Shown here: positions 1 to 64,000 of the stretch, piece after piece
Layout: each line of letters opens with the position of its first letter
How positions within the stretch are numbered: the stretch's first letter is position 1
Assembly (NCBI GenBank): GCA_025738555.1
Contig: JAOVFP010000003.1
Span: forward strand, 620,001-684,000
Direction: 5' to 3'
DNA: 64,000 nt
From: Cyathus striatus
Taxonomy: Eukaryota; Basidiomycota; Agaricomycetes; Agaricales; Nidulariaceae
The notes under the pieces: model-generated
What the model was told of the DNA's origin: nothing
What the model saw: the letters and a program-made list of their open reading frames with translations, nothing else
The model's database searches: none
Position numbers and translations under genes: made by a program

Positions 1-2830
1 CACCAAGCCATGAGTTTAGCTGTTCACAGGCTTGTGTATTGAATGCTCATTTGTAATATCTTTCACCATCTCTATCTTGTGCTATGTAAGCAAGATTTGG
101 TGCAGAACCATCATGAGGTGCAGGATTACACCACTTCCTACAAAGGTAATCATCTGAGCGATGATTTGTATAGTGATACCCATCCACTACAAAGCAGCTA
201 CCTTTAAACCAATATACCCAACTTCCATTTGCAACTGCTGTTCTAAGAACCTTACATGTCTTATCAATACATATATAATCTAGTCTTGATTCTTCATTAG
301 GAAAAACATCTTCCAAGAACTTAAGTATATTGGTTGCTGACTCTGACTTCACAAACTTTGTCCATGCAATTACAGCACCACATGGAGCACATATTGTCTC
401 TACACAATAATAGTGAGAGGCACTAAAATAATGTTTTTTGTTTGAAATTTCATTATCTGACTCATCATGATGAGACACCTGACAGGTGTACACTACCTAT
501 AGTCATGGATTTTAGCTTTTCTATACATGTAATTAGTACTCACCAAATGGTAACAAACATGGGTTAGTTACAGAATTGGAGTGAGATCCGAGCTGCCAGT
601 TAAAAGTACTAAGAAGTACACTTACCAAGGGTGTGAATATGACAAAGCCTAAGATAGTACTATGCACAGGAGAGACAGTGAAAGCAGCAGCGCTAAACTC
701 AGCAACTAAATGGATAACAGCCAGAACGCGTCTAGCAACACGCGAAGGTCATGTGATCGAACGCGATCACTACCCAAGAGGAGCAAGCGATGACGAAGTG
801 CCTCACTTAAATGCTTCGGCAAACCCCAGAACCCTGAGCCAACTGATCAACTTCTCTTGGAGTAACCAGTGAAGCGATGCGTGTTTAATTAAAGTGATAA
901 ACCCTAAACCCTGATAAGATTTTTGCACTATTCTTAGCACATTCACATATAGCCAATCCCGTCCTGACAGAAGGAACACACGCAGCACCATATCCCCCAT
1001 CGTGCAACCTTCTATGACAGACATGCCACCCCCTGTCAGTGACGTAGTTTACCCTCCCTAGTACCCCGAATGTACCTATCTAGCAGCTATGTAGTACCAT
1101 CAGTCACCATATTTCCAGCAGTATATAAAGTAGATGAGTTTTGTCCTGTAGACCAAGCTATCCCCTGCACAGCTTCTGTTATAAAGTACTTTGATGTAGT
1201 GTAGTGAAATAAAGTGTATTTTCCGAGATCATTGATTAGTAATTTGATTTGAGTCTAGTAAGAAGAAGCCACAAACTCATAGAGAATCATGTGTTTGCCT
1301 CGTACATAGCCAGAGATGTTATCTAACCACTACTTAGTTATTCCTTAACCTTCCTATACATCCCCCTTCCACCTTCTTTTTCCCGGAAGCATCCTTAATA
1401 CCAATCTTCTGCGAAATTCCCTCCAAACTCGCCACCCCATTACGTTGTTTTAGGAGTAAGTAGTTATTATTACATAATCTAGCTACTGTCACCCCGTTGT
1501 AAACATCTCTAACCTCTTAATGAGGCTGCTGAACACGTCTTCTTCTGGTTTTATTCCAAGGTAGATTTTCAGCTGGTTTACAAAGCATTCTTTGTGCACC
1601 ATTTAAGTAGTCTGAACTATGTTCTAAGTTATATTTATGCCACATTTTCTGGTGCTCATTGCAAGTTTGTGTATTATTTATCTTTTGATTTGGACAGTCA
1701 CGAACATGACATCTTGCTCCAAATTCCTGGTTATGATCACAAAATACACCTCCTCTATGGTTTACAAGTGTATTGGAACAATTGTCATATGCACAGTACT
1801 TAAAATATATATTAGTATAATATTACTTATATTTAGTTGTGCATTACCTGTGGTTCCATAACAATCCCATCAATTACTACCATTGTAACTGTTGCACTCT
1901 CATGTGGTGGTGAGTCTTGAGTTTCTCTGTAAGACTGTGTACACTCTGAGCAACTGTGACCATGTGATGCATGTATATTTCCATTTTCACCCAACTTTGC
2001 AAATGCTTCTTCTGTTAATCCAGTAATTGAAAGTCCATCAAGACCAATAAAATTAACATCAGATGCTGTAGCAACCATGCATGTTGATTCATGTATAAAA
2101 GCCTGCCAGACTTGTCTGTGACTTATTTTCTTTCCATTTCCAAAACTATTGTTCAAATATTCGGTATAGGCTGCAGCAGATGCATGAAAACTATAAATAC
2201 CATTCAGAACACTTTGGGAAAATGCTCTATCTACCCATAGATTTTGTCCTACTTTCAAATATTTAGCAGAGTTTAAATGAACCTTGTAATATCCCTGTGT
2301 CTCATCATGGGCACATTCATGCTCTGCAGAATATAATGTTTTACATATTTTACAAACACCTGATACCACATAAGCATATTCAGATATTTTTGAGCCTTTA
2401 ATTAATGTTGCTGTAAGTATATCTCTAATTTTAGTATGCACACGTAATGCCTGTCCTTTACAACTCAGTGTCTCACACTCTGCAGTTATAGGACATATTA
2501 TATGAACAGGATCAATACTGGCATGTGATACAGGTTTCAGTTGTCCTCCAAAAACTTTTCTCTCCTTGTTGAAGGGATACAACTTCAGAAGCCTTGCCAT
2601 TTTGTCTAGTTTAAGGCCCAACAAAATAGATCTACCCTTTTCAGTTGTGTACTCAGTAATTTCATCATCTTCAAAGAGATCATCTGAGTCCTTGCCAATT
2701 TATTCCTGGATAGCTCTAGCAAGTAACCTAATCCATGCAGTTGCATCAACATTTTTTCTCCCTTTAACTTTGCATTCTGCTGTCTTGCATGCAGACTGCT
2801 GCAATTACTGGTTGACTAAAAATAAATAGA
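1..2830 (-). pseudogene. KDZ transposase relic (CxC5/CxC6 cysteine-cluster part)
   Basis: Minus-strand relic of a KDZ (Kyakuja-Dileera-Zisupton) transposase gene that runs off the left edge. The exon at about 1848-2700 encodes the CxC5-like cysteine cluster (GVCKICKTLYSAEHEC, then CSECTQSY, ending MVVIDGIVMEPQ). A 49-base intron (1799-1847) follows. The exon from 1798 down to about 1525 carries the next cysteine cluster (CAYDNC ... GGVFCDH ... CHVRDC ... TCNEHQ). About 1 kb of foreign sequence separates this from the exon at 47-500 (YYCVETICAPCGAVIAWTKF, then YICIDKTCKVLRTAVANGSW). A TGA at 47-49 interrupts YYK/AFNTQACEQLN, where relatives have Arg, consistent with CGA to TGA. Two TAA stops also lie in the upstream reading at about 2700-2815. 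KDZ proteins are cut-and-paste transposases; this copy is dead. Family assignment is from remembered conserved blocks, not a search. Confidence 0.82.
545..1515 (+). mobile_element. LTR-retrotransposon-like insertion inside the KDZ relic
   Basis: This block lies between two KDZ exons, probably within an intron, and has no KDZ homology. It contains a PBS-like stretch near 575-600 followed by a short ORF (633-872, MTKPKIVLCTGETVKAAALN), as at the start of an LTR retrotransposon internal region. Then comes an LTR-like tail with TATATAAA at about 1123, AATAAA at about 1208 and an end ACAACGGGGTGACAG when read on the minus strand (about 1490-1510). No target duplication or second LTR could be found, so it may be a truncated copia-type copy or a non-autonomous (TRIM/LARD-like) element. 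Borders are approximate. Confidence 0.45.
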
Positions 2831-4332
2831 GCCAATATTGCACTTGGAAACCATTGAAATAGCCAGATTATTAATAGCCAGAATAAAATATGTTGAGTAA
2901 TTTCTGGCATTAATATAGCCCATATTCAGGTTATACACCACAGATATATCTTAAAAGTTGCAGCCCAACTGAAAATTTACATTGTAAACTATTACAATTT
3001 GATTTCAATATACTTACTTTCGCTTAGACTTCTCCTTTCTCTCACTAGTACTCTCATCTTTATCTCCCTTCTCCTCCTTGCTCTTACTCTTACCCTTTCC
3101 CTTCCTTTTCTCCACCTTTTCCTTCGGCCACTTTTTCAAGTCCAAAAACATAGTGGTCACTTTCAAAGCCCCAAAGATCCAAGTCAGTTGGACTCTCCTC
3201 ATCTCCAGCTAACCATGCATGCATTGCTGGGAAATTTGCAATCTTGTCAAAATTTGAGTAGTTATTGTACTTTTCCTTTTTAGTTGCTTTTGCAACTGGC
3301 CAAGTCCTGTTCTTGTCCATCACATTATGCTCAGAAACTGCCTTTATACAGGCAGTATATTTCTGGTAAGAAACTTGAAGTCCAGGTGCGGTATTCTCAA
3401 GAATATCCCAGGGAATCTTTAGAACAGCTATAAGCTCCTCAGTATGTTGCTCTGAGATCCCACCCCTTTGAGCCACAGAAGGGGTGTGAGAGCGAGACAC
3501 AACACAAGAACTAGCTGCTGAGCTTCCAGCTGATAACCGAATATAACTTATCTCATCATTGACAGGGGGGGTTGCATTTGGCTTAAATCCAGACTATAAA
3601 ATAACACAGCATAAGTAAATTTTACAAGAATAAGAGAATGAAATATGTAGTTACACTCAGTACTGGCAGAATAAATTCACCATCAATCTTGAGCCAGTTG
3701 ACTTCCTCATCTTCCATAATGGCAGTTTCAAAACTTCCCAGAAGATTCCAGGCTTTGCTTTCATAAACAAATAGACAGTGATCAGCAGCTTAAATGATAT
3801 TAGCATTTGAATAAACAATAAAAAAAAACATACTAAAGAAATGTTCAGCTTTTGCTTTGAGTTTCTTCAAGATGGGTGTGATGGTTAAAGTATGATTGTG
3901 CTTGAATGAAAATGATGCCACTCCAGGTACCATAATGGTACTTGGCTCTGTGTCAGATACGTACAGCCAGACTTGTCCCTTGACTGAACCAATGGTAGCA
4001 CTTTCAACAGCACTGCTGAAGTCAGCAGCATTCAGGCGATTCCTGAATGCATTTCCTCTGATAATACCACCTACTTAGAGTTAGTATAGTATATAGTTAT
4101 ACAAAAGATAGATTTACCTTTGCTTCTCGAAGAACCTTTGGGGCTAATCAGAGCTATGTCCACAGTATCTACTATACCTGGTTTACTGGTGGTACAAGGT
4201 GGACTGACTGGTGGACTAGTCATGACAATATTTAGAAATGAATAGTGTATACCATCTTTATTCTGACTATTATCATTTCCATCTGCAAAGAATAATAAAT
4301 TAATATGAATATAAATATGACTGAATTGTCCA

Positions 4333-4535
4333 TACCTTTATCCTTACTGGTTTGGTCTTCTGTATGCTTTTCATTACTAATATCACTTCCTTTCAAGATG
4401 TTAGTTACAGTAATATGGTTAAGACATTACTGAATTTTTCTTACCTTTGTCCTTACTGGTTTGGTCTTCTGTATACTTTTCATTACTAATATCACTCCCT
4501 TTCAAGATGTTAGTTATAGTAATATAGGTAAGATA
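4333..4535 (-). repeat. Tandemly duplicated mini-exon, 109-bp period
   Basis: Two copies (about 4333-4426 and 4442-4535), offset by exactly 109 bases, are nearly identical. Each holds one 54-base exon-like reading (GSDISNEK[Y/H]TEDQTSKDK) with a donor-like site and the adjoining intron. The differences are mainly transitions. It would add 18 residues to the acidic region of the surrounding gene. Confidence 0.75.
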
Positions 4536-5101
4536 TATCACTTACCATCACTGCCATCTGATTCTTCTTTATCACCAACACTCAATTTGTCACCTGAATT
4601 TTCTGAATTTTCTATATTTTCTGCAATATAAGTATTAGCAAAAATATATATCAGAGCTATCAATTGCAAACATTTGCTTTTGCTTTCGTTGTTGGTTTCG
4701 GATTCACTGGATTCACTTTCTTCTTCAATTGTAGAGGATGTGAATATTTTGATGCATGTTTTATGATATATTTTCTTACATTTTTTCATGTCTGAATTAT
4801 GCTTATGAGTAATGGTAAAAGCTGGAGCTGCTGGTTGGGGCACACCAAGGGCTGGACCTTGCTTTGGAGGAGAAATAGGAAGCCCACTTTCCTCCAGTAC
4901 CCTTTCAGCACTAAGTATTAAATATATTATCAGTTCATAAATATTGTATAAATATATATAATACATATGTAGTAAGATCAGGAGTGCCCTCTGCATCTGC
5001 AGCAGCATCCTCAGCTGCTTTCATTTCTGAAGTTTTTTATTAGTGAGGCAGTGGAAGAAAGATTGAAACCATACCGAGTTTTTTTGCCTTGTTTGCTCTT
5101 C

Positions 5102-6081
5102 CATAAGTGTCAGCCAATTATTTTCATTAAATGCCTAGGTTTTATGATCATGGTGATCATATAAGCTAGGCATTTTTTTTATGATCACTCACTATTATAT
5201 ATGTAGTAGTGAATGTATGATTACTAGTGAATGTATAAGTGATCATAAGTGATCTTTCAGTGTTTTAGTAGTGTTTCAGGTGGATATTTACTAACTACTG
5301 GTACTAATGAATGTAATGGTGATCATAGGTGATCATTAGGTGTTTCAAGTGCATATTCACTTATTACTGGTACTAAAGAATGTATATGTGATCATAAGTG
5401 ATCATTATATATTACAATAGCATATTATTTTGAATAATATTATATATATCACACATGTGACATATCTCGAACTCGTCACACATATTCCCGCACCTCACAT
5501 TGTTCCTGCACTTCACATTTGTGACATCCTTCTCGCGTCACGTCTGTCACGCATATTCCCGCGCATCACGCATATTCCCAGGCTTCTCGCATATTCCCAC
5601 GCATCACGCACATTCTCGCGCTTGATGCACATTCCTGCGCATCACATATTCCCACGCATCACATCTGTCACATTCTTTCTGTGTGTCACATCTGTCACAC
5701 ATATTCGCATGCATCACATTTGTCACATATATTCATACGCATGCATTCATTATTCACGCTGTGTGTCACATATATTCACACGTGTCACACTGTTCATGCG
5801 TGTCACGCTATTCATGCATGTCACATATATTCGCATGCGTCACGCTATTCACGCGTGTCACGTACGTCACATTTGTCATTTGTCACACTTTTAGCGCTCG
5901 TCACACATGTCACCTGCTTTCATTTGTCACACTTTGCACAACTATCATGCATTTGATGGTGTTACTCTTTGATTCACATTACATGTTTTATGTGTGTCAC
6001 TCATTATGCTTTTTGCATATGTTACATTTTTCACAATTTTCACAGCTCAGTAATGTAATTTGGCTTTTGATATTGACAATA
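5102..6081 (+). repeat. Left inverted arm of element A
   Basis: Inverted match to 7042-8031. The outer part carries TGATCANNAGTGATCA-type pairs at intervals; the inner part is the TGTCAC array. The inner arm end reads GGCTTTTGATATTGACAAT, mirrored at 7041-7062. Confidence 0.85.
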
Positions 6082-6165
6082 TATCAAAATTTGAAAGCTA
6101 TGGTAAGCAGGGAATACTCAGCAATAGCATGTGCATGGACCACTCCCTGATGCTGTCTGAGTAGT

Positions 6166-6240
6166 TACCTGGTTGATCCTGCTAGTAGTCATATGCTTGT
6201 TTAAAAGATGAAGCCATAAGGTTTAAGTATAAGTATAAAC
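6166..6240 (+). rRNA. Captured 5' fragment of 18S (SSU) rRNA, non-functional
   Basis: The sequence opens with TACCTGGTTGATCCTGC, the universal 5' end of eukaryotic 18S rRNA, and goes on TAGTAGTCATATGCTTG. In the first 35 bases the only difference from the usual SSU sequence is one C to T. Similarity continues more weakly through AAGCCATA and AAGTATAAAC to 6240. A weaker echo of the next SSU segment (GTGAAACTG near 6280) suggests the captured piece was longer and has decayed. It lies in the core of element A, in plus orientation. It cannot encode a working rRNA. Confidence 0.88.
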
Positions 6241-7041
6241 AATATATGTCAGAGATATAAGTACATGTAGCAGTGTAGAAGTGAAACTGATTGTGACACA
6301 ATATCAGTAAGAGTTGAGATAGTTTTCATTTTCTCTCTGTATCGATATATCACAAGATTATGTAGTCATATAGAGTAAGCAGATATGAATCAATAATGTG
6401 TATTGAAGATATCATTATAACCAATAGTGATACAAGAATAATAATCATCTAATAACTGAGATGTGTAGTTTGATGCTTTCACATTTTTTGTCCATGTGTG
6501 GGTCTATCACCAAATTGTTCAATATGAAAATGTTCAATAGCATCATATCACATCTCTAGTCTTGATTGTAAAATATCAGTGGACTTACATACACACTCTA
6601 CATGTTTCAATCTGGCTCCTTATTATTGTTACACTTCTATAATTTACTAATTGTCACATTTCTTGTTACAACCTTCAGTTTAGCGAGAACATGATTATTT
6701 CCTTTGCTTTAATAATTTACTCTGCACTGTTGGATACTTCTGTTCTGTAACAATTTGAACAATGGTATAGATATACAGGTAATCAGATACACATAATCAG
6801 CTTCTCTCCCTGGGTGTTAAGTGTTCAGTACATCATGATTCTCCTTCCTACTGTGCCTTCAGGCTCCACAAGTGTGAGTAAATGTCAGAAGCAATTCAAA
6901 TTCAAATTGAGAACATGAAAAACTTGATATGTGATATACATCAAAAACATGATATACATGAAAACCATGATGGGCTAGTAGACTATCACAGGTGATACAC
7001 TAAGTATCCCCCACTTAATATAGGTTCCACATCTAGATATG

Positions 7042-8031
7042 TTGTCAATATCAAAAGCCAAATTACATTACTGAGCTGTGAAAATTGTGAAAAATGTAAC
7101 ATATGCAAAAAGCATAATGAGTGACACACATAAAACATGTAATGTGAATCAAAGAGTAACACCATCAAATGCATGATAGTTGTGCAAAGTGTGACAAATG
7201 AAAGCAGGTGACATGTGTGACGAGCGCTAAAAGTGTGACAAATGACAAATGTGACGTACGTGACACGCGTGAATAGCGTGACGCGTGCGAATATATGTGA
7301 CATGCATGAATAGCGTGACACGCATGAACAGTGTGACACGTGTGAATATATGTGACACACATGAATATATGTGACACACATGAATAGCGTAATGCATGCG
7401 AATATATGTGACAAATGTGATGCGTGCGAATATGTGTGACAGATGTGACACACAGAAAGAATGTGACAGATGTGATGCGTGGGAATATGTGATGCGCAGG
7501 AATGTGCATCAAGCGCGAGAATGTGCGTGATGCGTGGGAATATGCGAGAAGCCTGGGAATATGCGTGATGCGCGGGAATATGCGTGACAGACGTGACGCG
7601 CGAGAAGGATGTCACAAATGTGAAGTGCAGGAACAATGTGAGGTGCGGGAATATGTGTGACGAGTTCGAGATATGTCACATGTGTGATATATATAATATT
7701 ATTCAAAATAATATGCTATTGTAATATATAATGATCACTTATGATCACATATACATTCTTTAGTACCAGTAATAAGTGAATATGCACTTGAAACACCTAA
7801 TGATCACCTATGATCACCATTATATTCATTAGTACCAGTAGTTAGTAAATATCCACCTGAAACACTACTAAAACACTGAAAGATCACTTATGATCACTTA
7901 TACATTCACTAGTAATCATACATTCACTACTACATATATAATAGTGAGTGATCATAAAAAAAATGCCTAGCTTATATGATCACCATGATCATAAAACCTA
8001 GGCATTTAATGAAAAAATTGGCTGACACCCC
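7042..8031 (-). repeat. Right inverted arm of element A
   Basis: Reverse complement of the left arm, with one extra array unit of about 20 bp near 7355-7395 and scattered C/T differences. The high arm identity suggests recent insertion or arm-to-arm gene conversion. Confidence 0.85.
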
Positions 8032-8404
8032 TTGCCCTTCTTTGTTGGTGGCTGAGCTGAGAGATCAGCAGCAGAAGTATCACACTTGCGAGTCTCACTG
8101 CAAGTCTTGCTGTGAGTCTCCTGTGTAGCTGAGAGTGGTGCAGATTCAGCAGGAAGAGTCCTGGAAGCCTGAGTGATAGCAGAACGAGTAGAAAGACAAG
8201 CCATTGTGTATAGATGTGTTAGAATAATTTGAGATAGTGAGATGGTGGTGGTTGAGAAGAAAGAGAAGGGGATTGATGCATACCAATACCTTGGAAGCTG
8301 CACAGCACACACATGATCAAAAGACTAAAAATATGAAGCATTTGATTAGCTATACTGAACACAGATAAATATATATTATATTTGATTGGCTACAACATGA
8401 TTAC

Positions 8405-9193
8405 ATAAACTACTTCAGCCCCCCCCCTCCCCGAAACACAGCCTTGAGAACACAGCCTTGAGGCAAGACAGCACAGGGGAAGGAGGTGAGGGGGTGGAGA
8501 TGAGGGGGTGGAGATGGCACAAGGGGAGGAGGCAAGGGGGTAGAGACAAAGGGGAGGAGACAGCACAGAAGGAGGGAACAAAGGGGAGGAGATGACACCT
8601 GTGCTTGTCACTTTCTAGACAGCACAGGGGGAAGCAGCAAGGGGAGGAGACAGTGCAGGGGGAAGAGGGAGAGGGAGGAGGTGAGGGGGAGGAGACAATG
8701 CCTGAGCTCATCACTTGCAAGATGGCACAGGTGGATGACATGAAGGGGTAGGAGGGGGGACAGCGATTCATCCTCGTCACTTGCAAGACAAGGCAGTAGG
8801 AGGAGTGGGATGCACACTCAACATTTGCGAGACAAGGTGCAAGGGAGGAGAGGAGACAGTCACTCGTCCTCATCACTTGTGAGACGAGGCAGTGGGAGGA
8901 GGAGGGGGACATGCACTTGTCGTTGAGACAGTGCATTGGAGAGGGAACAAGGGGAAGGAGACAAGGGGGAGATGGTGCAGGGAGGAGACATGGCAGGAGA
9001 CAAGAAAGAGGCCACACACTTGTCATTTGCAAGATGAGGAGGCAGAAGAGGGGGAAAGAACAGTCATCCTCATCACCTGTGAGACAAGGAGGCAGGGGAC
9101 AAGGGGGTGATGGCACACTCGTCCTCAGATGAGGTGACAGAAGAGGGGGGGGACACATGCTCATTATTTGTGAGATGAGGAGGTAGCAGAGGA
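8405..9193. repeat. G-rich minisatellite, left part
   Basis: Irregular tandem array of GGGGAGGAGACAGTGCAGGG-type units alternating with CTCGTCACTTGCAAGAC-like segments. The same motif resumes at 11955, so element B probably inserted into one continuous array. Long proline-, serine- or glycine-rich ORFs on both strands are products of the repeat. No gene is supported. Confidence 0.75.
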
Positions 9194-9202
9194 GGGGATG
9201 GA

Positions 9203-11945
9203 GTGGTGTTAGCCAAAATTATCATAAAAATGTAGTGTTTTATGATTGCTGCAATCATAAATAATGATCACCTTCATGATTATGCATTTTGAGAGCTTAT
9301 CCACCTACTAATACTAAATCTAATGGTGATCATAAGTGATCATTGGCTATTTTGAAGTGAATATTACTACTGTAGGTCTATTGTAATATGGTGATCATAT
9401 GTGATCATTGGCTATTTTGAAGTGAATATTACTACTGTAGATCTATTGTAATATGATGATCATATGTGATCATTGGCTATTTTGAAGTGAATATTACTAC
9501 TGTAGATATATTGTAATATGGTGATCATATGTGATCATTGGCTATTTTGAAGTGAATATTACTACTGTAGATCTATTGCAATATGGTGATCATATGTGAT
9601 CATTAGCTATTTGAAGTGAATATTACTATATTGTAATGTGGTGATCATATGTGATCATTGACTTATTTTGAATTGAAAATTATTACTGTATAAACAATCA
9701 TTGTTACTAATTGGATATTGCTATTGTAGTTCATGTCACATTTGTCATGATCTTTCTGCATGTCACATATTTCCCGTGCTTCTAATAATTCTCGCGCTCC
9801 ATATCATTCCCGCGCTCTAGATAATTCTCGCGCACCGCGCTTGTCACGATTGTCACGCTTTTTACACGCGTCACGATCGTCACGCTATTACATGAGTCAC
9901 AATTGTCACGCTTTTCACACGCTTCATGGCCGTCACGCATTTATGGCTGTCACAAATGTGACATATTTCTAGTGTGTCACGATTGTCAAGCCTTTACATG
10001 TCACATTCATCAACACTAGTGTTGGCATAATTAGTTAATGGTGGTCATATTATACACTATTCAATCTATATATGAGTTCATCAAATATTGATGGGGTCCC
10101 AACAAGTGTGCAATGACAATTGTTCCCATACCTTTCATGATCTAGGAATAAGAGTATTGTGTGACACCACATTTAATTCTCAGTTCATTGCTTAGCAATG
10201 TAATTCAGTCTTTTACATTGACTAGTCATTGATTGATCTGTCAACTGTCAATCATTGACACACACTTTTTTGACAGACGAGGTCTGATCCTGCCAATATC
10301 ATTGTTGCACATGACTATAGAAAAATGATAGAATGAATACTAATACTAAAAGAGTGAGTAGAAGTGAAACTGATTGAGACACAATAAGACAGTTTTTATT
10401 AACTCCTCATTTCAATAAAACATAGAAAACTATCATGTAGTTATATAGAGTCAGCAGTTATGTGATTTGGTAATGTGTGTTGAAGATATTAGTATAATCA
10501 ATGGCTAATGCAAGAATCATAATCATCTATAGGCTGTAATGTGTAAGTTTAATGTAATGTGGAATCACATCTATTCACTATCTATTCATATGTGTTAAGC
10601 ATGCAAGGTTCTATATTCTTCTCTGTCTGGTTGGTACATGTTTCCATAATGTTCAATACCATTGTAATGACCCTAACCATTATGGTTATTATTTTGTCAT
10701 TTTATCACATCTACAGTCTTGATTGTAAAACATGGCATATTCCAAATATATCATACACTCTAAATAGGACTAAAACTCCAACTACATATACACTCTACAT
10801 CCTGTAATCTAGTTTCTTATTAATGATACACTCCCATAACATTATATTTGTCATATACTGTGTTACAACCTTCAATTCTACAAGTGCATATTCATTTACT
10901 CTGATTTTTAATAATTTGCTCTGTGGTTTCAGATACTTAATCTGCTTCTGTAATAATTTGGATGGTGATACAGACATACCAGAAACTGCACATGTGGCTG
11001 GCTTCCCTTGTTCAGAGTTAAGTTTTAGATACCACACAAACTCTCTTCTTAACTATGTTCTTGGCTCCACATATGTAAGAGACAATAATTATTACACATA
11101 TCTATTGCTGTTATACTTTGTGTCAGATAAACAAAGTTAAAATAATTTACATGACATTAGAGGCTAAAAATGTGATAGCTGTATGCATGAAAAATTGTGA
11201 CATGTTGGAAATATGTCACAAATGTGATGAGCATAAACACATGATAATTGTGACACATGCGAAATATGTCACACATGTGACAGGCTTAAATGCGTGACAA
11301 TCGTGACGCATGAAAAAAGTGTGATAATCGTGACGCATGTAAAAAGCGTGACAATCGTGACGCGCGGGAATAACGTGACAAGCACAGTGCGCGGGAATTA
11401 TTTAGAGTGCGGGAATGATGTGGAGCACGAGAATTATTTGAAGCGCAGGAAATATGTGACACATGGGAAGATCGTGACAAATGTGACATGAACTACAATA
11501 GCAATATCCAATTAGTAACAATGATTGTTTATACAGTTATGATTTTCAATTCAAAATAAGTCAATGATCACATATGATCACCACATTACAATATAGTAAT
11601 ATTCACTTCAAATAGCTAATGATCACATATGATCACCATATTGCAATAGATCTACAGTAGTAATATTCACTTCAAAATAGCCAATGATCACATATGATCA
11701 CCATATTACAATAGACCTACAGTAGTAATATTCACTTCAAATTAGCGAATGATCACATATGGTCACATTATAATATAGTAATATTCACTTCAAAATAGCC
11801 AATGATCACTTATGATCACCATTAGATTTAGTATTAATAGGTGGATAAGCTCTCAAAATGCATAATTATGAAGGTGATCATTATTTATGATTGTGGCAAT
11901 CATAAACCACTACATTTTTATGATCATTTTTGGCTGACACATATG
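9203..11945. mobile_element. Foldback element B, MULE-like, 9-bp TSD
   Basis: Element of 2,743 bp, from GTGGTGTTAGCC (9203) to GGCTGACACATATG (11945), in opposite orientation to A and D by its asymmetric ends. It is flanked by GGGGATGGA (9194-9202) and GGGGATGGG (11946-11954), a 9-bp duplication with one G/A difference. The arms are about 9203-10015 and 11150-11945. The outer module holds five copies of a 65-bp unit, TGGTGATCATATGTGATCAT plus spacer, at 9391, 9456, 9521, 9586 and (shortened) 9641. The inner module is a TGTCACG array (9735-10000). The core (10016-11150) is homologous to that of A but more diverged. No transposase ORF is present. Confidence 0.83.
10279..10300 (+). other. Diverged 18S rRNA 5'-end remnant in element B
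   Basis: GGTCTGATCCTGCCAATATC sits at the same place in the core as the 18S start in element A and keeps TGATCCTGCC. Immediately downstream, A and B share AGAAGTGAAACTGATTG (B near 10360, A near 6275), so the two cores are homologous. B alone would not be convincing as rRNA; its identity rests on alignment to A. Confidence 0.55.
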
Positions 11946-11954
11946 GGGGATGGG

Positions 11955-12440
11955 GATGGACATTTGTCCCTGTCACTTGCAAGACAGTGCAGGGGGACGA
12001 GGCATGGGGGAGAAGATGAGGCCTGCACTTGTCAGTTGTGAGATGGTGCAGGGGGAGGAGGCATGGGGGAGGAGATGAGGCCTGTGCTTGTCAGTTGCAA
12101 GATGGTGCAGGGGGAGGGGGTGGGGCAGTGGAGACAACACATGTGCTTGTCTTTTGCAAGATGGCACAGGGGGAGGAGGTGTGGGGGAGGAGACAACACC
12201 TGTGCTTGTCATTTGTGAGATGGCACAGGGGGAAGAACCATGGGGGAAAAGACAAGGCCTGTGCTCATCAGTTGTGAGACAGTGCAGGGGGATGAGGCAT
12301 GGAGGAGGAGACAATGCTTGCACTCGTCAGTTGTGAGATGGCACAGGGGGAGGAGGCATGGGGGAAAAGACAAGGCCTGCACTCGTCAGTTGCAAGACAG
12401 TGCAGGGGGAGGAGGTGGGGCAGTGGAGACAATGCATGCG
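11955..12440. repeat. 59-bp tandem minisatellite
   Basis: About eight copies of a 59-bp unit, approximately TTGTCAGTTGCAAGATGGTG followed by a CAGGGGGAGGAGGCATGGGG-type half and a GGAGAC/AGGCCTG tail. This is the continuation of the array at 8405-9193, on the far side of element B. Overlapping ORFs in several frames are artefacts of the repeat. Confidence 0.78.
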
Positions 12441-13501
12441 CTGATATGCAGGCTATATTGTAAACGTACCCTTTATAAATTCACGTTCTTAATTAAAATA
12501 AGAACTTCGGACCGAGTGTGTTAGAGTAGGGACACGAAAGGAGGAACCGAGTTCCCGGGTTGTCTCCTAAAAAACTAAACAAGGGATTAAAATGAAAACA
12601 TATAAAAAGTGCAATACTCTGCCTTGGTCTTGAGCTTACAGCCTTAACAAATACCTACTTTTTCATTTTCTATTTTACATTACAATACACAGCCTGGAAT
12701 GTGCTATTTCCCAACTAAAATAGATGAACCAAAGAAACTTATGGAAACACTAGAATAAAAGCACACATGACTTACAGAACCCTAGAACTCGATTTGAAAG
12801 GTACAGACACAGTGACCAAAATACTTGATGATGATGGCATGTGTAGAAAGGGATGAGAGCAATGTAGTGATGGCGTGTTGACAAAGAAAGCGAAGACACA
12901 TCACACATCACTGCCACAGTTTCCGAATTAGGAAGGTGCTTATGGAAGCACGCATGCGCTGTCGCAATAGTGCAATAGATAAGGAATGTGGTAGCGCCGT
13001 ATGATTGGCTGCACACAGATGGGCTGGTGCTCCGTGCTGACTCACTCCGGACCTAGAACTAAGCTACCATAAGGGTAGAAAAGTACCATAGATAGGGAAC
13101 TGTAAAATAAGTGTGGAGTAATTGTATATAGATGAGTGAGGAGGGAAAGAAACAGTAAGAACTGCCAGGCATTCTTACGTCCCACAGATAGGGTTGTTCA
13201 GATGAGATACAGATGAGATTTAGAAATAGTTACAAGATGTTTAGACACTAAGAACTATGTACTGAGTTTGCTGAATTGAAACTGAATACTTTGACTTTGA
13301 ACACTTTGACACGTACCAAAAATAAACCGAGTTTACTTGTTCTAATTTTAACATGTTCTAAATTTGGAATAGACATAATTATGCCCCTTGAACTTACTGA
13401 AATCACACCTCAGGATTTAAGTATTATTATTGTATTAAGGATTTCTATTCTAAGTACTTAAGAATTACTTAAACTTGTAACATGACTCAACAGCACTTGT
13501 T
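12441..13501. other. Non-coding block, possible solo LTR
   Basis: About 1 kb without a convincing ORF and with more CpG than the flanking repeats. It begins near TGATATGCAGGCTATATTG and ends just before repeat E. Polymerase II-like signals (TATATAAAAAG at about 12600, AATAAAACCG at about 13320) would fit a solo LTR, but no TG...CA ends with a target duplication were found. Confidence 0.25.
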
Positions 13502-14035
13502 ACCTCAGACAGGACTGAATCGGGGCGGGGTAAATATGGTACAAACAGATTTTCTTAACAATTAGAATGTGTATCAAAATCAGCTCCTTGAACAGATTCA
13601 TGTTCATATTTAGAAAATAATGATGGATTGGTTCTAAACCCATATCGCGCTTCCATATTGAGAAAATGACAATAGAACAAAGGTAGAATCTGTGTGAAAA
13701 ATTGGTTGTTAATGCAGATTCTTGCACAAATCCTGAATTGGGACGCACATTTGTTCACTGATCCTATCTAAACACAGATTCTGGCTATGTTCAGCGCCCC
13801 TATCTTATCACACATTCAGAATTTGTCCTGGTAACAGAGTCTGGATTGGTTCGTTCATCAGATCCACTTGCCAATTCTAAATGTAATCAAAAATATGTTG
13901 TCCTACCCTATGTATGTGCAGATTGTAAATATGGTAACATATCATATTGATTGTCCCACTCACAGGGCCACTCACAGGCCACTCACACCCGCTCATAACC
14001 CACTCAACTCCCCACTCCATCCCCACTCAACTACA
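13502..14035 (-). repeat. Dispersed repeat E, copy 1
   Basis: About 535 bp, nearly identical to 34910-35441 in inverted orientation. One end is TGTCTGAGGT, the other a short GAGTGGGG/GAGCGGG tandem tract (13955-14030). The body is full of AATCTG/CAGATT motifs. The 82-codon ORF present in both copies has no recognisable domain and lies across these motifs, so I do not call a gene. Confidence 0.8.
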
Positions 14036-14189
14036 TATATACAATTTCCCGCACCGTAAATATGTCCATATTTGCAAAGACATAGAAAATGAAAATTTGA
14101 AACTCTACTCAAGCTCCTGTGCCATGAACGACCCTGGCTTCTTTCCTCTTCATTACAGATCCTCCTTCAGCTGCAGATGTGACCAGTGT

Positions 14190-14733
14190 TCAGCGACTTT
14201 TTCGGAAATTTCGCATTTTGATCTTGATAATATCAAGAATGAGCCAATTGCTGTCATATTTGCGAATATCAGGATATCGACCTGCAGCCTTCAGAAGCGG
14301 TCGTTAGATAATGTCACAATAATTTGTGGAAAGATGTACCTTCTCACATACAATGTCAAGTTTACTGCTTTCCTGAGCAGCGTAAGTAATTCCGAAATCC
14401 AACTCCTCGTGGGCTAATTGAATAATATAGTTCTGCATGTCACAATGGTAAGAAAATAAATATTGCTCTGAAATAAATTATCACCTCTATATCGCTAAGC
14501 CGCTCCTGGCTGCATTCCACATGGTCAACTATTTTATAATTTTTTCCTGCCTCACCCCGGGGTTTAGGAATAAGTACTCCAGAGCTTGTTGACGGTTCAG
14601 TGTCCTCTTCTTGGGGAAAGCAAGTCCTAAGAGTGCATGGAGGTGAGCTCAGAATACGTTCCGGCGAAAATCGTGAGCATATAGTCAATGGAGAAAAATG
14701 GCGCAAAACACGGTAGTTTCTAGTGGCAGGCAT
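14190..14733 (-). CDS. LIPKPxGE-family protein, copy 1
   Basis: Small intron-containing gene. ATG at 14731-14733 (MPATRNYRVLRHFSP). Exon 1 ends SQERLSDIE just before GTGATAATT. Exon 2 contains LLTLLRKAVNLTLYVRR. The last exon reads GRYPDIRKYDSNWLILDII and ends RNFRKSR at a TGA (14190-14192). The hallmark is GVLIPKPRGEAGK. This block plus a C-terminal 'FP-x-YE-x-W-x-DLL'-like segment defines an uncharacterised multicopy Agaricomycete family that I recognise but whose function is unknown. The related gene at 24374-24938 supports the model. It looks intact, though exon joints are by eye. Confidence 0.6.
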
Positions 14734-15251
14734 TTTTAACGTACACATCGTGATATAGATGTGTACTTATAGTCTGAGAAACAAAAAAGAAGATAATTAA
14801 CAAGGAAGGAAACATGTAGAATTCAGAACAATATCGCCTCACCAAATAAGAATAGATGGGTTGGTATGGAGAATGAGACAATAGAGTTCTGGAGGTACTA
14901 TTCGGTCGAGGACTGAACAATAAAGTATGTTAAATGCAGTAATACACCGACACTATAGGCTACTAGAATTTGACGTTGCCTCATAATTTGACGTTGCCAG
15001 TGATTATCTTGCGGCAACGCCGGGCAACGTCACAGAAGCATGAGGGGCGTGCTAGTGTAGCTGTGATCAAAGTCGAAGGGTGAGGTATATGGTGTAGAAG
15101 TAGAACAACGGTGTGGGGTGCGAGTGGGAGAGACAGGCCATGGCTAAGCGCTGAGGTGGATGTGATGTGGTCATGTAAGATGGGGGTGGTGCAAAACCGT
15201 GAGGTGGTGGTGCTGCGAGACGGCGTAGTGTTGCTGGTGGTGATACATTAT
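14734..15251. other. Intergenic, 5' of the LIPKPxGE gene
   Basis: CpG-containing spacer. It includes a duplicated TTTGACGTTGCC pair (about 14967-15000) and GCAACG motifs nearby. I see no gene. Confidence 0.4.
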
Positions 15252-16343
15252 AGGGCTGTACACTGTCGCTGTATGATACGGTTATACGGTAGCCGTATAT
15301 ACGGACCCGTAACCATCCCGTCGAGGCTTTAGAGACTTCTTCATATGGTACGGCTGCAAAACCGAGTCCTATTCTGGAATGGGCTGTAGATGAACCCGAG
15401 TGTGTGATATTTATATTGGATGGAGAAATGCGCGCCAGTCACTTTCCATAACGAAGTATTGAGAAGTTGAACCATATAACCGTATATAACTGTAATATGG
15501 CCGTATTCATACGGTTTGTTTACGATCAAAACCGTACCGTAGAAGCAAATTCCTCTTCCTCCTTTGTCCCAGACATCGGTGAAGCTACAAGAGATACCGT
15601 CGGAGTAAGGACTGGCGACGGCAACAATGATCTCCCTTCAAGCTGACGTTCTATCTCAGCCTCAACAAGTTGCAATACGTTGCTGGACGCTGGTGGGCGT
15701 ACCTGTGTGACGACAGAATCGTGAGATGATGACTTAGAGTGTGGGGGTGGTGACAATGGCGCATGCGACGTATCCATTTCAAAAACGACAGTCTGAGGTG
15801 GGACCACTGCGAAAGCGATAGGAGAATCAAGAAGTGGTCAACGAGCTTCTGGGATATTGGGGAATAAGTCTACTGGCATAGTGATTAATGGAGAAATGAG
15901 AGGTAGGTCGGCTAATCCGTCAGGTGAGTCGACTTCCGGTGAAAGAGGACTTCGACCACAACCACTGGCATCGAGGTTAACATTATATCTGTAAAATGCG
16001 GTAAAATTGCCTTACCTACTAGCAGTGGTGAGGTAAGTAATAAGAAGTTGTGGCCCCTGTACCGAAGATGCTGTAGTGGGTTGCGTATCGGTCTATAAGC
16101 AAGACCATCAGCAACTGAACACCTCTAACTTATTTCGGACTTACCTGTCCATAAGCAGAAGGAGGTGAGTAATCTGAGGCACTTGAAGGCGACATCGATA
16201 TTGTGGCGGATGGAGATGGCAGCGATTTGCGAACAAAATTTTTGAAATAAGACCTGTATACTGTATAAATCCGTCCCATATCCGTAATATGGACCGTACC
16301 GTTTTTTCGAGCTTAAAAAAATCTTACGGTATGGTGTACAGCC
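15252..16343. mobile_element. TIR-bounded element with ATACGG subterminal repeats (hAT-like?)
   Basis: Begins GGGCTGTACAC (about 15253) and ends GTGTACAGCCC (16343), an 11-bp perfect terminal inverted repeat. Subterminal regions on both sides are crowded with CCGTA/TACGG palindromic motifs (15275-15310, 15480-15540, 16270-16330). The size of about 1.09 kb and the GGGCTGTAC-type end resemble non-autonomous hAT elements, but I could not find a convincing 8-bp duplication. The interior contains exon-like coding sequence, listed separately. Confidence 0.5.
15541..16230 (-). CDS. Ser/Pro-rich gene fragment inside the TIR element
   Basis: Minus-strand exons with good splice sites. An upstream exon ends SASDYSPPSAYGQ before GTAAGT (about 16145). 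A middle exon reads TDTQPTTASSVQGPQLLITY (about 16010-16085). A longer last exon reads NVNLDASGCGRSPLSPEVD through DTSHAPLSPPPHSKSSSHDS to EEEEFASTVRF (15526-15985). A TGA at about 15838 lies in the last exon. No start or known domain is recognisable; composition suggests a disordered protein. Its position between the TIRs suggests a captured host fragment, but an independent gene invaded at both edges cannot be excluded. Confidence 0.4.
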
Positions 16344-16379
16344 CAGATAAGGTAACGAGGCCAGTGATGATGAGAGGCG

Positions 16380-17120
16380 GGAGAAGGGGACACTGTGGTC
16401 GTAGAAGACAGCCATCGTGATGCAGACACAGGGAAGGGGGCGGTCATAGCAAGACGAAATGGGGAGAAGGCGACGGCATGGAGTTGTCCGGACAAGGCAG
16501 TGGTGGGAGGAGGTGGGAGAAGGGGACCGCAGGGGAGGGGCGGACAGGGCCTACGATGCGCAGACGAGACGTGACGTAGCAGGCGGCGTTGACTCGAGCT
16601 AGGGGAAGGGGCTGACCTGGCTCCGATGTATGCGCGTGGCATCAGTATCACATGGCAGAATGGAACGTTGAGGTGGGGGGGCGTTGAGGTAGGGGTCGGT
16701 GAGGAGGCGGTGGTGGTGGCAGAAAGGAACACATTGAGGTGGGGGACGTTGAGGGTAGGGGACGCGTGGTAGAGGATGCGTGCTCGTTGAGATGGGAGGC
16801 GTTGAGGTAGGGGACGGGTCAGCGAGGAGGCGGTGATGGTGACAGCAGAAGGAAGCGAGTTGAGGAGGGGGATGTTGAGGTAAGGGTCGAGTTGGCGAGG
16901 AGGAGAGATGCGGCACTGGGTCGCTGAGATGTAGGTCGAGGACTGGGGGAGCAAGAAGAGTCGTGAGCGGGGCGGCGTTGTGGAGGCGTCGGTGTAGGTG
17001 TAGCCGTCTACGCTGTGGGGCGGTGTTTGGGGGGGGGGAGTAGATCGTGGGTGGGGGAACGTCATCGTTGTTGGTCGTTGGTTAGTCGTGGGGGGGGGAA
17101 GTAGGCCAAGTGTTGTCACC
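16380..17120. repeat. Degenerate G-rich minisatellite
   Basis: Degenerate tandem repeat of CGTTGAGGTAGGGGACG-type units with GGCGAGGAGGCGGTG spacers. A 268-codon Pro/Ser/Thr-rich minus-strand ORF lies across it and is a consequence of the repeat. No splice-consistent gene or domain was found. Confidence 0.6.
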
Positions 17121-17305
17121 GATTTGGAGAGTAGGTGGGGTAGTGGCAGGTATCCGTTCGAAATAAGCTTTCAAATGCTTCTCAAGTCCCACATCGTCTT
17201 GCTCGTCTACTGAATTGTACTGGGCATTCAGAGATCTAAAATTGAGGTAGATTCTTGTTATTTCAGGTGGTTTTCTCGAAATAATGTTTGCAGGTGATCT
17301 TTAAA

Positions 17306-17764
17306 CATGGCAATAGAACCAACCTTCATCAGCTATAAGAAGCAGGCCGAGTTTTATAATGTGAATACCTTTCTCTTCAGTTTCTTGTTTTCTAGACACC
17401 AAGATCACATTAGGTAGGTGACCGGGTTATGGTGCGCTGGGGTGGCCCGGGGGAGCATTGGAGAGCGGCTAGGCTGTTGGGCATTTATCATCAAGGAGAG
17501 GAAAATGATGAGAGGAGGGCAAAAGGGCTTGAAATTACAGAAGTCGAAGTAAGTCTCGTGTCAATGCAAACCAATTAACACTGACCCATCCTCATAATAG
17601 ACAGTCCACTTCTATGTGTGCACTGGAAAGACACCAAGAAGTTGTAGGATGGTGGGCTGGTACGATATACGTTACCCGTAAGTATCTGTAACTATTGTGT
17701 TTTTTCTATCTACCATATCATTAGTGCTCGAAAGCGGAAATTGAATGGAATACATAGTACATAG
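17306..17764 (+). CDS. Small hypothetical protein with chromo-barrel/tudor-like exon
   Basis: Plus-strand exons with clean introns. One exon reads GDRVMVRWGGPGEHWRAARL and ends EITEVE before GTAAGT. The next (from about 17602) reads TVHFYVCTGKTPRSCRMVGW through DIRYP before GTAAGT. A short last exon is basic (ARKRKLNGIHST) and stops at 17762-17764. The spacing of small beta-strand-like, aromatic-rich segments resembles chromo-barrel or tudor-like folds, which is only an impression. The start at 17306 (MAIEPTFISYKKQAEFYN) is uncertain. Confidence 0.35.
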
Positions 17765-18100
17765 CTGAAAAGTTGTAATGTTGTAGTGATTAATAATATT
17801 TTGGAAGAGACTGGAATGAGAACGCAAGGAGAATGTACAGTTAGTAAGGGTTAGGAAATATGCTGTATCATAAAGGAGAAGGGAAAGTATGCGTAGCCTG
17901 TTGTCGTTATATAATGTAGCTCGGGATGCCATACCGAGGGTAGGGCACCAGGAGGGGGTAAACGGAGGCATCCCTGGGGGAGCGCGCACCGTGAGGTAGT
18001 TGTCTTGGGGCCTGGAAGCCGTATGGGTGTTTGACATGTCAAATCTCTCGTATAACGCCCAGCGTTTGTCGGAGACGTTCTGTAGCATTTGACGAGCGAA

Positions 18101-19622
18101 TTACAATGCAAAGGCCACAACGTTTGCCAAGTATTCGTACCCTACAATGTAAATAAATAGTAGACAAAAGATAGCAATCCTGCCGGCCACTTCAATTACT
18201 GCTGGCATTCTTCGCTGAAATATTTGCATATGAGATGTCTGTTCAGAAGTAGGGCACGGATGATTTTTCGGGAAGGTACTGGTGGGTGAATTTCTGGTAC
18301 CTGACATCCATACTTTTATTTCGATGGCGTCCCTATCCGATGTCCCAGTCGCAATCACACAATGCTCGTCAGAACTGAATGCCTGTAACTGTGATTAGAG
18401 TTGCTCGTGTACTAGGCACATTGAACGAACCTCAGTGATTTGGACTAGTGTACCAACTAACAACAGAATAGTTAATGTGACATCAGCTGCATACATATAC
18501 CATAATAACTTACCATAGCCACGGGGTAATAATGCGATTAATGTTCCCAAACACTGATCATATATGCGTACTACTCCATCATCACTGCCGACAACAACCA
18601 GTTCACCTTCAAATGCCGTTGAGACAACAAGAGGTACATTTGAGCGAATGGCATGTTTTAGTGATCGAAGCGGCTGTACCGGAGGTATAGCATAAATGTC
18701 GACACCATCTCTAAGATTTGAAACAATTAAAGTATCGTTGTCAGCACTAACAATTGCATGACCACTTAAGAAATGGTACTGGGTGAGTTAATGTAACTGT
18801 GATGGCAAAAGACTAACATTCTGGTGTGTATCTCATGGATCCATCGCATCTTCCAAGGTGACATTTGATAGCAGAAACTGGTACCGCATGATTTAACACT
18901 TTTACAAACGGAGGGACAATATGACGTACATTTCACGGGATTCCAAATAACAGAGAACTAGTTCTGTTCCATTCTCAATAAATGCGACATTTCTAGCCGT
19001 GTGAGGAAGAGGAGTTGTCTCCACATACAACGTGGCCTGACCTAAAGAGATTAAGTGGGAAATACGTAGGATTTTGAAGATGAATTGCTTACCTGGAAAA
19101 TTTAAGTTCCAAACCTTGAGGTAACCTTCTCCAAGTGAAGCAAGTCGACTATGGAACGGGTCAAACTTCAAGTCCTCCAAGGAGCCATCATGCGCAGAGA
19201 TTGCCAACACTTGTTCATAACTATCACCAAAGGTATCTTCCTGATATCCTCGTATGACACCACTTCCAGTTCCAAAATATAACACTGTGGTACCAGTTTC
19301 AGGGAACGAGGCCCAGCAGATCGTAGTAACTTCCCCAATCATGGATGCTTCCCAAAGGCTTTCACCAGTATCCAGGTCCCATATTACTACAAGTCCGTCA
19401 TCACCTGGAAGGGTATTTTATTCATTCGTATAATGCTCAATCTATAGTACGAAATTGCACTTACCACCACTAGCCAATTTTGTACCATCCGGGCTTATCT
19501 TCAATGTGTTGATCACCTTCGAATGGCGAGTGAACGTATATTCCAAGTCAAACTGCGAAAATTAATTCCTCAAAGCAAACACAAAATTTATAAGTACGCA
19601 CAGTGAGAGTATCTGGCTTCAT
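18101..19622 (-). CDS. WD40-repeat protein with C-terminal membrane segment
   Basis: Intact-looking multi-exon gene. ATG at 19620-19622 (MKPDTLT). Exons at 19602-19622, 19465-19552, 19093-19404 and 18930-19041, then further exons to the TAA at 18101-18103. WD repeats are visible: HSKVINTLKISPDGTKLASG/GDDGLVVIWDLDTG, then LAISAHDGSLEDLKFDP with LKVWNL, then VVVGSDDGVVRIYD. A conserved linker of the family (PWKMRW ... SNLRDGVDIYAIPP) is present. The last exon adds VWMSG, a low-complexity stretch and a hydrophobic helix (IAIFCLLFIYIVGYEYLANV), so the product may be membrane anchored. This is a multicopy Agaricomycete WD40 family of unknown role; a paralog lies at 28944-30557 on the other strand. 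All introns have GT/AG ends. Confidence 0.75.
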
Positions 19623-20579
19623 GAGGAGGGCGGTGTGATGGAACCACACCTCATAGCAATAGTATAAGTATCAAGATGTGTATCATACCTATTGTATTGT
19701 TTTGATACCTCATTTCCTCACTCATTTTCCTACTCAGCGAAAGTAGAGCATGCTTAATCTAGCTAGTCTAATGGAATTGTGAGTCATGTAGATAAAAGAA
19801 AGATAGAGGACGACTCGGTGAACAAATTATTGTTCAACACCATCTGAATCTCTTATGGAGACCGACTGGCGCTTGTTCAGCGGATTGGTAGTAAAAACAA
19901 TAGCAGTTTGACAGTGGAGTCCATCCCGTTGCTGAACGCCACTGTGTTTCATAACACATCATTTTACGGATCGGACCTAGGGACTACCAGACCGACGCCC
20001 CCTCAATATCGAAGGCCGCTAATACATATTATCATTGCCATGATTCATCAACCTTTTGTGAATTGTGGAGAGGCTAAAGTTAATTGTGATTTGCGAATGA
20101 ATTCTATACGCCCATTCGAAAACAAACGGTCAGCTTGTATAAATTAATTACTAATTCATTCAATGCCGAAGCATATCAACATTACCGTTCCCCAATCTTC
20201 ACTGTGCATATATTTCCTCCTCAGTCTTAAGCTATAATCTTCAACTCATTTCGACAAATGGCAAATATCCGAAACATTGTTAGACCTCTCAGCTGCAACC
20301 TGGTATGTGGTAATAGAAACTTACCAGGCTATGTTCTTCGATATCTAACCAAATAACTCAGGAGTATTCTTCTGTTGCGCGGGCGATCAGAAGGACCCTT
20401 GTCAAAGGCATCAGTGTAAAGGGCGGTAGTTACAAATGCGGTACTCAAAAGCTTGACAGCCCCTTGTGAAGTAAGGGCATTCGAAAACGTCGAAAAGTGG
20501 TATGCTTAAGCAAATAGACACTTGAACAATTCATGTCTAACTTTTCAACTTCTAGATTACCGTCGAGAAGCAGTGTAAT
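19623..20579. other. Intergenic between the WD40 and F-box genes
   Basis: About 950 bp of CpG-containing sequence with no ORF I can support. It contains the divergent upstream regions of the WD40 gene (minus) and the F-box pseudogene (plus). Confidence 0.4.
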
Positions 20580-22058
20580 ATGGCTCCTGTCTTCCCCATT
20601 CTGAACCTTCCAGCAGAATTGGTTGACTTGATAATTATTCAAGCAGAGGATGGTTGCTTGTTGTCGCTGATCCACACTAATCGACAATTGCACTATGCTA
20701 CTACGGAAGTGTTTCTTAGAAGGCAAGGAGCACTGAACACCGACATTTTCGGACGTACCAATATATCACTTAAAGGAGTCGTTAGTCCGGCTGTAATTCA
20801 TCTTCTAGCGAATCTATCCACACGTTCCCGACGCCTCAGAGTAGATGTCAGCCTACACTGTGTGCTAGAGCACCTTACAGGACTACGTACATTCTTAAGC
20901 AAGGCTTCTGGTATGGAAGAGTTCACCATAGTTCATAGTTATGATGACGGAGAAGATACTCTGCCGGCAGAGCTCCAAGTCATCTGTTCCATCACTGCTA
21001 TTCTGGCGAGTCTCCCTCCTTCGTGTACAAGTGTTGGCCTTGACAGCACCTACTCTCCATGAGTACTGTGTTCCACGGTAGCCTTATCGTGTCCGCCGGA
21101 GATACCTTGCGACATAATCAAAAATGGTGTTGCAGTTGGGCTACGAAACCTCCGTATAGCGACTCACATATTCGGTGATTCGAAAATGCTTGACATATTG
21201 TCTGTGCTTCTGGACGGACTGTCGCTAGAATTTTTAAGCATCAAAGGGAAAAGTGGAAGAGATATCGTACCAATCTTGGTTTGTGGATCGCTGCAGACCC
21301 TAAAGACACTCTTGATCTCCTGTGACGAACCATTTTCATTTGTGCCATCCACCACGTCTTCCGCTATGTGCCAACTACAATGTTTATGGATCTGTTGTAC
21401 ACCGGAAGGATGTAAGTCAGTCAGGAAAGGGTTTATCAAGATACCAGAGAGTGTTACCGATATTACATGTAGCGAGCAGTTCCAGCTGACAGCCGTCTCG
21501 TCTTCATTGAAGACAATTCAGCTTCGACTATCCGATTCATTTCCCAATCCAGATAATCACAAATTCTGCAGGGCCATAGCGAACATTACTTCCCCTCTCC
21601 AATCCACATACATTTTCGATTCCGACACGAGCATTACCATTGTGCTTCCTTACTCGATGGATGAACATATGGTAGCCAAAATGCAGTGCAAGTGCTCCAT
21701 ACCCGACATTAGTGCCATACGCAAATGTCAAAAGATTGATATCCATTTGGACTGTTCAGAAATTCTTTATCATGTGCATTGTGTTGCCATCTTTCCCAGC
21801 CATCTACCTGAATTAGATTATTAGGATTACTTTATCAAATTAATGAAGCACGCTTCAAGGCTAAGGAGCCTAACAATACACCCACCTTATGGAAATAGCC
21901 TGCGGTTCACCAAAAGCAAGGACTACATGCAGTCTTTTATAACGAAGCTTCGGATGTACTGCCCCAAGCTGGAGTCAGTAAGTTGTTCTCCCGACATATG
22001 GATACGTCGCCCCGACAGCGGTGACTTCATAAAGCAACTACTTAAAGAAATGGACTAA
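20580..22058 (+). pseudogene. F-box protein pseudogene (two in-frame stops)
   Basis: One continuous frame of about 493 codons from ATG 20580 to TAA 22056-22058, interrupted by TGA at 21060-21062 and TAG at 21822-21824. The N-terminus is a fungal F-box (LNLPAELVDLIIIQAEDGCL, then LSLIHTNRQLHYATTEVFLR). The remainder has the irregular leucine-rich pattern of basidiomycete F-box proteins (LSLEFLSIKGKS, LQTLKTLLIS, ASRLRSLTIHPP). F-box proteins recruit substrates to SCF ubiquitin ligases. No usable intron removes either stop: GT and AG around 21063 would leave only 19 bases. Both stops fit a single C to T change (CGA to TGA, CAG to TAG). Confidence 0.72.
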
Positions 22059-22152
22059 TAACAATGTAGTGGTGGAACATATATGTACGTAAGTATATAC
22101 CTTGCAAAATGCATTAGAAATCCTGTAGCAATCATCTTGTAAGTCATCGATA

Positions 22153-22805
22153 TTAAATAGATAGCCCAATAGCAATGCATACATGAATATAGGGCTTCAA
22201 GGCCAAAACTCCATCAGTCCATTTGCGCTTGCTCGCGGGGTAGATCTGAATCTTGTTTGAGATTACGCGAACTCTCTCATCTAATAAATCCTTCCAGAGA
22301 CTGATACCGAACTCTTCAAATCGGTCGAATATGCTTGGTATATCTGCCCGTTGCCTATAAGGGTGGACTGCGAATAAAATACATCCTTGTTCGTCAATTA
22401 CTTCAAAAATGTGTCGAATTATGGCTGGAATTAGCTGCTCAGAATCGGGATCTTTATAGAATATTATGCTATTTCTCGATGTGTTATGCTTTGATGATAG
22501 CTGGCGTCCGTTGACTATATATCGATCATATTCGGTGACTCTAGTATCGTCCACGAAGCCGGCCGCTTGTAACACTTCCAAATCGAGCTTAATATCTTTC
22601 CTGCTGGTAGGCTGACATGTATCGTCTGCCAACAATCGCATATCATGAATCAATGTCCCAGACTGAACATCAGGAAAACACTCTTGCACGATTTCACTAC
22701 TCCGTCTGATAATTTCGGGACATCCTGGGCGTTGTAAGAATACACGCAGCTCCGACGCAGCACAGAAAGCATTCAACATTGATGCTTCCAGCTCTCCTAA
22801 AGATC
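22153..22805 (-). pseudogene. Plavaka-type transposase, C-terminal relic
   Basis: Minus-strand open frame starting at the edge of repeat C with DGSLGELEASMLNAFCAASE, then LQAAGFVDDTRVTEYDRYIV and SRNSIIFYKDPDSEQLIPAI, ending near 22153. The order (GxLGELEA block, a variable segment, then a 'xxSxIIFYxD' block and a His-rich domain) matches the C-terminal part of Plavaka/KDZ-superfamily proteins as I remember them. The catalytic core is missing. The matching N-terminal piece lies at 23658-24075, on the other side of repeat C. Confidence 0.55.
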
Positions 22806-23648
22806 CATCAGTGCAGGTAATGACAAATATGATAGGTGTGACATGTGTGACATACACAACAAGTGTGACAAGTATGACAAATGCAACATACATGACATAC
22901 GTGACAGGTGTGACAGGTGTGACGTACATAACAGGTGTGACATACGTGACATACGTGACATATGTGACAAATATGTGGAGCGTGACATTCGTAACACTCG
23001 TGACATATGTGACGAGCGTGACAGGTGTGACATGTGGGAAAATGTGATATTCCTATATTCATTTATAAATTAATATGCTATTATTTATACAATGATCACT
23101 TATGATCACTTTTACATTTATTAGTATTAACTAGTAGGCATTATGCACAATAATATGCTATTATAACATATCATGATCACATATGATCACTTCCACATTC
23201 ATTAGTATTAACTAGTAGTCATTACACACTATAATACACCATTATACTATACCATGATCACTTATAATCACTTCCACATCCATTAGTATTCACCAGTAGT
23301 CATTACACACTATAATATGCTATTACAACATACCATGATCACTTATGATCACTTACACATTCATTAGTATTCACTAGTAGTCATTACACACTATAATACA
23401 CCATTATATCATATCATGATCACTTATGATCACTTTCACATTCATTAGTATTCATTAGTAGTCAATATGCCCTTTAATATCCATCATACACTATTATAAC
23501 ATCCAATGATCACCTTTGATCACTCATACATTCATTAATAATAATGAATACCGTTAGATTTTAGCAGTGATCATGGAAGTCAGGGATTTTGTGATCACTT
23601 TTTCATAAAACCTGGGCTTTTTATGATCCAAATTGGCTGACACTTATG
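22805..23648. mobile_element. Half foldback element C (one arm only)
   Basis: The right end reads GGCTGACACTTATG (23635-23648), the same terminus as elements A and D. Moving inward there are five or more copies of an 81-bp unit with TGATCACNTATGATCAC (at 23093, 23174, 23255, 23336, 23418), then a TGTGACA array (22825-23040). There is no second arm, core or 9-bp partner for the adjacent GGTCTCATA. The array stops abruptly against the Plavaka C-terminal coding sequence, so one arm, the core and most of the Plavaka catalytic region seem to have been lost together. Confidence 0.72.
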
Positions 23649-23657
23649 GGTCTCATA

Positions 23658-24075
23658 GCCAGGTTTCTTGGTTCACGAGAAATGCATGTGCATCACTTCT
23701 TGCGAGGAACCTGGCACCCTCTTTTTGTGAGGCTGGATTCCGTGTTCCATCTTCTAGCCACTCAAAATACACAGCACGGATGCTATCGCAAGAACTTTCA
23801 AGATTCCTATCATACTCGAATAAATTTCGGAACATCATTTGCGCGTCCATTTCATACGACAGAGGTGGGGCAAGAAATGGTGGGGAGTCTTGGGTAGGCA
23901 AGGAACAGACATCCTGGAGAGTGATGGAAAATACTCGATCTTCAAGGTCTCGAAGATCGGCTTCAGCCTTGGTTTCTTCCTTGTGCGCAAGATATTGTGC
24001 TTCTGTCATTGTTACCCCGTTACACTGACTGCAATAGCAAACAGTAAGTTTCTTTTCCTTATTAGGACGTGGCAT
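23658..24075 (-). pseudogene. Plavaka-type protein, N-terminal relic
   Basis: Minus-strand frame with ATG at 24073-24075 (MPRPNKEKKLTVCYCSQCNG). The CYCSQCNG ... AQYLAHKE region resembles the zinc-binding N-terminus of Plavaka-type proteins. It is followed by an acidic linker and FEYDRNLESSCDSIRAVYFE, and ends HAFLVNQETWL at a TGA next to element C. An upstream in-frame Met (24103) is possible but less family-like. Read together with 22153-22805, this is one gene that lost its middle when C inserted or was later deleted. Confidence 0.5.
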
Positions 24076-24373
24076 TCTTGAAAAGGCTGTCAGTAAGGAG
24101 TGCACTAATCTATGGTAGTAAAAACACTTACTAGATGCTGAGCTGTTGATGTGGGCGGAGTGGAGAGCGTCGGTGAAGCTTTATAGTTACTATAATATAA
24201 TAACTGCAGGATACAGAATAAAGACAGGTCCTAATAGACGACATCGCGGCTGAACCGATTTACTCAGACAAACATGGTTGCTTATAAAACAAGGCATTGT
24301 TATGGTAGGCATTACAAGGCATGTATGATTTAACGCACTACTTAAGAATGAGTCCAAGGTTGACATTCCAACA

Positions 24374-24938
24374 ATGAGTTCCCTAAATTTGCACTCTCTA
24401 AGTTTACGTCAATCTTTTGAAAGAGAAATTTTACCGAAACCACACCACATCCTTACGCTACACAAAGAATGGCCACTTGAAATACTGGGAAAAACATCTA
24501 ATGTCACAGGGAGTGCACGGACTCTTAAGGGATCGTCCCTGATCCCTAAACCACGCGGTGAACTGGGCCGGCCAAGCAGAGGGGGTATTCATTGCAGACT
24601 TCTCTACGCTGGGAAAAAGACGAGTATACAAGGGTACAGGTATATAGGCCTTTTGTATTCACCTAAAATATCATGGTTACTTATCTATAGAGCAGAAGTT
24701 TGCGAAGATATGTATTTCTGAAAACATGAAGAAGGGTCAGCCATTTAGCGCACAACTGAAAGAGAAAATTGACCTTGTTGTGGAATTGGTGAGTGTGCAC
24801 ATTTTTTTTACAAATTTACTAACGTCTAATGTGTAGATGAATCAAGAGTTCCCAATACTACTAGACTACGAAAAAAACTGGGCAGCTATCGACTTTATTC
24901 GTGCAAGTATGAAAAATTGCTCGCGAGAACGGAAGTAG
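24374..24938 (+). CDS. LIPKPxGE-family protein, copy 2
   Basis: ATG 24374 (MSSLNLHSLSLRQSFEREIL). Exon 1 carries SSLIPKPRGELGRPSRGGIH. An intron from about 24633 to 24690 leads to an exon reading EQKFAKICISENMKKGQPFS and ending DLVVEL before GTGAGT. After the next intron (24788-24836) comes MNQEFPILLDYEKNWAAIDF, ending SRERK at TAG 24936-24938. The order of blocks is the full family pattern, and no disruption is visible. Function unknown. It shares the LIPKPRGE motif and C-terminal 'FP-x-L-x-YE-x-W' segment with the gene at 14190-14733. Confidence 0.62.
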
Positions 24939-25300
24939 CAGTATTTGATGTATATACAGTATAACCTGTATGAAAGTGGTATATACAAATAATAGTCTTT
25001 GTGGTCCGAGGTGACATATTACATATGTACAGTAAACAAGAAAAGAAGTAAAAATGAAATCAAGGTATATACAAACAATAGTCATTCTGGTCCGAGGAAA
25101 AATATTACATATTTACAATATACGAGAGCATCATGTGGGGTCCGAGGCGACATATTACATATGTACAATAAACAAGAAAAGAAGTAAAAATGAGATCGTG
25201 TATGCAATTGTGCTTAATATATATGACTTTGTGTATACATACATATCATATTAGCTTCTTTGTATCAACCTTCACTTCAGCAACATGGTCTGCATTTATC
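24939..25300. repeat. Short tandem-like repeats (TCCGAGG ... GAAGTAAAAATGA)
   Basis: A segment of about 60 bases (TCCGAGGTGACATATTACAT then GTACAGTAAACAAGAAAAGA and AGTAAAAATGA) occurs at 25004-25065 and again at 25141-25195, 137 bases apart, with a partial copy at 25091-25125. The remainder is AT-rich and non-coding. Confidence 0.6.
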
Positions 25301-25305
25301 ACTCT

Positions 25306-27750
25306 TCAGCAACTAATACATAGTATAAGGAAAGTTTTACGAACTGTGTCAGGTAGTTCCCGTGGAGGCTGAGGATCCAATACAGTCTTTTGGCCTTTAG
25401 TAAGAGCCTTATACCAAGTTTGATCGTAATAGTTCGACGGAAGTCCTTTGACACATTGTTGGTCTTTCCTGGTCTTCTTTCCGGCCTTTGTTCCGGATGT
25501 AGATGCACCATGTTCCCTGAAGCAATGAACGTTACCACCTCCCTTACAAAGGCCAGTGCTGTAAGTTTCTATGTTCCTGAATAAATCAGAAATACTATCG
25601 TTTCGCCAAGCTTTCACCCTTCGCCGAACTACTTTCCGCCGTGTAGTTGTACCTTCGACTTCCGTTTCGTCCGAGCTCATCCCATTGACTCCCAGTATCT
25701 CATGAATGTGTTTGACCTCCTTCCATAGTTCATTGTCCTCTTCTTTACTAGACAGGCGAGCCTTGATAACTTTTCCTCGGCGTTTCCATGTCTGCATGAG
25801 AATCTCAGCAGTGCGAAGTTAGATAACAAACATAATGGAACACATACCCCTTCCCTACGAGTGAAACATTGGTTTCTTACTTTCTCTGCAACCCCACTTA
25901 GCTTAATTCTCTCTTTCTTTGAATGTGGTGTTTCATCGGAGTCCTCAGATGGCGGCTGTAAGGCCCGATATGCCATAACACTATGTCCTAATCTACTCTT
26001 GATCTTAACTGCTAGGGCTTCCATCTTCATATCATCCTGGGCAATGATGATATTATCCCGTGTACTTTGATCATTAAGCAGTGCTTGGTAGTCCAAAGTG
26101 AGGAGCCGGATCATCTCTGTGTTCCAATTGGATGATAAAGGAGACATCCAATCGAGCGTTGGGGATGCAACATCTGGTACTGCTCTACGATCCTCAAACT
26201 CTTTGAGAAGCGCTTCGGATGAAGGACTGCGAAAATTTGTAGCATCTTTATACCACAGCCTCTTCGCAACAAGGTAATTTCATAGGTGTTCCTTTGTGAG
26301 AATCATTAGAAGGTTCAGTCCTGTAATTGAAAGGTCAAACTTACATTGAACCGTAATTCATCTGTGTTCTTTTTGGAGCGCTTCCTAGGAGATCGTACCG
26401 CTAAACCATTGCTTTCATCCGCAGCGTCCATACCATCATCCTCAGATGAACTTGGGCCATTAATCGGGCTAGGGCTCGTATTAGCTCCCGGGAGCGTGTT
26501 TAGTAAACCTGTGAGGGTTTGGACAAGCTGGTCATTGTAACGTTGAAGTTCTGGCTCAAGAGAAGTGGTGACATGCAGCGATAGAAATGTTATCTAAAAA
26601 GTTGAGATAAGGCACGGTATACAAGTATGTAGATACTTACTTCCTCTAGGGAATAGCGCTGTGGAAAAACAGTTGGCTGAAAATTCGAAGGCATTGTTGG
26701 TTGCTGGTGGTCGGGCGAGGGAATAGCTGATGGATTGGCTTGGGCTTGCTGGTGGCTGGGCGGGGGATTGGGTGAAGGATCATTGGGTGAGGGGATTACA
26801 GGCGGCTTGTGTAGTAGTAAACTTGGATCAATTTCCATACCGGAGGGCAGATCTTGGTGGGATGATGCCATGCCATCGATTTCCATCTGAAAATGGAGAG
26901 GATGCGTAGGAGCAGGGACATCGGGAGGTGAACTCGGACCAGGGATACCGGGTGCTGGCATGGGAATGTTAGACGACAGGACTGCAGAGGCTTGCGGTTC
27001 AGTCGCGGTGGATGGTGACCCATATGGTGTAGGATGATGGCCGTTCACAGAACTGGGTTGAGCAACAGCCACCAAAGGCGGAGGGGGCAAGGACCCGGGC
27101 AGTATAATTGATGCTGCTGCGCTAGCCTGCAGCGTAGGGGATGGTCCTGCTAGACTGGAGTTCTACGCAAATAAATTTAGATAAAAGGGCGAGCAACGCG
27201 GTTACTTACTACTGTAGCACGATAAAGCCCAGAAACCCTATCCTCCATTTCAGGCGCCTGGCTGGAAGGGATACTCGGAGGTAAAGGTGGAGGTGGAGGA
27301 ACAACACTACCAGAAAGCCGGGGGGGCAAGGATCCGGTTTGCACTGGTGGCACAGTCGGGGATGGCCCCGCTAGAATGGGGTTCTACACAACGAGATTAA
27401 GGGAATAAAAGGGAGAGCAATTCGGCTACATACTGGTGTATCACGACGTAGCCCAGAAGTCCTATCCACCGCTTCAGATACCTGGCTGTCTTCTGCGTCT
27501 GGCTGCCAGGTAGCAAATGGATTCTCAGTTACTGGCGCTGGCTCATATTCATCAGGCCTTCGTTCAACCCTAACACAGGTGTATCGCGTAGTTGCCTGGA
27601 AAGTAGATGTAAGTTCATGGTATTATTTCGTTGCGTAACTGTACGCACCGGCTCATTGACAAGAGATTGAGACCGATTATGGTTCAACCTTTTAGGAATG
27701 GGGTAGTAGGGATGACCAGGTTCGACAGGAGGGTGTTGGTTGTTCGACAT
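25306..27750 (-). CDS. Pro-rich protein of an uncharacterised Agaricomycete family, one premature stop
   Basis: Multi-exon minus-strand gene. Start taken at ATG 27748-27750 (MSNNQHPPVEPGHPYYPIPK); an in-frame Met lies at 27787-27789. The N-terminal two thirds are disordered and rich in Pro/Ser (26640-27520). A basic exon has SPRKRSKKNTDELRFN (about 26345-26395), probably nuclear. The conserved C-terminal region starts NYLVAKRLWYKDATNF, then LDWMSPLSSNWNTEMIRLLT, VNGMSSDETEVEG, VKAWRNDSISDLF and CVKGLPSNYYDQTWY. This order (MSSDE block, WR block, LPxNxYxxxW block) is a multicopy family in mushrooms with no known function. A TGA at 26280-26282 sits where Arg is expected (EHL/NYLVAKR). All other introns have GT/AG ends. 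Confidence 0.55.
27130..27490 (-). repeat. Tandem duplication of an exon/intron unit, about 230-bp period
   Basis: The segments at about 27130-27260 and 27360-27490 are related copies. Both contain an AGTNGGGG/CTNGCGGGNCC-like block encoding LAGPSPT, the following intron with GAATAAAAGGG or ATAAAAGGGCG, and an exon end encoding SGL(Y/R)R. The result is two versions of a proline-rich module in the encoded protein. Confidence 0.55.
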
Positions 27751-27789
27751 TGTGGAGTGTGCATCGTTTTCTGCCCGACGAACAAGCAT

Positions 27790-28943
27790 AAAATACTGAG
27801 ATAATCCGTTCCGATGACCACTTGTGCGACCTAAACAATACAGGTATCCAGGGTAAATAAAATGAACAAGGAGAGAATGTACACTGTAAACTAATCAATA
27901 ACGTAGTCCTAGGTAACATACTAATTGTTGAGCGGGGAGTGAGTGGGGACACTTTGTTTTACAGTGCATTACCATTACTACTAATAATTTAAGGCCTTAT
28001 ACGATTATTCTACTGTTGGTTTGTGTATTATCAACTATTACTACAGCTACTATAAGGTACAACTACAAGAGCACATGGGTGTAAGTGAGAGAGAGGGACG
28101 CGGCGTTGCGATCAGTATGGGTGTTTCGAAAGCATTTAGGGCAGGTTGGCCAGGTCAGCTGACCTGCCCTAAATGCTTTCGAAACGGTCGTATTGTACAC
28201 ACGCTCACTACTCCCTTCTTCCTTACTCTCATGTTCTTCGTAGGTACTGTAGTTAGTATAGGGATGTATTCAGTTCTTTTACATAGATAGTAGTACTTTT
28301 AGATAGGATAATATTAAGAGAAAGACGCACCTGACGATGGTCTAATCCGAATGGAAGGAACAATTGGGCCTGTCAACGTCAACGATAGCGCCAAAATATG
28401 GAATGCTGGTAAGTCATTTTTCTATTATCCTATTATCCTTGGCAAGCCAACTAAATATCAGTATGGTAGTCCTAGGTAACGGTATGAGCGGCGAGTGAGC
28501 AGGGACTGTTGGTAATATACGATTATTCTACGTACAACATACTTTTACTAACAATACTATGTGTAAGTGAGAGAGAGGGGCGCGGCATTGCAAGGATGCC
28601 TGACGAAGAACTAATCTTAATGGAGACCAGTGCGAACAATTGGGCATTGTGTAATTATCAACGTCAATGACAGTTCCAAAATATGGAATATTCGCCAGTT
28701 AGTTGTTTTGCTGTCATCTTTGAAACGCTAACTAAATCTTGTGATAATAGGTTATGACTCCTCATTCAACAGGTAAGCCTGCGATCACTGCCAGTGAATA
28801 TTACAATTAACTGTATTTAGCGATGTGTTTTCCTACAACAATAGTGCTGGCACCTATCTCCTATAAAATAGTACGCACACTCTTATCATGAACTTCATAC
28901 TCCCTTCGTACTCTTCATTCAATAACCAATCTTGACAGCATCA
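27790..28943. other. Intergenic with duplicated segments
   Basis: No gene supported. GTCCTAGGTAAC followed by GAGCGGCGAGTGAG-like sequence occurs at about 27906 and 28468. GTAAGTGAGAGAGAGGG followed by CGCGGC occurs at 28080 and 28564. Both pairs point to an approximately 480-560 bp segmental duplication. GAGCGGGGAGTGAG tracts resemble the end of repeat E. Confidence 0.5.
28123..28185. other. Perfect 24-bp inverted repeat (hairpin)
   Basis: GTTTCGAAAGCATTTAGGGC plus AGGT (28123-28146) is exactly mirrored at 28162-28185, with a 15-base loop. Inside lies a further perfect palindrome, CAGGTCAGCTGACCTG (28151-28166), which overlaps the second arm, so two alternative foldings are possible. It lies in the duplicated intergenic region, and the second duplicate (about 28600) lacks it. 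Confidence 0.85.
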
Positions 28944-30557
28944 ATGTCCATTCAAGCCGATCTTCCTAAGGTGTGTAGTGTTGCTTTCACGTCCTAGTTG
29001 AACCAACAGATTAACGGAAAAATACTTAGTTCAATACTACTCAAACACTAAGTTATCATATGAAGCCCATAAATGTTTTGAAGCTAAGTCCGGATGCGTC
29101 AAAGCTTCTAAGTGGAGGTAAGTACTTGCATGTATTTAATACTCACAGACTTGCTGCTCACTCTACTAGCGGACGACGGAATGGTGGTTATTTGGGATGC
29201 CATGAGCGGGATCAGTCTCGAAAAAATTAACTTGGTATTTCATGGACCTGTGTCTTCTGCTGTCTGGATGCCTAGTTCAGATGGTACTACATGTTCCAAC
29301 TTCGCAGTCGGGTCTTCGGATGGTTCCATAATGGTATATCACCATGAAAGTAGCAAGGTATCTTATCGCTTAACCTATATGTTATTCGTGTATTTATTCC
29401 TTTTCATTTCCAGTACGTATGTAAGAGTGTTACAGAGGCACACGAAAATCGTATAGAGGATTTGGCATTTGATCGGTATGGTCAGCATCTCGCCAGTATT
29501 GGCGACGGCCGTTTGCTGGTATGGATGGTCAACCACAAAGGTACACGTTGTCAAACATGATGTCTCAGGAATTCACAGAGGACACAGGTGACCTTGACGA
29601 GTATGCTGGAACTCCGGCACCAGATTTTAAGTATAGATTTCGTAGTGTCGCTTTTCACAACGATGGAAAACAGATCTTATATTCCGTTTTGGAAACGCAC
29701 AAAATGTGAGTAATAACTGTCGCGATTACAATAGAATGCTATGACTGATCTCTTGCGATAGTATAAACTATCAAGTTAATCCTTGGACTCACCAATGGAG
29801 TCGTCGCTTACGGTCTCGAATGTAGGTATTTACATTGCGTGCTAAGTGTCTTGCCTTCCACTTACCTATACCAGTGGACATGCAGTCGTGTCTGGAAAAG
29901 AGATGCATGTTTCCAACCTGTTCAATGGTGTCGATACATATGCTCTTCCACCTTCCCAGCCGTTAAAGACTTACGAGCATCCGATTTCCCGCAATTACCC
30001 CATGCACCTTGCATGTGGTCAACAAGGTTCCCTTATAATTGTTGGTAGCGACGACGGGTTTCCGCGTGTGTTTTCACGCTTCGGGAATATGCAGACGTCT
30101 TTGCCACATGAGAGAGGCATTCTAACGCAGATTGTGGACGTAAGCATATTTCGTTAAAAATTGAGACAAGCTAATACACTCTCTTTAAGTGTGCCACAAT
30201 CGGTTCGATATGTATAATAGCCACAGGATCGTCAGAAGCTGATAATCGTGAAACACACTATCCAATTAAGCTATGGAACTCAACCTCCGCTGTAAGCCTT
30301 CTATCTTGCTGCTCGCATTTATTGTTGATCATTTCATCTACAAGCATAACACATCGAAGGGCACCTCCACTCAACAGAAAGTCCCAAAAACTGAATCACT
30401 GACCTACATGCAGACGTTATCTATTATATTAATTGTTCTATGTTTCCAGGCACTATTATCAAGCGAGACAATTACAGAGTGGGTTCAGACGCATGTGGCA
30501 TCAGTGTCGTTGGAGAAATGGAATTTAGATTTCAGTTTTCGCAACTACGCACTTTAA
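28944..30557 (+). CDS. WD40-repeat protein, paralog 2
   Basis: Multi-exon plus-strand gene. ATG 28944 (MSIQADLPK), then MKPINVLKLSPDASKLLSG, ADDGMVVIWDAMSGISLEK, FAVGSSDGSIMVYHHESSK, IEDLAFDRYGQHLASIGDGR/LLVWMVNHK, FRSVAFHNDGKQILYSVLET, and the family linker PWTHQWSRRLRSR...GHAVVSG with SNLFNGVDTYALPP, then IIVGSDDGFPRVFS, ending FSFRNYAL at TAA 30555-30557. It is the same family as 18101-19622: linker, exon borders and repeat order correspond. The C-terminus lacks the hydrophobic helix, though an alternative last intron cannot be excluded. It looks intact. Role unknown; WD40 propellers are usually protein-binding scaffolds. Confidence 0.75.
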
Positions 30558-30869
30558 ATAACACCTACACGCCTTAAATAATGATATCGAACTATGGACA
30601 TAAAACTACGCGCATTAAAAAATGATATTAAACTATGGCTGGTCTTGATTTGTATGTTAGACAATACAAGAGTGTATTGCCTTGAATATGAGTGCACGGG
30701 GAATGGAGCGGGGAATGAGCGGGGAACATGTGGGGATATCACGTGCCGGAAGAGTCTGCCCTAAACATTTTCATATCCAATAAATAGAAGGCAGGTGTTG
30801 CGGGTTCTTACCTTAATAGTTTCATTGCCCTGACATCACAGTAGATACTCTAGCATACTCTAGTATACA
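30558..30869. promoter_or_regulatory. Upstream region of the Spt5-like gene
   Basis: 311-bp spacer. It contains ATTAAAAAATGATAT and CTTAAATAATGATAT repeats (30580-30630), a GGGGAATGGAGCGGGGAATG tract (30696-30730), and TATA-like AATAAATAGAAGG (30780-30790), about 85 bases before the ATG at 30870. Promoter function is inferred from position. Confidence 0.3.
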
Positions 30870-33823
30870 ATGGCCGAAGACAATTGCGCACTGAATCTAG
30901 ATGGTAGCTTGAAGGACGCGAGTCAGATTCAATGGTATTTTGACCCTGATGATGAAGTACCTCAACCTCAGCAGAGAAAAGCGAAGAGAGCTAAAGTAGC
31001 GGTAATGAACCAATCTGAATATAGTAATGCAATCATTAACACCAGGGCATAGACATTTTTAGATCTGGAAGCTCAAGTGGGTTCTGACTCTGAGGATGAA
31101 GATGACGAAGAGCAACTGGACGGTATGTGTATAAAATGGCAATACTTGAATGCAATGTTCTGATTGAGAGTCATTTTTGTAGAATTTATTGTAGATAACG
31201 AAGATGACGATGAAGATCCCAACATTCCTGTTTGCCGGCTGGAGCTAGCACACTCGGTTCAAGCTGAACGACAACCAGAAATTATCGGCCGTCTCTATGA
31301 AAAGTATGTCGCCTCATGCGGAGGTGCACATTCGCTTGCTGGACCTAGTTCAACAACCCCCATAAGCAAGCACAATGTTGCCCATCGCAGTCGAGTAGCT
31401 GTTAAGGTCAGTGAGTTGCAATCGTTGACGAGTATCTGATTCACATTTTGTAGAACGGATCAGAGGAACGGATTGTATACCAGCTCAATTTACATGCTGG
31501 TCCCAAGCACGTTCGAAGTGCCTTTTCATTGTCCGTTATCCCAGGGCACATTTACGTCGAGGCTCTTAATCTTGAGGAAATTAAGAAGTGTACCAAAATC
31601 TTTGGCGAAGTCGACCAGTCCCGTATTCATTGTGCACCAAATATTATGTGGGATACTTATCTTGGAAACGTTGGAGCGAGCTATACACCCTACAAGCACA
31701 CTTGGGTACAACTCAAAGGAGAATTCCGATATGACCTGGCGTTTATTATAAACGTCTGCGATCACACATTTCGGATTGACATTGTTCAATTGCCTCGAGT
31801 AAAATACACAAATTCATCCAAACGAAAGCAGCCGTCGTCGTCGTCGAGCTCGAAACCACCCTGCAAGCTATTCAACCCTGACCTTGCAAGGCAAACATGC
31901 CCGGATAAGTTCAAAGTCCAATATGAAGACGCCGATAATAAAATTGTAAAAGGATATATATTTCGAGGGTCGTTTTATACGGCTGATGGGTTCTTACTAC
32001 ATCGGGAAGTCGATTCTGACGAGTACTATCAAGTCGAAGGGATACTGACAATGGAAGAACTGAGATCCTTTGATTGCTGTAGCCACATTCCTAAAGAGGT
32101 TTTAGAGCAGACAAGGCGGGCAGTATTATCGGCAAATATACGTATACACGATCAGGTAAAGGTTGTCCTTCAAGGAATAGTTTCGCTGGCCTTCATCGAA
32201 GACATCACGGAAGAAAATGCGACGATAAGACTCTTTCATTCACCAGATGATCTTTTCGAATATCCATTAAATTTACTTGAGAAGTGCTTCAAAATTGGCG
32301 ACGGAGTTAGGGTAAAGTCTGGCGTACACAAAGGAGTTGTCGGTATGGTCACAAGTGTGGAAGCATGTGGGCGTATAGGCGAGGAAAATATTACAGTTGT
32401 CGCCTTTCCGTTAAAGAAGGCAACTTTGAATCCACTTATGCCAGATTATTTTTATTCTGACCGATTAAGCAGGGAAAACACGTACCAGTTCACTCCTCAG
32501 ATTTGGACTTCTGTAGCGAAGTTCATAGAAATAGTACATTTAGGTGGGAAGATAGTAATGACGCAAGCACCGCAGATGCATCTGGTAGTCAGACTGTTGA
32601 GGATAGGCTCATGCATAATGATCCATATCAGTCGCTTTATGGGTTATATGGCATGGTCACCTCTGGTCCTCAAAAGGGGGATATTGGGATACTAAAGAGT
32701 GTCAATGCTAATGGTCACGCCGAGCTTCAAGTTGAAGCCCGCCTGATAAGTACGGGAAAACTTGAAGAAGTTTCAATAGCAGATTTATATATTCCTGGGT
32801 ATTTACGCATCTCAATATGCATTCCAATCTATAAAACTAAGAAATTATTACAGATACAACATTTCGAATATATTGCCAATATGCATTCCAATCTATAAAA
32901 CTAAGAAATTATTACAGATACAACATTTCGAATATATTGCCATTTGATCTCGAAGGAGCTACAGATCATCCTTCACAGAGTGTCTGTATGACACCTGCTT
33001 GGGAAAATGATTCTGGGATCGGGTCCCAAACACCGGCTTGGGATCCTAGCTCTAGAACCCCGCAAGTAAGTACTTATAATTACATTTGCAAAGGATTGAT
33101 TCTTGATCATATTTGGATTAGATTTCCAATGTTGTATCCGCCGAAGAGCTTGCCTACCCCCATCGAAGTTAGTTACTCATCTTGATGTTGTCGTACATCA
33201 CTAATAGCAGTTAATAGTTCCAGAAAACGTAGCCTCAACATCTGCCTTGCAAGCTTCTACTCCTCTTCCAAACTCGATGAGAATGGCTGTTATTGGTGAA
33301 GGGTCATCTGCTCATGATGCTTCTGGCAGATGCATTCAATAGTGTGTATCATTCTTACAGTTCTGGAATATTGACCAATATTAATATCTTCGTAGGCCAT
33401 TGGATAAATCAACTTCTCGAAGCAGACAGCTCATTTTTGGATCGCAGATATCTTCATGTGGTTATCTCAGGATCTCTGCCGACTGCTGCTAGCTCTGAAT
33501 TCGAAAGGGGACGATATGAAAAATGCAGCGGTACCTACCTGGGATTGGTGAGAAGTAATAGATCTATCCGGGTGGAAATAACAGGCGGACAAGAACTTGA
33601 ACTCCCAGCGGAGTATGTGCACCCGGAGGCCCCTAGTAGGAAGGGAGAACGTGTAATGGTTGTAAACCGTCGTAACCACCAGTTGTACAGGGAAGTATTC
33701 ATGGTACTTGGCCTGACAGAACACGGAATTGAAGTCTGTCCTGTAAAAGGACAGAACATAGCAAAAAAGATGCGTGTTGTACCAGCTCAGGATCTCGGAG
33801 TATTTGTAGAAAAACTTTTTTAA
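30870..33823 (+). pseudogene. Spt5-like (NGN/KOW) protein gene with disruptions
   Basis: Plus-strand multi-exon relative of transcription elongation factor Spt5. ATG 30870 (MAEDNCALNLDG); acidic N-terminus (VGSDSEDEDDEEQLD, then DNEDDDEDPN); NGN-like domain (HVRSAFSLSVIPGHIYVEAL, 31500-31800); KOW-like motifs (VRVKSGVHKGVVGMVTSV near 32310; YGMVTSGPQKGDIGILKSV near 32645; last one near 33500-33560); and Spt5-type C-terminal repeats MTPAWENDSG and TPAWDPSSRTP (32985-33062). Spt5 with Spt4 clamps RNA polymerase II. Such divergent extra copies are frequent in mushrooms. Breaks: TAG at 31050-31052 (CAG expected) between NTRA and TFLDLEAQ, and a frame change near 32490-32510 that no normal intron clearly explains. 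It ends FVEKLF at 33821-33823. It could still be expressed if unrecognised introns remove the breaks. Confidence 0.68.
32817..32944 (+). repeat. 64-bp tandem duplication carrying a 3' splice site
   Basis: ATGCATTCCAATCTATAAAA through ATATTGCCAAT occurs twice in a row with a 64-base period and no visible differences. Each copy holds intron end ATTATTACAG followed by ATACAACATTTCG. The Spt5-like gene therefore has two identical candidate acceptors, the second giving YNISNILPFDLEG in frame. It looks recent. Confidence 0.85.
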
Positions 33824-33854
33824 GCGCATGCCTTTATGACATCTTGGACATTGC

Positions 33855-34672
33855 TCATGTATTATAATTTTTTGTTTGAATTGTTGAAAGATGAAGAGTC
33901 CCTTCGTCATTGATGATGCAAGATATTTCGTGTATATGTCGCCAGTCCTTTGCAGATTTGTATACTCGAACAGTAACATCCTTATTTCGCGGCACCTTCA
34001 CTGTGGTATGTCGAGGTTTCGTAGAATATGTTACATTTCTAACCACATCCATAAATGTATCAGATTTCATGTGTGTTAATTGTAGGGACTCGATGTTCTG
34101 TGTTACTGCTTCTGGTGTGTCGCGATCTGTTAGTTCATAGGGGAGGTGCTGATACTGAAAATTAGTGTGGCTTGGATGTTCGTGTACTCTGTAGGATATC
34201 CAGGATACTCCATGAGATAGGCAGAAGGGAAGCCTTAGGACATACCTCTTTTTTTTTCGTTTCGGCAACTCCTCGTGTTCACCTTCGGCCAATCGTTTTC
34301 TCGAGCTGGAAGTATTTCCTCTGTAAAACAATATCAGTCGGTGAATTTTGACATTTGAAGAGAAGTCTTAACGACTAACCTTGTTTTTTTTCTTTTTGAA
34401 GACTCTTCATGTTCGCCTTTCGCCGGTCGTTTCCTTGAGTTAGGAGCTGTTGATAATGTTTTGGTTTGACCTTTCTTATACGCAACAAGTGTGACTATGA
34501 AGTCGTTCTTAATTGGTAACCCTGGCTTCCTTCGACCAGTCACTTGAACATTCACATGATTGTCTTTACAAAGTTGCTGAAGAATGTGGTATGGGAAGGA
34601 CCTGAGTGCAGATTCACGAACAACAGCTCTTTGAAGAACCCGTTCTGCTTCCTGGATCGACAAGTTAGACAT
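33855..34672 (-). CDS. SAP-like nuclear protein with duplicated basic exon
   Basis: ATG at 34670-34672 (MSNLSIQEAERVLQRAVV). Residues about 20-70 (LRSFPYHILQQLCKDNHVNV, then LPIKNDFIVTLV) resemble a SAP helix-loop-helix DNA-binding motif. Two basic exons follow that are related copies, SRKRPAKGEHEESSKRKK and SRKRLAEGEHEELPKRKK, both with nuclear-localisation character. The C-terminal exon (33855-34160) has LPYELTDRDTPEAVTQNI. It is convergent with the Spt5-like gene, with stops only 31 bases apart, so the transcripts probably overlap. Introns at about 34323-34375 and 34160-34245 have GT/AG ends. No stop was seen. Confidence 0.55.
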
Positions 34673-34909
34673 TGTGACTTAACGACTCCAGAATAAACCA
34701 TGACTATAAGTATTCAATGCTAGATATGATGCCGGGCACTTGCCGAGCCAAGCTTGTTATCCTCTTTTATAGCATATAAGTATGTTATTGTTTCTTATTG
34801 TATTCTCAATCACTATTACTACGAAGAGCTTATAATACGTAACATTCACTGTCCTATACAATCTAACCTCCTGGCTCTACCATATCGCGGCTCCGTCCCT
34901 GGGCAGGAA

Positions 34910-35441
34910 CTGAGTGGGATGGAATGGGGAGTTGAGTGGGTTATGAGCGGGTGTGAGTGGCCTGTGAGTGGCCCTGTGAGCGGGACAATCAATATGATAT
35001 GTTACCATATTTACAATCTGCACGTACATAGGGTAGGACAACATATTTTTGATTACATTTAGAATTGGCAAGTGGATCTGATGAACGAACCAATCCAGAC
35101 TCTGTTACCAGGACAAATTCTGAATGTGTGATAAGATAGGGGCGCTGAACATAGCCAGAATCTGTGTTTAGATAGGATCAGTGAACAAATGTGCGTCCCA
35201 ATTCAGGATTTGTGCAAGAATCTGCATTAACAACCAATTTTTCACACAGATTCTACCTTTGTTCTATTGTCATTTTCTCAATATGGAAGCGTGATATGGG
35301 TTTAGAACCAATCCATCATTATTTTCTAAATATGAACATGAATCTGTTCAAGGAGCTGATTTTGATACACATTCTAATTGTTAAGAAAATCTGTTTGTAC
35401 CATATTTACCCCGCCCCGATTCAGTCCTGTCTGAGGTGTGT
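34910..35441 (+). repeat. Dispersed repeat E, copy 2
   Basis: Inverted counterpart of 13502-14035, beginning with the GAGTGGG/GAGCGGG tract (34910-34985) and ending TGTCTGAGGT (35441). Identity is very high, for example in AATCTGCATTAACAACCAAT. The core of element D has a related stretch (about 38690-38750: CTAATTGTTAATAAAATCAG ... CCTGTCTGAGGTGT). Confidence 0.8.
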
Positions 35442-36300
35442 CATCTGCAAAACAGCACACCAGGGGGAGAAAATGGGACAAAAAGATAAAAAAACTGACC
35501 TGTTAGTCCTGTATGTGTTCTCACACACACAACCATCGTCATTTAAGATTAAGTTAATCTAAGGTGCTAACAGGAATCAACTTTGTTTGTGTTACAACAC
35601 CTGAGTGTCAAGAAATATTTAGCGAGGATATTCTTGAAAATTTGGTAGGTGGCCCTGTACAGCAAGAGCTGTATGAATTGTATGAAATTTGGTATGAAGG
35701 GTTATGTACATCAAAGGCTGTATATAATGACAAGTATAATGAAAGGGGTATAGTACACACTATAGACTTAATGCTATATCTGATGTGTATATTGTATAGA
35801 TCAATGTTCAACTTGCTTAGAACTTGACCTATGATCTGCTTATTATTCTGTTACTGTTACTCTGACTGTAACTGTGACTTCTGACTAATACTGTGACTGT
35901 TACTGATCTGTTTACTGTTGCTGATACTGATACTATTTCTGACTGGACTGGCTGTGCTGATAAAACTGTACTAATAACTGATGACTAATGACAAATGGGT
36001 GAGACTACTGGGGGGTGGGTAGCTATCTATCAACTGCCAAACTGCTCTCCTTATATACCTTTTCCCAACCTGCTTAGTAATCCAATTCCCACTCTACCAT
36101 CCTACATTGTTCTCCAAAACAAGTAGTGTGCAAGTGTAGATTTTAGATCTGAGGCTGTACAGGACAATGGTATTTGAGGGTTAGTCAGCAGAGTACAATA
36201 GCTTATGTTAGAACAATGTATAATGAATTACATTGTTCTAAATAAAGAGCTACATTGTTCTGGGCAAGAACAATAGGAATCCATTTTTATAACAATGGAG
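35442..36300. other. Non-coding AT-rich stretch
   Basis: A short ORF at 35564-35827 (MLTGINFVCVTTPECQEIFS) has no recognisable domain, and I do not call it. 35830-35990 is a run of CTGTTACTGT/ACTGAT-type simple repeats. TATATACC at 36052 could be a TATA element of an unrecognised repeat. Confidence 0.35.
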
Positions 36301-36605
36301 TAGTGAACAATAGATACCTATCTGCCATTGTGTGAACAATGGCAGTGAAAACAATAGTGTCATATATAAATAGTTTTGCATTGTCCTCAAACAATGGGTG
36401 AATAACACAATGTAGTTCATTAGTTATGAACAATAGGATTGAAAACAATGGAGTTGTATATGAATAGTTTTTCTCATTGTCTTCAACAATAGGTGAATAG
36501 TACAATGCAGTTCATTAGTTATGAACAATAGGATTGAAAACAATGGAGTTGTATATAAATAGTTTTCTCATTGTCTTCAACAATAGGATGAATAACACAA
36601 TGAAA
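36300..36605. repeat. 95-bp tandem repeat with ACAATGG/AACAATAGG motifs
   Basis: TTCATTAGTTATGAACAATA begins at 36416 and again at 36511, giving a 95-bp period. An older copy precedes (36300-36415) and a partial one follows (to 36605), about 3.3 copies. ACATTGTTCT inverted half-motifs lie just upstream (36210-36265). No gene. Confidence 0.7.
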
Positions 36606-37201
36606 GAGTGTCATATTATCCTTTGTTAGTGCATTGTTTGTGCAAGCAATTAATTATTGATATGTGTATGATGTTTAATGGTGATTTAAAGTTATTTGTT
36701 CATGTAAGGTATTGGTTTGTTCATGTATGGTATTGGGTATATTTGATTAGTAGTGTATTGTATCATGTGATGGTGTGAAGTATTCAGTCATGTGACATGA
36801 AAGTGCAATTTCTTTAATTGTGGTATACAGTGCATTTGCATGCATTATATATAATCAAAAATTATGCCTGACACCATTCACAGAGCTCCCTGCCAACCAC
36901 CTATTATTGGTCTTGTAATCAATTCATTGCCTGCCAAAACAGATAGTTTGAGGCAACAATGTGAGACCGTAGAGTGGGCTTGAAGCGATGACATGGGACC
37001 GTGAGTGAGCTTGAGGTGACGACAAAGTGGGAATATTGAGGCTGGCGCTAGGCGACGAAGAGGGAATGGTGAGGTGGGCTTGAGGCAATGACATGGGAGC
37101 TTGAGTTGTTGACATGGGAGGGTGAGGTGCTGACGTGGGAGAGAAAAAAAAGTGCTTGGGAAAAAACATACCATATGAGGAAAGTGCAATATCACTGGTG
37201 G
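36606..37201. repeat. AT-rich spacer and G-rich minisatellite left of element D
   Basis: 36606-36860 is AT-rich and non-coding. 36950-37150 is a short tandem array of GAGGTGGGCTTGAGGCAATGACATGGGA-like units of about 28 bp. The 105- and 103-codon minus-strand ORFs across it are proline/leucine-rich readings of the array. The short splice-like context SDIALSSYG before GTATG (about 37180) could be an exon end of an unknown gene interrupted by D. Confidence 0.5.
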
Positions 37202-37210
37202 TTATGTAGC

Positions 37211-40200
37211 CATAAGTGTCAGCTAAAATTTTCAAAAAATGCTAGGTGGAATTGATTGCCTCAATCAATTTCACCTGGCATTTTTTGAGTGCCTATTATT
37301 GTATGGTAATGATCATAAACAATCAATAGTTGTTCTAATTGAATACTACTATTGTATGAATATTTCAGGTGATCATAAACAATCATTTATTGTTTCTAAT
37401 TGAACACTACTGTTGTGAAATCTATCAGGTGATCATAAACAATCATTAGTTGTTCTAATTGAATACTACTATTATATGAATATTTCAGATGATCATAAAC
37501 AATCATTAGTTGTTTCTAATTGAATACTACTATTGTATGAATATTTCAGGTGATCATAAACAATCATTGATTGATTCTAATTGAATACTAATACTATATG
37601 AATGGTTTAGATGATCATAAAAATTGAATATTATTATTGTGTTAATCTCTTAAGTGATCATAAACAATCATTGATTTGTTCTGACTGAATATTACTATAG
37701 TATGAATGTATTAAGTGATCATAAACAATCATTGATTGTTTCTAATTGAATATTACAATTGTATAGGTGTAGTAGCATCACATATGTCACAGTCACATTC
37801 TTACTGCGCGTCACATATGTCACAAATATTCCTGCGCATCACATTTGTCACGTTCTTAGGCGCGTCACACATGTCACAAATATCCCCATGCACCGCATTT
37901 GTCACGTTCTTACTGCGCATCACATATATCACACTTATTCCCGCGCATAGCATTTGTCACATTCTTAGGCGCGTCACGTATGTCACAAATATTCCCGTGC
38001 ACCGCATTTGTCATTCTTCCTGCGCATCACATATGTCACAAATATCCCCGCACATCACATTTGTCAAGTTCTTACATGCATCACATAAGTCACACTTATT
38101 CCCATGCTTCACATCTGTCACGTTTTTACGCACATCACATATGTCACATCATTGATGCGAATTATATATATTACACTTGAAACACACATTACAGTCTATA
38201 ATACCCTTCACACATGTCACGCTTTAAGCGCGTCACATCTGTCACATTTTCGACGCGCGTCACAGTTGTCACGCTTTAAACGCGCGTCACATCTGTCATA
38301 TTTTCGACATGTGTCACAGTTGTCACACTCGAAACACATGTCACATCTGCCATATCTTTGATGTGTGTCACATTTGTCAGGTTTAAGATTTGAAGATGTG
38401 ATACATTTGTTTATGAGGTGCATTGCATATTTCACACATGTCTTGTTGGTATCCAGTTTTTTATCATCTCAGACAAGGGTGAATCAGGTTGATGAAGATA
38501 TTGTACAATCTGTTTTTCTTATCAATTAGAATATCTGTCATAATGTGTCAGATTACCAATCTGTCAGCAAATTCTAAATATGCACAACAATATAGCTGTC
38601 TGATTTATGTACAATATTTTCAATAATCTGAACCCATCCATTTGTTACTACATCTGTCACACTACAAATTTAACAGTATTTCCTAATTGTTAATAAAATC
38701 AGAGTGCACCACATTTTCCACAACCCAATTTTGGCCTGTCTGAGGTGTATGTGTGTAACATCTTTCAAGTTCATTGCAAGCTTTCACAAATGTAATGCTT
38801 AAAGTGCATTTCTGCACCTCAGATTTGTTATATTTTGTTCTAAAATCCCATGTGGGGTATGTTCTGTTTATCTGACCCAGAACATAAATACAATTATAAG
38901 GTACTGAACCTTGACAGCCAAGTTTTGAAAGGGTACAAAATGTTTTATATTCAGGACTAGAGATGTGATGAAATGGCTAAGTAATAACTATAAAGATTAG
39001 TCTGGATGTGAAAGATGATGATGTTGTGGATAACATATACGATAAAATGATGAATATATGTGATTTCACATACACCAAACTTATACATCTCAGATATTAG
39101 ATGATCTTATATCTCCAACTCATATAATTGAGTCACATATCAGATTACTCTATATGGACCCCTGGTTATAATAGATAGTGATTATGCAACAAATAGGGGT
39201 AGCTGACTGTATGCAATAGACTGAGAGTGAAATGTGGCATCACTTAGTGCTGATTCTTTGGTTATGAACTGTATCAGAATATTTCCATAATGAACTTGTT
39301 CAAACCTCATCAATGTGTTACCATCATGATATATATGACATGCTATTCCATGCATGTTCAAAGTGTTACAAACATAATACATATAAAGAATGTAAACATC
39401 AAATCATGATGCATACCTGACAAATGTGACGCATGTTTAAAGCGTGACAAGTGTGACGCGCGTCGAAAATGTGACAGATGTGACGCGCTTAAAGCGTGAC
39501 ATGTGTGAAGTGTATTATAGACTGTGATGTGTGTTTCAAGTGTAATATATATAATTCACATCAATGATGTGACAGATGTGACGCGCATTTCAAGCGTGAC
39601 AAATGTGATGCACCTCGAACATGTGACAAATGTCACGCGCATTCAAAGCGTGCCAAACGTGATGTGTGGGAAATATTTCAAGTGCGGAAAATATGGATGC
39701 ATGGGAATATGTGTGACATATGTGACGCGCGGGAAGAACGTGACAAACGCGATGTGCGGGAATATTTGTGACATATGTGATGCGCAGTAAGAACGTGACT
39801 GTGACATATGTGATGCTACTACACCCATACAATTGTAATATTCAATTAGAAACAATCAATGATTGTTTATGATCACCTAAACCATGATATAGAATTAGTA
39901 TTGAATTTGACACAATTAATGATTGTTTATGATCACCTGAAATATTCATACAATAGTAGTATTCAATTAGAACAACTAATGATTGTTTATGATCACCTGA
40001 TAGATCTCACAATAGTAGTATTCAATTAGAAGCAATAAATGATTGTTTATAATCACCTGAAATATTCATACAATGGTAGTATTCAATTAGAACAACTAAT
40101 GATTGTTTATGATCATTACCATATAATAATAGGCACTCAAAAAATGCCAGGTGAAATTGATTGAGGCAATCAATTCCACCTAGCATTTTTTGAAAATTTT

Positions 40201-40212
40201 AGCTGACACCAC
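37211..40212. mobile_element. Foldback element D, MULE-like, 9-bp TSD
   Basis: Element of 3,002 bp, from CATAAGTGTCAGC (37211) to GCTGACACCAC (40212). It is flanked by TTATGTAGC (37202-37210) and TCATGTAGC (40213-40221), 9 bp with one T/C difference. The outer modules have tandem units of about 60 bp containing GATCATAAACAATCATT (left arm 37371-37740; right arm 39850-40120). The inner modules are TGTCACA arrays (37780-38380 and 39420-39810). The core (about 38400-39415) has no transposase ORF and holds a segment related to repeat E. The terminal sequences match A, B and C although the arms are otherwise diverged. Confidence 0.84.
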
Positions 40213-40243
40213 TCATGTAGCATAGTGAAAAAAGATACTATAA

Positions 40244-40320
40244 GGCTGCTTGGTGTAGTGGTATATCATTCGCTTTATTTGCTCACATGATCTCTATGTA
40301 CTGTGATTCTTGCCAGATGC
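40244..40320 (+). tRNA. tRNA-Val-like relic (SINE or tRNA pseudogene)
   Basis: GGCTGCT-TGGTGTAGTGGTATATCATT-CGCTTTA resembles the acceptor arm, A box and anticodon arm of a tRNA-Val. The TGGTGTAGTGG A box is well kept. The B box is degraded (CTGTGATTCTTGCC instead of GGTTCGATTCC) and the stems do not pair fully. It is probably a decayed tRNA gene or the head of a tRNA-derived SINE. It lies 31 bases outside element D. Confidence 0.4.
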
Positions 40321-40399
40321 AAAATTTTTATTCTATATTAATAACATACAACTAGTAATAAGTAACTGAGCTGGTACATTAGTAAAGTAAATATAATCT

Positions 40400-41545
40400 G
40401 GTTCTGCCATAGGTCCAGCTGGAGTCCAGGTGGGTTCCGAAAGGATTTGGTCTGCCAGAATTCCTGCTGAACTGGCTGGAGTCCCACTAACCAATGGATT
40501 CCAGCTGGAGTCCTGGTGGACTCCAGGTGTACTTGAACTGGACCGGATTCAAAAAAATTGGCTGGAAGACTCAAGTGAGAGTTTTGAGACTCAGGTGAGA
40601 GTCAGTTGATAGTCAGATTATAATTACATACAAAATTAGAATATCACTAGTCTCACCTTACTCTCACCTTACTATTAGCTTACTTTTATTCAATCTGGTA
40701 TCAGATATTAATCTGAGAGTTGATTGATACAATTTCACCTGACTATCATCTGACTATCAATTAATTTGTATGAGTTATTGGTGTAAAATAAGATTGCATC
40801 TTAGAGACTCCATGTAGATTCCACCTGATCACTATAGTTTCCCACAGTCATTACACATGTCACAATGTGTGACATGTGTGACATGCTGGAAAATGTTGGA
40901 AAAAGTGTGGTGCCTAAGCTGTCCCTAGACTCTATTGTTACAGTTGTAACATGTTTCCTACAGTCATCAAACTTGTCACACATATGTGAAAGTGTGACAT
41001 GTTGGAAAATGTTGGGGAAAAGTGCGACCTGTGTGACAAGTGTGGGAAAATGTGACATGTTGGAAAAAGTGTGGCAAGTGTGATGGCTATGATATGTGAC
41101 ACATTTTCAACATGTCACACTTTTTCCCACACATGTCACGCTATTTCCCCAACATTTTCCAACATGTCACACTTTTCCCACACATGTCACGCTTTCCAAC
41201 ATGTCACGCTTTCCAAACATGTCACACATGTCACAATGTGTGATATGTGTGAGGACTGTGGGAAACTATAGTCTAGGTAAGTGTGATGACTGTGCACACT
41301 TGTCCTAGTATGTCATTCAGGAAGTCTCTACTGACTCTCAACTGACTCTAATGAGACTCTCAGTTGACTATTGACACTCAGTTGAGAGTCAAATGACAGT
41401 CAGATGAGAGTCTAATCTGACTTCTGAGACTAAGTTGAGAGTCAGATGAGAGTCAGATGAGACTACTGATACTTATATGAGAGTTAGGTGAGAGTCAGTT
41501 GATAGTCAGTTGAGACATGTGTGGGAGTGACACTTACAGGTAAAG
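40400..41545. mobile_element. Foldback-type repeat F1
   Basis: The outer parts are built of GTCCAGCTGGAGTCC and GAGAGTCAGTTGATAGTCAG-type units (40405-40560, 40575-40780, 41320-41520) in opposite senses. The inner part (40850-41270) is an inverted array of TGTGACATG/GGAAAATGTTGG and its complement. It shares the stretch GACTCTATTGTTACAGTTGT and CATCAAACTTGTCACACAT with F2. No coding potential was found, and the His/Cys/Ser-rich ORFs are array translations. No target duplication was found; borders are approximate. Confidence 0.55.
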
Positions 41546-42320
41546 GCTAGAAAGTGAAAAATAACCGGCTTCCCAGTGTGGCCAAGTTCCTGATAGCTGA
41601 CAGTATGTAATGTTCCTTACTTAATCCAGCCAGGTGTAAATTTCACATCTAACACCCACTAACCTCATGAAACTTTTCACTGTACACCTCTTACCATTTC
41701 TTACTATACAACATAGTTATTCTGGTATTCTGTACTGTTCATTTCTCCCCTCTCTCTCATGTCGCATCTTGATTCTTCTCTTTTTAGCTCACTTGCCCCT
41801 CTCCTTCATGTCTTTTCGTTCGGTTCTTCATGTCCTATATGCTTTATCCTCATACTTTCTCGTGTCACAGTGTTGCTTTACAACTCTTCATATGACATCA
41901 AATTTTTGTTTTAATATATTTAGTCTGGGCAATGTTATGACTATCACGTTCACAATGAGTTGTCAATGCGGAACCAACTACATCATGTACAGTCTATGGT
42001 GATAAAAGGCTTTAACATTTCTCTGGTCTGTTTGTGTGGGAAAGAAGTCGATGTGTTCCACAGGATGCCCTTGACAATATGCAGCATGGGCCACAGGCTA
42101 ACGAGGCCTCATTTGTGTCCTACAGGCTACACACCGGGAGGTACAAAGTACAACACCTTACACATGTGGAAACCCCCGCCACATGTGTGGAAATAAGATT
42201 GAGTGGAAGAGTGTTTAAATAAGAACTAGAATTATTTCAATAATAGTAATTAAATATAATAGTCACAGGTGTTATGTGTGATACCTGTTGAGAGGGGTTT
42301 TTTTTTTTTGTCAAACTTTC
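41546..42320. other. Region 5' of the decayed gene at 42.3-47.0 kb
   Basis: Contains C/T-rich sequence (41690-41880) and a CCACATGTGTGG motif pair near 42165-42190 that recurs at 47595-47670 and 49040-49065. ORFs here (41667-42002, 41960-42196) show no domain. First exons of the downstream gene may lie here but cannot be identified. Confidence 0.35.
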
Positions 42321-42321
42321 A

Positions 42322-45300
42322 GCATATCTGTCATTCATACCTCCTGCAACATGTCCTGGTCATGACCAGAAATTCCTCAATAATATCCTAAATCATGTTC
42401 TCAGGGATTTTCATAACTATGTAAGTGAATAGACCATCATATTATTACATCACTGATTGCCTTCACATTTGCAGACCTTTACAAAGGATTATATCAAGAG
42501 TAATGCTGCCATGTTGCACAAGAATGATTGGATGGATGTCTCAAACCTACAAGAGTTCATGGAAGACTGGGGTGGATCGACACATCAGGCCATCACAGTA
42601 ATGTCATCACCTGCTTCTTCTTCCATACTGTCAGCAATCCCAATAGAATCTTCATGTGCACATGTCAAATCTGAGCCAGTGGAAGTCAAACTGGAGTCAG
42701 TTGATCTAACTGTAGTGCCACCTCCTCCTACCATCTCAATTAGAACTTGTGTAACCAGGAGGGATAGTCAGGAAGTTATTGAGATTTTGGATTCTTCAGA
42801 TGAAGATTTGGATTCTGATGCTGGTGAGTAAATTTGAAGACTGAGTAAAATATGAATACTGATATCCTGTGATAGATGTCAAAAGCATTGTTTCTCTGGA
42901 CCCTGTCAATTCAAATGCATCTGAATCAAATGATGATCTAAGCATTGATTCAGATACAATGCCAACTGTTTGGTTGGATGATGATGTCAGGACCACTAAG
43001 GTCATTTCCAGGTTGACAGCTATCAACAAACATGTTGATGTAGAAGTTGTTAAGTATGTGAAGGGTATCCCTACAGCCTGGCCTATTCCGCAGCAGGCAA
43101 TCGCACACGTTCTCAATCTTAGTGATGAGAAATACAACATTAGGGATGAGGAGGGAAAGCTGGTTCGAATTGACACATTAATAAAGAATAAGGTATGCTT
43201 TAAGTACCCACACCACCACAATTTAACACTCATGGTTCACTTTTTGCAGGACAGGGATTCATGGCAGGGTACCAGCAGGCACTCAGATTCTTCTGCAAAT
43301 ATCCTTAATATACTTGGATCTAGTGAAGTTCTCTGTTGTCACTCACATCTATCTTGCCAAGGTGTTTGGGCATGCACACATGCTGATGAAGATCTTCTTT
43401 GTGTTAACCGTCATGAACTGGACCATGATATGAGTAAGGAGCTCATTGATGCTCAGCTGAATGCTCAAAAAATGGAAGGAGCTTCACCTGCAAAGTGAAC
43501 AACAATGTATGTCATTTTTCTATATGTGGTCTGCATATTGTGTTACTGAGTGAGCAATATTAGATATTACCACATTCTTAACACACAATGGCCATTGTTA
43601 TGCTCTAAAATCCGAAAGAATAAGCCATGTGATGGAAAACCAGTCATGAGGCTACAGCAACAGGTATGCAAAACTTGTGATTATATTAGCAGGTTTTAAT
43701 ATTTAAAATAGCACCAAGCTGGTGACAGCTCTCGATTCTTCATTGGCTGCAGCAAATGGACACCAGAAGACTGTTGGCATCAAGCATTGTCCATTCGGGA
43801 CTTTGTTGATGAAGATATACTTATCTCACTGTTTGATACAGGCTGTGTTTCAGGCTCTAATGTTCATGACACTGATCCCTGCCCACATATTATCTCAGCA
43901 AAAATTGGTGGTTGTGTAAAACACTGCCATGTGTTTTATCATTTTAATTCTGGGTCCTTGTTTTTGACATGTTATTATAGCATATGCACACATTGTTAAT
44001 GGAAAGGCAGCTCTCAGCAAAATGAAGCGACATCTATGCAAAGCCTATAGGACTATGTTTGTCCCTTGTGATGAGCTGATTCGAATGGCTGTACTTATTC
44101 ATAAACCTGAATCTCAATTCAGGCATAATCACTCACTCATGCCACACACAAGGCTGTCCTATGAGATAAAGGACATCTACTGTGAGTGTATCCTGGCCGC
44201 TGGTATTTGGGGGGCATCAGTTCAAAGTATTGAGAATGGTATGTGTTCTTAGCAATATTATAGCCAATTCTAAAACTAACACAAGGTGTGATAGCATCTT
44301 CAACAAAGGTCATTTTAGACAGAAAGACTCCTGCCCTCTTTGATGATAGTCTTATGGATCAACGCCGGAAGAAAGATTTGATTACAAAGATGAAGGTGGA
44401 ACATTCACCTGGTGGCCTTGGTATAAATGGTAAGCATATATATATATTCGTTCACAGCAGCAGCCTGATACTTCATAGGTGTATTCCAACTGCTCTGAAA
44501 AGAGAATGAGGCACTACCCATTACTGAGTGCTACATTCATGGAATGTGGTCTGATGGCCAACTGGCTATCATTCTCACATTCAATACCTTCCTTCTGTCT
44601 CTTATTCATGAGGCTACATCCTTTGAGGTTGACCATACCTTCAAACATGTACAAGAATTCAATGAGTGGGAAATTGTGATCTACAGTACAGCAGATCAAC
44701 ATGGTAGGTTATTCACAGCTTTCTAATCATCATAGTCTGAAAATCATACTTAGCACTCACTATTGGCTGGGTCTACACAAATGGTCATAATTGTAGCTAT
44801 TACAAATGACTGTTTGATGAATTTCAAGATGTTGTTCTCTGTACAACTTCCAAACCTCTTGGATTCAAGAGGTTAATGCAAGGTGGCAATTTGCTGTGTA
44901 TGAATAGCAATCTTGAGATGGCCCAAATTCTGGGATTTGGGGATTCTATTATCTCCACCAATGACCCAATCTACAGCAGCATCAAGGCTGGTACTACAAT
45001 GGAGGAAATCTTGCCTTATGTCATTAAGCTTTGTCATACACATGCCAGGTGGTAAGTATAGCTTCAACTTTTGTTCAGGAATACATTATAATTGATGGCA
45101 CCATACTACCTCAGTGCTCTTCTTGATTTCAAAGGCTCGCTTTTGAATGATGATTTTTGGTATCTTATGACCTTCCTCAATATGAAAAAGGAAGAGCTTC
45201 CAGCATTTGATGAGTTCATTGAGATGCTCAATAAGCCAAAAATCACAAGTATGTCACAAACCGTGCTCCCCACCAACCCTTAGTCCATCCACAAGTTCAA

Positions 45301-46995
45301 CTGACATACCACTTAACAGACTGGTGGCAACACAAATGCAAGAGCAAATGGATTCTGTTAACATTATTAGAAAGCTTGTCTCTTATGCACTCAGATGATT
45401 GGAAAATTACACCCTTGACTATGAACTCAGGTGAGGGACAACATCATTGGACAAATAAGCAGATGGAAATAAAGCTGTCACTGATGGAAGCTATTAAAAG
45501 ATATGTCGCAAACTTTCATTTCAGGTCTCTCTTGTTCCAACTTCACATGGCCATCAAAGTGCAGAGGCAGTTGATAAACACATTTCAGAAGTGGTTAGAC
45601 AATTCTGAAAGACTGGTGTCACTACCAGCTGCAATACTTCACTCCAACATTGAATCACATGCAGGGTCCAACATGCTGCAAGCTCAATGGAGAAGGAATT
45701 GAGTAAGCACATTCATGAAGATGAAGCATCATTACTTCGTCAAAAAATATCAGATGTGAAGAATGAACAAAAAGAATCACAAAAGGAATCCAATCGACGT
45801 CTCAAAGACATGCAGGATGAGCTTCATAACATGAAGGATACACTGTCAATGAAGACTCAAGCTGGGGGGGACTCCTGTGGGAGAGTGAAAACAGTGAAGC
45901 CGCGCCGCAAAGCAGCTCGTGCAGCTACTGCTCCTTATCCACCCAGTATGTTACATCTTATTATCTACAATTTTCAAGCACTTATCCATATTTAGTGGTA
46001 GTTAATGACTCTGATTCTCAAGGTCCATCAGTGATGAGAGGTCCATATCCTACTCATACATCTATCATACTTTATTAACAGTGGAACACTAATTTATATA
46101 TCCTTGACAGTCGAAGCTGGACTATCACCAGCTATAGAATTCATCGAGTCAGCATACATGCAGCTCAGAGTCCTACCTGAGTCAATGCTTTCACAGCTAC
46201 TGTATCATTTTGACCAAATGTTCAAGATTTTTTGGCATGACAATAAACTTTGGTTCATTGTTCAGTTCAGACTGATGTTTTGTGCATGACATCAATGAAA
46301 TTTGTTCAAGGTGGGTATGACTGAAAATTTGAAATGTGAAAAAATGGACCACAATCTGAAAGTTTCTCAAAGAAGACAACAATGATAACAATTACAATGA
46401 CACCTTCCACTTAAAAATGCTGTAGCTAACTGCAGCATCAATTATCCCCCTTAGAAATACTTTGTATTCTTCGAATGCTTGGAGCATTAGAGTACTCATC
46501 CACCCTATCTAATTTACATGTACACTAACTCAAATACACAAGAAATTTTTGAAATGTAGACCTATTTTTGTTTCACTGAACCTTTGTTCAAACCAAACTG
46601 TGATGTGTGACAAATGCGAAATTTGTTCAGTTCAGAGAGGTTCTGTGACATGTGACTGAACATTTGGTCGAAATGATACAGTAGATGCCGAGAAAGCAGT
46701 ACAGACTGATTGTGCGTACCCTGGTTCTCCAGTTCAAAGGTCAACACTCAACCTGCTCACTGATGTACTGAACATTCAAGGCTTGGATTCTGACATGTAT
46801 GTAACCCTGCCACCAGGCTCACTGGAAGTTCCGGTGTACATGTCAGAGGTTGTGGAGACTCTGCCTCATGATGTATTCTTATCTGCACCTAATGCCGAGT
46901 GGGATTATCAAGAGCCATTTTCTGAATCGCAATTCTTAGATGACTTCCTGCTACAACATCCCAGTCCCACATACAGTACTGATAGCCACTTGTAA
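42322..46995 (+). pseudogene. Uncharacterised Agaricomycete multi-exon gene (GRF-like zinc motif, coiled coil), interrupted by a MITE
   Basis: Plus-strand gene with at least ten exons. Pieces in order: CPGHDQKFLNNILNHVLRDF (42350); DWMDVSNLQEFMEDWGGSTH; a Ser/Pro and acidic segment (42600-42830); VEVVKYVKGIPTAWPIPQQA; a Cys/His segment (CCHSHLSCQGVWACTHADED, 43330-43400); a GRF-like zinc motif (CDGKPVMR ... RFFIGCSKWTPEDCWH, 43625-43785); RTMFVPCDELIRMAVLIHKP; KHIYGLW-like and FEVDHTFKHVQEFNEWEIVI (44620-44690); MAQILGFGDSIISTNDPIYS; a GQHHWTN block (45430-45460); a coiled coil (45690-45860) and an RVKTVKPRRKAARAA tail. The last piece resumes after the MITE at 46684 and stops at 46993-46995. 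TGA codons at about 44503 and 44807-44809 replace sense codons. It resembles a multicopy mushroom family of unknown function, possibly transposon-derived. No catalytic motif was identified. Confidence 0.5.
46200..46681. mobile_element. 482-bp Tc1/mariner-type MITE
   Basis: Starts CTGTATCATTTTGACCAAAT (46200) and ends ATTTGGTCGAAATGATACAG (46681), 25-bp terminal inverted repeats with one T/C mismatch. It is flanked by TA at 46198-46199 and TA at 46682-46683. Removing it and one TA restores one frame across the host exon (SMLSQL-DAEKAVQTDC). The interior is AT-rich with a GTTCAGTTCAGA motif on both sides. No ORF. Confidence 0.85.
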
Positions 46996-47695
46996 TCTAC
47001 AGATAATTGACTATTGTTATTTGCCAAGTTATACAATTTGAGATTTTGATTGGTGCCCCATAGCTATTCCCACACCTCTTACCTTTCTACTACCATATGT
47101 GGTTCTTGCTTTGTTCTCGCATCTGCTCCTGTTCTTGTCTCATCACTTACATTCTAGCTTATTCCTATCGAATACTTCAACATGCTGGAGTTTGGGTGAG
47201 CGATACACAATGGAGGAGAGTGAGGCAAAGTGTGTTGCGAGAGAACTAGGGCCAAACTAGGGCCAATGTACACCTACTTTTGTTTACCACTTTCACTTCT
47301 CCTTGAACTCCTCTAGCTTGGTCTTTTCTCCAAGCTCTTCTACTCTCCCTTTGTATTGCACTACTGCATCCACTTGTTGAATTGTGAGTGACATGTAATC
47401 ACCCTTTGCCCAGGTCACATGACTAGAGCTTTCACAGCCTGAGTTATACTCTGGTCTGCAGTGCACTTGAGTCATGTCATCAACCTCTCATAAATCGTGA
47501 CTAATATACTTCTAATATACTTACATATAATATAATTACTCACTAAGCACTTAGCAATGTGTAGTTTGACTTAGCAACATGTGGAAATTCATGTGGTAAT
47601 GTGTGAATTTACTCAACCACATGTGTGGCTGGGACTTCCACACATGTGGCAGGGATTTCCACACATTGTGGAGGAAATAACTCGAGGACGCTTGG
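46996..47695. other. Non-coding region with CCACATGTGG motifs
   Basis: AT-rich spacer ending in inverted CCACATGTGTGG/CCACACATGTGG motifs (47590-47670) that are mirrored at 49035-49070, beyond the CpG-rich block. No gene supported. Confidence 0.4.
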
Positions 47696-47699
47696 CGAG

Positions 47700-49020
47700 T
47701 GTCACACCTGACTGTAAGAATTAACTACAATAATCCTAGACCAAGGTAGTTAGTAATAGAGACGATAACGAATACTTAGCTGGTTGGTTTGAAGTTGATT
47801 ACGACGCTTCCTATAGACTTGGTAACTCAAAGACTCAGTTCGCGCGTGCAGAGTTTAGCCAGAAAAAGGGAGGTGAATTCTCCTTAGGTAAAACCTAAGA
47901 TATATACATGTGCAGCAATCGAAAGGGAATAGCACACGCGTGCTCTCACGTTGCCAGAGCCCAGGAATTTGGTAAGGTAAAAGAAATCATATGAAATCAA
48001 AAGCCTGGAGACGGAAGACAGTAACACGAAAGAAACAGTGGGGTAATGGAAGTATAGTAATAAAAGAGACCGTGTTTTCTAACAAAAGAAGGAATAGATG
48101 TCGACTTACCACTCCCAATATTCCTCGAACCGATGCACGATGACGGCGACTCTCTCTTGACGTTACCACGAAGCACACAACGTTGGAGATAATGGCTGGC
48201 TACTCTCCCCAAAGTAGCGGTGCAGTGGACTAAGCTGCAACTCGACAACGTGTGGTCGGTGGCGGGGTGCTCTATCGTCGGACACCGGCAGTCGGAACAC
48301 CGAAGGTGGTAGAAGAGAATGAGGGGTCTAGATGAATGACGTAGCAGTAAAAGGAGGGTCGAGATAACAGATAAAAGAAAAGAAAAGAACGATCGAGATG
48401 AAATTTGAATAAAACGAATGGAATATAATAATCCCTATGCCTCGACCCAACTCCCTGTTCCTTCCACCAATCAACGAGTTGCTCGATGAAGGTAAATACC
48501 CGGTCACCGCGTATCGCACCGGTCTTGAGGGCAAAACGAGTAACTTGAGGAAGAAGGGGGGGTCTTGAAAGGGTGTGAAACCCTAAGCCCTAGCGTCTTG
48601 GACCGTCCGAGGGGCGCATAATGCCCAGCGAGTCCGAACGTCGTCTTGATATGCCTTGAGGACGCACAGTCAGAGAGCCTAGAGAATACGAGAAAAGAGA
48701 AAGCAGAAAGTAATATGAAAAGCAGTAAGCGGAGCGCGTTGAAACGTAGGCGAGACGCGACAGCGCATACGCGCGTTACGTGCTGTTTGGCATCGGCTTC
48801 CCAATGTTTGGTTAAGCCGCGCCATGCCTGTAAGTCCATGCATTTAGGTGAAAGGGACAAAAAAGTAAGAGTGTGCTTGCGCAACACTTCATGAGGTCCA
48901 AAAAAGATAATAAGAATGAACGTATTTACTGTTAGTGTAAGTAGAAATAGCCAATAGAATATAAAAGACAAAATAAATGAATTAAATCGAATTATAAGTA
49001 TATTACTGGGTTATACCAGT
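47700..49020. mobile_element. CpG-rich block, candidate solo LTR
   Basis: About 1.3 kb sharply richer in CpG than its surroundings, starting near TGTCACACCTGACTGTAAG (47700) and ending near TTATACCAGTGCA (49022). These are possible TG...CA ends. Flanking inverted CCACATGTGG motifs suggest it landed inside another repeat. No coding frame shows a domain. A 5-bp duplication was not found, so the LTR reading is tentative. Its high CpG suggests a more recent arrival than the neighbours. Confidence 0.35.
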
Positions 49021-49022
49021 GC

Positions 49023-50204
49023 ACCATCTACTTCCTCCACAACATGTGGTGGGGGTTTCCACATGTGCAAGGTGTAGTTTTTCATCTGTCCCGCTATGCA
49101 CCCAGTGATCCCCTCCACAGCCTGCCCAGGTACCATCCTCAGCACTTCTTCTCAAAGCCAACTAATGACATCAATGTGCCAGATCTCATAGTTGAGTGTC
49201 ACACATGCACACCCAGACTGACCTCACTTTTTCGCTAGGATTCCAATTCATGTCTTTACACAACATGTGGACGAATGGGGTTTCTGTCAGAAGTAACAAA
49301 GAATAAGGAGGGTGGTTGAGAGCAAAGAGAGTGATAGGAGAGCAAAGATAGTAGTAAAGGAGCAAGAACTCAAACACAGACACAGATACAGACACAAAAT
49401 GGGGAGGAAACTTGTTTTACTACTACCAAGTTACAGAGTGTTTATATATACTGAGGCTGTCTACCAAAGTCCCAACCAAGGTCCATGTAACTAAGATAAC
49501 TGACAGCTGTCAATCTGTCAATCACAGAACTGTCAATCAAGGATCTGTCAATCACAGAACTGTCAAGTATGACAGGTGACAAGTGACAGCTGTCAAGGAA
49601 GCTGTGCAACCCAGAATATCTAACAGTTTCAGGGGAGGTAAGTTCCACCACACCCCTTTCAAATTCAAATTCATGACCTATCCCTTCCAGTGGTCCTCCA
49701 CTCCATGCTTCCTCATATCCAACAATGCACCCCATCAACTGAATCCAACACAATCTGTGCATCTCTAGCACTGATCTATGTGAACCCAGAATCCTATCCC
49801 AATGCCCCTGCCCATCTCACCAAATGTCTCCAATTCCATTGTTTGCACCAGCCCATCCTCTCTCCAATCCACAAGATCCCACACTCAATTCTGTGCCGAA
49901 TCTTCCAGTACACTGTGTACACTGACTCTGATACTCTCCCCGCTGGGCCTGGACCAGTTCCCCATGCATGGTGGTCCATAACCCAAATCAGCAGCACATG
50001 GCACCATACAGCCTGATGTAAGTGCAGTTGGGAGGGGAGATGGGGGAAAGAAGGAGAAGAGTTGGAAAGGTTAGCTAGTAAAGTGGCAAGAGCTAGGAGG
50101 ATTGATGTTTTTTGAGGTTTTTGGAGGGGTTTGAGGTTCCTGATATTACTCATTTGTGAGGGCAGAAGCAGTGCAGACATTCTTCCCTGCTACTTCACTT
50201 GCAA
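49023..50204. other. Non-coding repeat sequence
   Basis: Includes a short tandem CTGTCAATCACAGAACTGTC array (49510-49570) and CA-rich sequence. ORFs at 49442-49771, 49690-50016 and 49794-50180 overlap in different frames and show no domain. Confidence 0.35.
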
Positions 50205-51030
50205 GTAAACAATTCACATATCCCAGTGGTATCATGTGTTCACATCCAACTTGTTCCTCTTCTTCCTGCTGATCCTCTATACTTCTCCTAACAGCCCTGC
50301 AAAGTCAATACTGATGACAACCCCATATGCAGTAGTCAACTCAGGTACAACATATGCATCAGCATGACAGAGACCTGAATCAATGTGTCAAATGGCTTTC
50401 TTCACTGCTCTTGATGGTACATTCCCTATCTCTCCTTCTTTCTCTGTTCCTACACCCTCTTCTTGTTCTTACTCTCATTCTCAATCACAGATTTCTGCCT
50501 CTGAGACCCATCTGATCTAAGCACAGCAGTCACAGCAGTCGGTGGTGTGGAAAGTGGAATGGTAGCATGGTGCACCAAACCCAGGCCACAGAACGATGCT
50601 GCATTTGCTGCTCGCTCTAGCTGTGGATCTTGTCATTAATTGAACATTTATATCTACTGTATGTCCATCCTCATCCCCATCCACTCCACCCACTATGAAC
50701 TCATGAGTACACAACTCACATATCCCAGTGGAGTCATGTGTCTTCATATAGCTTGTTCCCTATATTTTACTCATCCCCTTCACCTCTATTAACAGCCCTA
50801 TGAAGTCAACACCAATGACAACCTTGTCCATGGTTGTTGGCTCTAGTACAACATATGCATTAGCATGATGGAGGGCCCTGAACCATTGAACTATGCTTTT
50901 GAAGGTACGTTCCTTATCCCCTCCACTCTCCTCTCGTTCTCCCTCTTCTCACTCTTACCCTCATTCTCTATGGAAGACTTCGGCCTTTTGGCCCCACCTG
51001 ACCCAACCTCAACAGTCATGCTATTGTTAG
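50205..51030. repeat. Direct duplication, about 505-bp period
   Basis: CACATATCCCAGTGGTATCA begins at 50216, and a related copy, CACATATCCCAGTGGAGTCA, at 50717. The homology runs through AACAGCCCTGCAAAGTCAAT / AACAGCCCTATGAAGTCAAC and GTACAACATATGCATCAGCA / GTACAACATATGCATTAGCA to C/T-rich tails. It lies just 3' (minus sense) of the chromovirus and may be part of its untranslated or LTR-proximal sequence. Confidence 0.55.
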
Positions 51031-51058
51031 AGGGGTTGCTTCGATGGATCAGTGCGAG

Positions 51059-51490
51059 TCATTGATGTGCAAGGGAGGGACTAGCAGTACCCAGTGCGTC
51101 TAAGAATTGTGCCACTTCAGTGGCACGATGTAACCCTGCATCAAACATCCCTTGAATGGCATTGACCTGATTCCTTTTACAAGCATTTTCCATCTCCAAT
51201 GCCTCTCTGAAGATGTCAAACTGGGTAACTAGAGTGTTCCCATTTGGTAAGTCAGAGAGGAAGTTTCGAGTCGAAGTTAACTGGTGGTCAGGTATGTTTT
51301 GTAAAGCATCGCGATATTTGTTAATAAGTTTGAGGGGTGCAGTGGGTTGCTCTAGTAAGGAGTGTCGGTAGTTGGTGTTGGCAATGATGGGGGGAAGAAC
51401 AAGAGGTTCAGTGGAATGGATAAAGGTGGGGCGAGCATTTTCAGTGGAAGGGAGAGAGCCAGTGGAAGAAGAGATGTTGTTGGAAGACAT
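51059..51490 (-). CDS. Retrotransposon-associated small ORF
   Basis: Intact 143-codon ORF (MSSNNISSSTGSLPSTENAR) with a conserved-looking core LPNGNTLVTQFDIFREALEM then NQVNAIQGMFDAG and AQFLDALGTASP. I recall this block as recurring next to Gypsy elements in Agaricomycetes, function unknown. It lies 58 bases downstream of the end of the integrase/chromodomain frame and is the only unbroken ORF of the element. Confidence 0.5.
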   Translation of the reverse strand: MSSNNISSSTGSLPSTENARPTFIHSTEPLVLPPIIANTNYRHSLLEQPTAPLKLINKYRDALQNIPDHQLTSTRNFLSDLPNGNTLVTQFDIFREALEMENACKRNQVNAIQGMFDAGLHRATEVAQFLDALGTASPSLAHQ

Positions 51491-51547
51491 TTGTGAAAGG
51501 TTTGATACGACTGGTTAATCATTGGCAGTTTGTAGTAAACTGTCTAT

Positions 51548-53100
51548 TCAGTTTAGACCAGCTTTCTTCTTATAGTCTTCTAACAACTCTTGAGCATTGC
51601 TCAAGTATTCTTTGTGTACCCATTCATCTTTTGCTGACAAATATCCTTTCCATCATATCCTGTACCACATGACTGGTTCTGTGCATTGATTTTTTCTTTT
51701 CTTGGGTGTCTTGTGACCAACAATAGCTTCAATTTCCCATTCTGGTTCGGCTTCAACAAGATACGGAGGTTCTAAGAAGTTTTTCCCATGAACAGAGGTT
51801 TCGACGTATGGCATGAGAAGAACTGTGTTAAAGACAGGATGAATGGTCCATTGTTCTGGGAGTTCTAGTTTATACGTGTATGGTGCCAGTTTTTCGATGA
51901 TCTTGAGGAGTCCTTCTCATCATGGTGCCATTTTTCTGGAGGAGTAAGATATGGACAGGTTTTTTGTGTTGAGCCATACCATATCTCCAACTTCATACTT
52001 CGTAAATCCTCGTTTTTGTGCTTTGTGGGTCTTCTGTTGAGTGATTTGGATGAGAGCTTGTGCCTCTTTTCTGGCTTCAGCCATATCATCTATTCTGATT
52101 TCCGCTTCTTTGACATAAGTGGTGTCTCTTACTGTGGGAGTGATGACCGGTTCGTATCCATGCAGTAGATAGAATGGGGATTTCTGTGTGACAGAGTTAA
52201 CCTGAGCATTTCGTGAGATTTCTGCTTCCGGAATATGATTTGCCCATTCATGTTGTGTAGCACTACAGAAGCATCAAAAATAAGTTTTGATTTCTTGGTT
52301 CATTCATTCCATTTGTCTGTCAGTTTGAGGGTGATAAGCCGTAGATCCTTTCCATTTGATTTTGTGGAAGTGAAGTATTGCTTGAAATACTTCTGCTATG
52401 AATTGTGTGTCTTGGTCAGAAATGATGGAGTTGGGGTGGCTGTATCGTCTGTAGAGCGTTTTTCGGATGAGAGTTGCTATTCTTTCTGCATTAAGACCCT
52501 TCATGATGCAAGGTTCGAAAATTACCCCCTTAGTAGACCCATGGTCAACCACAACCATGATTGCATCAAATCCCTTGGATTTAGGCAAGTCAGTGATAAA
52601 ATCCATGGAGACTTGTGAGAATGGTCAAGTTGTTTCTGGTATAGGGATAGGGTTAATCAGAGGTTTTGGTCTTCAGTTGTAATGCATTTGTTGACAGGTT
52701 GCACATCCAGCTACATATTGTTTAACAAATACTCCCATTTCAGGCCACCAGTATTCCTTTTTGACCTCCTTTTCAGTAGAACTTTGTCCATGATGTCCAG
52801 CAGGTAGGCCTTCATGTTTGAGAGCTACTATGCTTCGTCATAGTTTTTGGTCTTCTGGGACATAGACTCGATCTCTAAAAAGAATTAATCCACTTTCAAG
52901 TCCCCAGTCATCTAAAGAGGACCGAATAGGTGGTATGTCTTTTGCTTCGATGGCCATGATTATCTTTTGTCCCAAGTTATCTTTTTCAGTTTGGTTTATA
53001 ACCAGGTCTCGAAGTTCAGTAGAAATTAGATTAATTCGTAGATCTGCTTCTAAAATGTTAGCAAACCAGTTTGAACCAATGGTCAGGCAAGACTATTAAA
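51548..53100 (-). pseudogene. Integrase with C-terminal chromodomain (decayed)
   Basis: Integrase zinc-binding region with HEGLPAGHHGQ ... CATCQ (about 52700-52830). Catalytic core with MDFITDLP (first Asp, 52590), IISDQDTQF (second Asp, about 52410) and TAYHPQTDRQME (Glu, 52310). C-terminal GDMVWLNTKNL (about 51960), then a chromodomain: EWEIEAIVGHK, a disrupted YRI/WKGY and EWVHKEYL (51580-51740). The frame ends at TGA 51548-51550. Several TGA/TAA stops interrupt it. Chromodomains guide such elements to modified histones in heterochromatin. Confidence 0.8.
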
Positions 53101-54566
53101 CCCTTGTTTTCTTCTTTGTCAGGAGTTAAGTCTGGACATCTTGAGATCATATCAGCTTCGAGATTCTTTTTTCCTTGGATGTGTTGCATATTGATCTCGA
53201 ATTCTGATAGGAAAAGAGACCACCATGCTTGTCATCTGGTGACCTCTTGAGGTTCTTGGTAGTATTTCAGGTTTTCATGATCTGAGAATACAACAATTTT
53301 GTTCAGATGTCCTTCAAGTAAATGCCACCATGCCTTAAAGCCATCGACAATAGCATAAAGTTCTTTATCATAAATTTGGTAGTTTCGTTCGGTGGCTGTA
53401 AACATGTGGGATATGTATCCACATGGTTTCCAAAATCTGTTTTCGTCTTCCTGTTTAAGAACTGCTCCTGTGGCATAATCTGAGGCATCGACCAGCATGG
53501 TGAAAAGTTTCTCAGAATCAGGTATTCTGAGGATTGGTTCTCTTAGGAAAGCTTCTTTAAGGTCATCAAAGGCCAATTGTTGCTCTGTGCCCCAATTCCA
53601 TTTTTTGGTGTTCCTAGTTAGCTTGAGGATTGGTTCAATTCTTTTGCTATAACAAGGGATAAATTGACGATAGAAGTTGCAAAATCCTGTGAATGATTGG
53701 ATTTCCTTGACCTTGGTGGGAGCAGGCCAGTCAGCTATTCCAGCAAGTTTTTTAGGATCCATAGCAATATTGTTTGGCATAATGATCATTCCAAGATAAT
53801 CAACTTCTGTTACTTCAAAGGAACATTTCTCTGGTTTTGCAAATAATCCATTATCACGAAGTATCTGAAGGATTTCTCGTGTTATCTTTCGGTGAAGTTC
53901 AAGGTCATTCTTTGTGAAGATAAGTATATCATCCAGATATACTCAAACAAGTCCTTGAGAAATGTAGTCTTCAAGTAAATGATTGATCATTCACATGAAG
54001 GTTGCCGGAGAGTTGCAGAGTCCAAAGAACATGACGGTTGGTCTAAAAATACCTCTTTTCGTGATGAAGGCAGCCTTTGACCTATCTTCTGGAACAATTT
54101 GTACTTTATTATATGCTCCTCGGAGATCCATTTTTGTAAATAAGTTGGCACCTTTAAGATCTTCTATCAGTTGTTTGATATGGGGTAGTGGGTAATGATC
54201 TTTAATGGTTCTGTTGTTCAGATAACGGTAGTCTTGGCATGGTCTCATGTCTTCCATGTCTTTTTTCCCAACAAAGAAGAATCCTGCAGTGTTCTCAGCA
54301 TCAGTGGAGTCTGGTTGTACTTCTTCAATATATCCTTTTTGGAGGTTTTCATCTATGAATTCATTCATTGGTTGTTTCTCTTTTATACTGAGAGGGTATA
54401 TCCTGCTTTTGCGAGGTATGAAGTCCTGTTTCATCTGAATATGATGATCCCATGGTCGTGAAGGCAGGAATTCTTCAGAGGTGTCCTTGTCAAATATGTC
54501 TTTATAATCCTGAAGATGTTCTGGTACCATTTGTTCAAAGGTTTTTTTTGATCTTTTCGGGTTCAT
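53100..54566 (-). pseudogene. Reverse transcriptase and RNase H (decayed)
   Basis: Reverse transcriptase blocks: RPCQDYRYLNNRTIKDHYPL, FTKMDLRGAYN (first Asp), FGLCNSPATF, then VYLDDILIFTK (the catalytic YxDD, about 53925-53945). A TGA lies just before the YLDD block and another at about 53988 after PATFM. RNase H: VDASDYATGAVL (about 53490), DKELYAIVDGFKAWWHLLEG and VVFSDHENLKY (53290). The stops fit C to T changes of Arg codons. Confidence 0.85.
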
Positions 54567-55380
54567 AAGATAGCTGTTGTGAGATTGTCTGCTTTACTCT
54601 AATAGGAATCCCATATTTTTCAAGTAAGGGTTCCTTTGTTTCATAAGATGTGCCTAGTCTGTGTTCCGTGATGAAGGGATCTTCGATTTTCATTAAGAAA
54701 GTTCGTAAATAAACGCTTTCAGCAGTCATTTCTTCGAGATTGTTGTCTTCTGCATCGTTTATCTGCATCCAATATATTTCAATTGGGTTCCAGTTGTCCA
54801 GTAATGGTAAGTCTGAGATTTCTATCATCTTCTCATTGGGGATTCTTGTATCCTTGAGAGAATACCTATAATCTTGAGGGAGCGTTTCCATTTTCTCTTT
54901 CTCCAATTAGTCGGGTATTTCTTCAATAGAAGCCGGTAGTCCTGATCGTTTATTTTCCAAAGTAGGTTTTGCCATTTTCATTCGAGCTATTGCAATAGAT
55001 TGTGCAAATCTTTGGTTAAATTGCCTGTCTAATCGCATTTGATCAATTTTCAGAGTTCCTTCTTTCCAGTTTATTTGAGAGTTAGTTTGTTCTAGGAAAG
55101 GGTAGCCCATAATGATTGATTCGATCCCAAGTCCAGAAAGGTAAAATTGAGTTGGAATAGTGGCAGTTCCAACTTTTACTTTGTCGTCAATGTAGTGTGA
55201 GATATATCCCTTTTTGTTGAGAGTTCCATCTGTGTTGTATATCAGTGTTAGTTTTTCCAAAGATTGCGGGGTAAGGTTAAATTTCTTTGCAGTTGCTCGG
55301 CTCATAAAGTTTCCTCCAGCCCCTGAGTCGGTTGGAGCTGGAACAGATCCCACATTTCCTAATGTAACAGGAACTTGCAT
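54532..55380 (-). pseudogene. Retroviral-type aspartic protease and linker
   Basis: VPAPTDSGAGGNFMSRATA has the Asp-Ser-Gly active-site triad. IESIIMGYPFLEQTNSQINW matches the second conserved strand of Gypsy proteases. A TAG/TGA region near 54907 separates it from a linker ORF (54535-54906) leading to the reverse transcriptase. Confidence 0.75.
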
Positions 55381-55499
55381 AGTATTTCATTCAATATCAG
55401 CTATAATTACATTGGAAAGTAGAATAGGAGGTCCTACAGTGGGATTAATAGTCCTCCTTATTGAAAACCCATCTTGTTGATACTTTCAAAGTATTCAAC

Positions 55500-57471
55500 T
55501 TGTTCAGCTCCTGGGAGTTCTGCAACCCTGAGCTTCATTTCTTTGGCAAGATCTTTTCCCATCATTTTTTTGATGAAAGGGTTGTTGTTCTTGGTGTTAG
55601 TGCGTGGAGTCGTTTCTCCTTTGTTTCATTGTGGGCATTGACAAGCCAAGTGTCCTTTGACTGCACAGATGAAACACTTTCCAGCTTGCAAATATTCTCC
55701 TCATGTTTTCGCATCTAGCCAGTTTATTTCCATATGATCTATGTCTATGGCATTTGGGTCCCGAGTCGTTGTCTTTGGTCTGGGTGCGAAGTATCCCCTT
55801 CATCCTGTTTTATTGTACTGCTGTATCTGTCTGTAATTTCGGTCAAATTTTCTGGCATCATCTTGCCATTTTGCTATTGTGTTGGGAATGTCTTTCTGGG
55901 TATGGATACTTTGGAGAAGAGGTCGATTAAGACCTGCTTTAAAAAGATCCATTTTTGTATAGTCATCAAGTCCTTCTATGTGGCTGACGAGTATCTCGAA
56001 TTTCGTAATATATTCATCAGCTGTTCCTTTTCCAGAAGCTGGACTGCACCTGGAGTCCGCTGGACTCAAGCAACTGGACTCTACCTGGACTCTACATGGA
56101 CTCTACCTGGACTTTACCTGGACTCTACCTGGACTTTACTTGGACTCTACATGGACTCTACATGGACTTTACTGAACTCAAGTGCCTAAGCTGTACCTAG
56201 ACTCTATTGTCACAGTTGTAATGTGTTTTCCACAGTCATCAAACTTGTTACACATGTGTGAAAGTGTGACATATTGAAAAATGTGGGAAAAGCGTGACAT
56301 GTTGGAAAATGTTGGAAAAGTGTGACATGTTAAAAAATGTGGGAAAATTCATGACATGTTGGAAAAAGCATGGTGCTTGTCACAGTTGTAACATGTTTCC
56401 TACAGTTATCAAACTTGTCACACATATGTGAAAGTGTGACATGTTGGAAAATGTTGGAAAAAGTGTGACATGTGTGACGATCGTGGGAAAAAAGTGTGAC
56501 ATGTTGGAAAATGTCGGGAAAAAGTGTGACATGCGTGACAAGTGTGGGAAAAGTGCGACATATTTGGAAAAAGTGTGGCGAGCATGATGGCTATAATATG
56601 TGATACTTTCCCAAACATGTCACGCTTTTCCCACGATTGTCACACACGTCACACTTTTTCCAACATTTTCCAACATGTCACACTTTCACATATGTGTGAC
56701 AAGTTTGATGACTGTAGGAAACATGTTACAACTGTGACAAGCACCATGCTTTTTCCAACATGTCATGAATTTTCCCACATTTTTTAACATGTCACACTTT
56801 TCCAACATTTTCCAACATGTCACGCTTTTCCCACATTTTTCAATATGTCACACTTTCACACATGTGTAACAAGTTTGATGACTGTGGAAAACACATTACA
56901 ACTGTGACAATAGAGTCTAGGTACAGCTTAGGCACTTGAGTTCAGTAAAGTCCATGTAGAGTCCATGTAGAGTCCAAGTAAAGTCCAGGTAGAGTCCAGG
57001 TAAAGTCCAGGTAGAGTCCATGTAGAGTCCAGGTAGAGTCCAGTTGCTTGAGTCCAGCGGACTCCAGGTGCAGTCCAGCTTCTATCTGGACTCCACTTGG
57101 AGTCCATGTAGAGTCTATAATTTTCTCTATATAAAGTCCAGGTGAAGTCCAAGTGGAGTCCAGGTAGAGTCCAGGTAGAGTCTCAGAGTCCAGGTGGAAT
57201 CTACATGGAGTCTACACGATTTCATGGAGGAGTGTAATGACCTCTCTCAGAGCCATTTCTTGGATTTTTTCTTGTCGCCTTCAAAGATAGAGGGAGGGTT
57301 TAGCTGTTCTGATATTTCAGAAGGTGTTGTTGATATAGGGAGTGGAGGATATCCTTTGTCTGCTGTGACATATTCGTCGTTATCTGGTGGTTGGTTTTTC
57401 TTTAAGTGTTCAACTAGTTCCTGAGCTAGTAGAGTTTCTGGGATCTGACTTCCCACAGGGTTTAGAAACAC
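55500..57471 (-). pseudogene. Gag, split by foldback F2
   Basis: The N-terminal piece at 57247-57471 (LNPPSIFEGDKKKSKKWL) is typical of the start of chromovirus Gag. The C-terminal piece at 55800-56040 (GKGTADEYITKFEILVSHIE, then YTKMDLFKAGLNRPLLQSIH) is the end of the retrotrans_gag domain, followed by a CCHC knuckle (CFICAVKGHLACQCP, about 55635-55690). The middle of the capsid domain, roughly 100-150 residues by family length, is absent. F2 lies in the gap. Confidence 0.75.
56036..57225. mobile_element. Foldback-type repeat F2 inside gag
   Basis: Arms: AAGCTGGACTGCACCTGGAG ... from 56036 and its mirror ending CTCCAGGTGCAGTCCAGCTT at 57091, each about 520 bp. The outer module holds about 12-bp units TGGACTCTACC / GGTAGAGTCCA. 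The inner module is a TGTGACATGTTGGAAAATG array. The centre is near 56565. Further GAGTCCAGGTA units continue to 57225. It shares CTAGACTCTATTGTCACAGT with F1, so the two are related. No ORF. No target duplication can be read because gag is deleted at the site. Confidence 0.68.
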
Positions 57472-57479
57472 AGATTATT

Positions 57480-58535
57480 TTCTAAACATTAAGCAAGTGG
57501 TGCTCAGCTAATCTAGGTCTGTGTTTCTAACCATAGTGCATTTTCCCTTAGACTTTCAATGTCATTTCTAAATTTCATAAGTGCTTTAGTAATCTTATCA
57601 CACATTTATCTTTTCTTTTATTCACAATGATATTGCTTTCTAGTTGTCTTTTTATGACTGAATCTCTCAGAAACTCTGTAAGGTGGGCAGTGCATATGTG
57701 CATGCTAGTCTGATGTAGCTTTTTCTTTGATATAAGTGCTGTTCCCTCCCATAGTGAAGAACTTCAATGGCACTGTGAACCAGTTTTCTCAAAAATAAGT
57801 ATGTAATGATATATTTTTTTCACAAAGAATCACTGTGATGAATAAGTATACAAAATAACATGACATAATGCCTACTACATTGCCAATTATACTGTGACTA
57901 TGTCATATGAGGGGAGGGAGAGCACCATATCAGTAGTATGAATCTTGAGATGATATGTCCCTGCAGGGATTTTGATATTGGAGATCGAAAATGCATTTAC
58001 AGGAGGGCATTTAGAACTAGAAGAGGGGGGGTGGCTCTTCCAGATTATTATCTAGAAAGGGGTCAATTTTGAGATCAGCTGTCAAAGTGTGCTGATTTGG
58101 ACAATGGCATCATGGCCAATCTTGCTTACAACATTTAGAAATTTAATCTAGGTTTCTAACATGGTGGGCATTTTGCTGTCATGTTCCGTGCAGTCATGTA
58201 ACCTGTCATGTAAGTTGTCATGTCCAATCATCAGTAGATCAATGGTGACAAATGTCACAATGAACTGACCTGCAAAAGTGATTTGCAAGAACAAAGAAAT
58301 TAGCATGTGGCAGCTGTGAAGTTGGAATATCAGAGGTGAGTTGGATAGGATTATGAGCGTGAGTTCGCATGTTCAATTTAGCCTCAGCATAAATTGTTAT
58401 ATGTATTATATTTGACATAGTGAACATTTGGTCTTTGAATATATTTGACTGTATTAATGAATGGTATAAATTTGAGCTACAGTTTTTCAAAAGATATAAT
58501 ACAAGAAATATTTTCAGGCAGAATAAGTAGTTCAT
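57480..58535. other. Non-coding sequence between chromovirus and Helitron
   Basis: About 1 kb, AT-rich. It should contain the 5' LTR of the chromovirus (minus orientation), but I cannot identify LTR ends or a primer-binding site. A short ORF at 58239-58535 has no domain and may lie in the Helitron 3' region. Confidence 0.35.
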
Positions 58536-58538
58536 GTC

Positions 58539-59318
58539 TCACATTTCTTTATTGAAATATACATAGCTATTAACTGTTGGTAGAGTCAAAATACAATAGT
58601 AATAAGCTGGCATGTCTTCCTTCTGAGGATAATCCAGATTGGCCACTAGATATTTTAGAGGAATATAAAGGAGAATCACCAACAGGAGGAAGCTGAGCAA
58701 AGTCACCAAAATAATAATTCCAATTCCACCAAACATTTCTGCAGCTCTACTTGGATATGCTTGACACAAACGGTGATCAATTTGACCCATGCTAGTATGG
58801 CCAACCATTGACTTCTCATCTAGTATCAAAAGTTGAACATCCTTCCAACATGTTTGAAAGTGAGTAAGAGAAGCTTGGGATAGTTGACTAAAGGTTCCTT
58901 TAACAGGAATCATGCAAGCAAAATTTATAGTCCAGCCACAAATACCAAAAGCTGCCACACCTGTTGGAGCCATACAAATTACAGGGTCAGATATAGCATC
59001 AGGAAATAAATTGTGAATTGCTGTTGAAATTGCCCAAATAATGAAGGACTTTCCAGTACCAGCTGTGCCATCAACATTTAGATGAAGTGGAGAAGAATGT
59101 TCACCACCATGTATAATTTTTTTGATATAAGCCATAACCTGTAAAAAAACTTTTTGCTGATCCCCTTTAAGCTGGTGATAGTCTACTTCTGGAAGAGTCT
59201 GTATAAGATCATTTGGTGACTCCTTTAATTTTCCTGTAAGCCAGGTAGTAGCTTCTTCTAAAATATTAATTTGAGGAGTGTCAGAAATCCAGTCATACTC
59301 CAAATCTAAATCACGTCA
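58539..59318 (-). pseudogene. Helitron PIF1-like helicase domain
   Basis: Walker A VDGTAGTGKSFIIWAI (about 59040-59085), motif Ia CMAPTGVAAFGICG, Walker B QLLILDEKSMVGHTSMG (about 58790-58840). A 1-base loss in a T run near 58706-58710 shifts the frame. The correct continuation (GDFAQLPPVGDSPLY, motif III) is found in the next frame until a stop near 58540. A TGA at 59316-59318 lies upstream where Arg is expected. PIF1-type helicases unwind DNA for rolling-circle transposition. Confidence 0.8.
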
Positions 59319-59378
59319 TCCTAAATTTCCAGTAATAGATTCTGTAACTTGATTTGGACCACGTGCAACTTCTAGCAT

Positions 59379-59760
59379 TCATTCAGCAAGGTAAGGTTCA
59401 TCTTCATTATTCTCATCATGTAAAGACTCTGAGTCTGATTCATCACTTTCAATATCTGAATCATTGGTCTCAGACAATTGAAGTGGAAGAGTATCATCAA
59501 AGTGAATATGAAGATCAAGACAGTAAGTGCCATATGCAGTTCTCCAATCTGGACAACCATTTAAAAGATCTTCTACTTTTTGAAATGGATGATGAAGGAT
59601 CATTCTTGCATAGCAATATTTCTCATATGTTTCTGTGTCACTTGGATCAAGTTTATATCGAGGCCAAATTGACACAACATAAGGTTTGGCCTGTCTTTTT
59701 CCATGCTTAATATATTGTTCACTTCTCCAATCTGTTACATACCGATTCTCTTCCTGCTTA
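59379..59760 (-). pseudogene. Helitron Rep-helicase linker segment
   Basis: KQEENRYVTDWRSEQYIKHG through YVVSIWPRYKLDPSDTETYE and CYARMILHHPFQKVEDLLNG matches the conserved Helitron stretch between Rep and the helicase. It is followed by an acidic region (NDSDIESDESDSES) and a TGA at 59379-59381. Its upstream neighbour is the LTR-like insertion. Confidence 0.7.
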
Positions 59761-60485
59761 GAAGTGGTTGCGAAGACACCCGGAGGGTGTGGGAGAACTA
59801 TAATGGAAACCCAAAGTGAGTACGGGTGCAGAAACGTAGAGCAGGAGTGCGGAAAGAACCATGGCTTCAGCTTGTGTGCTGCGCCGCCTGGATATCCCCA
59901 GGGAATGGTTCGTATTTCGAGGAAGATGATATGTAACAAAGGAAGACGTTCCAGAGTATAAGAGAAGGCTTCGCCACTACACTAGGTAGCGGGAGAGAAA
60001 CCCGAAGGAAAACTCAGAGCGGGTTTCAGAACTTAGAGTAGGAAGAAAGTGTACAGAGTTGATACGAATACTGAAGACTACCTATTACATCTGGAAGACT
60101 ACTTATACTAAGTAGGAACCTGTAAATACGAATGTAGAAGTATTATACAAAGGACAAGTCAAAGGAGTAAGTAGGAAATGAAGTCTGGGCAAAGCGGAGT
60201 AGGGGTGCAAATGACGCGCTCAGAATGAAGAATAAGGAACTAATCTACAAAGGCCATAATGAAGCGTATAAGTAGGAATGGAAGGGAGGAGTAATAGAAT
60301 GATAATGTGGTGAGGCCGTCATAAGAGAAAGTACGTATCCGGGATACCCGATAGAAAACCCGACGGGTTCCGGGTACGTTCCCAGGCGGGAACGTCGGGA
60401 AGTGTAAACCCGAAGCAGGTACGTTCTGGGAATGGACCGGGTATGTTGGAAGGTCACATGGGAACGTCGGCACGATGTATCCAGA
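59761..60485 (-). mobile_element. LTR-like insertion in the Helitron
   Basis: About 720 bp of CpG-rich sequence unlike the Helitron, lying between CVIS-coding sequence at 60490 and EENRYVTDW at 59745. On the minus strand it contains TATA-like and C/T-rich features and ends CTTCGCAACCA, as do many fungal LTRs. No target duplication was found, so it may be a solo LTR with altered flanks. ORFs across it are not supported. Confidence 0.4.
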
Positions 60486-60489
60486 CATG

Positions 60490-60756
60490 GATATAACACA
60501 ATCCCAGTTTGTAGCAAAGTCAAGCAAAGTAACACTTTGCAAATCATCAGTGGGTGGATGTTTAATGTAGTGTTGCAAAACACCAAGTTTCTCCACATTG
60601 GACCTAGTAAAGTTCACAAGGAAACTTTCATCTGGGTCAACACAGACATCTCAAAGAACTCGAGAAGAACAAATTAATGGACACCCAAGAAGAATGTGGC
60701 AAGTTTCCTGAGCAGATATATCATGCTCAGACACAAATGTGGAGAGAGTCTTCTGA
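60490..60756 (-). pseudogene. Helitron Rep fragment between two insertions
   Basis: Starts at the TA of the foldback insertion (YQKTLSTFVSEHDISAQETC), then HILLGCPL and, after a TGA near 60659, ESFLVNFTRSNVEKLGVLQH and DFATNWDCVIS. DISAQExCHxLLG is a recognisable Helitron block. Its frame joins that of 62856-63425 across the foldback (DRAGVA-YQKTL). Confidence 0.75.
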
Positions 60757-60839
60757 TACAGTGGCATGCAAAAAGAATGAGCATGCCTATTTTTCGGAAG
60801 TAGCAAAAAGTAATCTGCTCTCAAATCTCACATACTTGC

Positions 60840-61481
60840 AGTAATTTACACTCCCCCAGGAGGTCTGTACGGATCTGCACGGATCCGCACAGAATCCGCA
60901 TGGACCTGAAAATTCCGTATGGAATCCGCACAGATCTGTGCAGATTCCGTACAGGTCCATGCAGATCCGTGAGGATACCATACAGAATTTATATAGTGGC
61001 TATTATTATTAATAGAGGTGATTATTCTGTACAGATTCCATACATATTCTGCATGGATCCTGTGTGGATTTATGCAGAATCTGTAAGATCTGTTTAATAC
61101 CTTAATTTTCCTGTTTCAAATTACAATGAACACTATTAAAACTGTTAATTCATAATCTCATATCATCCCTACCACCATCTTCTCTCCACTGCTGTCAGGA
61201 TCTGTGACACTATGTGAAATCATTGTCACAGGTGTCAAGTTTAACCCTAGGTGAAAAGTTTGACACTACATGAAAAGTTCTGTACAGAATTTTTCAGGTC
61301 TGTAATGCGGAATTCTGCGTAATCCGCATGGAATTTTTGATTCTGTGCAGAATCTGCACAGATCCAAAAAAACCTCTGCCAAATCTGTGCAGATTCTGCA
61401 CAGACTCCAAAAATTCCATATGGATTCTGCATAGATTCCATGCGGATCTGTACAGAACACCCAGCTAAGTGTAAAGAGCTC
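60840..61481. mobile_element. 642-bp element with 9-bp TSD, nested in the mariner-type foldback
   Basis: Flanked by CATACTTGC at 60831-60839 and 61482-61490, a perfect 9-bp duplication. The ends are similar inverted sequences (AGTAATTTACACT and, from the right, AGCTCTTTACACT). The interior has two arrays of CAGATCTGTGCAGATTCCG-like units (60865-60990 and 61270-61460) in inverted order. A 9-bp duplication again suggests a MULE-like transposase. No ORF is supported. Confidence 0.72.
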
Positions 61482-61490
61482 CATACTTGC

Positions 61491-62770
61491 TCAATTTTCA
61501 TGTAATTTTATATAATTGTACTATATATGTATAAATTCTATTTACAATAGTTATAAAAGTAAAAAATGCGAAAATTCAATGTCTAGTGATATATGTATCA
61601 AATATACCAAAAATGCGAAAATTAACCCCAATTAACCATTATTGTGGCAGATCAATTTACTTGATAATATCACAATCTGAATATGGATGTCTAAAGAGGT
61701 ATATAAACTTGCTCTGCGTCAAATTATGTGTGGAGGTAGTAAGGACTGGGTGTGGGAGGACCCGAGCAATTTGGGGTTATAGGAAGCATATGTTTTATTA
61801 TTCAAGCTGTATCTTTTTAACTAAGCCAGGTAAGTACATACTTTAACTTGCATAATACTTTTAGAATGTAGTACTATATACGAGCAAAGAATTGTATTAA
61901 ACAGTCAAGATATAAGCTTGCTAAATGTAAAAGAATATATGCAAGATATGTAAACCAGCATAAATTTGTGTTAGACATTCTACAAGAAATAGTTGGAATT
62001 ACGCCCTCATATTGTTGGTAGATATAGACATCTACATTTAAAATGTGTACTAAAAGTATTGTAAGCAGTGAGTGTCTAGTTGCTGAGATAATGTCCGCTG
62101 AAGTTTGAGATTTTGGCCCAAAATGCTATCTTTTTGGTATTTTGAGCTAAATTTTCGAACTTCATGGGACATTATCTCAGTAACTGGACACTCACTGCTT
62201 CTAATATTTTTAGTACACATTTTAACTGTAGATGCCTATATTTCCCAAATGTATGAGGGTGTAATTCCAACTATTTCATGTGGAATGTCTAACACAAATT
62301 CATGCTGGTTTACATATCTTGCATATATTCTTTTACATGTTAAATGCTTATATCTTAACTGATTAATACAACTATTTGCTCGTTTATAGTACTACATTCT
62401 AAAAGTATTATGCAAGTTAAAGTATGTACTTACCTGGCTTGGTTAGGAAGATACAGCTTGAACAACAAAACATATGCTTTTTATACTCTCAAATTGTTTG
62501 GGTTCTCCTGTACCCAATTTTTATTGTTTTCTCACATACCTTGACATAGAGCAAGTATAGATACCTCGCTAAACATTCATATTCCCATTGTGGTACTATC
62601 CAGTAAATTCAGCCGCCAGGAATGTGGTTAATTGGGGTAATTTTTAGCATTTTTGGTATATTGAATATATATATTACCAGACATAGAATTTTTTGCTTTT
62701 TTACCTTTATAACTATTGTAAATAGAATTTATGCATATGTAGTACAAGTATACAAAGTTACATGAATATT
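61491..62770. repeat. Long imperfect palindrome within the mariner-type element
   Basis: The left arm, CATGTAATTTTATATAATTG ..., and the right arm mirrored as CATGTAACTTTGTATACTTG ... run to a centre near 62128, with arms of about 620 bp. Shared inner blocks include CAGTGAGTGTCTAGTTGCTG versus CAGTGAGTGTCCAGTTACTG. Arm identity is around 85% by eye. Confidence 0.8.
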
Positions 62771-62855
62771 AAGCAACTATTTAAGATTTTAGAGCAGATT
62801 ACTTTCTGCTGCTTCTGAAAAATAGGCATGCTCATTCTTTTTGCATGCCACTGTA

Positions 62856-64000
62856 TGCCACTCCTGCACGATCTGTATTTTCAAGGCATGAAATTGCAGT
62901 TTGTAATGCTTGCTGATGGCCAGAAGAAACACTCTCTCCTTTGCTTGCATATCTTGCTGCATATGAAACAACTGCCTCATGGTTAATTACTGGGTGACAA
63001 TCAATATTTGCATGTGAACCCAAAATAAATCCAATATTGTGTGGATTTAGTATTGCATCATTGTGCTTGGGATGATACTCTGCAAAATCCTGTCCAGTTT
63101 CTTTGCTGTATACAGATACATTTCTACATTGTTTAGGAAATCCAAACCAACAAAATATTTCACCAGTATCTTTTTTCTTTCTTTGACAATAGGAAGGAGT
63201 GCATTTTGTATGGCATTGAAGACGATTCAGCATTTCAGCTAGTTCATGTTTGGTATCTTTTAGTGTGTTGAACAATCGTGCTGATGGATGTATATCAGCT
63301 GGTTGAAGATATGGATCAGGATTCCAAGTAGAAATGTGATTATCCCAAAAGTCAAGCCATTTCTGCACTTCCACAGGATTAGAAATGTCCAATGTATCAA
63401 CTGATGGTGCATCATATAGCCACAAAAATCCATGAACATGACTGCTTACATGATGTTGCCATTCATAATACCACTAGAAATCTTTAACATTCCACTTGGG
63501 CTGAAGATACACCTTAAAAAAAATTTCCCAATGTTTTTGAAAGTAATAAGCAGCAATTGCTGAATTGTTATTGAGATTGTTCATGTGTGTGTGATAAGAA
63601 TGAGCATTTTCTGGTTCTTCTGCATTATAATTTGGCATATGCTTGTGTAAATCTGGCCACTGTATATCTGCTGAAGAAGCAGTAATAAACAAATGAGGTG
63701 TGCCACATTCTGGAGAGTGAATTTATGCAATGAGATCTCTTTGAGCCTTTTGCCTGAAGGGTTTTGATCCTTGAAGCTTTTCTGCATCATGGGATAAGTG
63801 ATTCATAAGCCCATGAGCTTCATTATTGTCCAGCATCTCTCTGATATCCTCAACAGTTAGGTGACAATCGTCCTTGTGAGTTGTTAAGTACCATGAAAAT
63901 GCTTTCTTAGCTGCTTGCCTCATAATAGTATTGAGTGACCAGTAATGAAATCTAGGGTGACATGCAAAACAGCCACCTTTGTAGCATATTAAGTGTGCAG
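62856..64000 (-). pseudogene. Helitron Rep N-terminal region
   Basis: Reading from the right edge: MRQAAKKAFSWYLTTHKDDC, then after a TAA at 63723-63725 SPECGTPHLFITASSADIQW (Helitron-like N domain), a TAG at 63474-63476, then VHGFLWLYDAPSVDTLD, CHTKCTPSYCQRKK and FGFPKQCRNV, PHNIGFILGSHANIDCHPVI, NHEAVVSYAARYASKGE and the end CLENTDRAGVA at the foldback. The C-x3-C-x4-C cluster and VxxYxxKYxxK-like Rep tyrosine region (AVVSYAARYASKGE) are visible. Each stop fits CAA/CAG to TAA/TAG. Confidence 0.8.

Follow-up and report, generated by a model that had tools for sequence, protein, structure and literature searches.

Foldback elements with two different tips and 7-bp target-site duplications in Cyathus striatus, very probably mobilized by a KDZ transposase

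Three foldback elements and the tips of their family

The window, that is the whole stretch of 64,000 nucleotides analysed here (Cyathus striatus contig JAOVFP010000003.1, positions 620,001 to 684,000), contains three elements, A, B and D, which belong to a large family of foldback elements in this 107-Mb genome. Arm and tip analysis confirmed the long inverted arms and asymmetric ends described in an earlier note on this DNA; all three places were right, but the R tip turned out to be 2 bp longer, giving 5102-8033, 9201-11945 and 37211-40214. The features are as follows.

5095..5101, + strand: left duplication of A, GCTCTTC; the sequence at this place is GCCCTTC in each of the six empty host copies retrieved
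5102..8033, + strand: element A, 2,932 bp, with L tip CATAAG on the left and R tip AAGGGG on the right
5107-6121 and 7000-8028: arms of A, inverted, 96.5%
8034..8040, + strand: right duplication of A, GCCCTTC, one mismatch to the left copy (flank comparison and empty copies)
9194..9200, + strand: left duplication of B, GGGGATG, a perfect match to the right copy (flank comparison)
9201..11945, - strand: element B, 2,745 bp, with R tip GAGTGG on the left and L tip CATATG on the right
11946..11952, + strand: right duplication of B, GGGGATG, inside a GGGGATG tandem tract, which makes its register ambiguous
23635..23648, - strand: a fourth L tip, unpaired, CATAAGTGTCAGCC, overlooked by the earlier note
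37204..37210, + strand: left duplication of D, ATGTAGC (flank comparison and empty copies)
37211..40214, + strand: element D, 3,004 bp, with L tip CATAAG and R tip GAGTGG
37216-37590 and 39836-40209: arms of D, inverted, 93%
40215..40221, + strand: right duplication of D, ATGTAGC, a perfect match to the left copy (flank comparison and empty copies)

The outer arms of B contain 65-bp tandem units and D contains units of 60 bp; parts of the B core are common to A at 75-79%. Long open frames within the arms of A look repetitive, and no KDZ gene was seen inside A, B or D themselves. R-tip scans revealed no partner near the fourth L tip, and its 7-bp flank, GGTCTCA, was not found a second time close by. 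A single copy of a host repeat contains both A and D, with B lying between these two, a nesting that the earlier note does not mention; no tRNA was found in this repeat by ARAGORN (bacterial code).

The L tips of the family are of the type CATAAG-TGTCAGCC and the R tips of the type GAGKGG-TGTCAGCY. Searching the genome with the terminal sequences, as the earlier note had suggested, showed both to be widespread: the L tip CATAWGTGTCAGCY had 435 matches as compared with one for the reversed pattern, and the R tip GAGKGGTGTCAGCY had 277 as compared with three. Insertions showing a clear duplication carried a different tip at each end, the LL sample consisting of three of 14 LL pairs (several others being built from tips of tested LR pairs) and the RR sample of two pairs chosen by eye from the R-tip matches. 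The view of a single transposon family, asymmetric at its ends, flanked by target-site duplications and divided into several diverged subfamilies, was upheld.

Target-site duplications and empty sites

Forty-one LR pairs were tested for duplicated flanks, and 29 of them were identical over exactly 7 bp, three had one mismatch and nine showed no match. Among the first 34 pairs, 24 were exact at 7 bp and two had one mismatch, whereas shuffled pairings gave a mean of 0.79 and a maximum of 6; exact matches at any length from 8 to 12 bp were found in none of the 34. In the 26 pairs with at most two mismatches, the columns inside the 7 bp matched in 25-26 of 26 and those just outside in only 6/26 and 3/26. 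Seven further pairs with variant tips yielded five exact matches and one with a single mismatch. The list of LR pairs likewise comprised 41 pairs, of which 32, including D and the 17-kb element K3 described below, entered the first duplication test. Of the nine outside it, four were longer alternatives that had one tip in common with a tested pair (a KDZ place lies within one of the four, C1:1169594), two were 22-23 kb in length, one of these holding a hAT domain, and three were other pairs. Exact 7-bp matches were also noted by eye at C3:337445 (locus L044), one of the last three, and at L041, L042 and L046, which lie outside the lists; they were not counted.

The 9-bp duplication proposed in the earlier note was thus rejected, and duplications of a different length, which that note had itself named as counting against its proposal, are what the flanks revealed. 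Element D and the family flanks decide for 7 bp: at the D site the C of the right flank is replaced by T in all six empty copies, which would be expected of a C that belongs to the tip. At A alone the two lengths are indistinguishable, since its R tip ends in TT and the empty site likewise reads TT. The single transition formerly seen in each flank pair is a real difference inside the 7 bp only at A; the pairs of B and D are perfect at 7 bp, their apparent transition being due to two tip-adjacent bases counted as flank. Empty copies of the host repeat were located elsewhere in the genome, and these paralogous sites carry one copy of the flank for A and D, in accordance with the earlier expectation. 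Empty paralogous sites fit K3 as well.

Full-length relatives with KDZ exons

K3 (C3:1980708-1998016, 17,309 bp) has the family tips and a perfect 7-bp duplication (TCTACAC on both sides); its inverted arms measure about 1.57 kb and include an array of 23 copies of a 69-bp unit. Two empty copies of its site are gapless at 97%. Between its own tips it holds KDZ exons (PF18758, E 1e-13 and 2e-39) and, just upstream of these, CxC2 exons (PF18803, E 2e-12 and 2e-20). The autonomous copy sought by the earlier note was found in so far as a relative of full length does carry the gene for a transposase, although this gene is KDZ rather than MULE and is disrupted in K3 by an early stop codon and by a break in the frame. 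Further open frames of K3 have no Pfam match; seven K3 frames gave no Pfam family, and neither did a single frame taken from the first 9.9 kb of the K2 region. K2 (C2:1201755-1218948) follows the same plan, its KDZ region being 72% identical to that of K3, and is 94.5% alike to C2:2359086. A near-identical twin of K3, C3:2024640, has a stop in CxC2; it shares the L flank with K3, and the two diverge exactly at the R tip. The twins lie in an inverted duplication, possibly an artefact of assembly. K2 and C3:2024640 lack matching 7-bp flanks, which leaves K3 as the sole clean insertion of full length, and no intact copy of the gene came to light between these tips. Four KDZ copies, K2 and K3 among them, have the motifs DANF, YDIGCQ and GEE[VI]ETTW (the last also written GEE.ETTW), which may represent the D-D-E-like catalytic residues.

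The ends of A match those of K3 over the first 305 bp (89.5%) and the last 303 bp (88%), so that A has the ends of such an element around a different interior. In the same comparison with K2 and K3, no counterpart was found for the inner parts of the arms or for the cores of the three elements, B matched K3 only in arm repeats and D had no match. Arms with tandem units, i.e. an anatomy of the foldback type, were seen in A, B, D, K2 and K3.

The candidate transposase and comparison with known systems

KDZ had 159 matching stretches in the genome and hAT 151. For each domain, places were hand-picked among the matches listed, one row per gene, on C1-C5, where the R-tip list is complete. Five of the 34 KDZ places thus obtained lie within 5 kb of an inward R tip, 2.5-4.0 kb inside it, as compared with 0/34 in each of three control geometries; as the five include the twins K3 and C3:2024640 as well as the similar pair K2 and C2:2359086, they represent about three independent lineages. 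Four further KDZ places lie 8-13 kb from an R tip. For the remaining 29 places an exact R tip was absent from the nearest 5 kb; these may belong to other KDZ families or to decayed copies. All three tested LR spans longer than 17 kb contain KDZ.

It is very unlikely that the family consists of hAT7-type elements, even though 7-bp hAT families exist and are known in rust fungi, according to part of a published account (PMC12730594), and hAT domains are common in this genome. Only one of the 51 listed hAT places has the right geometry, and among 38 LR spans compared none holds a listed hAT place, while three hold KDZ. In the 22-kb LR span C1:8431049-8453387, one of those outside the duplication test, a hAT domain does lie 4.7 kb inside the R tip, but a copy of the core of A (C1:8451182-8451595) is situated between the two, so that this tip may be that of some shorter element. 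A similarly small probability attaches to the KDZ genes being passengers, nested in a family moved by another transposase in the unannotated interior of the 17-kb elements, a reading favoured by the open frames of K3 that lack a Pfam match. KDZ copies that have diverged to 71-81% DNA identity share their orientation and their position 2.5-4.0 kb from the R tip, which separate nesting would hardly explain, and the duplication length reported for the KDZ element Kyakuja is 7 bp (PMC12730594, passages on that element). Foldback elements of the P superfamily, like Galileo of Drosophila, would agree in architecture and duplication length (PMC3573991, in its description of Galileo), but are highly improbable, as the full-length elements contain KDZ and the P-element domain gave just four weak matches, on C6, C10 and C20, with the R-tip list complete only for C1-C5. 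Both hAT and P were rejected as movers on the strength of rather weak tests. The Mutator-like assignment of the earlier note, suggested by the foldback arms and by flanks of A, B and D that seemed nearly to match over 9 bp, was dropped as extremely improbable given the duplication length (0/34 exact pairs at 8 or 9 bp versus 24/34 at 7), the T/C difference at D and the absence of any genome match to the MULE domain PF10551 at E 0.001.

Thus, A, B and D are very probably non-autonomous foldback members of a cut-and-paste family moved by the CxC2-KDZ transposase of the relatives of about 17.2-17.3 kb. They are best read as foldback derivatives of a Kyakuja-like KDZ transposon, the likeness to Kyakuja being drawn from its published description. 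The enzyme would recognize one tip of the L kind (CANNAG-TGTCAGC) and one of the R kind (GAGKKG-TGTCAGC), which would be brought together via sites repeated along the arms, in arrays of 60-102-bp units rich in TGATCA; it would then cut, and join the element to staggered target cuts 7 bp apart. There is about an even chance that this KDZ lineage is directional, i.e. that transposition needs a CANNAG end paired with a GAGKKG end, with the arms as putative binding-site arrays from which foldback families without genes arise. Such a two-tip requirement may have one-ended events as a by-product, K3 and its near-twin C3:2024640 being an example, and that two different tips are required is a sharp and easily tested prediction. 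KDZ elements constitute much of the DNA-transposon content in at least one mushroom genome and are called understudied by the authors of that work (PMC8290104, in part); for one KDZ lineage the ends and empty sites are now available, together with its 7-bp duplication and numerous relatives that lack genes.

The passages of PMC12730594 on Kyakuja-1_LB and Kyakuja-2_LB of Laccaria bicolor describe KDZ elements with 7-bp duplications, CA..TG termini, no TIRs and a TET/JBP gene. The present family agrees in transposase, fungal host, duplication length and the 5' end CA, but its termini are CA..TC (CATAAG...CCMCTC), its inverted arms measure about 0.4-1.6 kb and contain tandem arrays, and no TET/JBP was recognized in the K3 frames scanned. 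KDZ1, KDZ2 and KDZ3 of Cryptococcus neoformans, as far as described in the relevant part of PMC12810828, are likewise TIR elements whose KDZ transposase has an N-terminal cysteine cluster; they differ in length of TIRs (139-241 bp, in elements of about 9-11 kb), in duplications (8 bp for KDZ1, 4-8 bp for KDZ2 and KDZ3) and in having CxC1 instead of CxC2. Zisupton and Dileera belong to the same superfamily, but their duplications are given as 8 bp (PMC12730594, in part), a length exact in 0/34 pairs here. Relative to these known kinds of KDZ, the long tandem-repeat arms and the two different tips are, on the best reading, new.

Outside the superfamily, Tm1 of root-knot nematodes, Mutator/Foldback by the title of PMC3169594, has the foldback character in common, but no MULE domain match accompanies it here. 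Galileo comes close in anatomy: its arms are long and internally repetitive, its duplications are of 7 bp, and some copies lack genes or are chimeric with unmatched flanks; it has a transposase of the P superfamily, and its description in the part of PMC3573991 drawn upon makes no mention of different tips at the two ends. In the family described here an anatomy of the foldback type accompanies a transposase superfamily that is neither Mutator nor P, in keeping with the idea of a convergent origin of long repetitive arms.

Foldback elements and their tips

The genome surveyed comprises 107.45 Mb in 24 contigs (numbered from C1), with the window at C3:620001-684000. Direct reading and self-comparison confirmed the three 3-kb foldback elements recognized earlier in the window:

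5102-8033, plus strand, element A (69-bp tandem unit in the arms)
9201-11945, minus strand, element B (65-bp unit)
37211-40214, plus strand, element D (60-bp unit)

Their arms are long, inverted and internally tandem-repetitive, and A and B have core parts in common (75-79% identity). The core of A gave 40 scored genome matches including itself, from 378 candidates, the best non-self matches being 92% identical across the full query.

The pattern of the CATAAG-like end (L tip), CATAWGTGTCAGCY, matched the genome 435 times and its reversed form once, while that of the GAGKGG-like end (R tip), GAGKGGTGTCAGCY, matched 277 times against three for the reversed control. A less biased census of six bases (first not A, last G) preceding TGTCAGCYAA totalled 829 vs. 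40. The first 100 entries of its listing all lie on C1; of these, 54 were L-type (CATAAG 45; CATTAG, CATGAG and CACTAG 3 each), 38 R-type (GAGGGG 19, GAGTGG 16, GAGGTG 3) and eight others, most commonly TTAGGG (4). Outside TGTCAGC the R tip thus comprises six bases, where the earlier reading had four. Adjacent outward-facing tips of the census list lying <8 kb apart were unlike (LR) in 23 of 25 cases, with one LL and one RR pair, whereas some 48% would be LR under random pairing (binomial P about 5e-6).

Target-site duplication and empty sites

With the R tip taken at this length, the 7-bp flanks were identical in 24 of 34 LR pairs, differed by one base in two and were unmatched in eight, whereas shuffled pairings of the same set gave a mean of 0.79 (maximum 6) at one mismatch or fewer. 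As none of these 34 pairs matched exactly at 8 to 12 bp, the 9-bp duplication proposed in the earlier note has to be replaced by one of 7 bp. Adding seven LR pairs whose tips are variants (five exact, one with one mismatch, one unmatched) brings the duplication to 32 of 41 (29 exact, three with one mismatch); it is exact for B and D, with one mismatch for A. It occurred in none of five same-tip pairs (three LL, two RR), a small, hand-picked sample.

Both A and D are flanked by repetitive sequence, 13 listed rows spanning A's junction and 28 that of D, with the window excluded. In six fetched copies of this host repeat the junctions of A and of D each align to a single copy of the flank, a single-base gap adjoining A's junction in one of them; no alignment crosses the junction of B, which sits in a tandem tract. 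The comparison with empty sites suggested earlier, performed here on paralogous copies, therefore holds for A and D, and an empty site for B is unproven. All six copies read GCCCTTC at A's site, indicating that A's left duplication copy is the changed one.

A and D occupy one host-repeat copy (4488-40566) with B between them, and their sites are 32 kb apart in the window against about 1.3-3 kb in the six other copies. This copy also carries:

12443-35438, insertion of about 23 kb, perhaps a large TIR transposon
13502-14029 and 34911-35437, 528-bp inverted repeats inside it, 99% identical
35537-36872, another insertion of about 1.3 kb, ACCAT at both junctions

Host sequence continues from 12442 to 35439 in four of the six copies, and alignments overlap there in the other two.

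KDZ genes in full-length relatives

The family had been assigned to Mutator-like elements; the MULE domain PF10551, however, has no match across the genome, and KDZ (PF18758) is present instead, in 159 matching stretches with exons counted separately. Three LR spans of 17.2-17.3 kb contain a KDZ gene. K3, a KDZ-bearing relative (C3:1980708-1998016) read throughout, has both tips, TCTACAC flanking each side, and arms of roughly 1.57 kb (85%) containing a 69-bp unit in 23 copies. Its flanks, joined at one 7-bp copy, gave a gapless 97% match over 200 bases at two other places. Its exons matched CxC2 (E 2e-12 and 2e-20) and KDZ (E 1e-13 and 2e-39). A premature stop and a break in the reading frame of the gene make it likely that this copy is no longer functional. 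A resembles K3 over the first 305 bp (89.5%) and last 303 bp (88%), with nothing matching between. K2 (C2:1201755-1218948) follows the same plan, with a repeat unit of 102 bp; its KDZ region shares 72% identity with that of K3, but the 7-bp flanks on its two sides do not match. Four KDZ copies contain DANF, YDIGCQ and GEE.ETTW, their putative catalytic motifs.

A near-identical KDZ element lies in opposite orientation at C3:2024640-2041956. It has 246 bp or more of flank in common with K3 on the L side (99.8% over 1,246 bp), whereas on the R side the two flanks part immediately beyond the tip, at the first base. The pattern could stem from a rearrangement at one end, a chimera or an artefact of assembly.

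On C1-C5, an inward R tip was found within 5 kb downstream of five of 34 KDZ places (at 2.5-4.0 kb) and not of the other 29; three control geometries gave 0 of 34 each. These five include one pair of near-identical twins and another pair at 94.5% identity, and thus represent about three lineages, mutually 71-81% identical. Movement by a hAT transposase is less well supported: one hAT place, in a 22-kb LR span outside the duplication-tested set, shows the right geometry, but it is one of 51 on these contigs, against five of 34 for KDZ. A P-type transposase is a poor candidate, its domains giving few and weak matches in the genome.

Beyond the directly observed tips, duplication, empty sites and KDZ genes within full-length elements, KDZ may bind sites repeated along the arms, pair one L tip with one R tip and insert the element at staggered cuts 7 bp apart. 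TGATCA, at 8-27 per kb in the outer arms (boundaries as delimited by us) vs. 0-0.9 per kb inside, is by its distribution consistent with a candidate binding site, though no proof of one.

Other features of the window and known relatives

1833-2696, minus strand, open frame with CxC5, a KDZ transposase-associated cysteine cluster
53232-55386, minus strand, retrotransposon frames with reverse transcriptase and RNase H domains (protease matches under the curated cut-off)
56034-57083, inverted-arm structure, 97% complementary
58539-59315, minus strand, PIF1-like helicase frame, possibly of Helitron origin
61483-62780, inverted-arm structure, 84% complementary

Family tips are absent from the ends of both inverted-arm structures, one of which has CTGGACTC and TGTGACA repeats while the other is AT-rich.

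We found no report of foldback or long-TIR KDZ elements in the openly licensed papers searched, which does not imply their absence from print. Kyakuja of Laccaria is reported to have 7-bp duplications and CA..TG termini and no TIRs (PMC12730594), Cryptococcus KDZ1-3 have TIRs of 139-241 bp, with duplications of 8 bp (KDZ1) or 4-8 bp (KDZ2, KDZ3) (PMC12810828), and a Marasmius genome paper states that KDZ TIR motifs were characterised, in its supplement (PMC8290104). Galileo has a comparable foldback anatomy and duplications of 7 bp, with a transposase of the P type (PMC3573991).
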